Part shown: positions 1-64,000 of the stretch, one piece after another
Numbering within the stretch: position 1 is the stretch's first letter
How the letters are laid out: every line of letters starts with the position of its first letter
Assembly (NCBI GenBank): GCA_010093515.1
Contig: MU001672.1
Coordinates: 191,266-255,265 of the forward strand
Origin: Lineolata rhizophorae
Lineage: Eukaryota; Ascomycota; Dothideomycetes; Lineolatales; Lineolataceae
Length of the DNA: 64,000 nucleotides
Direction of reading: 5' to 3'
Notes under the pieces: model-generated
The model's input: only the letters and a program-made list of their open reading frames with translations
What the model was told of the DNA's origin: nothing
Databases searched by the model: none
Translations under genes and position numbers: made by a program

Positions 1-164
1 CCCCCCCTTCGGCCGAAGCGTGCCGGCATGGGAGTAAGAATATACCTACCTACCTACCTCGTGTACAAGTGGTGAAAACCAACTTCTGCTCGCTACGTAG
101 CATCAACCAATCAACCATACGATTTCCAACAATACCCTCATTCCTTTTTTGTACACCCCTCATC

Positions 165-1666
165 ATGGATTTCGACAGACGCGTCGACATGTGCAACATG
201 GATAGGGCTCTAAAGTGGGGAGCCGCGTTCGACAAGGAACGAAACACAACGCTGCTACGATGGCTCTCTAGCTACCGGAATGGTCAGCTATGTGAGGTCC
301 TAACAACGTACCACGGTTCCTTCAACTGGAGTTGCAGCGTTCGTTTCAAGGACGGCATCACTTGGCTGGTGCGATTCGCTGTACCAGGAAAGGTGATAGA
401 CAGACGCCAAGGTAGCTCGAGAAGTAGCAACCATGTACTATGTCAAGTCGCATACAACTATTCCTGTCCCTGCTATCCACCACTGGGGCCTTTCCGAGGA
501 CAATCCGTCGGGCCTAGGCCCCTTTATTATCATGGACTTTATTGCAGGCATGTCTCTCCGTGATATACTAACAGACGGAACCGATCCCGACTCGAAGATA
601 CTGAAATCCGACTTCCCCGACGAAAAATTACGCGTTCTCTATCGGCAAATCGCCGACTTTCACCTGCAATTATACCAGCTGGACTTTTCTTCTATTGGGG
701 CCCTATCAATCGGAGACGACGGGAAAATCACGGTAAACGCTAGCCCGTTAACCCTTAAGATGCAGGAAATCGAAGCCCATAGCGGAGTGAAAATCGCAGG
801 TAAGAAGAACCTCATGCCGTACCCGACTAGTGCTGACTTGTATACTGCAAGCTTGTGAAAACCAGTTCTTGTCGGCTACGGAGTACTTTGATTACGTTGC
901 CAAGCAGGATCTTCAGCACTTGCATGGGCAAGCTAACTCGGTCGACGACGCTGCGGATGCGGAAGCTAAGCTTGTCTTTCGCCATCAGCTCATTGCGAGC
1001 ATCCCCCAGTTCGTCCGCCGTGATTATGATCTCGGCCCGTTCAAGCTGGCATGCGATGACATGCGTTACGGAAATATGCTAGTCAATAATCCGCAGGATT
1101 TGAACATCGTCGCCGTGATTGACTGGGAATGGACAAATATAGTGCCTGCCCAGATGTCCCAGTCGCCACCACAATGGCTTATAATTCGGAAACCAGCCGA
1201 TTGGTCTAGTTGCAATGGCGACGAGTTCAATCGATATAACCACCTCCTCAATCTTTACCTCGATGAGATGAAGAAACTAGAGTCGAGCAGGAACGCAAAT
1301 ACAGAGGACAGCCTATCACGCCTTATGCGTCAATCGCTATCAGACGGCAAATTCTGGTTCCATGCGCTTATCGAGTCATGCTATGACGCCGATTACTCCC
1401 CTCCCTGGAAAGCCCTTCGGAAGTTGATCCCAAACGTAGATGAGCGTGGCTGTCCTCCTGAACCGGACAGGCGGGCTTTTGTCGATAAGAAGCTCGAAGA
1501 TTTGGCTACGTATACCACGTCGTTGGAGGCAGTGCAGGCTGAGAGGGAGACTGTGCAGAAGCGGGAGGAGCGAGAGTTGGACAACATCATCCGCAGGGTC
1601 TTGGCAAAGGAACCCGACAATGTCTCCGCTTTAAAACTAGCAAGTCAGAGGGGTATTATCGTATAA
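165..1666 (+). pseudogene. APH-family (aminoglycoside phosphotransferase-like) kinase gene with one frameshift
   Basis: The product resembles the fungal APH/choline-kinase-like family (protein-kinase fold, cytosolic, substrates mostly unknown). I chose the ATG at 165. The first frame carries an N-lobe motif (TYHGSFNWSCSVRF then WLVRFAVPGKVID) up to about 401. Homology then resumes one base later, from about 403 (DAKVAREVATMYYVKSHT). A 52-bp GT-AG intron at 800..851 joins in phase (GVKIA / CENQFLSATEYF). The catalytic region reads LACDDMRYGNMLV and VIDWEW, the Brenner-loop and metal-binding motifs in their usual fungal form. The C-terminus is charged and ends at 1666. The break near 402 has no room for an intron, so it is either a true frameshift or a sequencing error. 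Apart from that the protein looks nearly full length, about 480 residues. It could be a recently inactivated gene. Family assignment is confident; functionality is not. Confidence 0.75.
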
Positions 1667-3561
1667 GTACTGGTAGTTTGTTTGAAGCTGAGCACTATCT
1701 TTATCCTATGGGGTTTTCTAGTGTAGCTAGAACGGAGGGAAGATGTTTCATTATCTAGTAAAGTCTAGGTATCTGACAATACCAAAGAGCGACGGTAGCT
1801 AGATACAGAGCGTAGCTGATTGTAAAAATGACAGTAATTACGAGAAGGACTTCTTGAAAGAACGTGACTTAAGAGGAAAGCAAAAGACAACAAGCAGCCT
1901 CGACCAGTCGTAAAGCTAATGGACTCCCCTCCCAAAAGCAGCAATGATAGCGGCATGCGTTCTTGCAAGGTTCCGTTGTGTCTCAAACAGGGCTTGTCGC
2001 TAAAACACCATCCTATAGTCGATTGTGTTAGCCTGAGCTCTGTAATTTGTCGAAGGCAAGGCGGTGCTCACAATTGTTGCTGTTATTCTGCTGCTGTTCG
2101 CGCAGACGGCGGCGTTTCTCACGGGAGGTATCGCCCGACTTCTGCAGCTGCTCAGCAGTGTTGGGGGTCGGAAAGGGCCGCGCTAAGGGCAGCCCTGTCA
2201 TCTTGTTGCTGCTGGGTGTATAACGGATTGCTGCCAGCGTGGGTCTCGCCGGTGCTACGGCTAGCACCGATGTTGCTGCCGGTTTAGTTGCCGGTGTTGG
2301 CTTGGTTGTCGTTGCCGGACATTTTCGCGGTAGTAATCGAGGTCGTTGCTGAATAGATCGATGTCTTATAATCAATCGCAATATGCCAGGATGCGACGAT
2401 AGCACCACTATTCCGGTGTTAGTCCCTGCTAGTCCCTTAAATAGGCCGCAGTCTTTTACGTTTCGAGCTTCAAAGCCAGTTGTCGTGCGAATGCTGGAAA
2501 TCGATCAAACCCAACAACGATGAATTCGTTCTATACTTTTTGGTGTGGGTTTGACACGAGCCGACTAAGTTGTTCCAAACAGTTCCAGTTCATTCCATCC
2601 TTTATACGGGTAGTGACTGGATAAATGCTGGCGACATTTTATGCCGAATAGGCCGTCTTCTCACTGGTGAGCTTCTGCAGGGTGGACTGACCGGAAGCGT
2701 TATTAGCAATTTGGATGGGGAAAGGGCACTGTATCTCACCATGCTATCCGCCTCACGCACCAAGGCTTGCCTTGTTCCCCACCCCTCTCCCTTCTCAACG
2801 CGGCCAAAACTATGCCTATGGTGAGTTAGGCCGGTAACATTGCCATTTGGAGCTCGCATAGCGAAATAGAAGATCTCGTCCAATTCGTCTATGCAATCCA
2901 TGGTTCCGCGACTATCAAATGGCAGCGCCAGGGTTCATCCTACGCGGTAGCTACCCCTACCTACTAAAATGCCCCACATGCTTCGACGCTTACCCTGAGT
3001 GACCAATCACCTGCGATGGCTGTTATAGGATGGTCCGCTACTATAATCTCTGTGCGACGTCTGGCTTTCGAATGAAGGCGCCCGTTTAGGCCCCCTTCGC
3101 GGATGGCAGGTCCCTGAGTCGGTCTCCCATTCTTAAGGCCCTAGAAAAGTTCCTTAATGAGGAGCATTTCTCGGAGCGTTAACTCGTCAACGCTAGCAGC
3201 TGTTCATCTTCGACGAACCGCATGATGAGCTACATGCCCAAAACGAAAGCACGTACCAAAAGAGCGACCTTATCATCATTCGAATATAGCTTCCTAACGT
3301 TAATAGCATGGAGATGGTGGGAACAAAATAGAGTGTTTGGTTTCGGGAGGTCCTCAGTCGGAGTAGCGTCCATGAGCCGTAGGCCTGCCTGAGAGAGCGA
3401 TCAGGAACTTAGGCATAGGTCAAACGTAGAGGGTGTAGATCAAGACTATCTCAACAGCAAAAGAATGTGTTAGACAGGGACACGCGACTTCTTACTCTAT
3501 CCAAAAGCCCTTATTCGGGTTTACAGACCCTCCGTCGGGCCTCTCGCTATTTGTACACTTC
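1667..3561. other. Gene-poor stretch with possible coding relics
   Basis: I see no intact gene here. On the + strand at about 2970-3180 there is a coding-like segment (CPTCFDAYPE, then ITCDGC and RYYNLCATSGFRMKAPV) interrupted by stops; it looks like the remains of a Cys-rich protein I do not recognise. A 126-codon reading on the - strand (2028-2408) is Pro/Thr/Ala-rich with a basic patch (SREKRRRLREQ) and may also be a relic. No promoter or RNA gene is evident. Confidence 0.4.
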
Positions 3562-4190
3562 CTACGCCGTATCCCCATCATCACCAACCGCCAATCTCTC
3601 CAGCACTGACTTTAGGAACCTACCCCAGAAACCGTCCAACCCTTCATCAACGTCGTATTCAATGACATTCCACCATATCATCAGCCGTTTAAATATACCC
3701 GACACGCTACTCGTTGCGGCGTTGCCAAACTCTAGGATGTACAACGTATCGCCTTTGTCGGATTCCAGATATACGATGTAACAATACAGCTCATGCCCGA
3801 CAACGGTGAAACCCAGCTCCACGAGGCAGATAGTATCAGGCAGGCTCGCGCGTCGTCCGAGCTTCGCCTTCTTGCGCATACTCGCCGCTATCCATATGCT
3901 AAGCTGGTATTCGGCCTCGAGCTTGTCGCCGTTCGGAGGGCTTGACCTCCGGAGAACACGGCCGTGGTCTTGGCGAAGGTGTCGGTCATATAGCTGACAC
4001 ACTTATTTCCGTGCTGGAGGAGGCGTGCGTATAGAGATTCGAAGGGCGATTCGTCGTGCGAGTAGGAGAGGGTGTAATCGGCTTTTCGGTCAAGAGCGCG
4101 CTGCTTGTCGGATGCGTCCGCGGCGCGCGAGAGAGACTCGAGGTCGATGTTCTAGGATTGCCTGCCAAATCAAGCGCGTTTGGGTGCTAA
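3562..4190 (-). pseudogene. Decayed fungal PD-(D/E)XK nuclease-like domain gene
   Basis: Reading the - strand, two overlapping frames together match the fungal PD-(D/E)XK nuclease-like domain that is expanded in Pezizomycotina. The upstream frame reads SLSRAADASDKQRALDRKAD, then YTLSYSHDESPFESLY and SYMTDTFAKTTAVFSGG. The downstream frame continues with PNGDKLEAEYQLSIWIAA, CLVELGFTVVGHELYCYI and AATSSVSGIFKRLM. One single-base shift near 3945 separates them. The domain in other proteins has the same order: a SYSH-type segment, an M-(A/T)-D segment, an E-A-x-x-Q-L-x-x-W strand and a GH-x-x-x hydrophobic strand. An in-frame stop lies just upstream of NIDLES near 4150 and no start codon is visible, so the 5' part is lost. 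This is a relic; such domains are often lineage-specific and fast-turning. Function in the family is unproven. Confidence 0.65.
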
Positions 4191-5102
4191 TGCTTTGGCA
4201 GAACGTGATAAGATACAGGAGGGAGAGGGATGAGGAGGTAAGGCGTGCTGGGCCTGCTTCATGGGGCTGGTATTGCAGAGACTCGCTGCAGCACTTAGAT
4301 GAGGGCATATGCGTTCTCATGGCCTAGCAGAAAGCGCCAGCATATTCATGGACTAAAACGGCTCCCTAGCGGGAACTAGAACAGGGTGTTACCATGGTGT
4401 TGAGCTGTATATATAAACCACATTATATACACTAAAATCAGAGCAATATAAAACAACCCATTCTGATAGTTACTTCACAAAATTTAATCAAAGGCACGTC
4501 CCGATAGTTTCTGCTAGTAACTGCAACCAAGAACTATGGTGATATAGGTGCCTTAGGATAAGGTAACCCCGCAAACTTTTTATTGTGGTGAACGAGCTAG
4601 TGAAGCGTTTTAGCAGCTTGGGATGGGCTAGTCTGTAATAATGCCTTGGGGTTACGCCCTCCTTTGAACAAATATGTTTCTTGCCTATTCTAATTGCCTC
4701 AGCTAGTCGAAGCCAGAATCCCTTTGTCTAAGTCTTTAAAACAGACCTGCCATTTGTTGATGCCTTCAAGTCTACCACTTTCACCTATTTGAACTAGACA
4801 CCATGTATGCTTTTCTATTTTGGCAATCCCAAGCTTGCTGCATGAATTCAATATTCTTCATACTAACACAGACCCTAGGTTTACTTGTGCCTTCGTTTGA
4901 CTAGACTCTAGCTCGAACTGTTATACGAAACTTGGTGCGACGTTCCACTTCTACAACTATGGCAAGCAATCAAGACAGGATCGGCCTATGAACTCAGGCC
5001 GTATTTATGAGTCATTAGCTACATCATCGGCTCAGCAGCCAGTTCTGCCAACAGACGCACTTTCCGTACATCGCTTGCTTTAACAGAGTTTCGACAAGAT
5101 AT
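4191..5102. other. Intergenic, AT-rich, nothing recognised
   Basis: No reading of useful length, repeat or RNA gene was seen between the nuclease-like relic and the 3' end of the zinc-finger gene. The segment is AT-rich compared with the genes on either side of it. Confidence 0.5.
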
Positions 5103-7074
5103 TTAAGACTCATACCATGTTGCAAAGCCCGGCACTGAGCGTGCGCTAGTATTACGCTTGAGCAAGAGGCGGCTGACCAAACGGGTAGGTCTTGCCCTCT
5201 TCTTGGGTAGGTCAACATTATGCTTGCGTCGTCGGTGATCCCTAACGCTATCACTTCTCGAATACGACTTGCCACAGTCTTCGCAGACGCAATCGGAACC
5301 ACCGGATCTTTGCTCTTGTGGCCCTCGACTAGCACGGCAAGCTCTTTTCTGATGCCTTCTAATGTTCCCACGAATTCCAGCGAGGCTGCTACCCCTAAAC
5401 TCCTTGCCGCAGTCAGGACAGTATTGAAGATTTAAAGTTAATGGCGAGTTCGATAACAGGGCCGGATCCTTGTACGATGTTTCGTGTCTACCGCTGTCGG
5501 TTTATGTCAGCCGTGGGTCAGCTATACAACCCCCGTAACAGAACGTACGTGTCCTCCCCCCCCGGCCTCACTTCATCATCTGTGCTCCGCAAGTTCACCT
5601 CTGAAGGCACTGTTTGACTCGAGTGGTTGTTTGCAGGACGAAGGTAATCACCAAAGACACTTCGTACATTTTTATTTGACCCATGGCCAACAGAATCTGT
5701 TTGGGCTGCCTCAATCCATTGGCCAGGCCCGTTCTGAGCGACATAACTGGTTAAAGCTGGTAGGCTATAAGGCCCAGGGCCATATGCGCTAGCAACTGGC
5801 GTACGGAAGTAATTAGGGTATCTCGTCCACCCAAACCCGTAGGAAGCGGCTGCTTGTTGCTGAACAATATTCGGGAGAAAAGCTCGGTGGAATTTCTGGC
5901 CTACTGGAGGGCACAAGTCGCTCGCTGTTGGCGTTGTGATCGGAGTGTTTTTAAGACTGATTGGTTGGTACCGACTCGCCAGGCCCTGACCAATATTGGC
6001 ATGTTGATAGGATGCGTCAGAAGGGTTGCTTAGTAGGGATGTAGTATCATCCTCGATCGCGGAAATTGCTGACGTTCTTTTCTGTAAACAAGCAGGGTCG
6101 ACTGGGGACACCGGGTGCAATGTAACACTCTCCAGTTCATCTGCAGAGTACTTAGGAAGGACGCCCTGTCTTTGGGCGAAAGGCAGTCCGTCCATTGCGT
6201 CCGGGGTGACAGGGATTCCCACATCAGCTTCGTCTCCTAAGCTCTGTGTCAGGTATCCGGGCGACAAGCCACTTTTTGCTGGAAGCGTAACGTGGCTAAG
6301 GTCTGCGTAACCTTGTTCCAGAGAGTCAGATGCGAAGTGACCATCTTGACATGTCGGAAGCTCCGCGCGGACTAGCTCCGTTCCTGGCATTTCGCAGAGC
6401 AATTCACTCAGTTCAGTTGCGAAATCAGCTGATTCAAACATCGGATCCAAACCCATACCGTAACTCTCTTGCGGAAAATGGCCTTGTGCAAAGGGAGAAT
6501 TGGCCGTTGACAGGTTTTGGGGAACATGAGACACGCAAACTTTGTCGGTACCTACATCCTCTCCTAGGGCAGGAAAGGAGTGGTCGCCCTCGAGTTCGCC
6601 CCATGCATTTCGTCGGTTTGGCTCTACCGGAAGATGTGCTACTTCAGGGTAAGAAGATGTATGTCTCGAATCGATAGCTTGTAGTGCCGCTGTGTTGCTG
6701 GAACTACACATTGGCCTAACCGCGGACATGACATTGGCGATGCTCTTCTTGAGCTTCGTGAAAGCGAAACTCTTCCTTGTATGCGCTTGATGACGAAAGG
6801 ATGCCAACTTAGGTAATGGGCTACTTGGTACGTGACTTGATGGCCGCTGTGACTCTAGCGTTGCTTGGTCGATCGTACTACTCGATACCTTTGGACCTTT
6901 TTTCCACAAAATTGTGAGATTCCGATATGATTCGGAGCGGAGTGAACCACTACTCTCTGACCGTCCGGTATGGCAGGCGCTGCAGCAATGGTACTGGCGG
7001 GAGAGGTCGATCCTATGTAGATTATCAGCATATGTCGGGACTTTCTCATTTTAGCAGCCATACACAATTTGCAT
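5103..7074 (-). CDS. C2HC + C2H2 zinc-finger protein, paralogue A (putative transcription factor)
   Basis: Model: exons 7064-7074, 5549-7012 and 5103-5493, giving 621 residues; both introns (51 and 55 bp) are GT-AG in phase 2. The last intron is secure: GGEDT joins GRHETSYKDPALL, with a CTGAC box before the acceptor. The first exon of 11 nt (MQIV) is inferred. Just after it comes IDLSRQYHCCSACHTG, with a Cys-x2-Cys. Next are a basic amphipathic stretch (KLKKSIANVMSAV) and a long Ser/Pro/Asp-rich, probably disordered middle. The C-terminus has finger 1 (C517, C520, H539, C544; C2HC type) and finger 2 (C562, C565, H578, H583; C-x2-C-x12-H-x4-H), then a basic tail. This architecture suggests a nuclear DNA-binding protein with a degenerate first finger. 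It matches the gene at 50046-51833 in exon layout and motifs. Targets are unknown. Confidence 0.72.
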
Positions 7075-10059
7075 GCTGATTGCTACGACGGCATTGACGT
7101 TTGCGAGATTCGATGCAGGCTCGAAATCTCAACCACTTTTTTGAGTCTGGAGATGTTTGTTCATTTGTTCCAAAGACTATGTGGAGGGTAGTACGGTCGG
7201 ATGTATCGGCCAAGGATAGATACCGCCAGTTCGGGACGCTCATGCTTTCCATCCTCTGGATCATAGATTTGCATGCTTATGCTGGATAGGAACTTTATTT
7301 AGCAGTTACCTGAACGCCGCCATATCACACCTCAGATAATTGAATGTCGGGGCACGGTCACACACTATCGACGCCGCACCTCTTCATTGGAACACAGATT
7401 TTTTTTTTCAGCTGGAAAGAAGTGTCCATGATGCACTTGGCCCGGGCTGCAGTGGAGAGACGGCTAACGCATGAAGAGCGACCTTGAGCGACACACCCTG
7501 CTCCGGCCGCTCTTGCTGCTATCATTTGACATAGTTTCAGCCCAAGTTTTGCTGGATGGATACTTCGAATCAATGTATATCCTTGGCGTGAGCTGCTGTT
7601 TGAAAATCCTAGGTAGTGTTTAAGGAATTTGCAGGGAACGAGGGTCAACTACAAAAGGTTTTACGAGCCAAGCCAGCAAAAGAGAACCCGTATTGAGAGC
7701 AACTGAAGCTCAATATATCCCAGGCGCTGTTTTCTCGCACAGCGATCGGCTTCACCCTCTCATTGCCGCAGTCTGCCTTGACTATTCCTGGGCCGTGTCA
7801 GTATACGGCATAGCCTCTTACGATATTTTGTAGCTCAACTAGGCTATCAATCACATCGCCACAAAGCCGGGTAACGGTTCAGATAAGAGCTGCTTCCATA
7901 CCTTGTTCTCTAATGGTTTCCGGCACAGGTAGTCCTAAGCGAGCCGGGCGGCATTATCTGCAACCAGCTATCCAGCGTTTTCCTTCGGTCACGCTTTTGC
8001 TGACCGGCTGCGCCATATACAAGACCAATGAGACGTCGACAACGCATTGCAAAGGTGTCCTCAGATAAGAAGAAAAAGAAAAATAGGGGAAAAAAAAGCA
8101 TAGCTCGTGCAAGCCCGTTATACGCTAGAAAGCAAAAGCAAGGCTGGAAAGATAAGGTACGAAAAAATGATCATGGCGAGATAGAGTACATCAGTTTGGA
8201 CGGACGATTGATCTTTACTATCTTTCGTTGTGCGTACTTGCAACCCGTTGAAATCTTCGTTTTTGTCCTTGGTCTACTCTGAGTGTATTTTGGTTCCGAC
8301 AATGTGGTTACAGCCGTTAGCTGCCGCTGTGCAGTTCACAGCCTTCCTTTCGCCTATGCCATCATTTATTGCCTTGTCTTTAGCCTGACCTTGGATACTT
8401 TCATGATCCACCTGCCTTTGTAGCCTAGCTTGGAATTGAGCATAGGTGTATTAGGTCTTCAACGTACCAAATAGAAACAAGTTCTTCTGGTTGCCAAAAC
8501 AAATGATACATCTCTCCCTACTTAAGACATGCTTTACTATGTTCAGGGATGCGAGAAGGCAATATGTGTGAAAGTAGACGCGTGGACTCAAGGCTCGATC
8601 CTTCCGTAGTTTCCACTTATGGGGAGCTAATCGAAAACCTCAGGACTGGAGACAAGATCAACTTTCGTAAAGACTTCGCGGGTCTCCGTATAGGTTGTAC
8701 TATTGGATACAAGCATTTGAAGAATATAACTCGAACTTAGCGTAGCTTCATGCATTTAACTGCGTTCCACTATCAATGTCGTTTTGCAGAATGGGCATAA
8801 ATGTTGACAAGTGCAGTTATTCCGGAAATAATCACGACAAGACATGTTCCATCGGTCTCTGCAGTTGCAACTCCCCGCCAATATCAATAGTTGGTGGTTC
8901 ATGTATGTCCTGAACTTCATTCCAGCTACGGATTGTGGACACTGCGTTCGAAACCTTCGCGCACAAGTTGAAAATCCACGGAGACTTTTTACTCACTTGC
9001 AAACACCGAGCACATAGGTCTATTTAACGCCCCTAGCGGGATTGAGTGATGTCTGATTAAGGTTTGTGTTATACTTTTGCCTCCATTATCGGATTGACTA
9101 TCATGTACTTAGCACTAGCTCGCTGATTCGTGGAGGAATAGTAGGCATATCTCCTATTCGTGGATAAACCAAGTATTCGATTTCAAATGACTAGTCTTGG
9201 TGCAGAATAGTCTGCATACACAGATTATTTAATAGCTCAACTGCTTGAATCTGGTAGTCGCTAGAAAGTCAAGGTGTTACTTAAGTAGGCGTTGCTGTTC
9301 ATGCTGTATTATCTCAAACACGGCATTGAGTGGGCGGCGTGTCCTTGCATATAGATCATGAAATATATAACGCATGGTTTAGCTAACTATTAAAAGAACA
9401 CCCGCTCGTGACACTAGGAAGGCTAGCAAGAAAGCCTCAATTTTCGTGCACCCCTTGAATCCATATCGCTGTTTGCTCTACATTGATCAATCCATTGGAC
9501 ACTAGATGGATCACCTCCCCACATTCCTATCTTGTACTCATAGGGCCCAAAATCCGTCGAACCCTGTAGAGTATCTGTCAGCCACCGCAACACTAGTTTC
9601 TGCCCAGTTCGTTTGCCTGAAAGCAGGTTCCTATTGCGAAATTGTATCTGCAGTTTTTCTCTGGCATTCTAACGCCAGGTACGCAGCTCGATCTAAAGCA
9701 TGCACTGCAAATTGACGGTAATACTATGAGATGTTAGATTGCGTAAGATCAACATGTGGAGAGTTTCGCCTTGCGCTGGCTTTCACGCTGCCTGCGCTAC
9801 ACGATTTTGATATAAAGTCAACTAAGTACCAGTGCCATTGAGCGCTCGTTTGAATACTCCTCGAACTTAAGCAACAGTACATCCTTTACCATCTATTCTT
9901 CATATCTCCTTGCACGAACTAAGTCGATGAAACCCCATAGAGCGTAATACTTATGTCAACCAACAACCAAGGCTACCGACCACGGTAGACTCAAACCCAA
10001 AAGGGAACCTACGCTCCTCACAAAGCAATCAAAATGAGAAGCCCAAATTCACCTCCCTT
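7075..10059. other. 3.0 kb intergenic stretch without recognised genes
   Basis: Only short, unrelated readings occur on either strand, none longer than about 96 codons, and none shows a domain I know. An A-rich run lies at about 8066-8098, after a Lys-coding stretch, and could be a poly(A)-like end of an old retroposed sequence, but no element could be matched. The left end includes the presumed promoter of the zinc-finger gene starting at 7074. Confidence 0.45.
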
Positions 10060-13000
10060 CTACTCCTCGCCGACCCAGACCAAGACACCTCTTTTCCCAT
10101 CTCCAACAACGCCCTCCCCAGGCAGTGGCACTAGTTTCTTATTGAAATAGCGATCAGTGACCCTCAAAACAGGTGCCATCCACTTATCGGCATCCCCCTC
10201 AGCATCCGTCTCGCCCTCACCCTCGTTCCTCCCCTCCTTCGAACTTGGCCTTGACGAAGACGGCAGCAACGGCAAGAGACGATACGACACGTTCTGGCGA
10301 GAGTACGGAAGCAGGTGCACGGCGCAAAGCTTGGGGCCCGAGAAGGCGAAATTTTCCGCCGCGTCCATAGCGAGATCGAAGGTCAAGAAGTGCGTCGTGG
10401 GGTTTTCGAGTGTGTATGTCAAGAGGAAGATAGGCGGTGCCGTCACGGCTACGGCATCGTGCTCTTCGTCTGGCTCTTCTTCGCCATCATGGACTGCCAC
10501 GGTGAAAGCCGCAGCACCCCTCACACAGCTCGCAATCACCCTCGGCTCCGCAGCAGCAGCCATTAATCGTGGGATGGGCAAAATCGCCTCTACTTGATCC
10601 CCCACGGCTTCCTCTCCCTCGGTTCCCTCGCTGCCATTTACTCTCCTCCATTTCACCCTTACCTCAGCCTCCACCACTATCGGCCTCCTATCTTCGATAT
10701 CCCTCTTCGCTACACAGACTCCAAAACCTCTGCCCGTCATTTCTTTCGGCTTCACTATCACGCCCTCCTGTTTCTCAACGGGCACCCCACCAGGCCCTTC
10801 CATGCGCGCTGTCACTTTCGGCGCCGACGACCCACCTGACACGCTAAGCACATGCACATGCGCTTCCTCCAGTCTCAGCGGTTCCGTCGCGAAGCTCACA
10901 ATGCGCGCCAAGAGGTTCCATTTATGTATCAGACCCTCGACCGGTTGCTGTTGCATCCCTTCGTTCGTCCCATCGACGCCGCTGTTGGTGACGGCGAAGT
11001 AACTGGGCCATGGGTCCGGGTGAAGGCGAGGGCTCCATTCGTAGTCGGCTTCGAAGGGCGAGACGAAGGCCAAACCGATACTAAGCGTTTTCGATATCGG
11101 TGTCGATTGGTCCGATAAGAGGTGGTAGAGCGCCTTGAGCTCGAGTACGACGTTATCAGCAGGTGAAACGGGCGCCATGAGCGCAAGCGTAGCCGTTGTG
11201 GAAGCTCCGGGCGCAAGCGGGCAAGGGAGTGGATGCCCAGGAAGATCTGAACTGGGCCGTGAGGACGACTGCTCGTCCGAGCTGGATGGAGATGACGGTC
11301 GTGATGATGACGAAGGCACTGCGTCTGATACCCATTTCCATCGCACGCCTTCCTTTAGGCCACTCAGAACACGGACCTCCACAGCGCCCTCCACATCCTC
11401 GTCTTCCCTATTCTCAATCGTAACGCCTAGCTCTACGCGTTCCGCCGTATAATAGACCTGCCTTAACCCATTGACCACGATTTCTACTTTTGGTGGCTTG
11501 GGCAGCACTCGAAGGGCCACGCTATCCGCTACGCGCGATAGGAGCCTCTTGTTTCGGAGCGGCGCCGCAGCACCTTTGCCGGTGTGTTGCTGTTGTAGCC
11601 ACCACACATTACTAGTCCAAGGTGCAATAAGTGACGGTGGCCGTTGGTAGTCTCGTGCGGCGGTGAGCTTGAACCGTGGGTTATTTACCACCGCAATCGA
11701 TTTGCGTAGTACCACGTCTCCAGCCTCGCGGAGTATTAGCGGGAAAGCGAAAACGAGCGCTTGGCCCGCATGCACTGTCAGCGACGCAGTGCCAGCATAA
11801 GTCGGCTTGTCCGTCGGAGAAGGACGCATCTCGGTGAGCGAGATGTTCTCGATTCGAGATGATTCGCTTTCATCCGAGCCTTGATCCGCCAAATGGCTAA
11901 GCTCAATCGCTGTCAACGGCCCGCTGCCGCCGAACTCCACCCTGACCGATTCAAACGTCACCGGAGATGACCCGGGCAATGCGTCCGACTTCAGCATTAG
12001 CTGCGTCTTCACCGGCTCTCCCACATGATCTTCCGGATTCAGGAAAACGCACGACACATCCAAGAACGAGACAACCTTCTCCGCCTCGACTTTGATCCCC
12101 ACCTTCCCCTTATCTCCCTCTCCTTCCTCCGCAACCAGCCCCTCCAGACACCCCATTAGATCCCCCAATCCACCTCCGCCCAGTCTCCTGCTCATAAGCT
12201 CCCACTCCGCGCACACCACCCACTTCGGCTCCGCCGCCCCTACAGCCGCATCTCTCAGCGCGCCCGCCACCCTCGCCACAAGCGGCCACCAGCCTTCCGT
12301 CCGCCAACTCAAGCTCTGCCACAGTGGCGCGAGCGAGTCGAGCGCCGCGCGCCAGCGCCCGGCCTCGAGCAACTGGGTGCCCAGATCCAGCGACAGGCGC
12401 TCGACGAAGCGGTGCTGGGAGCGCAGCGCGAACTGCGAGATGGCCGCGTTGAGCGCCGCGACGATCTCCTCGGCATGGTCGACGCCGCGAACGGGCGCGT
12501 CGCCAGTGTACTCCGGCGGTAGCGGCGCCTCGATGTGCGGCGGCGCACAGAGGTACGTGTCGTAGGTTGCGCTGCGGTGGGCGACAGCGTGCGCCGACGA
12601 CTGCTCCGGTGGCATGCGGTCTTCCTCTGGGATCTCGCGGGCAAGCGCGCGGCGGGCGATGGTGTGCTGGGCCGAGAGGCGGAGCCAGTAACCTGGGTGG
12701 TGGAGGAGGTGCCAGGGCGCGATACGGTTGCCGCTAGGTGTGAGTGGCTTTTCGGGCGGTGGAACAAAGAGTAACATGTCGCCCTTTGGTTGTTGCGGTG
12801 GCGGACTTCTAGCACTACTACTCGGCTCGGACAACACTTGGAACGCTGGTAGGTCTGCCCGTTGGATCAGCTCCGCCATCACGCGCGTCCATCGCGCTTG
12901 CCACGCCTCCCACCCGTAGGTGTTGGCACCTCTGCCCCGCCGATCCAACAGAGCGCGTACACGTTCACGGTAACTTGTCCACGCCTGCACTGCTGGGGCC

Positions 13001-14195
13001 GTGTGTCCACTCCACAAGAAGCACCTCACGATTCTGATCGCCGCAGAATCGGCTAACAACCGTAGCTCGTCCCATCTCGTGCTCCAGCTTGGCGTCGTCT
13101 CAAAGACGCCTGCATCGGCGCCCAAAAGATTGTCAAGAGCAAAGCCGTAGTGTCTCCCTGCGACGTCCATCTCCTGGCGGAATTCGGCGAAGATGCCGAG
13201 CTTGACGTCATAGCGGACGACCCAACCGTGATGTGGAAGGGTTTGAGAAGTACCTTTCGTTGGTGGGAGAGTAGGTGGCGGAATGTTTGAGCGTGTCTTT
13301 TTACGGCGCGCATGCTTGGTGAGATCACGATAGTAATCGATGCAAATAGGATGGAGGGCGGTCAGAACGGATGATACGAACGACGAGAGTTCTACACGGG
13401 AAGTGTTCGGAGGGAGGAAGAACAGCGAATTCTTTGGGTCGAGGCCCGTAGTGCGGCGGATGAGGCCAAGACGTTCTTCAATATCAGGGGCTTGTAAGAT
13501 GGTCTTGTCGCTGAGGAGCACCACCGCAAGGCGCGTTTTATAATCAGAACGCGCAAGCGCAGCTTTCATGCTATTGATTTCGGACTTGAGTTGGTTGTCG
13601 TGCAGGCTATTGCGGGACGGGTCGGACGTAAAGGAGAAGAAGGCGACAAAGACGGCGGGAACGTTATGTTGGTGCTTTGCTACCCAGAGCGGGGTCATCA
13701 CCCCGTCCGGGTATATAGGCGAACCAGGAGAGAGTGGTGATATCGGCGAATGTAACACCCATGTCTGCGGAGCATGGTGCTGCGCTATTGGCGATGGCGG
13801 AGACACTTGCGGTGGGCTAGCCTTCCTTGCGGGCAAAGTGAAGCTCTAAGGTCCTTCTCCATAAGCAAAACGTGTACATATTCCCCGAAATACTAGAAAC
13901 GATCCGCCTAACCTACCCTCCCGACGACCCTCACGCTATAACCCACAATCCCGCCTCTTTCTCGTGCAACCCTGCTATTCCAAGGTGCTTTGGTCGCATC
14001 GGCGGCGAGGAAGTCGTGTAGCAAAGCCTCGGCCCGCTCGCCTGTGACGGGGGGAAGCGCGGAACCGACGGTGATGCCATTCTCAGGGAGGCCTCGGTTT
14101 AGAAGTTCATTTGTCATTGATTCACCGGAACCAAGTCCGGAGAGGACGATCAAAGGGAGGTTGTGGACGACGTAATCTGGCGGATAGGCGTCCAT
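10060..14195 (-). CDS. trappc11: TRAPP complex subunit 11-like protein (Foie-gras / Gryzun)
   Basis: Two exons: 13917-14195 (93 codons) and 10060-13845, separated by a 71-bp GT-AG intron (13846-13916, phase 0). Together they encode about 1354 residues. The start at 14195 gives MDAYPPDYVVHNLPLIVLSG, the typical fungal TRAPPC11 N-terminus; the splice joins VRVVGR to SFTLPARKA. The region around residues 300-620 corresponds to the Foie-gras domain (YGFALDNLLG; AEEIVAALNAAISQF; FVERLSLDLGTQLLEAGRW). The C-terminal third has the beta-rich Gryzun region (FLTYTLENPTTHFLTFDL). The family works in the TRAPP tethering complex at the ER-Golgi/Golgi, in anterograde traffic. A Ser-rich insert lies around residues 950-990. 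The gene is divergent from rxt2 and looks intact. Identification rests on motif recall, not on a search. Confidence 0.85.
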
Positions 14196-15171
14196 GTTGT
14201 TGCGCAATGGCGCGAATATCGACCACGCCGGTTTGCTCAAACTCGCAAGAGAAGAGGCCTCCTGCTACCTACAGCTAACCCAAGGCATGTACGGTACTGC
14301 GGAGTTTAGCGGGATCAAAGGGAAAATGGCGATTGGCAAGGCAAATATTAAATGTGAGTTCGGGTCCATAGGCTGGTTTCCTGGTGGTGAGCTGGGAGCT
14401 CCGGGTCACACGTGGGGCGGATCCACGGTGCTTCTGGCGCGCGGTTTTGATTGGCTGGCCGCGCAGGCCGTGCCAAGAATCTTGAGGTCGGAACTAACGA
14501 GGCTGTGGAGATCCCAGTTTTGAACGGCTCAATGACACGAGAAGTAATCCTAGTGAAAACTACGAAATATGGAACTACGGGCCAAAATTGTACGTGTACG
14601 AGATTGAGCTTTCGAAAATGTCTCCTAAAAAAAGGGTAGCTTGCACCTCGGTCGTAAAAGAATGAGCATGGATACCAAAATTCTTTGGTGAGGCTCTACA
14701 CGCAGATTTTGAATCAAGTTTCAGGTTCGTGATCAAGCGTCTGGCTGTAGAGCTATTTACGAATGCTCCACATGAGATGCTGCATACTACGTAGGCCGAA
14801 GCATCGTGGGCTACGATGTCGGAAAATTACATTGATCCGGCCTGGAGAGCTAACAACTGGGGCCGGAGCGGGACTAGCAACTGCTGACCGCCCGGCATGC
14901 TACCGAATTAGCGGGCGGTGCCACAGTGCGTGCCAGCCTAGCCCTGACCCGCGCGTTCTCCTCCAACTCCTGCGCGCGGTTTCTTTCAGTCACTAGCAGA
15001 CCAGCTGCGCCCAATATACCCTTCGGCTTTGCAAGCTCCAGACGCAGCTTCTACGCCTAACCGAAATAGCACTGTGTGGTGCCCTGCTTCACCTCAGCTC
15101 CCTCCCGCGCACCTGATCCACGTTCCCGTACCTTCGCGCGTGCGTGTCGGCCGTGGCTAGCAATTGTCACC
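14196..15171. promoter_or_regulatory. Divergent intergenic region between TRAPPC11 and Rxt2
   Basis: The two start codons face away from each other 976 bp apart, so this segment must hold both promoters. I see no clear TATA box. Short readings on either strand have no recognisable product. Pyrimidine-rich sequence occurs just before the Rxt2 start. Confidence 0.55.
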
Positions 15172-17132
15172 ATGGCAGCGCAACAAATACTGTTCGCCGA
15201 GACCATTATGGCTATGAAGAAGGCCATGCGTCGCAACACCGATGGTATGTAGCGGCTACCGTGAATTTCTCACGCGGGTCTTTTACTGTGCGCAATACGA
15301 CTGACAATTTCACGCCCAGCTTCCGACTCTGATGAATCGATCGACCGTCCAACCAACCGCGGCAACAAACTCAAGCGCAAGGCCAAATATGTTCAAGAAG
15401 GGCGACTGGACAGCATGAATGGGCCGCCTGCGTTCAAAAAGGTGCGGGCGCTGACAATTAGTTCACTCAGCGTGGCACTACCTGTCTCTGAAGGGCATAG
15501 GTGGTTGCCACCTCTGTCGTAAATTGCGGAGCTAACCAAGGGGCGCGTGCATAGAGAATCGACTATAATGGATATAACCGATATATTGTTGGCGTCAATC
15601 CGCCGCGATTTGATGAGGATGGAGATGTAGTTGACGACGACGACGACGACATGAATGAAGATGCGGGCTCATTCGTGGAAGAAAATCCGTACGCGGAGAT
15701 CAAACTTGAACGTGCGTGCGATTCCGTTCGCGTTCCCCTCGTCTACAACATTCACTCCTTTTAATTCTTTTATTTATTTATTGCTCTCCAGTTCCTCAGA
15801 TTTCCCTAGTCATTCAGGACTCGACACGCTTACGCTGCTGTTATGTCAACAGGTCTCCTCGCTCCGCTTAACCACCCTTCAGAACTCTCCACCCATCCGA
15901 CCATGTCTGTCCCATACTACTCCTCCGCACTACCCGACCTAATTCGCCAGGCAAATATGAATGTTCGGAAGGGAAAGGAGATGCTCTACGATGCCAAGCG
16001 ACTCTTTATGCAGTTCAATGGCGACCCGGTCTGGGTACCGTGTGGCGAAATGCAGACGGAATACGATGATGCCATCCTACACGGCCCTCCGACACCAAGT
16101 GACATGAAAGATGAGGATACTACCTTTTCAGCTCAATTTGCGTGGGATGGGTCAGACCCAGATGGGACACAAGCGATTCAGGAAGGGCCCGGTACCGCCG
16201 CAGGAAATAAAGATGGTGAACCAAAAACGCAACTAAGGACCCAAGGCCACGCTCCGCAATCGGCCGACGCTCCCAACGGCAACACCGTCAACCGCCCCGC
16301 CGCGACGTCGGCCGGGGGGGTCACCGACTCGGACACCGCAATCGTCAACGCGCAACAAAACGGCACCGACGCTTCGGAGGGTACTGGTCCGCATAGAATG
16401 ACAACGCGTTTGCGCAGCAGCGCGCAAAACAGCCGTGCCGGCAGCACCAACGGCCGCAACGGCAACAACGTGAACCATACCGGCGGTGGCGCGGACGCCG
16501 GTGCCGGTGCCGGATCCACATCGCCCACTTTGACAACAGCCTCGTCGACCGCGGAGCCCGCCATTCATCCTTTCTACCTCGCGCCGCCGCACCCGTTCGA
16601 CCCGACACCCACCTTCAACGCTGGCGCCGCCATGGCTGCTGCCACGTCAAACCCGGGCGCCACCGCGGCCATGGGCGGCGGCCCCGCACTCGATCCGGCA
16701 GTGGCAGCCGTAACCGCCACGGGCGTCGTTGCAGGCCCAGTATCGGGTCGAAGCGGTCCGACGCCGTTCAACCTCCCGCCGGCCGAGGCAGAGGAGACGC
16801 GGCGGATGCTGCTGTTGTACGTGCAAAAGATGGGCGAAGCGGTGCGGGGCGCGGAAGCAATGCTCGATCTGCTGCTGAAGGCAGATCGCATGCGGAACGA
16901 GGTGCTGCGAATGTGTCGCGCCGAGGAGCACGTGGGTGAGTGCTCGGACGGCGAGGATTGGGTTGATCCCGAGGAGTGGGGGTTGGAGGAGGGGAAGGTG
17001 CAGGGGGGACTGGTTAAGGGGAGGGAGGAGGAGGAGGATGGGACGGGTGGAGGGGGCGGCGATGGCGGTGGGAGGGGTGAAAGGAGTGGGAAGGGGAGGA
17101 CGAGAGGAAGAGGGAGGGGCGGTGGTGATTGA
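15172..17132 (+). CDS. rxt2: Rxt2-like subunit of the Rpd3L histone deacetylase complex
   Basis: Four exons: 15172-15244, 15320-15441, 15555-15711 and 15853-17132, giving 543 residues. All introns are GT-AG and phases agree (1, 0, 1). Exon 1 reads MAAQQILFAETIMAMKKAMR; the next exons give SDSDESIDRPTNRGNKLKRK, RIDYNGYNRYIVGVNPPRF, EENPYAEIKLE and LLAPLNHPSELSTHP. This is the Rxt2 N-terminal domain. In yeast Rxt2 is a nuclear subunit of the large Rpd3 deacetylase complex, which represses promoters. Residues after about 190 are low complexity: Ala/Gly/Thr-rich, then a predicted helix (EAEETRRMLLLYVQKMGEA), an acidic patch and a Gly/Arg-rich tail (RGRGRGGGD). The intron at 15712 uses GTGCGT; a second GT lies 4 nt further on but would break the frame. 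Its promoter is shared with TRAPPC11. Confidence 0.85.
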
Positions 17133-17845
17133 GTTGGTACCTATGCAGCGAGTGGACATGTATAACTAGTGCTGCTGTTTTCGGGGCTCGGAGTCGATGT
17201 GCTGATAAGGCGAGGTGCTTTATGTGGTGTTTTCCCTGCTTTGGAATTTTATGCTGTTTGATACCATGTCCTTTTCCCATCTTCCAACTTTGTAATGGGT
17301 TTCAGTGAGTGGAGATATCCACAGGAATACCAGCAATGCTCGAAAGTAGGAATTAGACCGTAAGAAAGGTGCCGCGTCTAGTTTTGGTCCAACGATCAAG
17401 GTGGGGCCATGATAGACGCACGTGATCTTGGTGAGGGCGGATAAATTTTATTTCCCGAAGCGGATATCCAAGGGCTTACCATGTTGTTTATCCAATCGGA
17501 AGGCGTGAATTTGCCGCTTGAAGTCGGCCCGCTCGACGTATCGCGAACCTCACCTTCCTTCCGCCTTGCTTCACCTCACTTCATGGGCCTGCTGCGTATA
17601 GCATTGTGAACCCCTTTCCTCATGCAAACGGCGTAAACTTTTTCTATTTAGACACCCACGATGCGACGATGAAACGCATATGTCCTATTTTGATCCTTTT
17701 AGATAATTTCGATCCTGCAAGTCGCGACTGCGCTTAAACGCGCTATTTTGCAGTTTCCTTGCGTGCCGCACGAGCTTCGATACGCGCGTCCAGGTCAGCA
17801 ATTGCTGCTGCAAGCGCTGCACTCGCACTAGAAAGCGGATCGGCC
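17133..17845. other. Intergenic region between Rxt2 and the G-patch gene
   Basis: This segment should contain the Rxt2 terminator and the promoter of the downstream gene in the same orientation. No gene-like reading stands out. The frame of the G-patch gene is open upstream to 17759, but no ATG lies in that extension, which supports the start at 17846. Confidence 0.5.
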
Positions 17846-19510
17846 ATGTCATACAAGCGCAACCGTTCCGCCTTCGAATCCGACATCCCACCCCCCCCGC
17901 CATCGTACGCTATCTTCGGTACGCCCCTCTCCGGCGGCGAAAATGCTCGTGACGACGGCACCTTTGTCCCCGTGTGGAAGCAGACAGTCACCGACGAGCG
18001 TGGGCGCAAACGGTTGCACGGCGCTTTCACAGGCGGCTTTTCGGCCGGCTACTTCAACACGGTGGGTAGCAAGGAGGGCTGGACGCCGAGCACCTTCGTA
18101 AGCTCGCGGACGAACAGATGGAAAGGTGGCGCCGACAAAGATGGAGAACATAAGTCGAAAGGGCAGAGAGTGGAAGATTTCATGGACGAGGAGGATTTGG
18201 CCGAGAGGGAGGAGGAAAGGAGAGTGAGAACGAATGAAGGGTTTGGTGGGCTGGGAGGCACGGCGGAAGAGGTGGGCGCGAGAGGTGGAGATAGGCTGAT
18301 GGATTTAATCAGGCCGGGCGGAGAGACTATGGGAGTGAAATTGCTGCAGCGGATGGGATGGAGAGTTGGGCAGGGAGTAGGGAGGAGAGTGAGGAGGAAG
18401 GCTAGAGGGGATGAGGAAGCCGGAACGGAGACGCATTGGTTTGCGCCCGAAGATTCTAAGATGGTGTCATTTGCGAAGAAGAATGATACTATGGGTCTAG
18501 GGTACGATGCGGACAAGGAAGGCGGGCCTCTAAAGAAGCCCGATCGAAACGGAGGAAATGGCTCAGATGCCGAAGAGAACGAAGACGGGGAAGAGGAACC
18601 GTCGGCCTTTAGACCGGTGTTCAAGTCATCCAAGGGGACTGCCAATAAGACCCCAGCGCGGAAGTCGGGTTTCGGAGTCGGCATCTTGAACGACACAGGC
18701 TCGGACGATGAGGACCCTTACGAAATAGGGCCAAAGATCTCTTACAACCGCACGATTGGTGGCTCCGACAAGAAGAAAAACAAGACAAAGCCGAACGCCA
18801 AAACCTGCATCTCTCCTTCCACCACTAGTGGACTCCGCAAGCCTTCCTCCATCGGCGCCAACCCCCTTCTGCGATCCGGCTCCGTCTTCGTTTCGAGCAG
18901 AAAGACACCCAGCGGCACTGCATTCACCCCTGCACCCTCCAACGCCGGCTTCCACAAGTGCCACGACGGCTGCCTCCCACTCGACGGTTTCGTCCTCTCC
19001 GTCTCTATCAACCCATCTGATGCACTCAACTCCAAGACTTACGCTCCGCCCAGGATCCCCGAGGGCTGGAAGAGCGCTAAATCGACATCGGCCTCTCTAG
19101 CCGCCGCAGCCGCACAACAACAGCAGCAATACCTCTCTGCTGCCGACGCGGCCCGCGCCTCAGAACTTAACCCCTCGGCTCGCGGCGCGATGATCGGGGA
19201 AGCTCCGCTTAAAGGCCCGTCCGTTTTTGAGCTGCTCTCGCCGGAGGCGCGGGCGCGACTGGATGCCGCAACGGCGGGGCTGGCTAGCAGGTTTACGAAG
19301 GCGAAGGCGCCAGTGGGTCCGGACGGACAGGCGGGAACGGAACCGGTCGTACAGGACAAACCGGCGGACCCGGCGGTCGAGGCGGCGAAGATGGGTATGT
19401 TTGGCGAGTTGACTAGGAGTAAGGTGGCGTGGAAACCGGCAAGGCTGGTCTGCAAGAGGTTTGGGGTTAGTGTGCCAGATGTCGCTGAGGAAGGAGAACA
19501 GGCTTTTTAA
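17846..19510 (+). CDS. GPATCH1-like G-patch domain protein (DUF1604 N-terminus)
   Basis: A single exon of 554 codons. The N-terminus (FESDIPPPPPSYAIFGTPL, then GTFVPVWKQTVTDERGRKR and HGAFTGGFSAGYFNTVGS) is the DUF1604 region found in GPATCH1 homologues. The G-patch follows at residues about 160-185 (GVKLLQRMGWRVGQGVGRR). Next come MVSFAKKNDTMGLGYD and DEDPYEIGPKISYNRTIGG, also family blocks, and near the end LTRSKVAWKPARLVCKRFGV. The family is nuclear and tied to spliceosomes and mRNA processing; G-patches typically bind and stimulate DEAH helicases. The protein stops soon after the last block and is somewhat shorter than many relatives, so a missed 3' exon is possible. The stretch KTKPNAKT...SSRKTP is Ser/Thr-rich and probably disordered. 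It is probably independent of Rxt2 despite the shared strand. Confidence 0.85.
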   Translation: MSYKRNRSAFESDIPPPPPSYAIFGTPLSGGENARDDGTFVPVWKQTVTDERGRKRLHGAFTGGFSAGYFNTVGSKEGWTPSTFVSSRTNRWKGGADKDGEHKSKGQRVEDFMDEEDLAEREEERRVRTNEGFGGLGGTAEEVGARGGDRLMDLIRPGGETMGVKLLQRMGWRVGQGVGRRVRRKARGDEEAGTETHWFAPEDSKMVSFAKKNDTMGLGYDADKEGGPLKKPDRNGGNGSDAEENEDGEEEPSAFRPVFKSSKGTANKTPARKSGFGVGILNDTGSDDEDPYEIGPKISYNRTIGGSDKKKNKTKPNAKTCISPSTTSGLRKPSSIGANPLLRSGSVFVSSRKTPSGTAFTPAPSNAGFHKCHDGCLPLDGFVLSVSINPSDALNSKTYAPPRIPEGWKSAKSTSASLAAAAAQQQQQYLSAADAARASELNPSARGAMIGEAPLKGPSVFELLSPEARARLDAATAGLASRFTKAKAPVGPDGQAGTEPVVQDKPADPAVEAAKMGMFGELTRSKVAWKPARLVCKRFGVSVPDVAEEGEQAF

Positions 19511-20559
19511 CCGTGGACATGATGAGGTGGGGTGTAAGTTATCTTGTGCGAGGGGCACTAAGGTGTTCTCACCGTGTATATTACTTTACTTGGAAGTTAT
19601 TCTGGTATGAGAGCCATTAACTAAGTAGCTTAGGTTGATCTTTCCATTGAAGGAGGGTATCTGCAATGTTCTGGAAGGCCGATAGTACATTATAGGTACT
19701 TCAATATGAAGTTCGGAAGTTGATGTCGAGTCCTACACCACCATATTTCTAAGCACCGTCATAAAAGGGACGAAGTAGTAAACCTCGTACACATGTAAAC
19801 AGAAATACAACTGTACCCATCGAGCATATGATTAATGGCGCAGAACATCAAAATAATAGAAAAATATGAAGTGGAGGTTGAATATCTAGTCGCTGCATAT
19901 CAAACCTATACGACGTCAAGAACAGGTTTGTAGCTCCTCGGTAATATGATGCCAGCATAAGACATTACTACTGAAACCGGGCTCTTAGCGATCAAGGAGG
20001 GTCCCTTCAAGAGTCTAAATATACGAGTTGGCCGTGTACCCACGTGGTAAATCCTTTTCTATGGTAATTAGGGGAGACCGAATATCGTACTATATAAAAC
20101 TAAAGAATATCTAGCTAACATCCTTCCCTTTAGACCTCTCTTTAATTATTTTATAGTTCTACTTCTCTAGGGGTATTCCAAAGACCTGAACTATTTCCTT
20201 TCTAGAGCCCCTTTTAACAGAGTATTCGTCCGAGAAATAGTGTTAGAACTAGTATACCCTAGCCTGCAACTAGCCAACTTGGCCAAAAGACTGGCACAGT
20301 ATCACACTTCAGTGCAATGCTGCTTGCTAGGGACTATATATATGCTAACAACTATCTTCTCCTTCACAGGGAGCTTGCCCTCAAGTTCTAGCACTCTGGC
20401 CAGCTTGGGCCTCGAAAGTAAGTAGGTATTCAGGTGCCAAGCACCTTACCGCTAAGCGCGCACGTCCTTAGGGAGCACACAAGCCTAGGCGCGCAAGTCC
20501 CTAGCACTTGTCGCAAGTACGCTTAGGAATATACGAGCCGGATAGGCTAAGGCTAGTTT
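19511..20559. other. AT-rich intergenic stretch upstream of a transposon relic
   Basis: The sequence turns AT-rich right after the G-patch stop codon, with many TAG/TAA/TATA words. No gene is recognised. Between about 20440 and 20540 several copies of a short AAGCRC/GCGCRYGTCCYTAG-like word occur. The right part may belong to the decayed transposon that follows. Confidence 0.4.
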
Positions 20560-21219
20560 ATTCCCCCTTAAGCCAGTCAAGGTCCTTAGTAATATACCGA
20601 AGCCCCACGCTGAACTAACCGCTCCGAAAACCAACGAGGTAAAGGTAGGGTCTTGTACGCAAGATCAAGGACCGCAAACGCCCGGTGTCAGCAGAAGCTG
20701 TTGCGTCACTTCATAAATTAATCAAACAGGATGCTCATATGGTTGATAAGACTAGCAAATAGCGCCTACAGAAGCTTACTAATGCTACCCAACTGTCCTT
20801 TGCCTAACGTGCCCTCCTTCAGGAAGAAAATCGGTTCTTAGCCGAAACCAACAACGAAGCTAAAGTTCGCCGATCGACAAAGTCAGAGACACTAGAGAGG
20901 GCGAGGGTAGTAAGCTATGAGGACCTCGAGAATAGCACGAGCAGAACGTGCTGCGAAAGATGCGGCGAAAGACGCCAAGAAGGCTGAGAAAGAGGCTAAG
21001 AAGGCTGCGAAAGAGGCCAGAAAAGTCGCAAGTGCGACGCCAGATGCAGAGGAAGCCCCCGCGGGGAAGAAAAAAGGTGGTTGGAAGCGGAAGAGTGCTG
21101 CGTTAGGGACAGATGTGCCAGAGCCAAACGTCAAGGTGGCGCGGACGAGCAGAACACAGGCAGCAGAGGATGAAACTGCGCCTACACCATGGCGAGCTCC
21201 AGTGGCGCGGATGTGGTAG
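20560..21219 (+). mobile_element. Relic of a Fot1/pogo-type DNA transposon (3' end of the transposase)
   Basis: The C-terminal part of a Fot1-like (Tc1/mariner superfamily, pogo group) transposase can be followed through three frames. The first covers PLKPVKVLSNIPKPHAEL. The second begins AEAVASLHKLIKQDAHMVDK and runs to LLQEENRFLAETNNEAK, RRSTKSETLERARVVSYEDL, with two in-frame stops (at about 20759 and 20804) where Gln codons would be expected. The third, from 20917, carries the Ala/Lys/Glu-rich tail and ends WRAPVARMW at the TGA-like terminus, the typical Fot1 C-terminus. Both stops fit C-to-T changes of CAG/CAA, as repeat-induced point mutation would give. The DDE catalytic core and terminal inverted repeats were not found. 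The element is old, truncated and dead. Confidence 0.7.
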
Positions 21220-21683
21220 TTGGTGTAATTATAGTAGAGTCGATCTTCGCCACACTTTCGGCGCAAATAGTCATACAGGCAGGTAAATAGAGATAATTAA
21301 AGGCATGTCCCGTTGCGTTTGTCTATACTTGTAATAGTCGTTGCCGCCATCTCGTACCTGCCGCCGTTTTGGTGCTTCTTACCGTTCACCATCGTTGTGC
21401 CCACCCCTCTCATGCCTTGATATATCGCGCGATGAACATTGCCGTCATCGCTGTGTCCGCCTTCAATATGCTTTGTCACGTCTTAGCTGCCGGATGCTCG
21501 TATCTGCATCATTGTAGCCTTCATCGTTGTGGCCGTCGTCATTGTAGCTCGCCGTAAACGCCGTGAATGCCGTTTTAGTAGATGGCTGCGGTTATGCACG
21601 TTGTTCCCGTACTCCGTTATGACAACAAACTCAGAGCATGCTTCGCAGATGCGTCTTGCGTGGCATTGCAGGCGGCGTCACCC
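21220..21683. other. Short intergenic region right of the transposon relic
   Basis: The first part (to about 21300) could include the lost 3' terminal repeat of the transposon, but no matching inverted repeat was seen on the left. From about 21340 to 21560 the sequence is rich in GTTG/CATCGTTGTG-like words. No gene was recognised. Confidence 0.35.
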
Positions 21684-22318
21684 TTACGAACATCTCTGGA
21701 CCTCGCTATCCCTCTCAGCTACCAGGCCATTTATTAGCCTGCGGTCCTGCGTGCCTTTCTTACGTTGACAACATCTCGGCACGGCCAGCACTTTACTCCC
21801 TGTGTAGTCTGTTGGATTTACTGAGAACGAAAGGACTTCGTTCGCGTATTTTCCTCCATCATTGTCCACTTCAATGATGTTGATCGCGAACACTTCTGGA
21901 TCTGGATCGTCGGCGGGAACGAGGTGGTCAAATGTAACTCCGTAGTAGTCAATATGGCTAAATTCGCGAGAGTCAGTCTCTAGAGGTATCAAAGAGAAGC
22001 CCAGCAATTTCGGTCTTACTCCAATGCCCTTCTTCCTTCCATAACCCAGGCCAAGTACTCGTCCCACACCATTAGAGCACCATTGGCCATGCGAAGTGCT
22101 TTCCAGCCATACAATGCCTGATGTGTAATGCTTGCAAGCTCCAGCCCTCCCGGCTGTGGGAAAGACACAATCTTATCCCATGACACGTTCGGAAGAAGCT
22201 TTTGAATGGACTCAAGCGGTCCTTGTATCCGAATTCTCAGGGGTTTGTCGGCTTGTGGGGGGTGGAGGTGGTGAGGCGGTTTGTGGATGCAAGGATGAAT
22301 GTAGAGTTTGAGAGCCAT
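21684..22318 (-). pseudogene. Unrecognised gene in two overlapping frames
   Basis: From an ATG at 22318 the first frame reads MALKLYIHPCIHKPPHHLHP, DKPLRIRIQGPLESIQKLL, VSWDKIVSFPQPGGLELA and ends VMEGRRALE at 22016. A second frame (one base shifted) carries RPKLLGFSLIPLETDSREF, DYYGVTFDHLVPADD and VFAINIIEVDNDGGKYANE down to 21684. Both halves have balanced, globular composition, unlike random antisense readings, and they abut where the first ends. No splice signals fit between them. The simplest reading is one gene with a 1-bp frameshift, or two unrelated readings. I do not recognise the product, and no domain can be named. Confidence 0.4.
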
Positions 22319-23253
22319 TAGAACTGCTAAGGATTCGCTTCACGAGTGAAGGTCGACAGATGTTGAGCTTACGTAAGACGCCAAGGACGAGTGCGTTGCC
22401 AAGAAACTGCTGTGTTCGGCATCTCGAGATACGGAACAGAGGAAGGTCTTTCCTTTGTCCAACTGATAATGCTCTTCCCTTATATCATATTCGTACTTCG
22501 CATCAAGAGCTCCTTGTTCAGAACTCCATAATTAGCTTCTTCAGCTCTTCGACACGGACGATAAGTAATGAGGCCTAGCAGCTACCACAAGAAGACTACT
22601 GATCTGACGAAGATTTAGGACGACGTGTACTATTATCACGTCGATTTGGACTTGCGGTCACGTTAAAGGCCGACGAATAGACTCCTCCTGCTGCAACGAC
22701 CCAGGAAACTGCGTGAAAACACCGATGTTCCCGGGATCTGTGCTGACCCAAGGTGCAATACTCCACCTTCGTCGTAGATTGACGATGGTGTGATGGCTTG
22801 ACTTAGGGAGAGGGTTGTACCGGCGTCCGTTCACGTCACTAATACTGGACAAGCTGTCGGATTTGTCGTGGATATCACGTACCTATGGCAGCAATAGTCA
22901 CGTGATGCTTGGGGCCAAGTAATGCCTGCTCCGGTTCAGCGCACAGCGTACGGAGTGCAGGTTCTCTGCCACCTCGAAACTCAACCTCGTATACACTCTG
23001 TTTGCCACCGTATACCCTGTGGAGCTCGACATGATCTTTCGGGCTTCGCCCAATCACGAGTGCATCACGAGCGCTTGCCTGCATCGAATCTGACTTTGTG
23101 TCACTCGGTCATTGGAGGTATTGCGGTTACACAGCATACCTGATATGTCAATATTTCGCTCTTGGATAGGATGAGTCAAAGGATGAATTAAGAGCCGATT
23201 CTACGCGATAGTCTTCTACAGTGAACTTTGATGTTCATGACATTTCTTACGCT
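22319..23253. other. Intergenic stretch with two short coding-like readings on the - strand
   Basis: Two neighbouring - strand readings look more protein-like than chance: 22658-22852 (NGRRYNPLPKSSHHTIVNL, RRRWSIAPWVSTDPGNIG) and 22875-23084 (SARDALVIGRSPKDHVEL, LLGPKHHVTIAAIG). They could be fragments of one old gene, but I could not join them with a phase-correct intron. Nothing else was recognised. The right end holds the promoter of the C2H2 gene starting at 23254. Confidence 0.35.
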
Positions 23254-24055
23254 ATGAGTTTCAGTTGCGCACTCTGCAGTCGACCCTTCGACAGCGGAGA
23301 GGCCCTACAGCAGCACAAACGAGACTCAATCGCGCACGAATTCGACTGTACAGCCTGCAGCCGCCATTTCGGCAGCGGCACGGCCCTGACGCAGCACCTG
23401 CGGGACTCGCCCGTCCACGCCCAATCCTTCGAGTGTGAGATATGCGATCGAACGTTCGGCAACGGGGAAGCTTTGGTGCAGCACTTGCGGGACTCGCCTG
23501 TGCATGCTTTTCCAGAAACCCCTCTGGATATTTTTTTCCGCTCCTTCCCGACATTTGATTATAACCCTTCTCTCCCGCCAACTACGTCGTATGCCAACTT
23601 GCGAAGACATAAAGGGTGGCGGCGGAGCAACGCAGCATCAAAAGATGCTTGGAACAGATACCAGGATGCGTTGGAAAGCGAACTGCGTATGTGGTACGGC
23701 GCAGAGAACGATTTGACTGCGTGGCATGCGCTTTGTCGTGCCATTGGTGTTGAGCCGCTTCCGCAAACGTGTGCGCAATGCCAGGAAGTAGGAGACGGTC
23801 AAACGAAACTCAATAGATCTATGCTGACGCGGATCACAGGCTGTACGAAGGACGCACGTCAACATCGTTGATTTAATTGAATGGGGACGGAGACGTGGGA
23901 ACAGTGAGGAAAAGGTGCAGACCTTTCGCAACGTGCAACAGCTGCGAGCCTACACCAAGGAGACTGGCAAGGTATTCCGCAACACTTTTGATCAAAAGGA
24001 CGACAATGTTGTCTTGAGACACCTACTTCGGAAAATCTTTCGAGGGGGCTTGTGA
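23254..24055 (+). CDS. Three-finger C2H2 protein with a conserved fungal C-terminal domain
   Basis: Two exons, 23254-23787 and 23840-24055, with a 52-bp GT-AG intron in phase 0 (CTGAC branch box, CACAG acceptor), encode 249 residues. Three fingers occur in the first 90 residues with spacing C-x2-C-x12-H-x6-H. All share the pattern F-x-C-x2-C-x-R-x-F-x-x-G-x-A-L-x-Q-H-x-R-D-S. The second half is a domain common in fungal proteins: PLDIFFRSFPTFDYNPSLPP, ANLRRHKGWRR, WYGAENDLTAWHALCRAIG, then across the splice RRTHVNIVDLIEWGRRRG and LRAYTKETGKVFRNTFD. The splice is strongly supported because the domain continues exactly (CQE / AVRRTHVNIVDL). The x6 spacing between the two His is unusual for DNA-binding fingers and recalls dsRNA- or protein-binding ones; that is inference. 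The biological role is unknown. The gene looks intact and lies next to the transposon relic. Confidence 0.8.
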
Positions 24056-24988
24056 AAGGGTCCGGCTATTATTTATTTTCCCTTCGACATGTTAGTAGTT
24101 GCGGTTTTGTCAGAGGCTATACAGTGGAAACGAATGACGGTAAATCGATTAGCTATTGAACAAAGGAAATATCTGATAAACCTCTTGTATTGTTGCTTGA
24201 CGGCTAACGAGTGGGCTTGATACCGATGGAAACTGATCGAAAATTTCAATCATTTTCAGCTTTCGGCCTAGCGGCCTTATGGCCTATGTCTCAACATGCG
24301 ACATATTATTGCTTCGTTCATTATTAGTTTAACGCTTTTTTTCGTAAGTCTTACGTTGCTTACATTGGAGTAGTGCTCTCGAGCAGTCGTCCGTAGCATT
24401 ATCTAAGTACGTCGGCACTAGTATGGCGTTCGCTCGCCATTGGTAGAGGCGCACATTGGGGCCCGGCAGTTCCGCAGCGGTTAGACCGCGTCAGCCACAG
24501 ATCTGCACAGCCACAAAGCTTGGCGAATAATCACATAAGTTAAGTTACGCTGTTATTATTATATGGGACGTGGATGGCAATCTAAAAACGACTAGGATTA
24601 TATCGCTCCGAAGCTCGGATACTGCTATAGGAGTGACGAGAGCTCGATGTGGAATTGTGGTAGAGGTATCTCACGATGCCACTAAAAGAAGGCGCTCCAT
24701 AAACCAGACGACGAGGCGGCGATGTCAGCGTAAACTTTTGACGAGTCGCTGTACGTAGTACCGAGGTATCGGTAATGGCGACGTCATAGCGTCTCGCCAA
24801 CTGCCAACCACCAAACCCCGGGCATTCCGCAGCCAGTACCTGAACAGACCCTGTACACGCCCAGCATTCTTCAGTAGTCTTAGTTGCCGGACTCGGGTAC
24901 CTGAGTTCCAGCTCCTCGAAGCCTAAAACATCAGGTTCTTTTCTTTCAGACGTCGTGTGGGCCGAGAGTCGCCGGCTGTCACCGAACT
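24056..24988. other. Intergenic stretch, nothing recognised
   Basis: No plausible gene was found between the C2H2 gene and the small membrane protein. Short readings on either strand lack domain features. The right end should carry the promoter of the gene starting at 24989. Confidence 0.45.
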
Positions 24989-25677
24989 ATGGACGTGCGT
25001 CTACGCAGTGCTTCTTATCTATCGGACGTCACGGCGATTGTCTAACAATATAGGCTCCGTAGGGTACTTCGGCTTTCACTTTTGCGTCTACCATAACACT
25101 GGTCGCGCACAGCCTTGCCCTTTTGTTCCAGCCTGGTTATGTCCATAGTACGCTGTACGGCGAGGATGCGAAAGTCTCGAGTAAGTCTTTGTGTTATTGT
25201 ATTTTTCTATGTGCATGTTTTGTGTGCTATATCCTTAACCCGGACCCTGAACCGCATTGTGAAGCCATTGATGAGCATCGATTGTGCTGATGTCGGACAG
25301 GCTCTCTCCTGCTGTTCTTTCGCTTCGTCGGCATCCCCATCCTGATCCTTGCCATCATCACACCCATATTCGCGCCGAAGCGTACCGCGGACCACGCCAC
25401 CGCTATGCTCACGACGGTCACGCTGCATCACCTATGCGTCTCGCTTTTTCTGGCTAACGAGGCGGGATCCCTTCTCGGCGGCATCATCCGAGTGTGGGGA
25501 GGAGTGTTGGCTGGTTGGGGTATACTGGTGGTGGTGTTTGGCGGTGAGGGGGAGTATCATGCTCAGAAGCATAGGGAAGGTTTCCCTTTCCCAAATGAGC
25601 ATGATAGGAGAGGTGAAAAGAGGGGTCCTTTTGAAAAGGCGAAAGCGAGGGCGAAGGGAGAGCGGAAGAAGAAGTGA
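24989..25677 (+). CDS. Small predicted four-helix membrane protein
   Basis: Model: exons 24989-24994, 25063-25180 and 25301-25677, 166 residues. Splice phases agree (0 and 1), and the introns (68 and 120 bp) have a CTAAC or TGCTGA box before the acceptor. The 25301 acceptor is convincing because a hydrophobic frame continues across it (GEDAKVS / SLLLFFRFVGIPILI). The two-codon first exon is tentative. Four hydrophobic segments are visible: about residues 4-22 (FTFASTITLVAHSLALLF), 44-66, 72-95 (LTTVTLHHLCVSLFLANEA) and 100-118 (GIIRVWGGVLAGWGILVVV). The C-terminal 45 residues are highly basic (EKAKARAKGERKKK). I do not recognise the family. Topology suggests a small integral membrane protein with a positively charged tail on the cytosolic side. 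Confidence 0.5.
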
Positions 25678-27486
25678 GAGGGGATAACGAAATCCGTTCC
25701 TACAGCTTGAAATGACCACGAATTAGACTAGTTCTTGAACAGAGTATGGTGCACGTGAATAAGGCTTTGCGTAGAATACAGCTTCCTACATTTATCTTAA
25801 GGTACAATTGAGACTCTTGGCTTGTAGCGAGCATATGATTTGTAGGAGCATGGAATGCAAGTGTGTATGCCTTTGGTTTTTTTTGGTCCGGATGTATCAC
25901 GAAATCCATCTGCAAGTGGAGTGATTCCCAAGTCGTAGACTTACCATATCCACCATGCAGGAATTGGCCATCCGCTGTAATTGCTGTTGCGACACCTGGC
26001 TGAATTTATCGGACAATACTGATTTAAAGACCTAGTTTCGTTGAATTATGTAGGCTAATTAATTTTAGTAGTCGGCGAGGTCTCAAGCTTATTCAAAAAG
26101 CATTAGCCTTCGCAAGAGCTCGTTCCCCATTCCTGCGCCTCTCCGTCTTCACTTCATCGTTAGAGTAATACAAATTAGACGACCGTCAAAATTCTTCCAA
26201 AGCATGATTTTGCTACTAGTCGGAGTATTTATTGACAAGTGGGTATTATGTTAGGGCCTTACTTTTATCATCAGTTTTCAATTTGAATAATATAAGGTCA
26301 CGGACTACTGAAAGTAGATTCTACATATTAGAAAGTCCGCGATATAGGCAACTATGTTATGTTGCCGTAGAACTCATGGTATTGCTACACCAATATCTAG
26401 TTTGCAAAACCTGCTAGCAATAGCAGAAGTGGTCCTGGTCTAGTACTTTTTCATGTGCTTTGTGCACAATGTTAAACTGAGATTTATACGTGACTTCCTA
26501 TTATGGGTGTACTTTGGGAGGAAGTCTTGTTAGAAACGAAATATATCCGTTCATTGGTTGCCAAGCTCGACTGTGAATGTTGCAGCTCTGAACTCGAAGC
26601 GGTACACTAACAGCTGATGCAAATTAAGAAGAGTTATCTGTGGAAACCGCTTCCTCATACAGACATTGCCCCCTTTTTTCTTTTTCCTAAGCATAGTGCT
26701 AGTGTTATAATAGATAGCTGCTTTTCCAACCAAAAAAAAAAAGGAAAAAAAAAAATTGGCCCGACCAGGGTGGATGTCAGCGCGCTTCGTCACCCACCCC
26801 GCTACTCGTCCAGCAGATAGAGGCTTAATAGCAGGGAAGTGGAACTCGAGGGACTCCAGCTACCCATCTATTAAGTCTCTACGCCGGGCAGTAGAAAAGG
26901 GAAACTAAACTGCATATATAGTTAAATAAAAGCAGGGCACTTATTTTTTTTTTCTTTTGTCCTCGCTTGTCAAGTTTATGCCTAGCTCTTCACTTTCGGG
27001 CGAGACAAGCGCTCTAAATAGTGCGCACGCTACCCGCACAGACCAACCTTCCCTTCCTCCGGCTCTTCTCTTCTCAACATCAACAATTCTACTCTTGCCC
27101 TCAAACCCCTGCCTAGCTAATAGAAACTTCGAAAATCCTGTGAATGATATAACACCTATTCAATCCATTTTTAACTCTACAAAGTCCGTGCGGGCGTAAT
27201 TCTGTCTGTACGGCTGTCTATGCGGCGCGCGCTCTCTCCTAGTATCACGCGTTAGCTCTACTTTCAGCCGGCAACGTGACACTATAGCTCCAAGTATCGT
27301 CGCATCGTCTCATCATCGCGTATCGTAGGAGCGACGTCTATGTAAGGGAGACCTCCAGCATTATACACTCGACGGCCGTGTATCACGTGCGTCATCCTCG
27401 CGAGGACTATCTTTGGACGTACCGCGCCGTAGATCTCTGTACCGTGCTGCATGCTCCTCCCTACGCTATACAGCAACCCAACAGGG
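25678..27486. other. AT-rich intergenic stretch, no recognised gene
   Basis: Mostly AT-rich from 25680 to about 26950. Homopolymer-like A runs occur at about 26731-26755 on the + strand and a T run at about 26944-26956. The composition changes to more GC-rich near 27180. A - strand reading at 27282-27476 (VYNAGGLPYIDVAPTIRDD) is coding-like but matches nothing I know. Confidence 0.4.
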
Positions 27487-27563
27487 CTGAGGAAGGCCCC
27501 AAAAGGCGAGCCGAGTTCGTGTACTACAGTACACCCTCGCTCGCCTTTTGGGGTCTTCCTCAG
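27487..27563. repeat. Long near-perfect hairpin (25-bp arms) with nested inverted repeat
   Basis: The left arm 27487-27511 (starts CTGAGGAAGGCCCC) pairs with the right arm 27539-27563 (ends TTGGGGTCTTCCTCAG), with a single mismatch in 25 bp. The 27-nt spacer contains a second inverted repeat, GTGTACT-AC-AGTACAC. The structure could form a cruciform or a strong RNA hairpin. It could be a terminator-like fold, a remnant of a miniature inverted-repeat element, or a small-RNA precursor; the sequence does not decide between these. Confidence 0.8.
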
Positions 27564-27591
27564 TTCTAAGGGCAGGCGAGGTTAGTACACA

Positions 27592-27722
27592 GCACGGCAC
27601 AGGAGCACGCATTACAGTCTAGAGCGAAGCACGTGGCACAGGGAGAAGCACGTAGCACGTAGCACGCCACAGAGGGGAAGCACGCAGCACAGCACATCGG
27701 GGAGCACAGGAGCACGCCGAAC
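27592..27722. repeat. Degenerate AGCAC/GCACG repeat tract
   Basis: Following the hairpin, the words AGCACG, AGCACGT, AGCACAGG and GGAGCAC recur more than ten times in about 130 bp with irregular spacing (for example AAGCACGTAGCACGTAGCACG). It looks like a diverged short tandem repeat. Function unknown. Confidence 0.65.
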
Positions 27723-27923
27723 GATCACTCCCGCAGGGAGGGCGCGCGCGATGCGCGCCCTTGGAGCCTCTGCACGGCCGGAAGCGCCTCTTTTATAGAT
27801 ATCGGTCCCGCTTAGAGGACATAAAGATACACCCTAGCGTCGCTGACGTAGAGCCGGCGACGGGCCAACAGGTTGTGGTATTATTCGCGCAGCGCGGTGA
27901 CATTGTTCGCGTACAGCCGTGCC

Positions 27924-27985
27924 ATTATTTGTGCATGGGCGCGGAATTATTCGTGCATGGGCGCGGAATTATTCGTGCATGGGTG
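27924..27985. repeat. 22-bp tandem repeat, almost three copies
   Basis: The unit ATTATTCGTGCATGGGCGCG plus GA is repeated head to tail at 27924-27945 and 27946-27967, followed by a partial third copy to 27985. The first unit differs by one base (T for C). Such an unbroken minisatellite suggests recent slippage or an element end. Confidence 0.85.
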
Positions 27986-30223
27986 TATCCAAATTCTAGT
28001 TCTCTTACAGAGGAGCTATCTGCGCAGATATGTAGCTATTCAAGTCGCCTTTGTGGAATCTGATCATGATCTTGACTGCGTGAGACATTGGAATAAACTA
28101 GTCAGAGTCGATCACTCTCTATCCGTCGCCTTCGACGCACTAACATACGCACTTTAATATTTTGCGGACCTAACGGAAAGTGGCTAGAAACGTTTCCTTC
28201 GGGATTAACTTCAACTCCCGCATATTACTTGAGATCGCGGAGGGCTTCTAGATCATGTCAAAGTATCGCGGAACATGTAGTAGTATGGTTTTCAAATTGA
28301 TCATCGAACAATTCCCCTCGGTGACGATGCCCCCAGTTTTGCCCTACTACGTAATCGAGAAACAATGCTTACTCCTCCCAAACAACCACTTCATCACCCA
28401 AGTCCACGAGCCGAAGCCACTCCTTCCCAACCGCATCTCAGCACAACACGACCATCACAGTCCATACTACGTATGCATTTCTCCCTCTCCGCCCCGGTGG
28501 CTTGAACAACCGAGCCCGCCCAAAACAGCGGCGCGCTCTCGGCGCCCGCCAAGCCTCCGCTCTTCCTCCCAAACACCCTCCCCCCGTCCCCTGGGGTTCC
28601 GCGATCCCAACCACTCTGCGACGCCGCGCTCCGCGCGCATGAAACACGGAGCGGGCTCGGCGGGGCCACTCGCTGCACCCGCCACAACCGCAGCCCTGGT
28701 GGTCTTCTTTTGTCGCGTCGGCGTTTGGGGCGGGCGCCCTTGGAGCTTTTATTTCGTTATTAATTTTGGGGGGGGTGGGGGGGTTGGTCTTCTCGTTGTC
28801 GAGGGCTCGGCTAGGGTGTGGGGGAATGCTCGGAACATTTGCATTCTTCTTGAGAGGGAGAGAAAAAAAAAGGGGAATTATTTTCTTTGGGGAAAATCAC
28901 GAAGGGGGGGGAGGAGGGGTTGTGGCTGAGTGCGGCTGGGCGAGTGATTGGGATGGGAGTGACGAGCTATAAGGTGGGTTATAGACATCTATTATTGTGA
29001 CGCGGGCGGAAGCTTAGTATGTATCAATGGAGATAACACCTATTTTCGAAAAATCGCGAAATTGAGCGGGGAGTAGAGATAAGTGCTGCGTAGACAACAG
29101 ATTGCAGTACCACAGTGCTATCTTGAGAAGCTGGATGTCTACTCCGTATGTACCCTGGAATTGAGGCGGTGCAGCTCTGGACCGCGGCGACGACTCGTCG
29201 CATAAAGACCGGGAGATGACGGTGGCACGAGCCGAACCCTTCCCATACGATGGCCTGAGCAGGACAAGGCCGGCACAGGCACCCAGGCAAAGTTTGCCGT
29301 GTCGTCCGCATTCGGGCTGAGGAAGCCAGTTTCGGAAGAGGCAGCGGAACTAGTCTTCGAAACCGCCTCGAAAGCTGAGTCCGACCCCTGTCGGCACTGT
29401 ACCAGCTCGGCCGGGTGCGGCCGTTGAACCCGATGTTTTGGCCACTCGAACGTGCGAGTCCGAGTCAAAAATATCTGGCTTGGTACCTCGCACATTGTTA
29501 TGCTTCATGCGTCCATGCGAGGTGGAATCGCGGACACGAGTCCCTTGCACGAACTCTACGCTCAAGCAATTCGTTGAAGGGGGGAAAAAAAAAGTAGACC
29601 TTCATATTCGCGAGACTACGTAATTGAGCCATTCCAACTACTATCGACATGCCATCATTAGGGAAGTTTTCACGCTCCCTTCGTTTTTTGCCTCTGAGCG
29701 AGTCAAGTGAGTGTCGCACCCGACAGACGAGTCTCGGGTGGCTGGACCCGAACGTCGCACCACGGCGGGACAACCATGGCAACGCCACGTCCGACAAGCA
29801 GCAAGTTCCCGTCCCCTCGCGTCGTCCGACATAAAAGGAAATTGACAAACATAAGAAATCGGAGGAAGAAAAGAAAAGGAAACCGTAAGCATAGATGTCC
29901 TCCAGGCTACTTCTGCGCCGTTTGAAGTGAACCTTTCCTAAGAAACTCCGAAAAAAAAAAAAGTCAAACTCATAAATAGTTCGGTTCCTCCGCTGACTCG
30001 CACTCAAGAATAAAATAAAGTGAAGAAAAAAGTTAGAAATACAACGAAAAAAAAATAACGTAAAAAGAAAATATGGTAAACGGACATTTCGCAGGAGAAC
30101 AAGGGTTTTGAATTTCTGCTGCAGTCAAGCCTACAAGGAAGTTTCCCCTCCATCAAGATCCCAACTCCACTTTCCATCCCTCCCCCCTCCCCCTTCTCCC
30201 CACAACCCAACTCACCAACCCCC
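27986..30223. other. Intergenic stretch with strongly skewed low-complexity tracts
   Basis: No gene recognised. From 28490 to 28660 one strand is C-rich; from 28769 to 28930 it becomes G-rich with several runs of six or more G. A-rich runs occur at about 28862-28871, 29583-29592, 29950-29962 and 30030-30060. Readings spanning these tracts exist in several frames, a sign of stop-poor low-complexity DNA rather than of a gene. The end near 30224 should hold the terminator of the next gene. Confidence 0.45.
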
Positions 30224-30670
30224 CTAAGCCCTCCCATCCAAGACCTCAAAGATCCCGCCCGCGACCCCACCCTCGACCCCAGGCCTCGGCTCCAGCAACC
30301 CGAGCTCAGCCCCGAAGCTCCGCCTTTCCTCCTCCATCTCGAGGTCGAGCAGGCTGGGCTTGCGGCGGAGCAGGAGGAGGGCGCGCAGGCGCGAGGCCGA
30401 GCTGAGCCGCGACGAGGAGGAGCGGTCCGAGGCCGAGGGGCTGGTGGCGCGCGAGAGCGAGAGCGACGGCGAGGGCGAGAGCGACGGCGAGGGCGAGAGC
30501 GGCGACGCAGACGTCGTGGGCGTCGTGGGCCGCGAGGCGCCGCTGCTGCTGCTGCCGGCGGTCGTGCTGCTTGGGCCGCCGTTGTTGGTGCTGAAGGCGG
30601 TGCGGAGCCGGCGGAGGGTGGTGGGGCTGCGGGGCGGCGAAGCGGCACGGGTGTAGCGCGTGGGACGCAT
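30224..30670 (-). CDS. Ser/Pro-rich hypothetical protein with conserved-looking C-terminus
   Basis: A single exon of 148 residues from the ATG at 30670 (MRPTRYTRAASPPRSPTTLR). The first 75 residues are Ser/Thr/Pro-rich (repeat-like SPSPSLSPSPSLSLS). The last 70 residues are different: basic and hydrophobic (SSRLSSASRLRALLLLRRKP), then SLLDLEMEEERRSFGAELGL and ending GGIFEVLDGRA. This ordered end looks like a short conserved block of fungal orphan proteins, but I cannot name it. No signal peptide or membrane segment. The 3.8 kb upstream region is unusually GC-rich and may be its promoter and leader. I infer it is a real gene from the change in composition and the clean ATG; this is not certain. 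Confidence 0.5.
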   Translation of the reverse strand: MRPTRYTRAASPPRSPTTLRRLRTAFSTNNGGPSSTTAGSSSSGASRPTTPTTSASPLSPSPSLSPSPSLSLSRATSPSASDRSSSSRLSSASRLRALLLLRRKPSLLDLEMEEERRSFGAELGLLEPRPGVEGGVAGGIFEVLDGRA

Positions 30671-33600
30671 TGTTGCGGTGATAGTGGTGGCGGTGGTTGA
30701 CGTTGTTGGTGGGGATTGAATCGAGGTTGTGCGCTTTCGCGTGGGTTGACGACGCGAATTGGCGGACAGAAAGACTTGACGTTCGTTCCTGGAGTCTCCT
30801 GGGATCTTGGGCCCCGTTGTCGACTAGTTGATTATTTGGCGTTTGGATGTCTTGTCGAGTTGACAGCGAGCGTAAAGCGAGCAGGCCCAGCCGTCCGCAA
30901 GTTGAAGAAGTGAATGTGGTTGGTTTTTTTTGTTCGCGCGGAATGAAGGGTAAGGGATAGCTGTCGAAGGGGACGCTATCGCCTGGGGCAGTAAATGCCT
31001 ATATGTAGTTCAAAGGCGGTACGAAGCTAGCTGCATTCAAGCCCAGACCGAGTTGGGTAGGGCACGTGGGTTCCGTTTGCGGTCAAGGGAGAGAGCGCAG
31101 CGAGAATGGAAGGTAAGGAGAGGACGGAAGGTTCCAAGATTAAGAACGAAGGTTTAAAAAGCGGCTCAGCCAGGAGGGACAAAGAATAAAAATAGTGCAG
31201 TGGTCAAGGCAAGGAGTTACCAGACCAACCCACGTTCCGGTTGCGCGTAGCTTGAAAAAATAAGCCCGGAATACGACCTGCGGAGGGAGAGAGGAAGGCT
31301 TGAATGCGGCGGGAAAAGGGACGACAGGGTCAAGCGCAATTCCACAGCACACGCACAGAGAGAAAGAAGCAGCCCAGCTCAGCTGGCTGAAAAGAGAGCT
31401 GGGACCCGGCTTATATGAAAACGAAAATGCCAGGAGAGGAGAGAGTTCAGGTCAAAACAGCCCTGGGCCGGGGGGGGGGGGGGGGGGGGGGGGGGAGGGG
31501 GAGTGGGAGGGGCAGGGGTGGAAGGGAGAAACCTAAAATGGCCCAGGTCATAATGTCCACACAACGCGGCGAAAAAAGGCTGCCTCAAGACACACATGGA
31601 CGCACCCCCGCAACGCAGGGTCAGGACCAGAAACCAGGCCCTTGCCCAGGCACGCAAAGCGTAGTCGGCCGCGGTCGCCGCGGCCGCGGCGGCGTGCGGA
31701 GCGGGGGGGCGTCAGGGCGAACTCGGTAGAGGAACTAAGGTGCCTGGCCAGCCCCTCCGCCGACGGGCATAACCCAAGCCGACGATGGCATAGCTCCCCC
31801 TTCTTCTCTGCCTTGGCCCTGACAGCCGTCGTACCCGCAGCCTGCTCCGGCCCCCGTCCCGGTCCCCCTCCCCGCGGCGATCGCCCGCACGAAACTGGCG
31901 AGACAGCCGAGACCGCCCGGCCGCTAAGGGTTGCACGCAGCAAGAGACGCGCGGGCACACAGGCCGGGGGAGCAGCAGCAGCAGCAGACAGGTGTTACAG
32001 GCCGGGACCCTGGCGGGCCGAGATTCGATTGTGATGCGCGCGACCCGGCGGCGCGCCACTCCCGCGCGCTGGGCGGGCGTCATGCCCTCTGCCGCAAGCG
32101 GCGAGAGCCAGCCGCGCAAACAGCCTTCGCTCTGTCGGGTGCTGCGGGGGGCTGTAACGCGCAGTGCGCCACGCCCCGTCAGGGCCATTTCTTGCTTGGC
32201 GGCGTCCCCCCCCCTCCTCCCTCCACAAAAATTGAGACTCGGCGGAGTGTGTTCGGGCTGGATAAGCTTCTTTGTTCTTCGCCTCGCCGTTATTGGTGCC
32301 GGCTTCGACGATAAAGGCGATCGTTCTTCTTTTCCCGTTCCCCACGTTTTTTTTTCTCACACACGCTCGACCCGCTTTATTCTTTTTGCCCCTGCTGCTG
32401 TTGCTGCTAATCAGGGGGGCTTGGTGCTCGACCCGTTTCGCGGCCGTCCGTCACCGCGCCGCCGCCCACAAATGCTTCTCCTGCGTTTCTCGTCGGGCCC
32501 CTTCTGCCGGGAAGATGGTCTCCTCCAATCCGTCCGCTGCGACGTCAGTCCGGCCGAGGGTCGCTCGCCGTAGGAATGCACGATCGAATCCCGACGCTTT
32601 TGCCGGCTGCATGCCGGACGAAGGAAAAGCGGACAGTCTCACCTCCTACCTTGCTTGCCTGCGTTCAGCAAGAATTTCGTGTTTCTTTTTTTTTTTCTCC
32701 CTGCCTTTTTGCTCCTCCTGTTCTGTCCACACCACGGACTTCCGCAAACCGTAGCAGATTCCCCAATCGCGCGTGGTCCGCGGTCGCAGCGTGCGACGCC
32801 CGGGGCCGATCGATCAGCCAGCTCTCTGCCTCAAACCGCCTCGGGGGGCTTGTCGTTGTTTCGACTTGCCCCCTCGAGTGGTTGGGCTGGCGAGCCGTCG
32901 CAGCTCCGGCCAGGCGAGCCAGTCCCGTCGTCGCACGATGTTTCCGACACGAGACGGGCAGCGCTCCTCGACGACCCATCCAAATCTCGCCTAGCCCTGG
33001 TGGGGAATCGCGTCCCTCTGCGTACATATGTATGCACCCCTGGGGCCTGCGCCAGGCTCGTCTATGTAAAAGGTGTGTATGTACGGAGTAGTATGTGCTA
33101 GAGAATTAAAATCTTCGCGCTACTGTCAGGAACCGCGATAGACGCACGCAAGAAGTAGCCCGATTCGGACTAGCGCCCGGGGCTCGCAGACGTGACGTTA
33201 ACCTCCTCCATTCAAGAGGGCAAGGCGGTGCTGTGATGAAAACGTCCGGCACTGCTTGCCTGAAAGTTCCCACAAAATAATAGGGGAGAAGAGGTTTTTG
33301 TTGCAGCGCGTTATCAGGCACCTGCGTCTGCTACTCCACAGTAGGTAGGCAGGAAACCAGTTCACACCGACTCGCTGCTTGAAGTCGGGGGGAGCAAGTT
33401 GACATCGACTCCCGGCCCCAAAGCGTCTGCCCATTGGAACGAGCACCACCGCCATGCGCGGAGTTCCGCACCTCCGCGACCACAGCGGCTCTAGGGCGGA
33501 GAGACGAGGGCATCACTTCCAACCCCATCCCCTCCTTCGCACATGCGCGCCCCAAGGGACCGAAGCAAAACGGAAGCGCCAGAACACGCACCGCAGGAGC

Positions 33601-34478
33601 CGACCAGAAGCGCGCGCGCCACACATGCGGCGGCCCGAAAGGGGAGCCAGCATGGCCGGAACGGGCAGGGGCGAAAGAGCCAAAGTCGACAAGGCAGGAA
33701 CCGTCCTGCGTCCCTGCCGCGCCAGCCCCTCACACCGCCCGCCTTCCGCTCTCCTGTTGCGCATCGTCGCCCCACCACGCCACTCCGCACGCGGGCTCCG
33801 AGCCGGCGCGAGCGCGGAGCGGCCAGACCTCCCGCCCGGACCTATCGCGGCCTCTCGGAACGCCTCAGCGCAGCCCAAACGCTCCTCGGCCCAGGACGAA
33901 CGCGACCACCCCCTTTGGTTCGGATCCACACCACTCAGCATCGTGGGCCGGGCTACCAGAAAAGGCCTTGCGGTGTGCTTTCGTCGGCGAAACCGAACAA
34001 GGGGGGGGAGTTGCCGACCGCATGCATCAGCGTCGCTGCACCTTTAGCTTAGCATTAACGTGAATATTTTCTCTGTTCTCTTCCCCGTCATCGGCGCCCG
34101 CCACTATCATCGTCCCCGCATACAACGAATGCTTCCTGGGTATTGTACGAACGCGAACTGCACACTGCGGGTCCTAACTGCGTCGCCTCTATCCGCCTGA
34201 CACACTCCGCGCATTTGTCTCGTGATTACAAAAGAAAGAATAGGGCCCAGAAATAAAAAAATACAAAAAGTTAAAAAGGAGATGCATCGCGATGAATCCG
34301 TCCGACTCCCCGCCCATAAGGCCGACCAAAAAAAAAATAAAGGCAGGCAATAAAAGCACCTCAAAAGAGCCCCAGAAAAGAAAACAAGCAGCCAACGCGC
34401 AACCCGAATCAAATCCACCACTCCCAAGCCCAAGCCCAAGCCAAAGCCAGCCCTCCCCCCTCGATCAACCCCATCACA
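30671..34478. other. 3.8 kb GC-rich, stop-poor region without a recognised gene
   Basis: Between the small Ser-rich gene and the 3' end of cch1 many overlapping readings are open on both strands (up to about 210 codons near 33434-34063), but they are Arg/Pro/Ser/Ala-rich, overlap in several frames and show no domain. Pyrimidine tracts such as those at 32345-32360 and 32688-32700 are common. The region would fit a long promoter and 5' leader of the gene starting at 30670, or a GC-rich island of unknown origin. Real small exons in it cannot be excluded. Confidence 0.4.
31470..31495. repeat. Uninterrupted run of 26 G
   Basis: A 26-base poly-G tract, followed by A, GGGG and further G-rich sequence (GGGGGAGTGGGAGGGGCAGG), about 0.8 kb upstream of the gene starting at 30670. 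Long poly-G tracts can form G-quadruplexes and are also typical places for assembly or sequencing length errors. Confidence 0.9.
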
Positions 34479-37400
34479 CTACCCCCACCCCCCACCCCCT
34501 CCACCCGCACCCGCACCCCCTCCCCCTCCCTGCCCCGGCGGCCGCCTCAGCGTGAAACTCCTCCTGATGCTCTCGCCCCACGCCGAGTTGTCGAACGCCT
34601 CGAGCACGTTCTGCGCCGACACGGCGCTGTTCTGCCTGCTGCGGCCGCGGTCGGGGCTGCGCTCGGGCGACGCGCCCGTGCCGACCATCGCGCCCGCCGA
34701 CAGGCCCTCGAGCGGGCTGGGCGGCCGGCTGAAGTGCGGCTGCGGCACCCCTCCGCCGCTCCCGCCGCTGCCCGAGGCAAGCGCGCCCCAGTCCGCGGCG
34801 CTGACGTCGGAGCCCGCGTGCGCGTCGCGGTGGTGCTGGTAGCCGTGGCGAAGAGCGGCGGCGGCGGCGGCGGTCGACGAGGACGACGGGTGGCGGGCGG
34901 GCGACAGCTGCGGGGAGCGGTTCGTGGTCGGACTGGCCGAGGGCGTGTGCTGGATCGAGTTTGCGCGCGAGCGCCAGCCGGCCGAGCCGGGCGGCGACAC
35001 GGAGCGCGCGTCGGCGAAGTCGTGGCCCGTCGAGTAGCCGCCGGCGGCGCGGTCGCCGCCGCTGCCGATGACGGCCGGTTCGCTGCCCTGCGCCGGCGGC
35101 GACGAGAGCGGGCTGGGGAACTGGCCGGTTGGGGACGGCGGGCCCGAGGCGCCGCTGCCGGCCCGGCGGTGCTGCTGGTAGCGACCGGCGGTGTAGTCGT
35201 CGTCGTCATCCTCGTCGTCCTCGCCCTCGTCGACGAAGATCTCGGGCACGGAGAACTGCGGGATGGCCGTGAGGCGGCCGGCCGACTTGGAGGCCACGGC
35301 GCGCCGGAACCGCCGCGACCAGTACACGGTGTCGAAGAAGCCGATGACGACGTTGCGACGCACGGCTTCCTCGACGCGCTGCAGGCGAGCCCTGCGACGG
35401 AGGAATTCCTCGAGTCTAAAGTTCCGAAACATCAATCGTCAGCCATTTTGTCTTGGTACAGCGTCGATCACGCTTCCAGTACCAGAACATTCTGGTAGTG
35501 CGACCGAAACCGTCGAGGAAAGGGCCGAGGGCCGGGCACTAGCACGGTGCCGCTCTAGATAGATGAATACATACCGCAGACTCTTATTGTCGTTTATGAC
35601 CTTGTAATGAGCAAGGATCATGAGCAGCGCCGTGAAGTTGATACCGCGGTCCGGGTCTGCCGAAACCAGAACTTCTTCGTAGAAGACGTTCATCCGGGTT
35701 CGTCTCCGCCTTATCTCTTCGACGGGAAGGTCTCTCAGACGTTCCCTAAGCTTCTTCAGGTCGACCTCCACTGGAGCTTTGGCGCCTTCTACAGGCAACT
35801 GGGACTCCCTCTGGCGGACACTACAGTCCTCCACGAGCCTGCGGACGGTGAAATCACCATCGTAAATTCGCATCTCGAAAATTCCCGAGAGTTCCTGAGA
35901 TATGTCAGACTACTGGTTTTTTGCAAAGAAAAAAAAAAGGCACAGAAGACACTTACGCCAAGCAGCCTCGGGAACTGCTCCTTCGTGATAAAACTCGTCC
36001 CGTTCGGATCAAACTCGGCCCACGCCTGCTTGAACCTACGGATCTCCTCTCTGCTGATGACCGAGAGTCCGCTGCTCCGCTGGTACACGTACGAGAAGCT
36101 CTCGTAGATGAGCGAGATGAACAAGTTGACGAAGATGTACATGCTCAGGATGTTCCAGGAGATGAAGAGGGCGCGGGCCCACTCGGGGCTGCCGCAGTCC
36201 GAGTCGAGGAACTTGTCCGACATGGTGCAGAAGGGCGGTTGCACCGTAGCGAAGTCCTCCATGAGCTCGTTCCAGCCCTCGCCGACGGAGGTGCGGAAGA
36301 GGAGAATGAGCGCCTTAGGCACGGTGCGGAAGTTTAGGTTGCCCGTCTCGTTGGTGTTGAACTTGGTTAGGCCGAAGGTTTGAGTGAGAGCAATCGCGTA
36401 CACGAGGAATAGGACGCCCCATGTAGCCAATAGATTTGCGATCTTCGTAAAACTAGCCGCGGCCGTCTTGAACAGTTGATCTAGCTGGTTATTTCGCGGG
36501 ATGAGGAGCAGGGCGATCAAGACGAGGAACAGCTTGTGAGCTTGAATATAGATGCGTTGCTTGAAGTTCGAGAGAAGCAAGATGGTGGTGATGAAGGTCC
36601 CGGAGACGGCGAGAATTGAATAGACGTCCCATGAGCTCTTCCGGAAACGAGACCACGTGAGGCCGACGATGCGAATGCCGATGTTGACAATGTAGATGAG
36701 CGTGAACACGAGGAAGATGTAGTCTCTCGTGCGGTCCCACCAGAAGACGCTCGGATAGAACTCCAGGCAGAGCAAGATGAGGTGCAGGACAAGAACCAAA
36801 GTGATGAACCGCTGCCAACGGCCCCTCTTGCTCACCGCGCGGCGATAGCACCATTCTTCCCAAGTCTCTCGCTTCTTCGACGATGACGGCCGCTTCGATG
36901 GCGATATCTGCCGTAGCAGCTTCCTCAACTCCAGCCAAGAACGCTGGTCCGTAGTCAAAAAGGCGACGCCAGTCTGTTCAGTGTAGTTGCGCATAAACAC
37001 AGACACGAACAGCGTCAGGACGAAGACGGCGCCGAGCAAGTTGTAAACGACGAAGAAGACGGCGTTGCCCTCCGAAGCGAACGGCTGCGGTTGCCTGAAG
37101 ACGCCCGTGATGCTCTCGGCCGCCCACATGACGTCGATCCAACCCTCCTGGGAGACGATCTGGAAGAGAATGAAGGCCGAGCCGCCAAAATTGTCAAAGT
37201 CAAAGTACGGATTAGAGGCCACACGTGGAGACAAAACATCCCAGTCATAAGGCTGGTTGAAGTACTCGCCGACACAGTCTCGGAGGTCGGAGATGTTGGA
37301 GTTCCCGTCGTTGCACGCCTGCATCTTTCCATTGAAGAGGTTCAGACCGTATATGGCGAACGGAATGAGCAAACTAAGCGAGACGAATGCAGCTGAAAGA

Positions 37401-40400
37401 ATTTTCCAGCCTCCGCGCACAATGATAGAATGGAAAGTATCTCGGGCGCTATCGCTCACGTTGAGAAGACGAAGTGCCCTGAGCGCCTTGAATGCACCCA
37501 CCACGCGCGACACTTCGCCCTCGTTTAATAGTGACGCACCGACGTTAATCCAGAGAGTAATGAGCACAATACCGTCTATAAATCCCCAAGATCCGCGGAA
37601 GTACGCGTTCGGGGTCCAGAAGAAACCGTCCGCAATGACCTTGATTATCGCCTCGACCGTGAATAGGATAGCGAAACCCATGTCAGTGAAGACGAACCAA
37701 TTTTTAACGCTGAATTCATTGGTCGTAAAGTATTCCTTCTGATAGAGAGGCGTTGTTACGCAGGCCAAGATAACCATCGCAACGATTGCCGCATACAGAA
37801 ACGCCGAAAAGGCGTACCACACGGGAACTGACGGCGCTACACCTTCGATGCGGTCACCGCCACGTCCCGGACCCACGATGCGCTGGCAGATCTTGCGAAT
37901 GGGGTTATGAGGCTTGAAAATGAACAGCGAGACGTTATAATTCGGGTGTTTGCGGAGGTATTCTCTTTGTTCCAGTTTACGTTTTTCGGTAGCAGACACA
38001 ACCTCTTTGGCCATTCGTCGGGGATCTAGGTCTTCGTAGGCGCGCGATATTTGGAGTCGGGAGTAGAATGGATTCGGTTCGGTGTGGCGAAAAATTCTCA
38101 TGAACTTCGTATAGAGAGTCGACATGATTCCAGAGGACACGATGGTCGTTGGAGCAGGTCCCAAAGCCGCGTTCGGATCGACTTCGGGATTTGGTCGCTC
38201 AGGAGACTGATCTCCCTGGTCATCTAGGAAATCGCGAACAACAGCGTCCTTCAGCAACATCTCGGTCGCAGCGGGTCCATAGTCGAGCGGATCTTTACGG
38301 CGCCCGGTTGCCTGACTGAGTTTGAATATTGTCGATAGCGAAAGGTTCCTGTATTTGTCAGTCCGACGATTTAGGAGGCAGAAATTACGACTGAAGCTTA
38401 CCCATGAGACGAGCCGCCCATCTCCTTTTGCTGCAAGAACGCCTTAACTTGCTGCAAGCGTTTCTCATCCTCTGAGACATCAAAGTTCTCCTGGATGACA
38501 GCAATGAACATGTTCAAGACAATGACTGGTTTTGCACGTGAGCGTCTCATTTCGACCCTTCGGTGTAGGTCCGAACTTACAGTTTGCCAAAATGAACCAC
38601 ATGATGAAGAACGCAGCGCCGATCCAAGCCTGGCCGTAGAATACCTCAATGGTCGTAATGCTGTACATGATTGACGTCCAATCCTCGCTAGAGAAAATTT
38701 GATACATTCCCAAAAAGGAATTATAAATGGTCTTGAACGTGACCGGGAGAGCCTCCTCGCCATCGTCCGGTGGGAGTTCGCCGCGAAATAATTGCGAGGC
38801 GAAGATGGCGGCGAGGAATGTCAGAAGTGCGACGAAGAGAATCAAGTTAAGGATACCGGATACGTTGCCGAGAACTACCATGATCAAGTCTCGTGTCAGA
38901 GGCACCGCCAGGACGACACGGTAGATTCGGATGATTTGAAAGATGGTGAGCCAAGCATACGGCTCTCCCGAGTTGTGAATCGGCGGTATCTGGATGATAG
39001 TAGTAATGACCGCCAAGAACAGGTCGACAAGGTTCTGTTTGCCTTTGAAAAAGTTTCTCCAGTCGACAGCGATTCTTAACACAATCTCTACATCTAACGC
39101 AAGGGTTACGGCAGTTTCGGATGCGTCTGTAACAGTTAGCTCGACCGGAAGTCACACTTATCAAGACAGTGCACTGACCGAGGAATTTCATTCGCCAGTC
39201 ACTCATCTCAGCACTGCGGAGCGATTGGCACAAAAGACCGTAGCAAATGATTGTTATCCAAATCCAGCGAGTCTTGTTGAACAAGTACTTCAACGTGTTC
39301 TTCGGCAATTTCTTAGTCTTCTCTTGATCTTCGTCCAAGAGGGTCTCTTTCTTCTCCTCTGCCGTGAACGCGCTTGCCTTGCTTTCATCTCGAATGACGT
39401 TAAAGGACGAGGTAATGACAGCGATGAGCAGGGAGATAAGCCAGAGACTCATGATGATAATAGCGAGAGCGAAAACTATGCAAATAGTTAGCCGAATTCA
39501 ATCACGAAAGGGAAAGGCTCGACAATGACTTACAGAGTGCTCCAGCGAGGTACTCGCTATCCATCAAATAATACATTATTTCGGAAAACGTATTCGACGA
39601 CATGATTACAAATACCTGCTGTAGCGATTGCAGAATGTTATCGTACGAGACGGTGCCATTATACGGGTTATCCCCTTCGATGCAACGCGACTCTGGCGGG
39701 CATAGAAAGCCTTTGGGCGAGGAAGTGCCCGCCGTGATACCGTCTGCTTTCAGCCAAGGCCTATGTTGGCCATCGGCGCCGATATAACCACCGCAAAACT
39801 GGAAGTCATTGACGAAGTCGTCCAAAACACCTTCGGGGTCACGCCAAACGCAGGTACGCCTCAGGCTCGACTTGAATGTCTGCACGCCCACGACTGCGAA
39901 AAGGAGCCAGAAGAAGCCCAGTAGGAAGGCAACGTTGACAAGCAGCGGCGCAGCCTTCTTTAAGCTTCGCAGGATGACCGTCGTGCCGCTCGTCATGCTG
40001 AGCAGACGCAGGATCCGCAGGCAGCTAAGCATCCTGAAAATGTAGAGATGCTCTCTTGACTGGATGCCGAACACGGAAATCACGAAGCTAACCCAAAACG
40101 AAACCACGGCCACGAAATCAAGTCGATTGAACGAATGCCGAAGAAAGGCGCGATGGGCAAGCCGGACACGCTGCTGCTGGCGAGAACCGCCAGGCACCTT
40201 CTCTAGACCTGGGTGAGATGTAAAAGATCTCAGGATGGATGGCTGGACGTGTTGCTGGGTGGAAGCAGAACGCTTTAGCGAGGCGGCTCTCTGCGGAGCA
40301 AGGAACGTGTTGGCCTTGTCTATGATTGCTTGGCGCAACCCAATTTGGCGGTTGATCGTGCTGTACTCGATTGGATTGACTATAAAGCCGGACACGATGA

Positions 40401-41760
40401 CTCGAACGATGATCTCAATGGTATAGATGACGAATAGTCCGAAGAGGCAGTAATCGATCCAACTTCCTCCAAACCGCTGGGGACGGGGATGCGTCGCCAC
40501 ATCTTGAGCCGAATCCACCGTTAATAATATTGTCTGAATGACAATCAGGACGAGGATGAGAGGTTCGGTGACTGGGTGAACCAGCAGATCGCACAACCTG
40601 AGCCGAAGACGACTGTCGTAAGGGAAGATTCCTAGTGACTTGCCCCTAAAAGGATTGTTATGGATCTTCCAGTCCAGCATCGGAGGGGGGGGTGGAGGCG
40701 GAGTAGGGCCCTTCGGTGCGGTAGGCTTTTCGGGTGGCCGCGCAGTCGACGGCGCTCCGTCATGCGCGTAGTCGGACAGCGCGGGGAACGACGGCGGTTG
40801 CTCCAATCGCGATTGCTTGTGTGACGACTTCCTTTGTATACTTCGTTCCACAAGCTCTGGTTCGTTACTTAGGTTGACAACGCGCTGAGACATGTTCCGC
40901 ACGATAGTCCCCGCCCGCCTCAGCGGAGAGCTCCCGCCAGGCGACAGCGACCGCATGCGAGATCCGGACCGCTCCAATCCTCTCTCGTCAGACGGCGAAA
41001 GAGACCCGATATTAGCTTCGACGGTCGGAAGATCGTCACCCAGGCGGGACGCTGCCGGTGACCTAGTCTCCGGGCTCAAAAACCGAACGGTTTGGAAGCT
41101 CGACCTGTCACCAGGCTGCAGGCCAGTGGGCGTCGTTGGCTCCGCCACTCCCATCGGTTGTAGATGTCCACGATCCGTCAAAGGCGCCGTGTCAGTATAG
41201 ACTGGCGAAAAGTTGCTCCGATCCGGATCCTCCCAATCTTGAGTCGATTCGCTCTCGCTCCTCTGCAAGGGCGCCACGCCGGACACCATGCTTGCGCTCG
41301 TATACGACGGCTCCCGATGCAAGTCCGTTTCCGAGCTGCTCTCCCCCTGAAAACTCAAGCCCGCAAACCCGCCGATGGCCTGTTGGAACGCGCCCAAATC
41401 GTCCAGAGGCGAGATATCCGGGGCATCCTGGTGAGGTGCGCCGAATCCGCCCGTCTGGAGCCGAGGCGGGTGTTGCGCCTGCCCTGCCCCCGCGGACCGC
41501 TCAAATCCCGCCCGAGTCGGGCTCGGCGACGTCTCCGCGATCGGCGCATATCGAGTGCCGGGCCTGCCCGTTAGCGACTCTCGATTCCGCAGCAGATCGC
41601 GGCCGCGGTCGCTGAGGGTCCGACGGTGCAACGCCCCCCGCTGCTGCCAATGCGAGTCGGCGCTTTCGCCCTCATCCGGCGGGCTGTTCAGGTCCTGCAG
41701 CGGTATTCCCTGCGGCGTCGAGCGGTCGCGCCGGTGCGAATACGGGTCGTCGGAATCCAT
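34479..41760 (-). CDS. cch1: Cch1-type voltage-gated calcium channel alpha subunit
   Basis: Seven exons: 39534-41760, 39179-39475, 38581-39126, 38402-38525, 35957-38348, 35575-35894 and 34479-35415. They total 2280 residues, typical for filamentous fungi. All six introns (52-159 bp) are GT-AG, and phases 1, 1, 1, 2, 0, 2 keep the frame. The N-terminal 370 residues are Ser/Pro-rich and cytosolic. Four six-helix repeats follow. Their pore signatures are SSNTFSEIMYY (I), FSSEDWTSIMYS (II), SQEGWIDVMWAAE (III) and TSVGEGWNELMEDF (IV). Repeat I thus has Asn where animal channels have Glu. Arg/Lys-spaced S4 helices are visible, for example MLSCLRILRLLSM. An EF-hand-like stretch follows repeat IV (FKQAWAEFDPNGTSFITKEQ). 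The C-terminal tail is long and Gly/Ser-rich. In yeast, Cch1 acts with Mid1 in the plasma membrane for high-affinity Ca2+ uptake under stress. Confidence 0.93.
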
Positions 41761-43274
41761 TGGGAGAATCGACCTCCCGGCCGCCGGCGGTGATGCTCCT
41801 CCGTCGCACCCGACTGCTCCTCCTCATTTGCCTTCTGAGGCCGCTGCTACTGCTCTTTCAGCAGGGCAGGGCGTGCCAGTCTCGTAAATGCCGTCGCTCG
41901 TTTATCGGAGAGATGCCGGGACGGCCAGTTCGGTGGAGTTGCGAAGTGTCGAGCTGGGAGTGGTAGCAACACGTCAGGTCGATCGCGTCGTCAGCACGGG
42001 TGCGTTATCCGGATTGGTCGATGCGCAAGCGTGAGATTGGGGCGTAAACTAAGTCGATGGGGGCGCTGCCGCTGAAAAGGTTCAAAATAAAATCCAAACG
42101 ATCGTTGAGGGTCGGAGGTGGATGCAGCGATGCTTTGTTGTTGGAGAAAACAGGGACTGGTGCGGCGAGCGTTGCGCGGGAGCTGGAAGAGTTTCATGCC
42201 GCATGGGATAATCGCGTTTGGTATCGCGACCGTTCTCCACCGCACTATCTCGCTTTCAGCAAAACGGCAGCCCGCAACGTCAGCCACAGGAGGCCAGGGT
42301 CGGCTCCTCCTATTAATAGGAAAGCCCGCCACACTCTATCGCCGTGCAGTCCCGATAAGTTTTCTTTAATTTTTCAAGGCTCTGGCTACCTATTGGCCTC
42401 TTGCAGCTTGCCAGCACAAATTCATGCGGCCTTGAATGTTGCGCCCATTATAGGTGCTTCAACCGTGGATCCCCCCCTTTTGCGATGTCACCGCAGCACC
42501 ATGGGATCCGTACCATGGTTCACCATCCTTCAGACTCGGGGAAATGGGAAGGAGCAGGGTCCCAGTGACAGTGACATAAGCATTGTTTCTGTATCAAACT
42601 CTCACCGAGAATTTTTACCAATGCCGTGGTCAGCTTTGTGCTGTGAAATGGGATCTGAAATTGCAGTGCTGATGCACGACTTCAAAAATCACCAAAATAA
42701 AAATGCAAGCGCGCGCAGCCCACATGCAGACCGGGATGGCTGGCGCAGCGGTTCACCGTGCCGGCCAAACCAGCGGCGCCCCTTCCGCTCCTGTCAAGCG
42801 GCGCCAGGAAGCGGTTCCGCGGCCCTGAGTCCTGCGCTATACCCGTTCGAGCAAGGCCTGCGTGGGCATCTGCTGCCGAGATCTCGCTCTGTCATCCCCT
42901 TCGCGCCAAAAAGTCACTGCACCCTAACACCACACGTCCATGCTACGGCCGTTCTTGGCCCGCCGCGACATTTCTTCCTCATTCCTTGCACCTCTCACCG
43001 CACGGCGGCCTCTATCGACCGTTTGCACTCTCCTTCGCGCCGCGACCTTTCGGCAAACTTATTTTGCCACCAGACTCCGCGTTTGGTCGTGTGCCCCAGA
43101 CGCGCGCCGCGCCTTTGTTCGTGTCCGCACGACTTGCCTCGCGGTCCGTGGCACGTCACGCCCGCCAAAACGCGTCCTCGTCCGCCGCCGTGTCTCTCCG
43201 CCCCGCCCACGCGCCCAGAAAGCGCGTAGCTTGGCCGCCACCCGCGCAACCGACGACCACCGTCGCCTGTTGCC
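41761..43274. promoter_or_regulatory. Divergent promoter region between cch1 and the PHD gene
   Basis: The start codons of cch1 (41760) and the PHD-finger gene (43275) face away from each other across 1.5 kb. An open reading crosses much of it (42057-43229), but it is Pro/Arg/Ser-rich without domain features and is best taken as chance in GC-rich DNA. The last 300 bp before 43275 are pyrimidine-rich, as is usual for fungal promoters. Confidence 0.55.
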
Positions 43275-46200
43275 ATGCCGTCGAGAAAGCGGACGCGCGA
43301 CGAGACGGAGTCGGAGGACGCGACGATGCCGCCGGAGCCCAGCTTGCTGGACCGGCTGCGCAACATGTGGGAGTTTGCGAGCTTGATGCAGTATATCTTC
43401 ATCTTCGGCAAGGTGGTCAAGATCGACGAGGATTTCGATATTGAAGTATGGATCCACCAAGACATCCACGTTGCGCACGCGGCGTATGCTGATGCGACTT
43501 CATCGAGCAGGATTTGGAGACCGAGTGTTTGAGGCCAGGGCCGTCGGAGAAGTTGGCGGAGATTGGCTTAGCTCTACTCAAGTTCGTTTCGTCGCACAGA
43601 GGCTTGACGTAAGTCGTATATAGTAGCAGGCTATGAAATTTTATGGTCGAGGCTAACGATCGTCCAGCCTAGAGCTCTTCGACGAATACACGCGCCGTCA
43701 GTACGTAGCTAAGGCACCGCAGCGTAACCCTTTTGGGGAGGAAGAGGAGCCCAAAAAGTTCGCCGACTTCGACGTGTCCACCAAAATCCGCGTCCTACAC
43801 CAGCTCTCAACTTGGACTTTGTGGAACCCCGACCGGATTCGCGAGCGCATGCCTGAGCAGCGCGACGTCGATCAGACACAATGGCGTATCGAACAATTCG
43901 GTTGGGATGACGAGGACCGATCGTACTTCCTCCTTGACGATGACCGGCTCTACCGTCGCACCGATCCTCCACTTCCGAAACCGACTCCAAAGTCGAAGTC
44001 GAAGGCAAAATCGAAGTCAAAAGCGCGCACACGAACGGCTGCCAGAGCAGCCAAACGGCGCAAGGTCATTACTGACAGTGAGGCGGACGAGGATCATGAA
44101 GAAGGCGCAGATGGGGAGGATGAAAACAAAGACCAACCTCAGGACGATGGCCTCGGAGGCATGAAGTGGGAGTGCATTTGTGTGACGATGGATGACTATA
44201 CGGCGTTCATGGGATCCATCCGCCGTAGCAAAGATCCAAACGAGAAGTCTATGTACAAGCGTCTCCAGGAAGAGGTCATACCGGTGCTGGAGAAGAGGGC
44301 CGAAGAGCAGCGTAAAAAGATGATAAGGAGGCAGAAGGAGCTGGAGAACCTGCAGAAAATGGCCACGGCAAAGCGCTCGAGTCGCATTGCAGACAAAATC
44401 GGGAAACAGCGTGAGCGGGAGGCTGCTGAAGAAGCAGAGCGAAAGAAAAAGGCTGAATTGGCTAAGGCCAGGAAGGAACAGGAGAAATTGAAGAAGATGG
44501 AAGAGGTACGTTTTTGCAGTTGCTATGGGTATTGGGATTTGCTAACGTTGCGCTCTCTAGGCACGCATGTCACGTGTTCAGACTCGAGAGCAACGCGTCA
44601 AGGAGCGTGAGATGAAGCGCGTGCTCCACGAGCAGGAGCTTGAGAAGTTGAAAGAGGATAGCGAGAAAGTTGGAGTGGACACGTCCGATTCGCGTTTATC
44701 AGAACGCCACCTAAAGGCGGAAATGAAGAAGCGCCAGATGGAATTGGAGAAGATCGCTCAAGAAGACGATGAGTGGATATTTGATTGCGCTGGATGTGGC
44801 GTTCATGGCCAGAACGTGGTGAGTTATTATGATACTTCTGTGCGGGCAAACTTTGGCTGACTGGCCCCCAAGGATGATGGTTCTCACAGCATTGCCTGTG
44901 AACGTTGCAACGTTTGGCAGCATAGTGCTTGCAATGGTATTTCAAAGAAGGAAGCTGAATGCGAGGATTTCCACTTCGTGTGCGGAGACTGCAAGCGCCG
45001 TGAGGAAGAAGCTAATCGCCCGAAGATTCCACCACTCAAAATCAGGCTTGGCTCGTCTTCCTCGCCTCAGAATGGCGAAACGTCGATCAAGGACACCGCT
45101 GACGATGCTGCTGCGTTTCAAATGAGTCCGTCGCAGCTTTCTCAGCACGGAACACCTTCCGGATCCTTCCAACAGCCGTTCCTACCTCCGAGTGGGTCGC
45201 CGTACTACAATAGCCCCGCTCAGAAGTCGCCTGTAAAGCAGGCCCAACCCGTGATTGAGGTCTACAGGAGCGTGCAATCGTCGCCTTCAGCTCAAGGGAC
45301 ATCAGCGGGGATGAACGGTTTTCTCTCACGACCACAGCCGAACGGCACGAGTGCATCAAACGGCACCGGGGCCCTGACAACCTCTCCGGATCGTCCGTCA
45401 TCATCTTGCACCAATGCGAATGGTGCAAATGGGCAAGGGTCCGCATCCGACCCTACAAAAGGAGAATTTCAATGGCCAAAGCCATCCGCTTCACTCCAGC
45501 AGTTCCAGACGTCGGTCCAATCGAAAGCGTCTGAGCCACGTCCTCCCCCGTTTCAATCCCCTAGTCAACCGCAACAATCGCAGCCGCCGATGGCGTGGCC
45601 TTTCCAAAACAACGTTCCCTCAACCACGCCCGGCTCGCACATCCCTCCGACAACCCCCAACACCTCTTTCTCTACGGGCCGCGGTCGCACCCCATCTTCA
45701 TCATTTTCCCTCCAAAACAGCCCGCCGCTCCACCCGCCTCAACTACCCCCTCAACATCCATCACACGCGCCCACCACAGGCACCACTTCGCCCGCCCCCG
45801 GGATCCCCGCGTCGACGCCCGGCTTCTCCCCCACGAAGCACAGCCCGCCGCGCCCGGCGAGCCAGGGCAACTCGAGCAGCGCCGCGGCAAGCTTCTCGGG
45901 CCTGGCCACGTCGCGCCGCGGCTCGGCCGCCGGCTTAGGCGTCGCCGGCGCCGAGGGCCACCACGCGACGGTGCTACCGCCGGCGCCACACCTCCAGCCG
46001 AGCAGCGACTTGATGCAGGAGAACAGGGGCGTACCGGTGAAGCGGACGCCGGAGCGGCCGCAGCAGCCGCCAATGCCGTCGGCAGCGATGCAGCGGGAGC
46101 ATGTTGATCCGGCGAAGGTGAAGCCGGGCGAGATTGAAGCTCAGGCTGGGGTCGGGGAGAGGATGCACTTGGACATGCCGGTGCCGGGGAAAGGGGCGGA

Positions 46201-46276
46201 GATGCCGGAGCCGATGGAGGTGGATGGCAGCGCGAAGGAGGTGGATGTGGGGATGGATGTGAATGGAACGGGTTGA
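43275..46276 (+). CDS. DDT/WHIM-like and PHD-finger chromatin protein (RSF1-like)
   Basis: Five exons: 43275-43445, 43511-43608, 43668-44505, 44561-44818 and 44873-46276, 922 residues; all introns are 54-65 bp GT-AG and in phase. The N-terminus (LLDRLRNMWEFASLMQYIFI, FGKVVKIDEDFDIE, DLETECLKPG, LTLELFDEYTRRQYV) resembles a DDT domain. VLHQLSTWTLWNPDRIRERM and QWRIEQFGWDDEDRSYFLLD are WHIM-like. A Lys/Arg/Glu-rich coiled-coil region (about residues 285-440) follows. A PHD finger (Cys4-His-Cys3) lies at about residues 443-497: DCAGCGVHGQN, SIACERCNVWQHSACNGI, FHFVCGDCKRR. The 420-residue C-terminus is Ser/Pro/Gln-rich and disordered. DDT-WHIM-PHD architecture is known from chromatin-remodeller subunits such as RSF1, so a nuclear, histone-reading role is likely. 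The donor at 44819 (GTGAGT) was preferred over one 3 nt upstream. Confidence 0.85.
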
Positions 46277-49200
46277 TGGGATGGGAGTGGACGGTGGACG
46301 GTGGATCGATCGATGGATCGATGGATTGCTGGGCCGGCTGGGGGTTTGAACTGAGCGACGAACAGCTCGCTCTTAAAGCAAGGAACTGCCCTTAGACATG
46401 CAGGGTCCATTCTGGATCACCCGGCATTTTGTTGCGCATGTAGTAATAGGGGCCTGTTTGGTCTACTTCCTTCTATGTTTTCCTACCTTTCCCTTTTCTG
46501 GAGCTTTGCGTCGGTTGGATGGAGCCCACCAGGACTTTGAGTGTGGAACAGCGGTGGACGCGTAGTAGATGGCGTACACGGGCAAGTCAGCGGTTGAAGA
46601 GCTGGCGCCTGTTTGAGGTTGTCATGCATGCATCTTCACGGAGGATAGAAAACTTTCCTAGACTAGCATAATTAGACATAGGCTGAGAGCAATAGCAATT
46701 GACCTGACTAATATGTTAATAGGTGGTGGATTTAGAGCACCTTGGATTCTCAACGTGGAAAAATAAATGCAAACAGACAACAAACAAATATACAATTCAA
46801 GACGCATACGATGGAGCCTCCATAAATCACGTGCAGTACGCGGCACACTCCCGGGCATTCCACAATCGCAACCATCTATCGCTAGACTGGGCTACACGAT
46901 AAATGTGGACTAAAATACGTGGAAGTAGAGATAACAAAATGCCTGCCAAGTTCAGCAAAATATCCTGCAGAAAAAGCTGTCCACTTCGCAGTATCCACCG
47001 TTTAAGCAGGGATAAGTATTTCTTGGTGATACAGATGGAAAGTGTCGTCGCTTTACCTTAGCTACATGTCATCTCTCGCAGTACATTTTTAGTCACCATG
47101 GAAATCCCTACGTTCTTAGTTGCACTAAGATATCCTTCTTTTCTTGATCTGCTGCGATGAGTATGGTTGTAACAACGTTTGGTCACTTATCTATTAATGG
47201 TTTTACGATTGGTATTTTCTCTCGGACTCCGGCTTTCCAAAGGCACACGAATTACTAGGGAAACCGTGTGCATCTTGTCTTATTCTTTTTTTTTTTTTGC
47301 CCCCTTTTCTTCATAGTTTTCATTGACTCTTGGAAATTTTGTGCCAGCTTCGACTGATACACCGTATGAAATATTCTTATCTCAAGCCATTCGCACCTGA
47401 GGAGTGTACTATGTCCAGGACAAATATTTTGTTGCGCTTTAGATAACCCTGAGAAAATTTTGCAACTGTTAATTGGATTTTTTTGTTACTGCAGGATGGA
47501 TTCATAATTGTCTATCTGGATATAATGACTCGAAAGAGCTCTACTAACCAAAGTAGTCATTCATTGACACTTTGAAACTCGCTTGCTTGCTAAATGAATG
47601 TGAATTTTGCTAGAGTCTTTTGTAGTGTTAAGTATTACGATTTAGCACTAAATTGAAAAGGGATAAACAAAAGAACCTAACCTATATACTAGAGCGAACT
47701 CCTTCTACTGTAGAGAGAATAAACTGTATGTCTATATCATTCTATTTGCGTGGGATAACAGTTTAAAATAGCAGTAACTTTTACGAGACACAGAAATGTT
47801 ATTTCGGCATTCCAATTGCCTAATGGATGAATGCGCCCAGAACGCACATGGATCTGGATCGCATTGAAGTGTCGTATGTTAGCGTGGATGACTTCCGATC
47901 GCGAGAGCACCTGGAAAACCACCGTGAACTCAACAATCATTATTTCGGTCCAGCCGTCGTGTTGGATATCTCATTTTGTTCGCATTTTATATCCACCACA
48001 ATAGTCATGGATCTATGTGACTATCTTAAGACAGCATGCCTGCCATCATTTAAGATGGCCTACACTCGCCATCTGGAACCAGTGGCCTCTAAACGCTCTC
48101 CACCGAGCGGGAAAAGCATTTGGCGCTGGAGCACCGATTCTGATTCCCCATTCTTCTCGAAATAAGACCTCTAGATCACGATAAATTACGCACTTTGAGC
48201 CGCTCTCCAAAAATGTCTGCGAAGGCGAAGAATAACGAACGAACAGGAGTTGCCGAAGTAAGCTGCCCACAGACTCATGCTCTTAATCGGCGTTGACGCG
48301 CTCTATCTAGCGGAGTAACGAAGACGGTAGCGGGGTCTCCCAGGGCGGGCCATGCCAAGACGAGGGACCGGCCGCAGTTGATATGAAGGCCAAGGAGAAA
48401 TGGGAAGGCATCCCACGTGTATGGGCAACCGAGAACCGGGACAACAGAATCGGCGCTGTGGCCAATGAAAGCACCGCTTCTGAGAGGATACACAGTTGGC
48501 TGTCAGAAAGTCAGAAAGATCAATACTGGCACGGGCTAGGCTACATTCGCGCATTTGACAATCTGTCAAAGACGATAACGGGAAGGCAACCGAATGAAGG
48601 CACCTAGGATAAGGCAACCTGGCCGAGGTAAACAAAAGAGTGCAGCTGAGAAGGCAACTTGGATGGAGGCTTCCCCCTGATCTCGGGGGGCACCATGGAC
48701 TGTGCATGTGTCAGGGGCTATTACTTGTCGCTAGGAAGAATAGTGTCCAATCAATTACATCTAGCATCATATCAGTTCGCTTCACTCCTATTTTGCCCCA
48801 TGGCAGGTGATGGCGTCCACAGCTGCATAAGCGCGACCGGTCACCGGAGTACCGAAGTTGTCTAGTGTCCGCTGAGGGACCGCCTTGTGTTCTTTACGCG
48901 GGCATCGCTGTTTTCAAGTTCCGGTTTGAAACTCGCGCGAGCCACAGAAACGACTGGATCACAGGATCCTCTGACGTTGTAACCTGCCCTCAAAAATTAT
49001 ATTGGATGAAATATGCGCGAAGTGGCTGAGTTGCTTGTAAACGTATGGTTCAAGGCAGACTCAAGGCGTTTCTCAATTAGAAAGGGTGAGAATGTCCGAC
49101 TGTAAGGCTATATAAGAGAGCTTTTGGCCCTCCAAAACGCTTTTTGAATAGAAATCGAACTTCTTGTCCGTTGCTCTTCAACAAATACGCATTTCTACTG

Positions 49201-50045
49201 CCATCTGACTTCTCAAGGAGTACCAAGACGGTCCTTAGACTTGCTCACCTGCTTGCATCCAACCGTCAAGGATCTCGCGACCATACCCGGAAATTTAAAT
49301 GCCGCCGAGGCTTACATGAGAGGTGGATTCTGTTTGTTAAAGTTATGGATAAAAGTGGGATGCGAGCAACGCGCGGAAGTCCTTCGCTTTTCCATTTGTG
49401 ACCCATAGTCAATTTGTCGCCTCGTCGCCTAACTTTTGAGGATGTCTAGCCGCTTCCGATTGGGGTGGATCTGCCGCCGGCCAAGTTGCGCAATTTTTTT
49501 CTTGTTTTCTTAGCGCGATACTTTGTTTAGCACGCTTGCAGACACTCAAATTGACTATAAAACTGGTTTAGCTGGTTTCAGAATGCCCCCTGCAGTTCTA
49601 CCAAAGTGAAATAGCTACAGTAGCTCGTTGGTGCCTGGAACCTCAAATGGGAGGAGGGAAGGGTTGTCAGCATATGGATTGCAACTCGTAGCCGGCCATG
49701 GCTCGACAAGCCTGTTCAAATCGACCTCAACACATTCGAACGTCGTTACACCTAGCCACTCATGGACCATGGATACTGGTAGCCTTTTGCATATGGATGA
49801 CCGCATGGATAGCGCGCGAGGGACTGCTTGCCTTCTTATCTAGCATTTGTGATTTTGCGATGGTCGCCGACGCCGACGCACTCCATGCCGACTGCTTTCT
49901 GGATTTCTTGGGTTGCTCTTTAAAAGGGCCATCCATACTGTAGTTATGGCTTGAACTGCTAGAGCGGGGCATTCTTCAATATAAATCGTGCAAAAATCAC
50001 AACTTTTTGGGTCTCCTGAAATCAGAACTGCTTGGAAATATCAAG
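46277..50045. other. 3.8 kb gene-poor, mostly AT-rich stretch
   Basis: No convincing gene. AT content rises sharply from about 46650 to 47800. A T run sits at 47288-47299. Readings such as 47827-48165 (+) and 48303-48707 (-) are short and featureless. A TATATAAG box at about 49108 precedes an 85-codon reading (49144-49401), but no product can be recognised. Two overlapping - strand readings at 49615-49806 (WLGVTTFECVEVDLNRLVEP) and 49760-49972 (SMDGPFKEQPKKSRKQSAW) lie head to head with the zinc-finger gene and could be a small broken gene. Confidence 0.4.
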
Positions 50046-51833
50046 ATGAGTAAATTTACTCTCTTCGAGTCCGTGTGTCCAGGCCTAACTTACCTTGTCA
50101 GACTTTAACACGCTGCAGGATCAACAGCTACCGCCAGTGTCAGCAGTGTCATAGTTGCACGATTTGGTACAGTCGAGAAGCAGGACCTGCCACCCTCAGT
50201 CCTCCTCCATACTCTGGCGCCGATCCGCATAGCAGCAGCTTCTCCAGTACCTCCAAGCGTTCCTGGAAGGTACACATCGCCGCCAGGAACCCCCCAGCAC
50301 CAGGGATTCAGCCTCGACCTGCCACTGCAACGGCATCTTCAAAAGGTCATCACTCACTCCAAAGCTCGTTGCCCGAGTCAGCCTCTGCTGCAAAAGGAAG
50401 AAGGCATTCTCTAAGGAAGAAGTTCAAGAAGGCCATGAAGTTCGTTTTGCCAGCCCTACCGAAGGTGGATGAGTTTGAAAAGCAGGTCATAGGTCCGGCC
50501 TGCCAAACATACAACACCGACGACCTCTTAGACGGGCAAGCCACCTCGATGATTCTGCCCTCTTCGGCGTACACCACCGACAACATGTTTCCGGGGCAGA
50601 TGTTTGAAATGGGGGATTCTCGCGAACCCGAAGAGCTTGATGCAAGTCGTCTTCCAGCCGAATTGGAAGCAGGAGAGGTCGAACCACGTGCGGTTGCTGC
50701 GCCGACTTTTGCCCGCCCACTTACACAGGGTATCGATGGTAGTCTGTCGGAGCCTATTGGCAGCCCGGGATCATCTTTGGATCAGTCTGCCCAAGCTTGG
50801 TCCTCAATATCCAGCAGCCCTCGCGACGGATGCGAGTATGGAGCATCGTTTCCGTTTCAATCAGGTAGACAGGATCAAGGCAATAACGTCCTCGAGGGTA
50901 TCGGTGAGCCTCGTTGCCTCCCAGATTCTTGGCCCCATCCATTCTCTCCCGCCGAAGGCACCACGACACCCGACGACTTTTCTCCTATATCTCAACTCGA
51001 CCATCGTGCTTCTCGCCCAATCCCATCCGCCTATAGCGAGGACTCACTCTTGCGTCTTGGAAATGACAGCTCGTATCAACCTTGGGGCCCTTCTAAAGGC
51101 AGCATGTATCAGACCCCGGCATCGGACGAGGGCGGGTATGCTCCCACTCGTGATTTCCAAGAAGTCTGTTTGCCCAATTCTGCCAACTCGGCCCCCTGGG
51201 TGGGAACTTTTGATGCGCAGGAAACACGGCACTACAATGGTCAGTACGTGACCAACAGCGAACCACCGGATCCCGCCAATAGGAACGCAACGATGGAATC
51301 TGTAGTTGGTACCAAGGCTCCTCAATTTGGAATGGCCAGGCAGGTTCAGGTCACCCCTGTAGCGTTCTGTGGAGGAAAGGACAGGTCAGCACCACTGAGA
51401 CATAGACTGTTTCCCAAACAGGCGTAAGTACTCACTAGTACACTCTGTGCTTATGCCTGTCTGACGACTTCGCAAAATACGAAGCAAGACGCATCTAAGC
51501 AAAAGTGGCAATACAGCCAGAGATGCATACCACGACCCAGATCCATCAAGTCAGTTGTTAGGCATGCAATCTTGCCCTGACTGGTCTTTGGCGTGCGAAT
51601 ACTGTGACGCGAAGTTCACTGGGCAACTGAACTATGCCCATCAAAACAAGAAGCGACATTACGACCATACGTGTCCGGCATGCCCGCGGAAAGCTGGCGA
51701 TAGAGAGAAGCGAACTTGCCGGATCTGTGGAAAGCTTCTCTCCAGGTCAGACGCTCGCCAGAAACACGAGAAAGACATGCACCGCGACGTGTATTCGTCT
51801 CTGCCTCCTTTCAAGCGGGCTAGGCGACAATGA
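50046..51833 (+). CDS. C2HC + C2H2 zinc-finger protein, paralogue B (putative transcription factor)
   Basis: Model: exons 50046-50068, 50119-51423 and 51485-51833, 558 residues, phases 2 and 2. An acceptor at 51499 would also keep the frame and remove 5 residues. The first exon (MSKFTLFE) uses a GTCCGT donor, so it is less certain. After it comes INSYRQCQQCHSC, with the Cys-x2-Cys aligned to that of paralogue A at 5103-7074. Then come a basic amphipathic segment (HSLRKKFKKAMKFVLPALPK) and a Ser/Pro-rich middle of about 330 residues. Finger 1 is C2HC (C480, C483, H501, C506; motif AKFTG...NKKRH) and finger 2 is C2H2 (C521, C524, H537, H542; CRICGKLLSRSDARQKH). An extra Cys-x2-Cys (506-509) sits between them. 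The form is like fungal paired fingers with the F-x-G...N-x-x-R-H and S-R-S-D-A signatures. Probably nuclear and DNA-binding; targets unknown. Confidence 0.7.
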
Positions 51834-53092
51834 TTTATCCGATTTTGCAGGCCTGGAAGGTCACGTCAGAAGCACGGCACGGGCTTGCCAGGTTGGCTTG
51901 TGAAACGGCGTTCTGGAGTGGAAAGTTAAGAGGAGGAGCTGTTGGACAGCTACAAACCCTATGCAATAGGGACTGTGCCCGGGAACGTCTCGAAGGTATC
52001 AAGCCATCCCTTAATAACCGGAGTTGAACTTCGACGACACTTGGATCGAATACCTCGGTTTCCTAAAGCGGGCCTTTACTGTTAGCTTATGGAATGTGAC
52101 GCGGCTACCTGTAGCTCGCGACTGGCAGTGCCAGAGCGTTGAGCCTGTTACAATTTCCCATAGTTTCTCCTTACAGAGAGCATTAATAACAACCGGATTT
52201 CTCCATATTAGCTCCTATTCCCACCTGCCTCGAATTGTAGTACTACTATCCAGAGCATGAGGATTGAAGGGTTGGTGGCGGTATGTGTCGTAATTTGACT
52301 TGTGGAATGACTTGCAAGGCACCAAGAGCGTAGACACGAAGTTATCGAGTATAACAACAGGCAATCAATGTAGGAGATAATAATTCGCAAAGGGTGAGTG
52401 CTCAATGCTTTGTGCAAGGGAGGACGGGACGAAGAAGAACTGGGAGGCTCTTCGAATTAAGGGGCTAGGTCGGAAAGCGCGGCATCTACGGAGCTTTGCG
52501 GTCGCAACGACGGAGTGCGCTTCTGCCTCGTCGCAGAGGCGGGATATGTTACCCCAACTTTTCTCAGCTGCAGAAGCCACAGCGCATGATAGCTCGTCCC
52601 TCCCACCAACATTTCTCGCGGCTGGCCAATTGTTCAGGGTGAGATACGTTCGTCCAAGAGAACGCGCGGGTCTGATGGGGTCTGGATCGGCAAGTCGGCT
52701 CGTTTTCGTTTCATTGTGGTGGTCACTTCTGCACGCGGTATTGAGTGGCGCACCGCAGCTGAACAACCCTTGCAGCGTTTGGCGAGAGCCATGACTTCAT
52801 TAAACACGGCTGATGGCTGGAATGTGCGTCAAGCTCACAGCCATCAAGGACTATCTTGAGGCGGAGGAAATGAAAGTAAGTGATAGCCTTGTAACGTCAA
52901 TATTATTGTGTTGATACAAAATTTTACTCGATAATTCCACAGTTGGTCCAGAAACTCGCCCCCAGTCTACGTCTTGTCAACAGATATGCTCTTCTCAAAT
53001 ATCTTCCTAGGTAGCCTGACGCCAATGAGGCTATTCCCTTGAATTTTTCCACGTGCAATATCTGTTCCCATTATTCTAAATGCTCCACGCCA
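51834..53092. other. Intergenic stretch with one tiny spliced reading
   Basis: No recognised gene. A tidy two-exon reading exists at 52813-52875 plus 52943-53014 (MAGMCVKLTAIKDYLEAEEM, then LVQKLAPSLRLVNRYALLKY), with GTAAGT donor, CACAG acceptor and matching phase, 44 residues. It may be a fragment of a decayed gene. Confidence 0.35.
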
Positions 53093-53147
53093 AGTTCTCA
53101 GCCTCGTCGTCTACAGAACAAAACTAGTTAGCCCGAGGCTGAGAACT
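53093..53147. repeat. Inverted repeat with 14-bp perfect arms
   Basis: AGTTCTCAGCCTCG at 53093-53106 pairs exactly with CGAGGCTGAGAACT at 53134-53147, leaving a 27-nt loop. It stands alone in a gene-poor region and may be a hairpin terminator or the remains of a small inverted-repeat element. Confidence 0.75.
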
Positions 53148-56100
53148 CATCGGAGAAATGCTGGAAACCAGGCGCTCTCCCGGTTGTCTCAACTGCTCAG
53201 CCACCTTGAGGCGGAATCCGAACGAAACTCTGCCTTGACGAAGGTGCGACTGAGATATTCGAACTGGTCGCATCGGAGGCAAACGACTCAGCCGCCAGTG
53301 CTCCTATGCCGACGGGACTGAAAGCCGCGCAAGATTTGAAATCTTAGGAATTCCGCTCCTGAGCCCTGCGTCGTTACGTGGAAGTATCTCTGAGGCCAAG
53401 TTCCCATGTGCAGGTCACTTATTATCAAGCCTTCCTTAACAGCGCAGCATGAACGATTCTCATTCGATCATCATTGTTTCCCTTCTTCCCTTCGTGTATT
53501 GCGTAAATACGGGTTAGAAATTCGATACCATTTGGTCTTGTTTAACGCCTCTGGAGACAGTGTGCCTGATGAATTGCGGCCTTTACCGAATAAGAGGGCG
53601 CCATGATGGATCGTCGAAACGAGGATGATACTGTAATTGAGCTGCTCACATACCGAGACTTAAGTACAACCATAGTTGAGACATTGCACGCCTCTACGTT
53701 CCTCGAAATGCCGACTCTTGTCTTCTCCATCACTTAATCCGAAGTACTACACTCTAACTCTAGCCTGTTCAGCCCCTCAATGTAGAACATATCCGTCACG
53801 CACCGCACTCTCTGGGAACCTAACCTGCCTCCGCACTCCCAACACAACGCACTCCGACTTTTTCCTCCCCTCTCCCCACCCAGGACAACCAATACGCGCT
53901 CTACTACGCCGTATCCAAAGATCCCCTAGACAAGCCGCCAAGTTCCCTCGCAAACCAGACCGCCACCGACGTATTGTCGAGCCTCCGCACCTCAATCGGC
54001 GCCTCCGCACGCCCCCGCCGTCACCCGGCACAGCACGACGAGTCTCCCAACCGGCACGAGCGCCCCGGAGGACTCGAGCAATGTCAGCATCCCTAACCTC
54101 TGTGCAGCTGCCGTCGCCACCGCAGGCCCGCGTGGGTTTCCCCACCGAGACGCGCATCGTGCCCGAAGGGAGCGGGCGGCGCCTTCACGCCGGATGCCTC
54201 CGCGCCTCCGGGCCCCTCGACCGCGCCGCATGGCGCAGAATAGCCGAGTGAGGCCGACGGGCCGGGCGTCGCACCTCGCGGACGGCGTGCCGGGGCGATT
54301 GGCTGGCGTGCTAGAGCCGTTGGCTAACGAGACGGGGCCGGCGAAAGTCCCCGCCGCGCTTCGTCGCCCGCCTCGTCGCTGTCGTGAGCCCGCGTTCCGT
54401 CGTTGTCGGCGGCGGCGGAGCTCCGCCCGGACGCACACCTGGACCGCAGACGTCGCCAGTGATGCAGACTGCCGCTCGGCCGCCGAGCTCCTCCTCGCCG
54501 GGCTCGTCGCCGGCTTCGCGTCCCATTCCAGTCGTGACTCTCGACAGCATTACGCTTGCCTTGACCTCGGTCGATGCCTCGGCTGTCACGCCGGGCTAGA
54601 CGGTAGCCGTATGCGATACACTGATGATTGATGCGACGTCAGGCTCCATGAGGCTAGTGCTTGTTGCCGAAAGTGGTAGCGCAGGCCGCTTATACTGCGT
54701 CGTCGGCTCGTAGCACGGTGGCGGCAGAGGAGTCGAGCGTTGATGTAGGGGATATATTGGCAGCGGATTGAGTAAGGGCTTAAGTCGTCAGCAGAACGTT
54801 TACTAAACCTGCGAGTGTAGCGGAGTTTATGAGAAGTTCAAAGAAGGCTAACAGAAGGGGATAGGAGGTATTGAAAGTGATAATATTAGGTCTAGATATA
54901 ATATTAGTTGCATACAATAGGCCACGTAATATTTAATTGAACTATAACAATAAGAATAACGCAATAGCTTAAACGTATGGCTACGTCTCTTCTGTATCAT
55001 GATATCCCTACCATTGCCCTCAAGATGCTTGAATAATGATATAAAGTTGCATGTAGGCTTATTGGTTGTTCTGAGTCCCTCTAGAGTCCGTGTAGGCCTC
55101 TGCGAATAGCGGTTCTCCCTTGAAATCACACGCCCTTTCTCTAGATAGTCACGAATTTGATCTACTACCGGTCTTTGGTGTGTACCTCACTCACAGTTTG
55201 TGTACAAAGCTATGGACTTTAAGAAAGCCTAGAATGTTTCCTTTAGAGCGCGTCTTGTATACGCTAACCTCGCGAGAGTACAGAAACGAGGGCCTCCTAG
55301 CGTGCTGTAGTAGAGTGTCAAGTCCTAGTACATAAATTGGGCTCGTTCATGGTTTCTTTCTCTCCCTTAGTTTTCCTCAACTATTATAGTTTCCACTTTG
55401 CAACTTTCAACTTCTGCATTTTAGCACAACTTCAGTTCAATATGTTCCTTAAATAGGAAATTCACTTGCTTTTGTTGTTTATCATTGCCCATCCCTCCTA
55501 CTATTCAATAGTACTGTACTAGGAAATGAGTAATTAGTGCAGCGACCTTGTGACTTAATAGCGACGTCTCTCGCGCGCCGTCTCTGCAAGGCGATCTTTC
55601 AATGGACCTATCCTTTTCCACGAACCGTGCTTTTCCTATGCTGCATACCTTTCGCTATGCGGTATACGCGCTATGCACGTACTCTTCGCATGGTTGTACG
55701 ATCTCCCTAACTCACCTCCAGAAGATTGAGTGAAGCGAGATCGAGTGTAACGAGCAAAATGAGCGTAGTTCTTGTAGAAGAGTGCATTTAGGGACTTTTA
55801 AACCAATCAAATGCTGAGAATAGAGTGAAAACAAGAGTTGGAAGCTCTAGACGATAGTACAAAGACGGTTCAGGTTCGCTAATGCACTCATTTTCTCTCC
55901 TCGACTTCTGTAATTTTTTTTCTCTCTTTTATCTGGTCACTAAGCTAAGGGGCTAGAATATTTCGGTAATTCTGTCATGTGAGATGGCGTCCTAAACCAT
56001 AATACCTCTGCACCGGCCCATGCGCATGTGGGACATTGTTCACAGCCGTTAGGGGAGCGGCCGGTCTAGTTCCTTTTCTTTTTCAACATTAGGGGAATTA

Positions 56101-57840
56101 CCTCAATTCCTTTAGCAACGGATATTCACGTGCGCTAGACTATAAAGAAAAAAACTTCCTATACGGTAGAGGGCACCACTGCACTTGCTCTTCTTCCTCC
56201 CATAGCTAAAGAAAAAGCTATCCTCGCACGTGGGTCGGTGGTCGAATCAAAGTATTAGGCCTTAACCCAATCAGCACCTAGTGCGTTCCGCTCGGCAGCT
56301 GCGCGTTGCCGTCCCACTATGCGACCACACGACGCAGCGCCGCCCCGAGGCAGACAGCTCGACGCAGGTAAGAGCTCTCTCAGCTGACAGAGTGAAACAA
56401 ACAAAACGCAGACTTTAGTGCAAACGCCTAGCTGAAAGGCTAGAACCACGTCTCGGACTTTGATTCAGTGGATATTTTTGTCCGATTGCCGATTTGAAAA
56501 GAAGAGAGTGCTAGTAGAATGAAGGGCGGAGCGCTGCGGATTGACCACGCGTTTTTGTAGGCCGCTTAATAGACTTGTTTTCCGCAGAACATGGTGCTTT
56601 TCGTCCCGGAGTCTTCCAGCCCCAGGCAGCCAGAAAGGAAAAAGCATCTAGGGCTGCATCAACGAACGTCGCAACGGCAACGCCCAACCATCGCACTCAC
56701 CGTGCTGTGGCCGCACCGAGTCGACTCCAGCCCCGCGTACGCGCCTCCCACATCAGTGTTTCAAGTTTCCAGCCGACCCAGCAACCACCAACAGCGCAAC
56801 ACCGCACGACCAACCACGTTCGACGGCGCCTAAGACAGTCGCAATCGCGAGCGCACTCGGAAACGAAGAATATGCGGTGGTAAGTAGAGTTGTCAGGCCT
56901 TGCAGAAGCTGAAACGCACGCGCGGTCGCTAGCGGGGTGGTTGGGTGGTTGGCCTACCTGCACGTGCGCGCGTGCCCCGCCGCCTGTTCGGCAGAGCAGT
57001 CAGCCCACCGGCGGGCGAACGAGAAAGACCGCGGCATGGCATCAGCGCCTGATGTGGTACGGAGTACAGCAAGGCTTGACGGATATCAAATAATTCATGG
57101 CCTGGACCTTCCCTGGTGCACACAAAAATCCAAGCTCTGGTGAAAGCGAAGGAGTTCCTTGGTTTCTACGTAGCTGGTGAAGGTCTCGGGCCAGACCACC
57201 TTTCAGCCACGCGCGGAGGCTGATTCCAGGCAAAGCCTTCTGGAAACTCGGCGGACTCGCTCGCTTCCGCGATATTGATGCGGCGGCTCGAGCGACTCTC
57301 GACGATCGCAGGAGGGCCCGAGCTGGCACGGCTGCACTGCACCAGCCTCGAGCACGTTGCTCCAGCAGCAGCGACGGGAGGAGAGAGTCGGACCAGCCCG
57401 GTCCGCCATCCAATGAAATTCTGTCCCGAGTCGCCATCGAAGCTTTGCGGTGACGGGAGAAGAAAAAGAGAGGCAAGGTAAACACGGCGACCGGTCTGCC
57501 CCGTGCGCAAAAAATAGCAGCCACCGGCCCCGGGCCTTATCCGCAAGCGGCTAGGCGAGCTGCGGACCGCCGGGGTGCCCCGCCCGTTGCTGCGGGCGCA
57601 GCGTGGCGCAGGGGACAACAGTGTGCCCGATGCGGACTAGCGCGAGTTGCACCGGGGGCTGGCCGGGGCGCCAGGGGGGGCCGGAAAAGGGGAAGGGCTG
57701 GGCTCTTCGTGGTCGGTGGTCGGAAGGGGTGGTGGCTTGCGCGTTGCCCCAGGGGACGATTGGGGGAGGCTGATATGGATCCGGGTGGTAAATATAAGAA
57801 GTGCGCGGCTGTGTCCAGAGTCAGCTCTCAGCTTTCTTCA
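53148..57840. other. 4.7 kb gene-poor stretch with a GC-rich island
   Basis: From 53900 to 54640 a GC-rich island has coding-like character, with a reading from an ATG at 54081 (MSASLTSVQLPSPPQARVGF), and in another frame TPDASAPPGPSTAPHGAE and VMQTAARPPSSSSPGSSPAS. It may be a frame-disrupted Ala/Pro/Ser-rich gene, but no domain was recognised. From 54780 to 56250 the DNA is AT-rich and featureless. From 56250 to 57840 it is GC-rich again with only composition-driven readings. No RNA gene was recognised. Confidence 0.4.
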
Positions 57841-57898
57841 TCCATCCGTCCGTCCATCCATCCATCCATCCATCCATCCATCCATCCATCTATCCATC
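57841..57898. repeat. (ATCC)n microsatellite
   Basis: About fourteen TCCA/TCCG/TCTA units in a row, near perfect, located about 250 bp upstream of the start codon of the wall-protein gene at 58147, so in its promoter or 5' leader. Confidence 0.9.
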
Positions 57899-58146
57899 AA
57901 ACGAACCATTCCACGTACCTTCTTCTGTTCATCAAACACATCTCCAATTGATCGGACACCCGCGTGTGCAAAAGGGAAAAAGATTTCCACTTTGCTCTTG
58001 CGAGACAGTCGATCCTCCGCATAGTTTGTTCGAACAGCGCTTATCTCAACGCGCCACCCTCGCCTCCTCCGACAGGCCACGCGTCTTCGGTCCAAACCAC
58101 CACCACTACCGACTCCATCATCGTCATCATCACCACCACCACCAAA

Positions 58147-58698
58147 ATGCGCGCCTTCACCTCCATCACCAGCGCCCTCACCCTCCTCCTCGTCCTCCTC
58201 GCCCCAACCACCACCCTCGCCCAATCCACCAACGACACCGACACCGACACCGAAACCGGCGCCGCCGCCGCGACATCCAGCTACGAGAACCCCTTCACGA
58301 CCTTCCTCACCATGACCAACTCGCTCGGGGTGGTGACGGGGCAGCCGTCGGTGGTGACGACGCAGCCGACGGCGGTGACGACGCAACCGACGCTAGCCAC
58401 GCTTCCGGCCGGGCTCTCCGAGGGCATCACGACGCTGCCCATGGAGAGCACCACGGTGGTGGCGTCGGTGGGCGAGAGCACCACCGCCGTGCTCGAGCCC
58501 AGCTCCGACGACACGCCCAGCCCGACCCAGACGAGCGACGACGCCGAGGAGACGGGCGATGCTGATGACGACGAGGATGACGAGCCGACGCAGACGGGCA
58601 GCGCTGCGAGCGAGTCGAGTAGTGGTGCCGCGGCTATTGCGAAGGTGGCGTCGGGCGCCCTGGTGGGTGCTGGGGCCGTCTTTGCTGTGTTCTTGTAG
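58147..58698 (+). CDS. Secreted, Thr/Ser-rich, GPI-anchored cell-wall protein
   Basis: A single exon of 183 residues. I chose the ATG at 58147 because it starts a clear signal peptide (MRAFTSITSALTLLLVLLAP, cleavage predicted after TTTLA). The frame is open upstream but with no signal. The mature part is rich in Thr, Ser and Asp, suiting heavy O-glycosylation. A short repeat of GQPSVVTTQPTAVTTQPT type lies at about residues 63-80. The C-terminus ends in a hydrophobic tail (KVASGALVGAGAVFAVFL) after a small-residue region (SESSSGAAA), as expected for GPI attachment. Such proteins sit in the fungal wall or plasma membrane; the exact role is unknown. An (ATCC)n tract lies in its leader. Confidence 0.8.
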   Translation: MRAFTSITSALTLLLVLLAPTTTLAQSTNDTDTDTETGAAAATSSYENPFTTFLTMTNSLGVVTGQPSVVTTQPTAVTTQPTLATLPAGLSEGITTLPMESTTVVASVGESTTAVLEPSSDDTPSPTQTSDDAEETGDADDDEDDEPTQTGSAASESSSGAAAIAKVASGALVGAGAVFAVFL

Positions 58699-59648
58699 GG
58701 GGAGCGTGATGGGAGAGGGGATTAAGGGAGGTTGAAGATGGGTCGTTCGATTCGTGCTGGAGTCCGTCGAGGGGCTTGGGCGCCGGTTTCACGCGTTTGG
58801 CTCCGTGGATTTTTGCCCTAATGCTTTGTTCCCTTCGGGATATTGTTTTCACTTCGGATGTAATTTTGCACATGTTGTGCTGGGACAGCGAGCGTCATTG
58901 TTTTCGGGGCGTCTTGTTTTTTTTTTCTTGGGAAAATCTTGTCGTCTGGGGCCTGGGGCTTTTTCGCGAAGGACCTGTTGGTTGTGCTTCTTGGGATAGA
59001 ATATACCATTGGGAAGGAAAGCGGGTCTGAATGGCGAATGCCCTGCCTGGGACAGATAGATACCTGTATGTAGCAATTATCGAATCAAGAATTAAGGCAT
59101 CAACAGAACCACGTTACTCTCTGCTCTTTGACTACCTATTAATTGAATTCCTGGGTTTCTACCACCAGATTCGTGACTGCTTACGAAGTCCGCCGCGTGC
59201 CGCACTGAGGCTGAAGTGCTCACGATGCTGTCCCGTTTTTCACCCAGCCCTCTCTATCCCCGAACCACAGAACAGCCGCCTGCTCATTCCCTTAAGGCCC
59301 CACTCGTAAGCAAACTTCATGTCTCGAACAGCGACCTACGATCGTCGCCAACCCAACGCAGTAAGGTCACAGGGCCAATCCCCGCGTCAGCGACGCGTTT
59401 GGCGCCATTCCCGAAGCGGCAACGATGCGCGCTAACCTTGTGCGGGTGTCGAAATGACGTCTGCGATCGACTTTAGATGACCGCATTGCCGTTCAGGCAC
59501 ACCACTCAGCGTGGAGAATATATATAGACTCGACTTCATTTCTAGCATAGGGTATTCTACAGATACACAATACAAGAGGCATTCATTGAGCAACACATCG
59601 ACCTTTCGAGACCGCAAGACTCCCACTCCCACATACGTACATCTCAAC
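58699..59648. other. Intergenic region between the wall protein and the CsbD-like gene
   Basis: T-rich sequence at about 58910-58930 follows the wall-protein gene and may be its 3' UTR. Further right lies a TATATATAG box at about 59519-59527, 120-130 bp before the CsbD-like start codon and well placed to be its TATA element. No other gene is seen. Confidence 0.5.
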
Positions 59649-60012
59649 ATGTCTTCCGACGACCAAAACAACCAGCAGCAGCAGCAGCCTAGCCTCGTGT
59701 CCGGCCATGCCGAGTACGTCAAGGGCGCCGCAATGGCAAGTTCCACACTGCCCCTTCCACCCTATTCCCCTCAACGGCCCCTTCAAACGCGCCAACAACT
59801 AACAATCCCCAAACCAGGACACCATCGGCTCCGTGACGGGCAGCCACGCGTGGCAGACGTCAGGCCAGCAGGCCAAGGCGCACGCGACGCAGGAGATGAA
59901 GATGGCGGGCGAGGAGCGACAAGGCGCGGGGGCGGGCAAAGTGGAGGAGATGGCGGGGAAGGCGGTGGGGTGCGAGGGCATGGAGAAGGAAGGCGCGGCG
60001 ACTCGGAAGTAG
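59649..60012 (+). CDS. CsbD-like stress protein with a GC-AG intron
   Basis: Exons 59649-59735 and 59818-60012, 93 residues. The ATG follows a TATA box and a long CT-rich leader. The N-terminus is Gln-rich (SSDDQNNQQQQQPSLVSGHA). The joined product reads EYVKGAAM / DTIGSVTGSHAW, then SGQQAKAHATQEMKMAGEER, GAGKVEEMAGKAVGCEGMEK and ends EGAATRK, matching small fungal CsbD-like proteins of about 90-100 residues. The 82-bp intron starts GCAAGT and ends CCAG, with a CTAAC box 17 nt before the acceptor. No GT donor keeps the frame here. CsbD-like proteins are abundant, hydrophilic and stress-induced in bacteria and fungi; their molecular role is not established. Confidence 0.8.
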
Positions 60013-60424
60013 CCTATCCAAAGATGGGAGTGGAAGCCTTAATGGAAGGAACCCGAGGTTGTGGGGAAGAAGCGGGGGGTACTAGGGTGCGGACATGGTG
60101 AAACGGGAGAGGAAAGGTTGGAGGATGGAGGAAAAGAGAACAGATTCCTTTTCGGTATTAGCTACGTCTGTACTATAGCCTGACATCGCTATAAGGACGC
60201 GGCGTGACGCAGTCCTCGCCTCTATTCCAAAATGCGGTCCGCCCATTTGAAAAAGACATTCTTGCATCCCGCTCAAGTAGATAGGTGGCCTGCTCACATC
60301 CCCCGAAAACCTCGCTGCACGAAATCCACTCCCGACAGTTTCCAGGATACCGCCCTCCCCATCCACGCGCACCTACCCCGCCCGAGCAACCCAGAAACCA
60401 CACCGCCTGCCCTCGCCCTCGCCA
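60013..60424. other. Convergent intergenic region
   Basis: The CsbD-like gene (+) and MED16 (-) end toward each other here, so both terminators lie in about 410 bp. Nothing else was seen. Confidence 0.55.
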
Positions 60425-63400
60425 TCAAGCCTGCGCCCACATGTTGAAGCAGATGCAAGTCCGCTGCGCCTGCCACGCCCAATTCTGCAACGGCTGCCCG
60501 TGCTCCTGCCGCACATCCTCCATGAAGGAGCAGCACCTCGTGCACCTTCTCAACCTCGTCCCGGGGGGCACACTAACCTTCCTCAGCACGTCCACGACCC
60601 TAGTCCTGGCCCTGCCCTCCGCATCCACCACATCCTCCTCGCCGCCACGCGCCGCGTTTCTGGCCCTCCGCCGGGGGCCCGACCGGTCCCCGTCCTCGTC
60701 CTCGCCTTCCTCGTACAGCCCCAGCCACCGCACCGGGTACACCAGCAGCGCCGCGAGATCGACCTCATCCTTGACCCGCTGCAGGCCGGGCCCGAGCAGC
60801 CACCTCACGACCGGCATCAGCACTTCGGGCAGCTCGCCGCCGACGAGCATGCCGCGCTCGGCGCGCGCCCGCTCCGCGTCGCCGACGCCGGCCCGCACGT
60901 ACCGCTCGCGCACCTGCGCGTCCACCTCGGTCGCCAGCGCCTCGAAGGCGCGCAGCGGCAGCGGCGACGACTCGTACACGTTGGACAGCGTCAGGTACTG
61001 CTGGCGCTGGGCGAGGGACTGGGCCACGGGGTAGTGGTGTGGCGGCGGCTGCTGTTGCTGTTGGGCCTTGGATGGGTCGGAGGAGGCTGGATTTTGCACG
61101 GCCCGTCGCGAGATGTTCAGGCCGGCGCCGAGGGGCCGGATGAGCAGGCGGAAGAGACTGCGCGGGACCGAGGCGAGGAGGCAGATTAAGGCGGGGGAGT
61201 TGAGCTCGCGCACTAGGATAGGAAAAGAGATTAGATTGGGTTGTCTGGCTTGGTATAGTTGCGGGAAGGAGTAGGTATGTGCGTACTTTTGGCTTGCACG
61301 AGGTCGCGGTTGTCCTCGTTGCCGCGGACCGCGCGCGAGAGGTAGTACAGCTCGGCAACGACGTATACCATGACGTCGAGGGACCAGCTCGCCAGGCCTG
61401 CGAGGGAGTGCACCAGATCTGCAGCAAATCCACTTGTTAGCGCCACCATCCACGTACATGGTTTTTCAAAAAACCAAACCGAGCTAAGATAATCCGCCGT
61501 CGAAAGCCTTCGAAAACGTACCAGCCCTGATATTCTCCGGCTTATTGAACCCTATGCTGATGTTAACCGTAACGGAGCGCAAATTGAGCACGATCCAAGC
61601 GGCCTTGGCCTGCAACGTGTGGCGGCCCCCCCCGCTGCCACCGACCCGCGGCGCGCCGGAGCTACCCAGCACGAATTGCGTGCTTAGGCTCTTGTACAGC
61701 AGCGGCATGCGCAGCAACTGCGCGACCTGTTTCTGCTGCTCGGGCGTCACGTAGTCGAGGCTGAAGCCGAACGCCTGATACACCTGCGTTGTGAAGAGGC
61801 GCTTCAGCGTCGGGTGCACCGCTGCCGTGGCGGGCCCGCTGCTGCCGCCGCTGCCACCGCCGGCGAGGACCATCAGCACGTCGTCGGCCGTGCGATACGT
61901 TGTCAGGGCCGAGTAGTGCTGTAGGGCGAGGGCCACCATGGCGGCAGCCAGCTTGGGGTCGTCGGCCGGATCTCCGCCGACGCCTGTGTCGCCGTGGCCG
62001 TTGCCGTTGGCGTCGCCACGGCCATTCAGGGGCGCGAGCGTGTAGCCGATGGGCTTGGTGGAGACGGAGCCGTCGGGGGCTAAGGGCGCGGCGACGCAAG
62101 AGGATGGAGAGACGGCGACGTGGAGAGCGGCGGCGCCGTCGAGGTTCGGGAAAGCGAAGCCCGCCTGGGCGAGCGAGCTGACGTGGTCGAAGTTGTAGTC
62201 CGGGCCGATGCGCTCGGCGAGGTCGCGTGAGCGGAACTCGAGCGAGCCGTCCGAGTGTGACACGACGAAGCGCAAGTGCGAGATTGTCTCGGGAATCAGG
62301 TTCAGGATGACGCTGTGCGAGAGCACGTCCTCGAGAGGCTTGATGGAGAGGGACTGGCGCGCCGGCACGGAACTAGCGGGCTTGGTCTTGGAGCTGATGT
62401 GGTCGAAGCTGTAGTGGAGGGTCGTGGGGGTGGAGAAGTGGAGTTCCCAGCGGACGACGATGCTGTAGGCGTCTTGGAGAGGGTGTTGGTGGTTTAGAGT
62501 GTTGGGAAGATGGGGACTGTGGGTATAAACGGCGATGATTGTCGGGTAAGTCTTCTCATCTGGCGGGGAGTCCGGGGACACGGGGGCCACTGGGACTAAA
62601 GCAAGGTGGGTGAGTTGGGAAGGAATGGGAGTTTTGGTAGCCTCCGAAAGGTCTTCCATCCCCAAGGGGGTTTGGCGAGGTGTGCAGTTGTCTAGCACTT
62701 TTAGACATGATACCTCTAGGGATGGTGACTGAGGAGTCGGAGGGCGTTGACCTTGACGTTGTTGGATAACCGGAGGAACGTTCCAGTGGATTTTGATACG
62801 GAATAAATGGATCTGGCGAGCGAGATTATGCGCTGCTAGTAAAAGAGTGCTGTCTGGGAGACGAGTCAGAATTGCGCATACCGATTACCGTAAGAAATGG
62901 TAAGGGGCTACATGCCTGTGTCTGAAGCAAACGAAGCGTGAGTGAACGTGTCACCAGCGGATGATATGCTCTCGAGCTCAGCTGACGTGTCCAGCCAGCG
63001 GTTGTCTCCTCGCTGGTACAACAGCCGGATCGTCCCGTGTCTTGTCAAACAGACCATAGAACACTTTCCGTCGGCCGGGTTGTGCGGGCCAGGCAGATGT
63101 GGGTGGGTCAGACGATAAGCCCAGTCGTCTCCATTGCGCGTCGCTGACCACGCAATCGCGGTCTTTGCAGAGATGCCGTCAGGATCTAGGAGTCTAGATA
63201 ATATAACAGTATAAGAAAAAAAAGGGGTGTAGGATTCACCTTTTGTAGGTGCGGGAACGTGGGCAACCAATGCAGCCCTACCAAGGCGCCCATTTCGTCC
63301 TCGGCGTCCATGACGGCCGTGCGCGTCATGTTCATCTTGCCGAGCAGGACGCCGGAGAAGGAGAAGGTGAAGATGGTGACGCGGCCGGAGGAGTCGACGA

Positions 63401-63795
63401 CGGCCAGGTCGTAGCCCAGATGACTCCACGACACGTGCACGAGCTGCAGCTCGTCCTGCAGCTGCGGCATCTCGAGCGGCGACTCGTCCGACAGCGCCCA
63501 CCGGCCATCTTTGGGGCTGCGCTGGAAGACGCGCAGGTTGACGCCCTGGCCGTTGGGCGTGATGGACGCGACGCAGCCGGTGTTGGCCCAGGCGAGTTTC
63601 CTGGCAGTCACGGTCAGTCATGTGACGCTAAGGCAAAAATGTGGAAATTCCCTACTGGCAACAGGCGCTCTGCTGGAGTTCGTCCAGGCGTTCGGAAAGG
63701 CCCTTAATGGGCGGCGCGGGTGGCTGCACATGGACAGGCTCCGAGTCGCCGAACAAGTCGTCCATGTAGTGGTCGTCGTCCATGATCATGGGCAT
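60425..63795 (-). CDS. med16: Mediator complex subunit 16 (Med16/Sin4)
   Basis: Six exons: 63656-63795, 63260-63600 region (ending 63259), 62916-63193, 61522-62853, 61287-61418 and 60425-61212, giving about 1003 residues in continuous frame. The start gives MPMIMDDDHYMDDLFGDSEP. Family blocks are CCQKLAWANTGCVASITPN, VSWSHLGYDLAVVDSSGRV, TAIAWSATRNGDDWAYRL, LCLTRH-type MVCLTRHGTIRLLYQ, DSTLLLAAHNLARQIHLF, LVHSLAGLASWSLDVMVYVV and, near the end, RLRRCTRCCSFMEDV and CICFNMW. Med16 is in the tail module of Mediator and links activators to RNA polymerase II. Two junctions are less secure: the donor near 63258 is GTTCCC, and intron 62854-62915 fits best as GC-AG (GCATGT donor). The middle has Gly-rich inserts (GGGSGGSSG). 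Confidence 0.85.
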
Positions 63796-64000
63796 GCTAG
63801 AAATGCCTATCGCAAGGGGGCATAGGTATAAGACGGCATGATTTTGCTTCTAAGTCTATGGCAAGCAGGGCGCAAAGGAAAAGGGGAGTAAAATAAATAG
63901 CGACGGCGGGAATAGAAAGTGAAAATGGGAGCTTGTGGCGCTCGGCAGGCCTGTGCCTGGGTGTGAAGGTCCGTCGGGAGGACTGCGGCGTGCTGGGCCG
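63796..64000. promoter_or_regulatory. Upstream region of Med16 (window edge)
   Basis: The 205 bp before the Med16 start codon contain an AT-rich stretch (about 63885-63900, TAAAATAAATAG) on the gene's upstream side. The region is cut by the window end. Confidence 0.45.

Follow-up and report, generated by a model that had tools for sequence, protein, structure and literature searches.

Two diverged zinc-finger genes of Lineolata rhizophorae, very probably paralogues, with a matching first intron

Results and Discussion

Genes A and B and their surroundings

The window analysed here, a stretch of 64,000 nucleotides (contig C3, positions 191266-255265), belongs to a genome of 30,968,845 bases in 48 contigs and contains two zinc-finger genes, here called gene A and gene B, which lie on opposite strands with their starts 42,972 bases apart (Table 1). 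Its short introns and its set of genes are suggestive of a filamentous fungus. Both models of the original prediction could be rebuilt from the sequence, gene A ending at 5103 and gene B at 51833, and each is again predicted to begin with a tiny first exon. In both genes exon 2 can be read in frame for a short distance upstream of the proposed acceptor, but its first in-frame ATG lies about 100 residues downstream of the protein start, so that an upstream exon is needed unless translation starts internally; the tiny first exons provide one. When codons are scored on the basis of five reference frames taken from the window, the frame that is read comes out best of six in exon 2 of A and of B, albeit weakly, with a negative score for the first 30 codons of this exon; for exon 3 of gene A the read frame scores -0.127 and is second best of six.

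Several other genes were recognized in the window. A gene with Foie-gras and Gryzun domains (10060-13845, minus strand), which we take to be TRAPPC11-like, is followed by an RXT2-like gene (15810-17132, plus strand) and a DUF1604/G-patch gene (17738-19510, plus strand). A third C2H2-type gene (23212-23871, plus strand) encodes three fingers that resemble each other, two with the ending QHLRDSPVHA, and matches Pfam zf-C2H2_jaz (1.6e-15); it does not have the long first finger of genes A and B. An inverted repeat with 25-nt arms that are 96% complementary and a 27-nt loop is located at 27487-27563. Adjoining frames at 35789-41823 (minus strand) contain Ion_trans stretches, two in 35792-38443 and one in 39505-41823, and the first of these frames matches voltage-gated calcium and NALCN channels of known structure; together they probably form one calcium channel gene with introns, presumably of the Cch1 type. 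A frame at 44861-46276 (plus strand) contains a PHD finger just under the Pfam cut-off (23.9 versus 24 bits), and two consecutive frames at 61487-63627 (minus strand), which match the N-terminal domain of the Mediator subunit Med16, are probably one gene with an intron.

Table 1. Features of genes A and B, with positions counted from the first base of the window
Feature	Position	Strand	Remarks
Gene A	5103-7074	-	rebuilt from sequence, 621 aa
Gene A exon 1	7064..7074	-	11 nt
Gene A intron 1	7013..7063	-	51 nt, GTATGG...CATAG, phase 2
Gene A exon 2	5549..7012	-	
Gene A R-Q-x3-C-x2-C motif	6973..6999	-	13 nt after acceptor
Gene A basic segment	6712..6777	-	RKSFAFTKLKKSIANVMSAVRP, from charge profile
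Gene A candidate middle motif SLL...D-x-SYQ	5998..6039	-	14 residues, weak
Gene A intron 2	5494..5548	-	55 nt, or 61 nt with acceptor 6 nt further; phase 2 in preferred model
Gene A exon 3	5103..5493	-	
Gene A finger 1	5337..5420	-	C-x2-C-x18-H-x4-C
Gene A finger 2	5220..5285	-	C-x2-C-x12-H-x4-H, SRSD
Gene A PKKRAR	5190..5207	-	putative, nuclear-signal-like
Gene B	50046-51833	+	rebuilt from sequence, 560 aa
Gene B exon 1	50046..50074	+	29 nt
Gene B intron 1	50075..50118	+	44 nt, GTGTCC...TGCAG, phase 2
Gene B exon 2	50119..51423	+	
Gene B R-Q-x3-C-x2-C motif	50132..50158	+	13 nt after acceptor
Gene B basic segment	50399..50452	+	RRHSLRKKFKKAMKFVLP, from charge profile
Gene B candidate middle motif SLL...D-x-SYQ	51044..51085	+	14 residues, weak
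Gene B intron 2	51424..51484	+	61 nt with acceptor ACGAAG; phase 2 in all options
Gene B exon 3	51485..51833	+	
Gene B finger 1	51594..51674	+	C-x2-C-x17-H-x4-C
Gene B finger 2	51717..51782	+	C-x2-C-x12-H-x4-H, SRSD
Gene B PFKRAR	51807..51824	+	putative, nuclear-signal-like

The N-terminal part and the middle of the proteins

The R-Q-x3-C-x2-C motif described for both genes is present at the same distance from the first intron. The peptides around it are weakly alike, their score being reached in 151 of 5000 shuffles and in 461 of 5000 when Cys is kept fixed. Further downstream, the original prediction placed a basic amphipathic segment. Its basic character stands, with net charge peaks of +10 and +12 per 40 residues (His counted), while its amphipathic character was not borne out by a hydrophobic-moment scan, in which windows containing Pro were passed over and the four highest-scoring windows of A, like those of B, overlap in the finger region. 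The likeness of the region around the basic segment is again weak (127 of 5000 shuffles reach the score). A layout of basic, acidic and basic charge, which had gone unmentioned before, is common to A and B; the correlation of the two charge profiles is 0.465, a value reached in 49 of 2000 shuffles.

The middle parts of the two proteins resemble each other weakly (38 of 1000 shuffles, and 22 of 300 in a separate run), and between intron 2 and finger 1 there is no significant likeness (1209 of 5000 shuffles). HHalign of A and B without their tails gave a score of 26.0, the best of 60 shuffles reaching 24.4, and the match consists of 14 residues in the middle, SLL...D-x-SYQ, which we regard as a candidate motif.

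The finger exon

The last exon of both genes can be read as originally proposed, with a C2HC finger followed by a C2H2 finger that carries SRSD, and the two Cys and two His of this second finger are at C2H2 spacing. A P-x-KRAR sequence follows the fingers in both A and B and is an addition to the original prediction. Against the cut-off of 25.2 bits for Pfam PF00096, gene A scores 23.7 bits as a whole protein, below the cut-off, and 29.8 bits with the last exon and 26.0 bits in the genome scan, both above it. The last exon of gene B remains below the same cut-off at 14.2 bits, and its whole protein has no match at E 1. Pfam searches with separate finger-1 and N-terminal pieces returned no family above cut-off, and an assignment to the BED zinc finger (PF02892) was rejected at 11.6 and 12.2 bits for A and B versus a cut-off of 20.6.

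Structure prediction, in which the other tail was the sole aligned sequence for each tail, gave two beta-beta-alpha fingers in each tail with moderate confidence (pLDDT of 82-87 in A and 74-81 in B for the mid-finger blocks, and 56-62 for the edge blocks). In the predicted A tail, strands 21-24 and 31-34 and helix 37-50 are followed by the second finger, and the order is the same in B. Sequence searches of the PDB with the two tails found generic C2H2 fingers. The best PDB matches of the predicted tails in Foldseek are mostly tandem C2H2 DNA-binding domains, for example 2rsi and 2drp, with no match at E 0.001 or below.

In the two fingers of gene B, K and R (R in finger 2) occupy a helix position that we take to be usually part of the hydrophobic core, so that B may bind poorly. 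These polar residues, together with the lack of a Pfam match above cut-off, would fit a gene B that is decaying, or that no longer binds DNA and works instead through contacts with proteins. We consider such a fate improbable, as B has retained an intact reading frame and all of its eight zinc ligands, its splice sites can be found and its finger fold is still predicted.

Similarity between genes A and B

BLASTP aligned A and B at E 2e-6, with 33% identity over 111 columns of the last exon and no significant match beyond it. The profile alignment that had been suggested as a check also succeeded, HHalign giving E 6.6e-5 and a score of 43.3 over 76 columns with 38% identity, compared with 23.7 for the best of 40 shuffles. 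Any two C2H2 proteins resemble each other through their Cys and His residues alone, and the tail of B was therefore shuffled with these residues fixed; the score of the finger exons was then reached by one of 5000 shuffles, and the single fingers were weak (147 of 5000 for finger 1 and 40 of 5000 for finger 2). In an all-against-all comparison of 520 frames of the window, the finger exons of A and B form the strongest (E 1.9e-4) of three non-overlapping pairs below 0.01.

The DNA directly behind the first intron is similar as well. The 20 bases after the intron 1 acceptors of A and B match at 16 positions; of the 8041 AG sites that the two strands of the window contain, the next best matches at 13, with the same outcome whether the bases of A or of B serve as probe and the probe's own site is excluded. 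This comparison was made after the GATC at the acceptors had already been pointed out; without GATC, 12 of 16 bases match.

The fingers on their own are less telling. When the window and the fetched loci are searched by phmmer, gene B has gene A as its best non-self match (17.1 versus 15.0 bits). The finger exon of A, however, reaches 19.9 and 19.8 bits with two further C2H2 loci in the genome and 16.6 with B, and its Smith-Waterman score is 89 against one of these two loci and 83 against B, so that the fingers alone do not prove paralogy. These better matches elsewhere, and the weak similarities of the N-terminal parts, the single fingers and the middle, could mean that A and B are unrelated C2H2 genes whose finger likeness is generic and whose N-terminal and intron likeness is due to chance and was picked by eye. 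We rate this reading as rather improbable: the similarity of the tails persists with Cys and His fixed, the acceptor-flanking DNA is the best match in the window by three bases, and the long-spaced finger occurs only in A and B within the fetched set. Judged from sequence comparison, the likeness of A and B is beyond chance for the last exon and the intron 1 acceptor DNA and weak for the rest, and the tests of the finger exon, the acceptor DNA and the other similarities combined make it very probable that the two genes are homologous, that is, paralogous.

Positions and phases of the introns

In both genes intron 1 lies in phase 2 directly before GATC, as originally described, and with the chosen ATG and acceptor it splits an aligned Val codon (GT^G). 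The predicted position and phase of this intron are thus the same in A and B. A second phase-2 intron had also been claimed for both, and it is present in the preferred models, where the best donors, GTACGT in A and GTAAGT in B, are both in phase 2. In gene A, donor GTACGT can be joined to two phase-2 acceptors (exon 3 starting from 5493 or 5487) that keep finger 1 and the residues preceding it, but weaker splice sites also allow phase-0 introns that keep both fingers, with GTGAAC, GTGAGG or GTTCTG as donor and TACAAG as acceptor. In gene B all 10 of the 10 listed options are in phase 2. The noted acceptor of B ends in AAG and the same donor also allows exon 3 to start at 51500, 51506 or 51521, so that this start may lie up to 36 nt further on. 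In the preferred models, whose acceptors are uncertain, intron 2 precedes finger 1 by 24 residues in A and by 36 in B. Homology of A and B and a matching predicted intron 1 are both supported, and the agreement in phase of intron 2, which holds in the preferred models, is less certain.

Copies elsewhere in the genome

A genome scan with PF00096 marked at least 112 places in 70 loci, a list that includes A and not B, and each place was covered by the window or by a fetched stretch with at least 150 bases before it and at least 250 after. Among the 7250 frames of these 84 sequences (the window and the fetched stretches), the long first-finger pattern is found in A and B only. Protein searches of the genome with the A tail, the B tail, the N-terminus of B, exon 2 of each gene and finger 1 of A did not recover the partner copy. 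A weak match of the tail searches at C3:379011 (35% over 31 residues) was set aside as an ordinary C2H2 gene by its frame, and a scan of viral contigs yielded 413 pattern matches and no confirmed relative. As the scan list lacks B and the tail searches miss the partner, a member diverged like B would be missed, and two is a lower bound for the number of copies; the closeness of A and B on the contig is therefore not independent evidence for a local duplication.

It is conceivable that A and B are homologous without being local duplicates, and that they belong to a fast-evolving zinc-finger family with many dispersed members and are close to each other by chance or through the reading of this window. 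The pair did come from reading one window only, and genome searches with either tail miss the other gene, so that other diverged members would be missed too. Fast-evolving orphan genes often have a lower third-position GC, and the values of A and B (0.48 and 0.54) are low compared with 0.65-0.69 in the five reference frames of the window. Against this, none of the at least 112 PF00096 places in 70 loci holds a third first-finger pattern, in a list that lacks B. We regard a dispersed origin as unlikely, although it deserves more weight than a decaying gene B or unrelated genes. A segmental duplication that included neighbouring genes was rejected, A and B being the strongest of three protein pairs in the window and having no repeat of at least 25 nt in common. 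The original description of the two genes holds in nearly all its details. Of the old duplication of a regulator family in the original prediction, homology is upheld by the finger exon, the acceptor DNA and intron 1; a family of more than two members, a local duplication and the role as regulators are what we infer beyond that.

Proposed function and comparison with known systems

We consider it likely that A and B are paralogues that go back to an old duplication of a single fungal zinc-finger gene, and that they probably encode nuclear DNA-binding transcription regulators. The predicted tandem-finger fold, the Pfam match of A and P-x-KRAR point to such a role. Judging from P-x-KRAR, both proteins would be nuclear; their two C-terminal beta-beta-alpha fingers, a long-spaced C2HC finger and then a C2H2 finger, would bind DNA, and the presumably disordered, acidic, Ser/Pro-rich middle may act on transcription. 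In the Zif268 numbering as we understand it, the second fingers of A and B have R (position -1) and D (position 2) in common and differ at 3 (S/A) and 6 (D/K). The R-S-D at the helix start presumably reads a 3' G by the Zif268 code, and the differing contact positions suggest that the targets of A and B have probably diverged.

It is tempting to speculate further that A and B found a lineage-restricted fungal regulator family, marked by a C2H2 finger behind a long-spaced C2HC finger (FxG...N..RH....C), in which the N-terminal R-Q-x3-C-x2-C serves as a further metal or partner site and the targets are split between two neighbouring copies, but we think this improbable. A and B are an ordinary kind of gene pair. 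If the favoured reading of A and B as old paralogues is right, two zinc-finger genes have been named, and gene structure together with short exon DNA can reveal paralogy although the greater part of the protein has diverged; the pair is a further case of orphan C2H2 genes in fungi and leaves known mechanisms unchanged.

The finger exon of A and the spacing of finger 2 in both genes agree with Pfam zf-C2H2 (PF00096), whereas B falls below its cut-off and the first fingers have 17-18 residues from Cys to His and end in Cys. Zif268-type finger arrays have a short linker; in A and B the linkers between the fingers are longer, with 17 and 14 residues, respectively. Msn2/4 and FlbC, which we take to be fungal regulators with two C-terminal fingers, presumably have these fingers after a long low-complexity part, as in A and B. 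One gene of the genome that we assume to be FlbC-like (locus L006) accounts for a match to the fingers of A at 19.9 bits, but is without the long first finger. Solved tandem C2H2 domains (2drp, ZFAT 2rsi and CTCF fingers) are among the top Foldseek matches of the A and B tails, but share 11-24% identity with them, and the first finger of A and B is longer. The second-ranked Foldseek match of the A tail is the R2 retrotransposon protein 9nl3.
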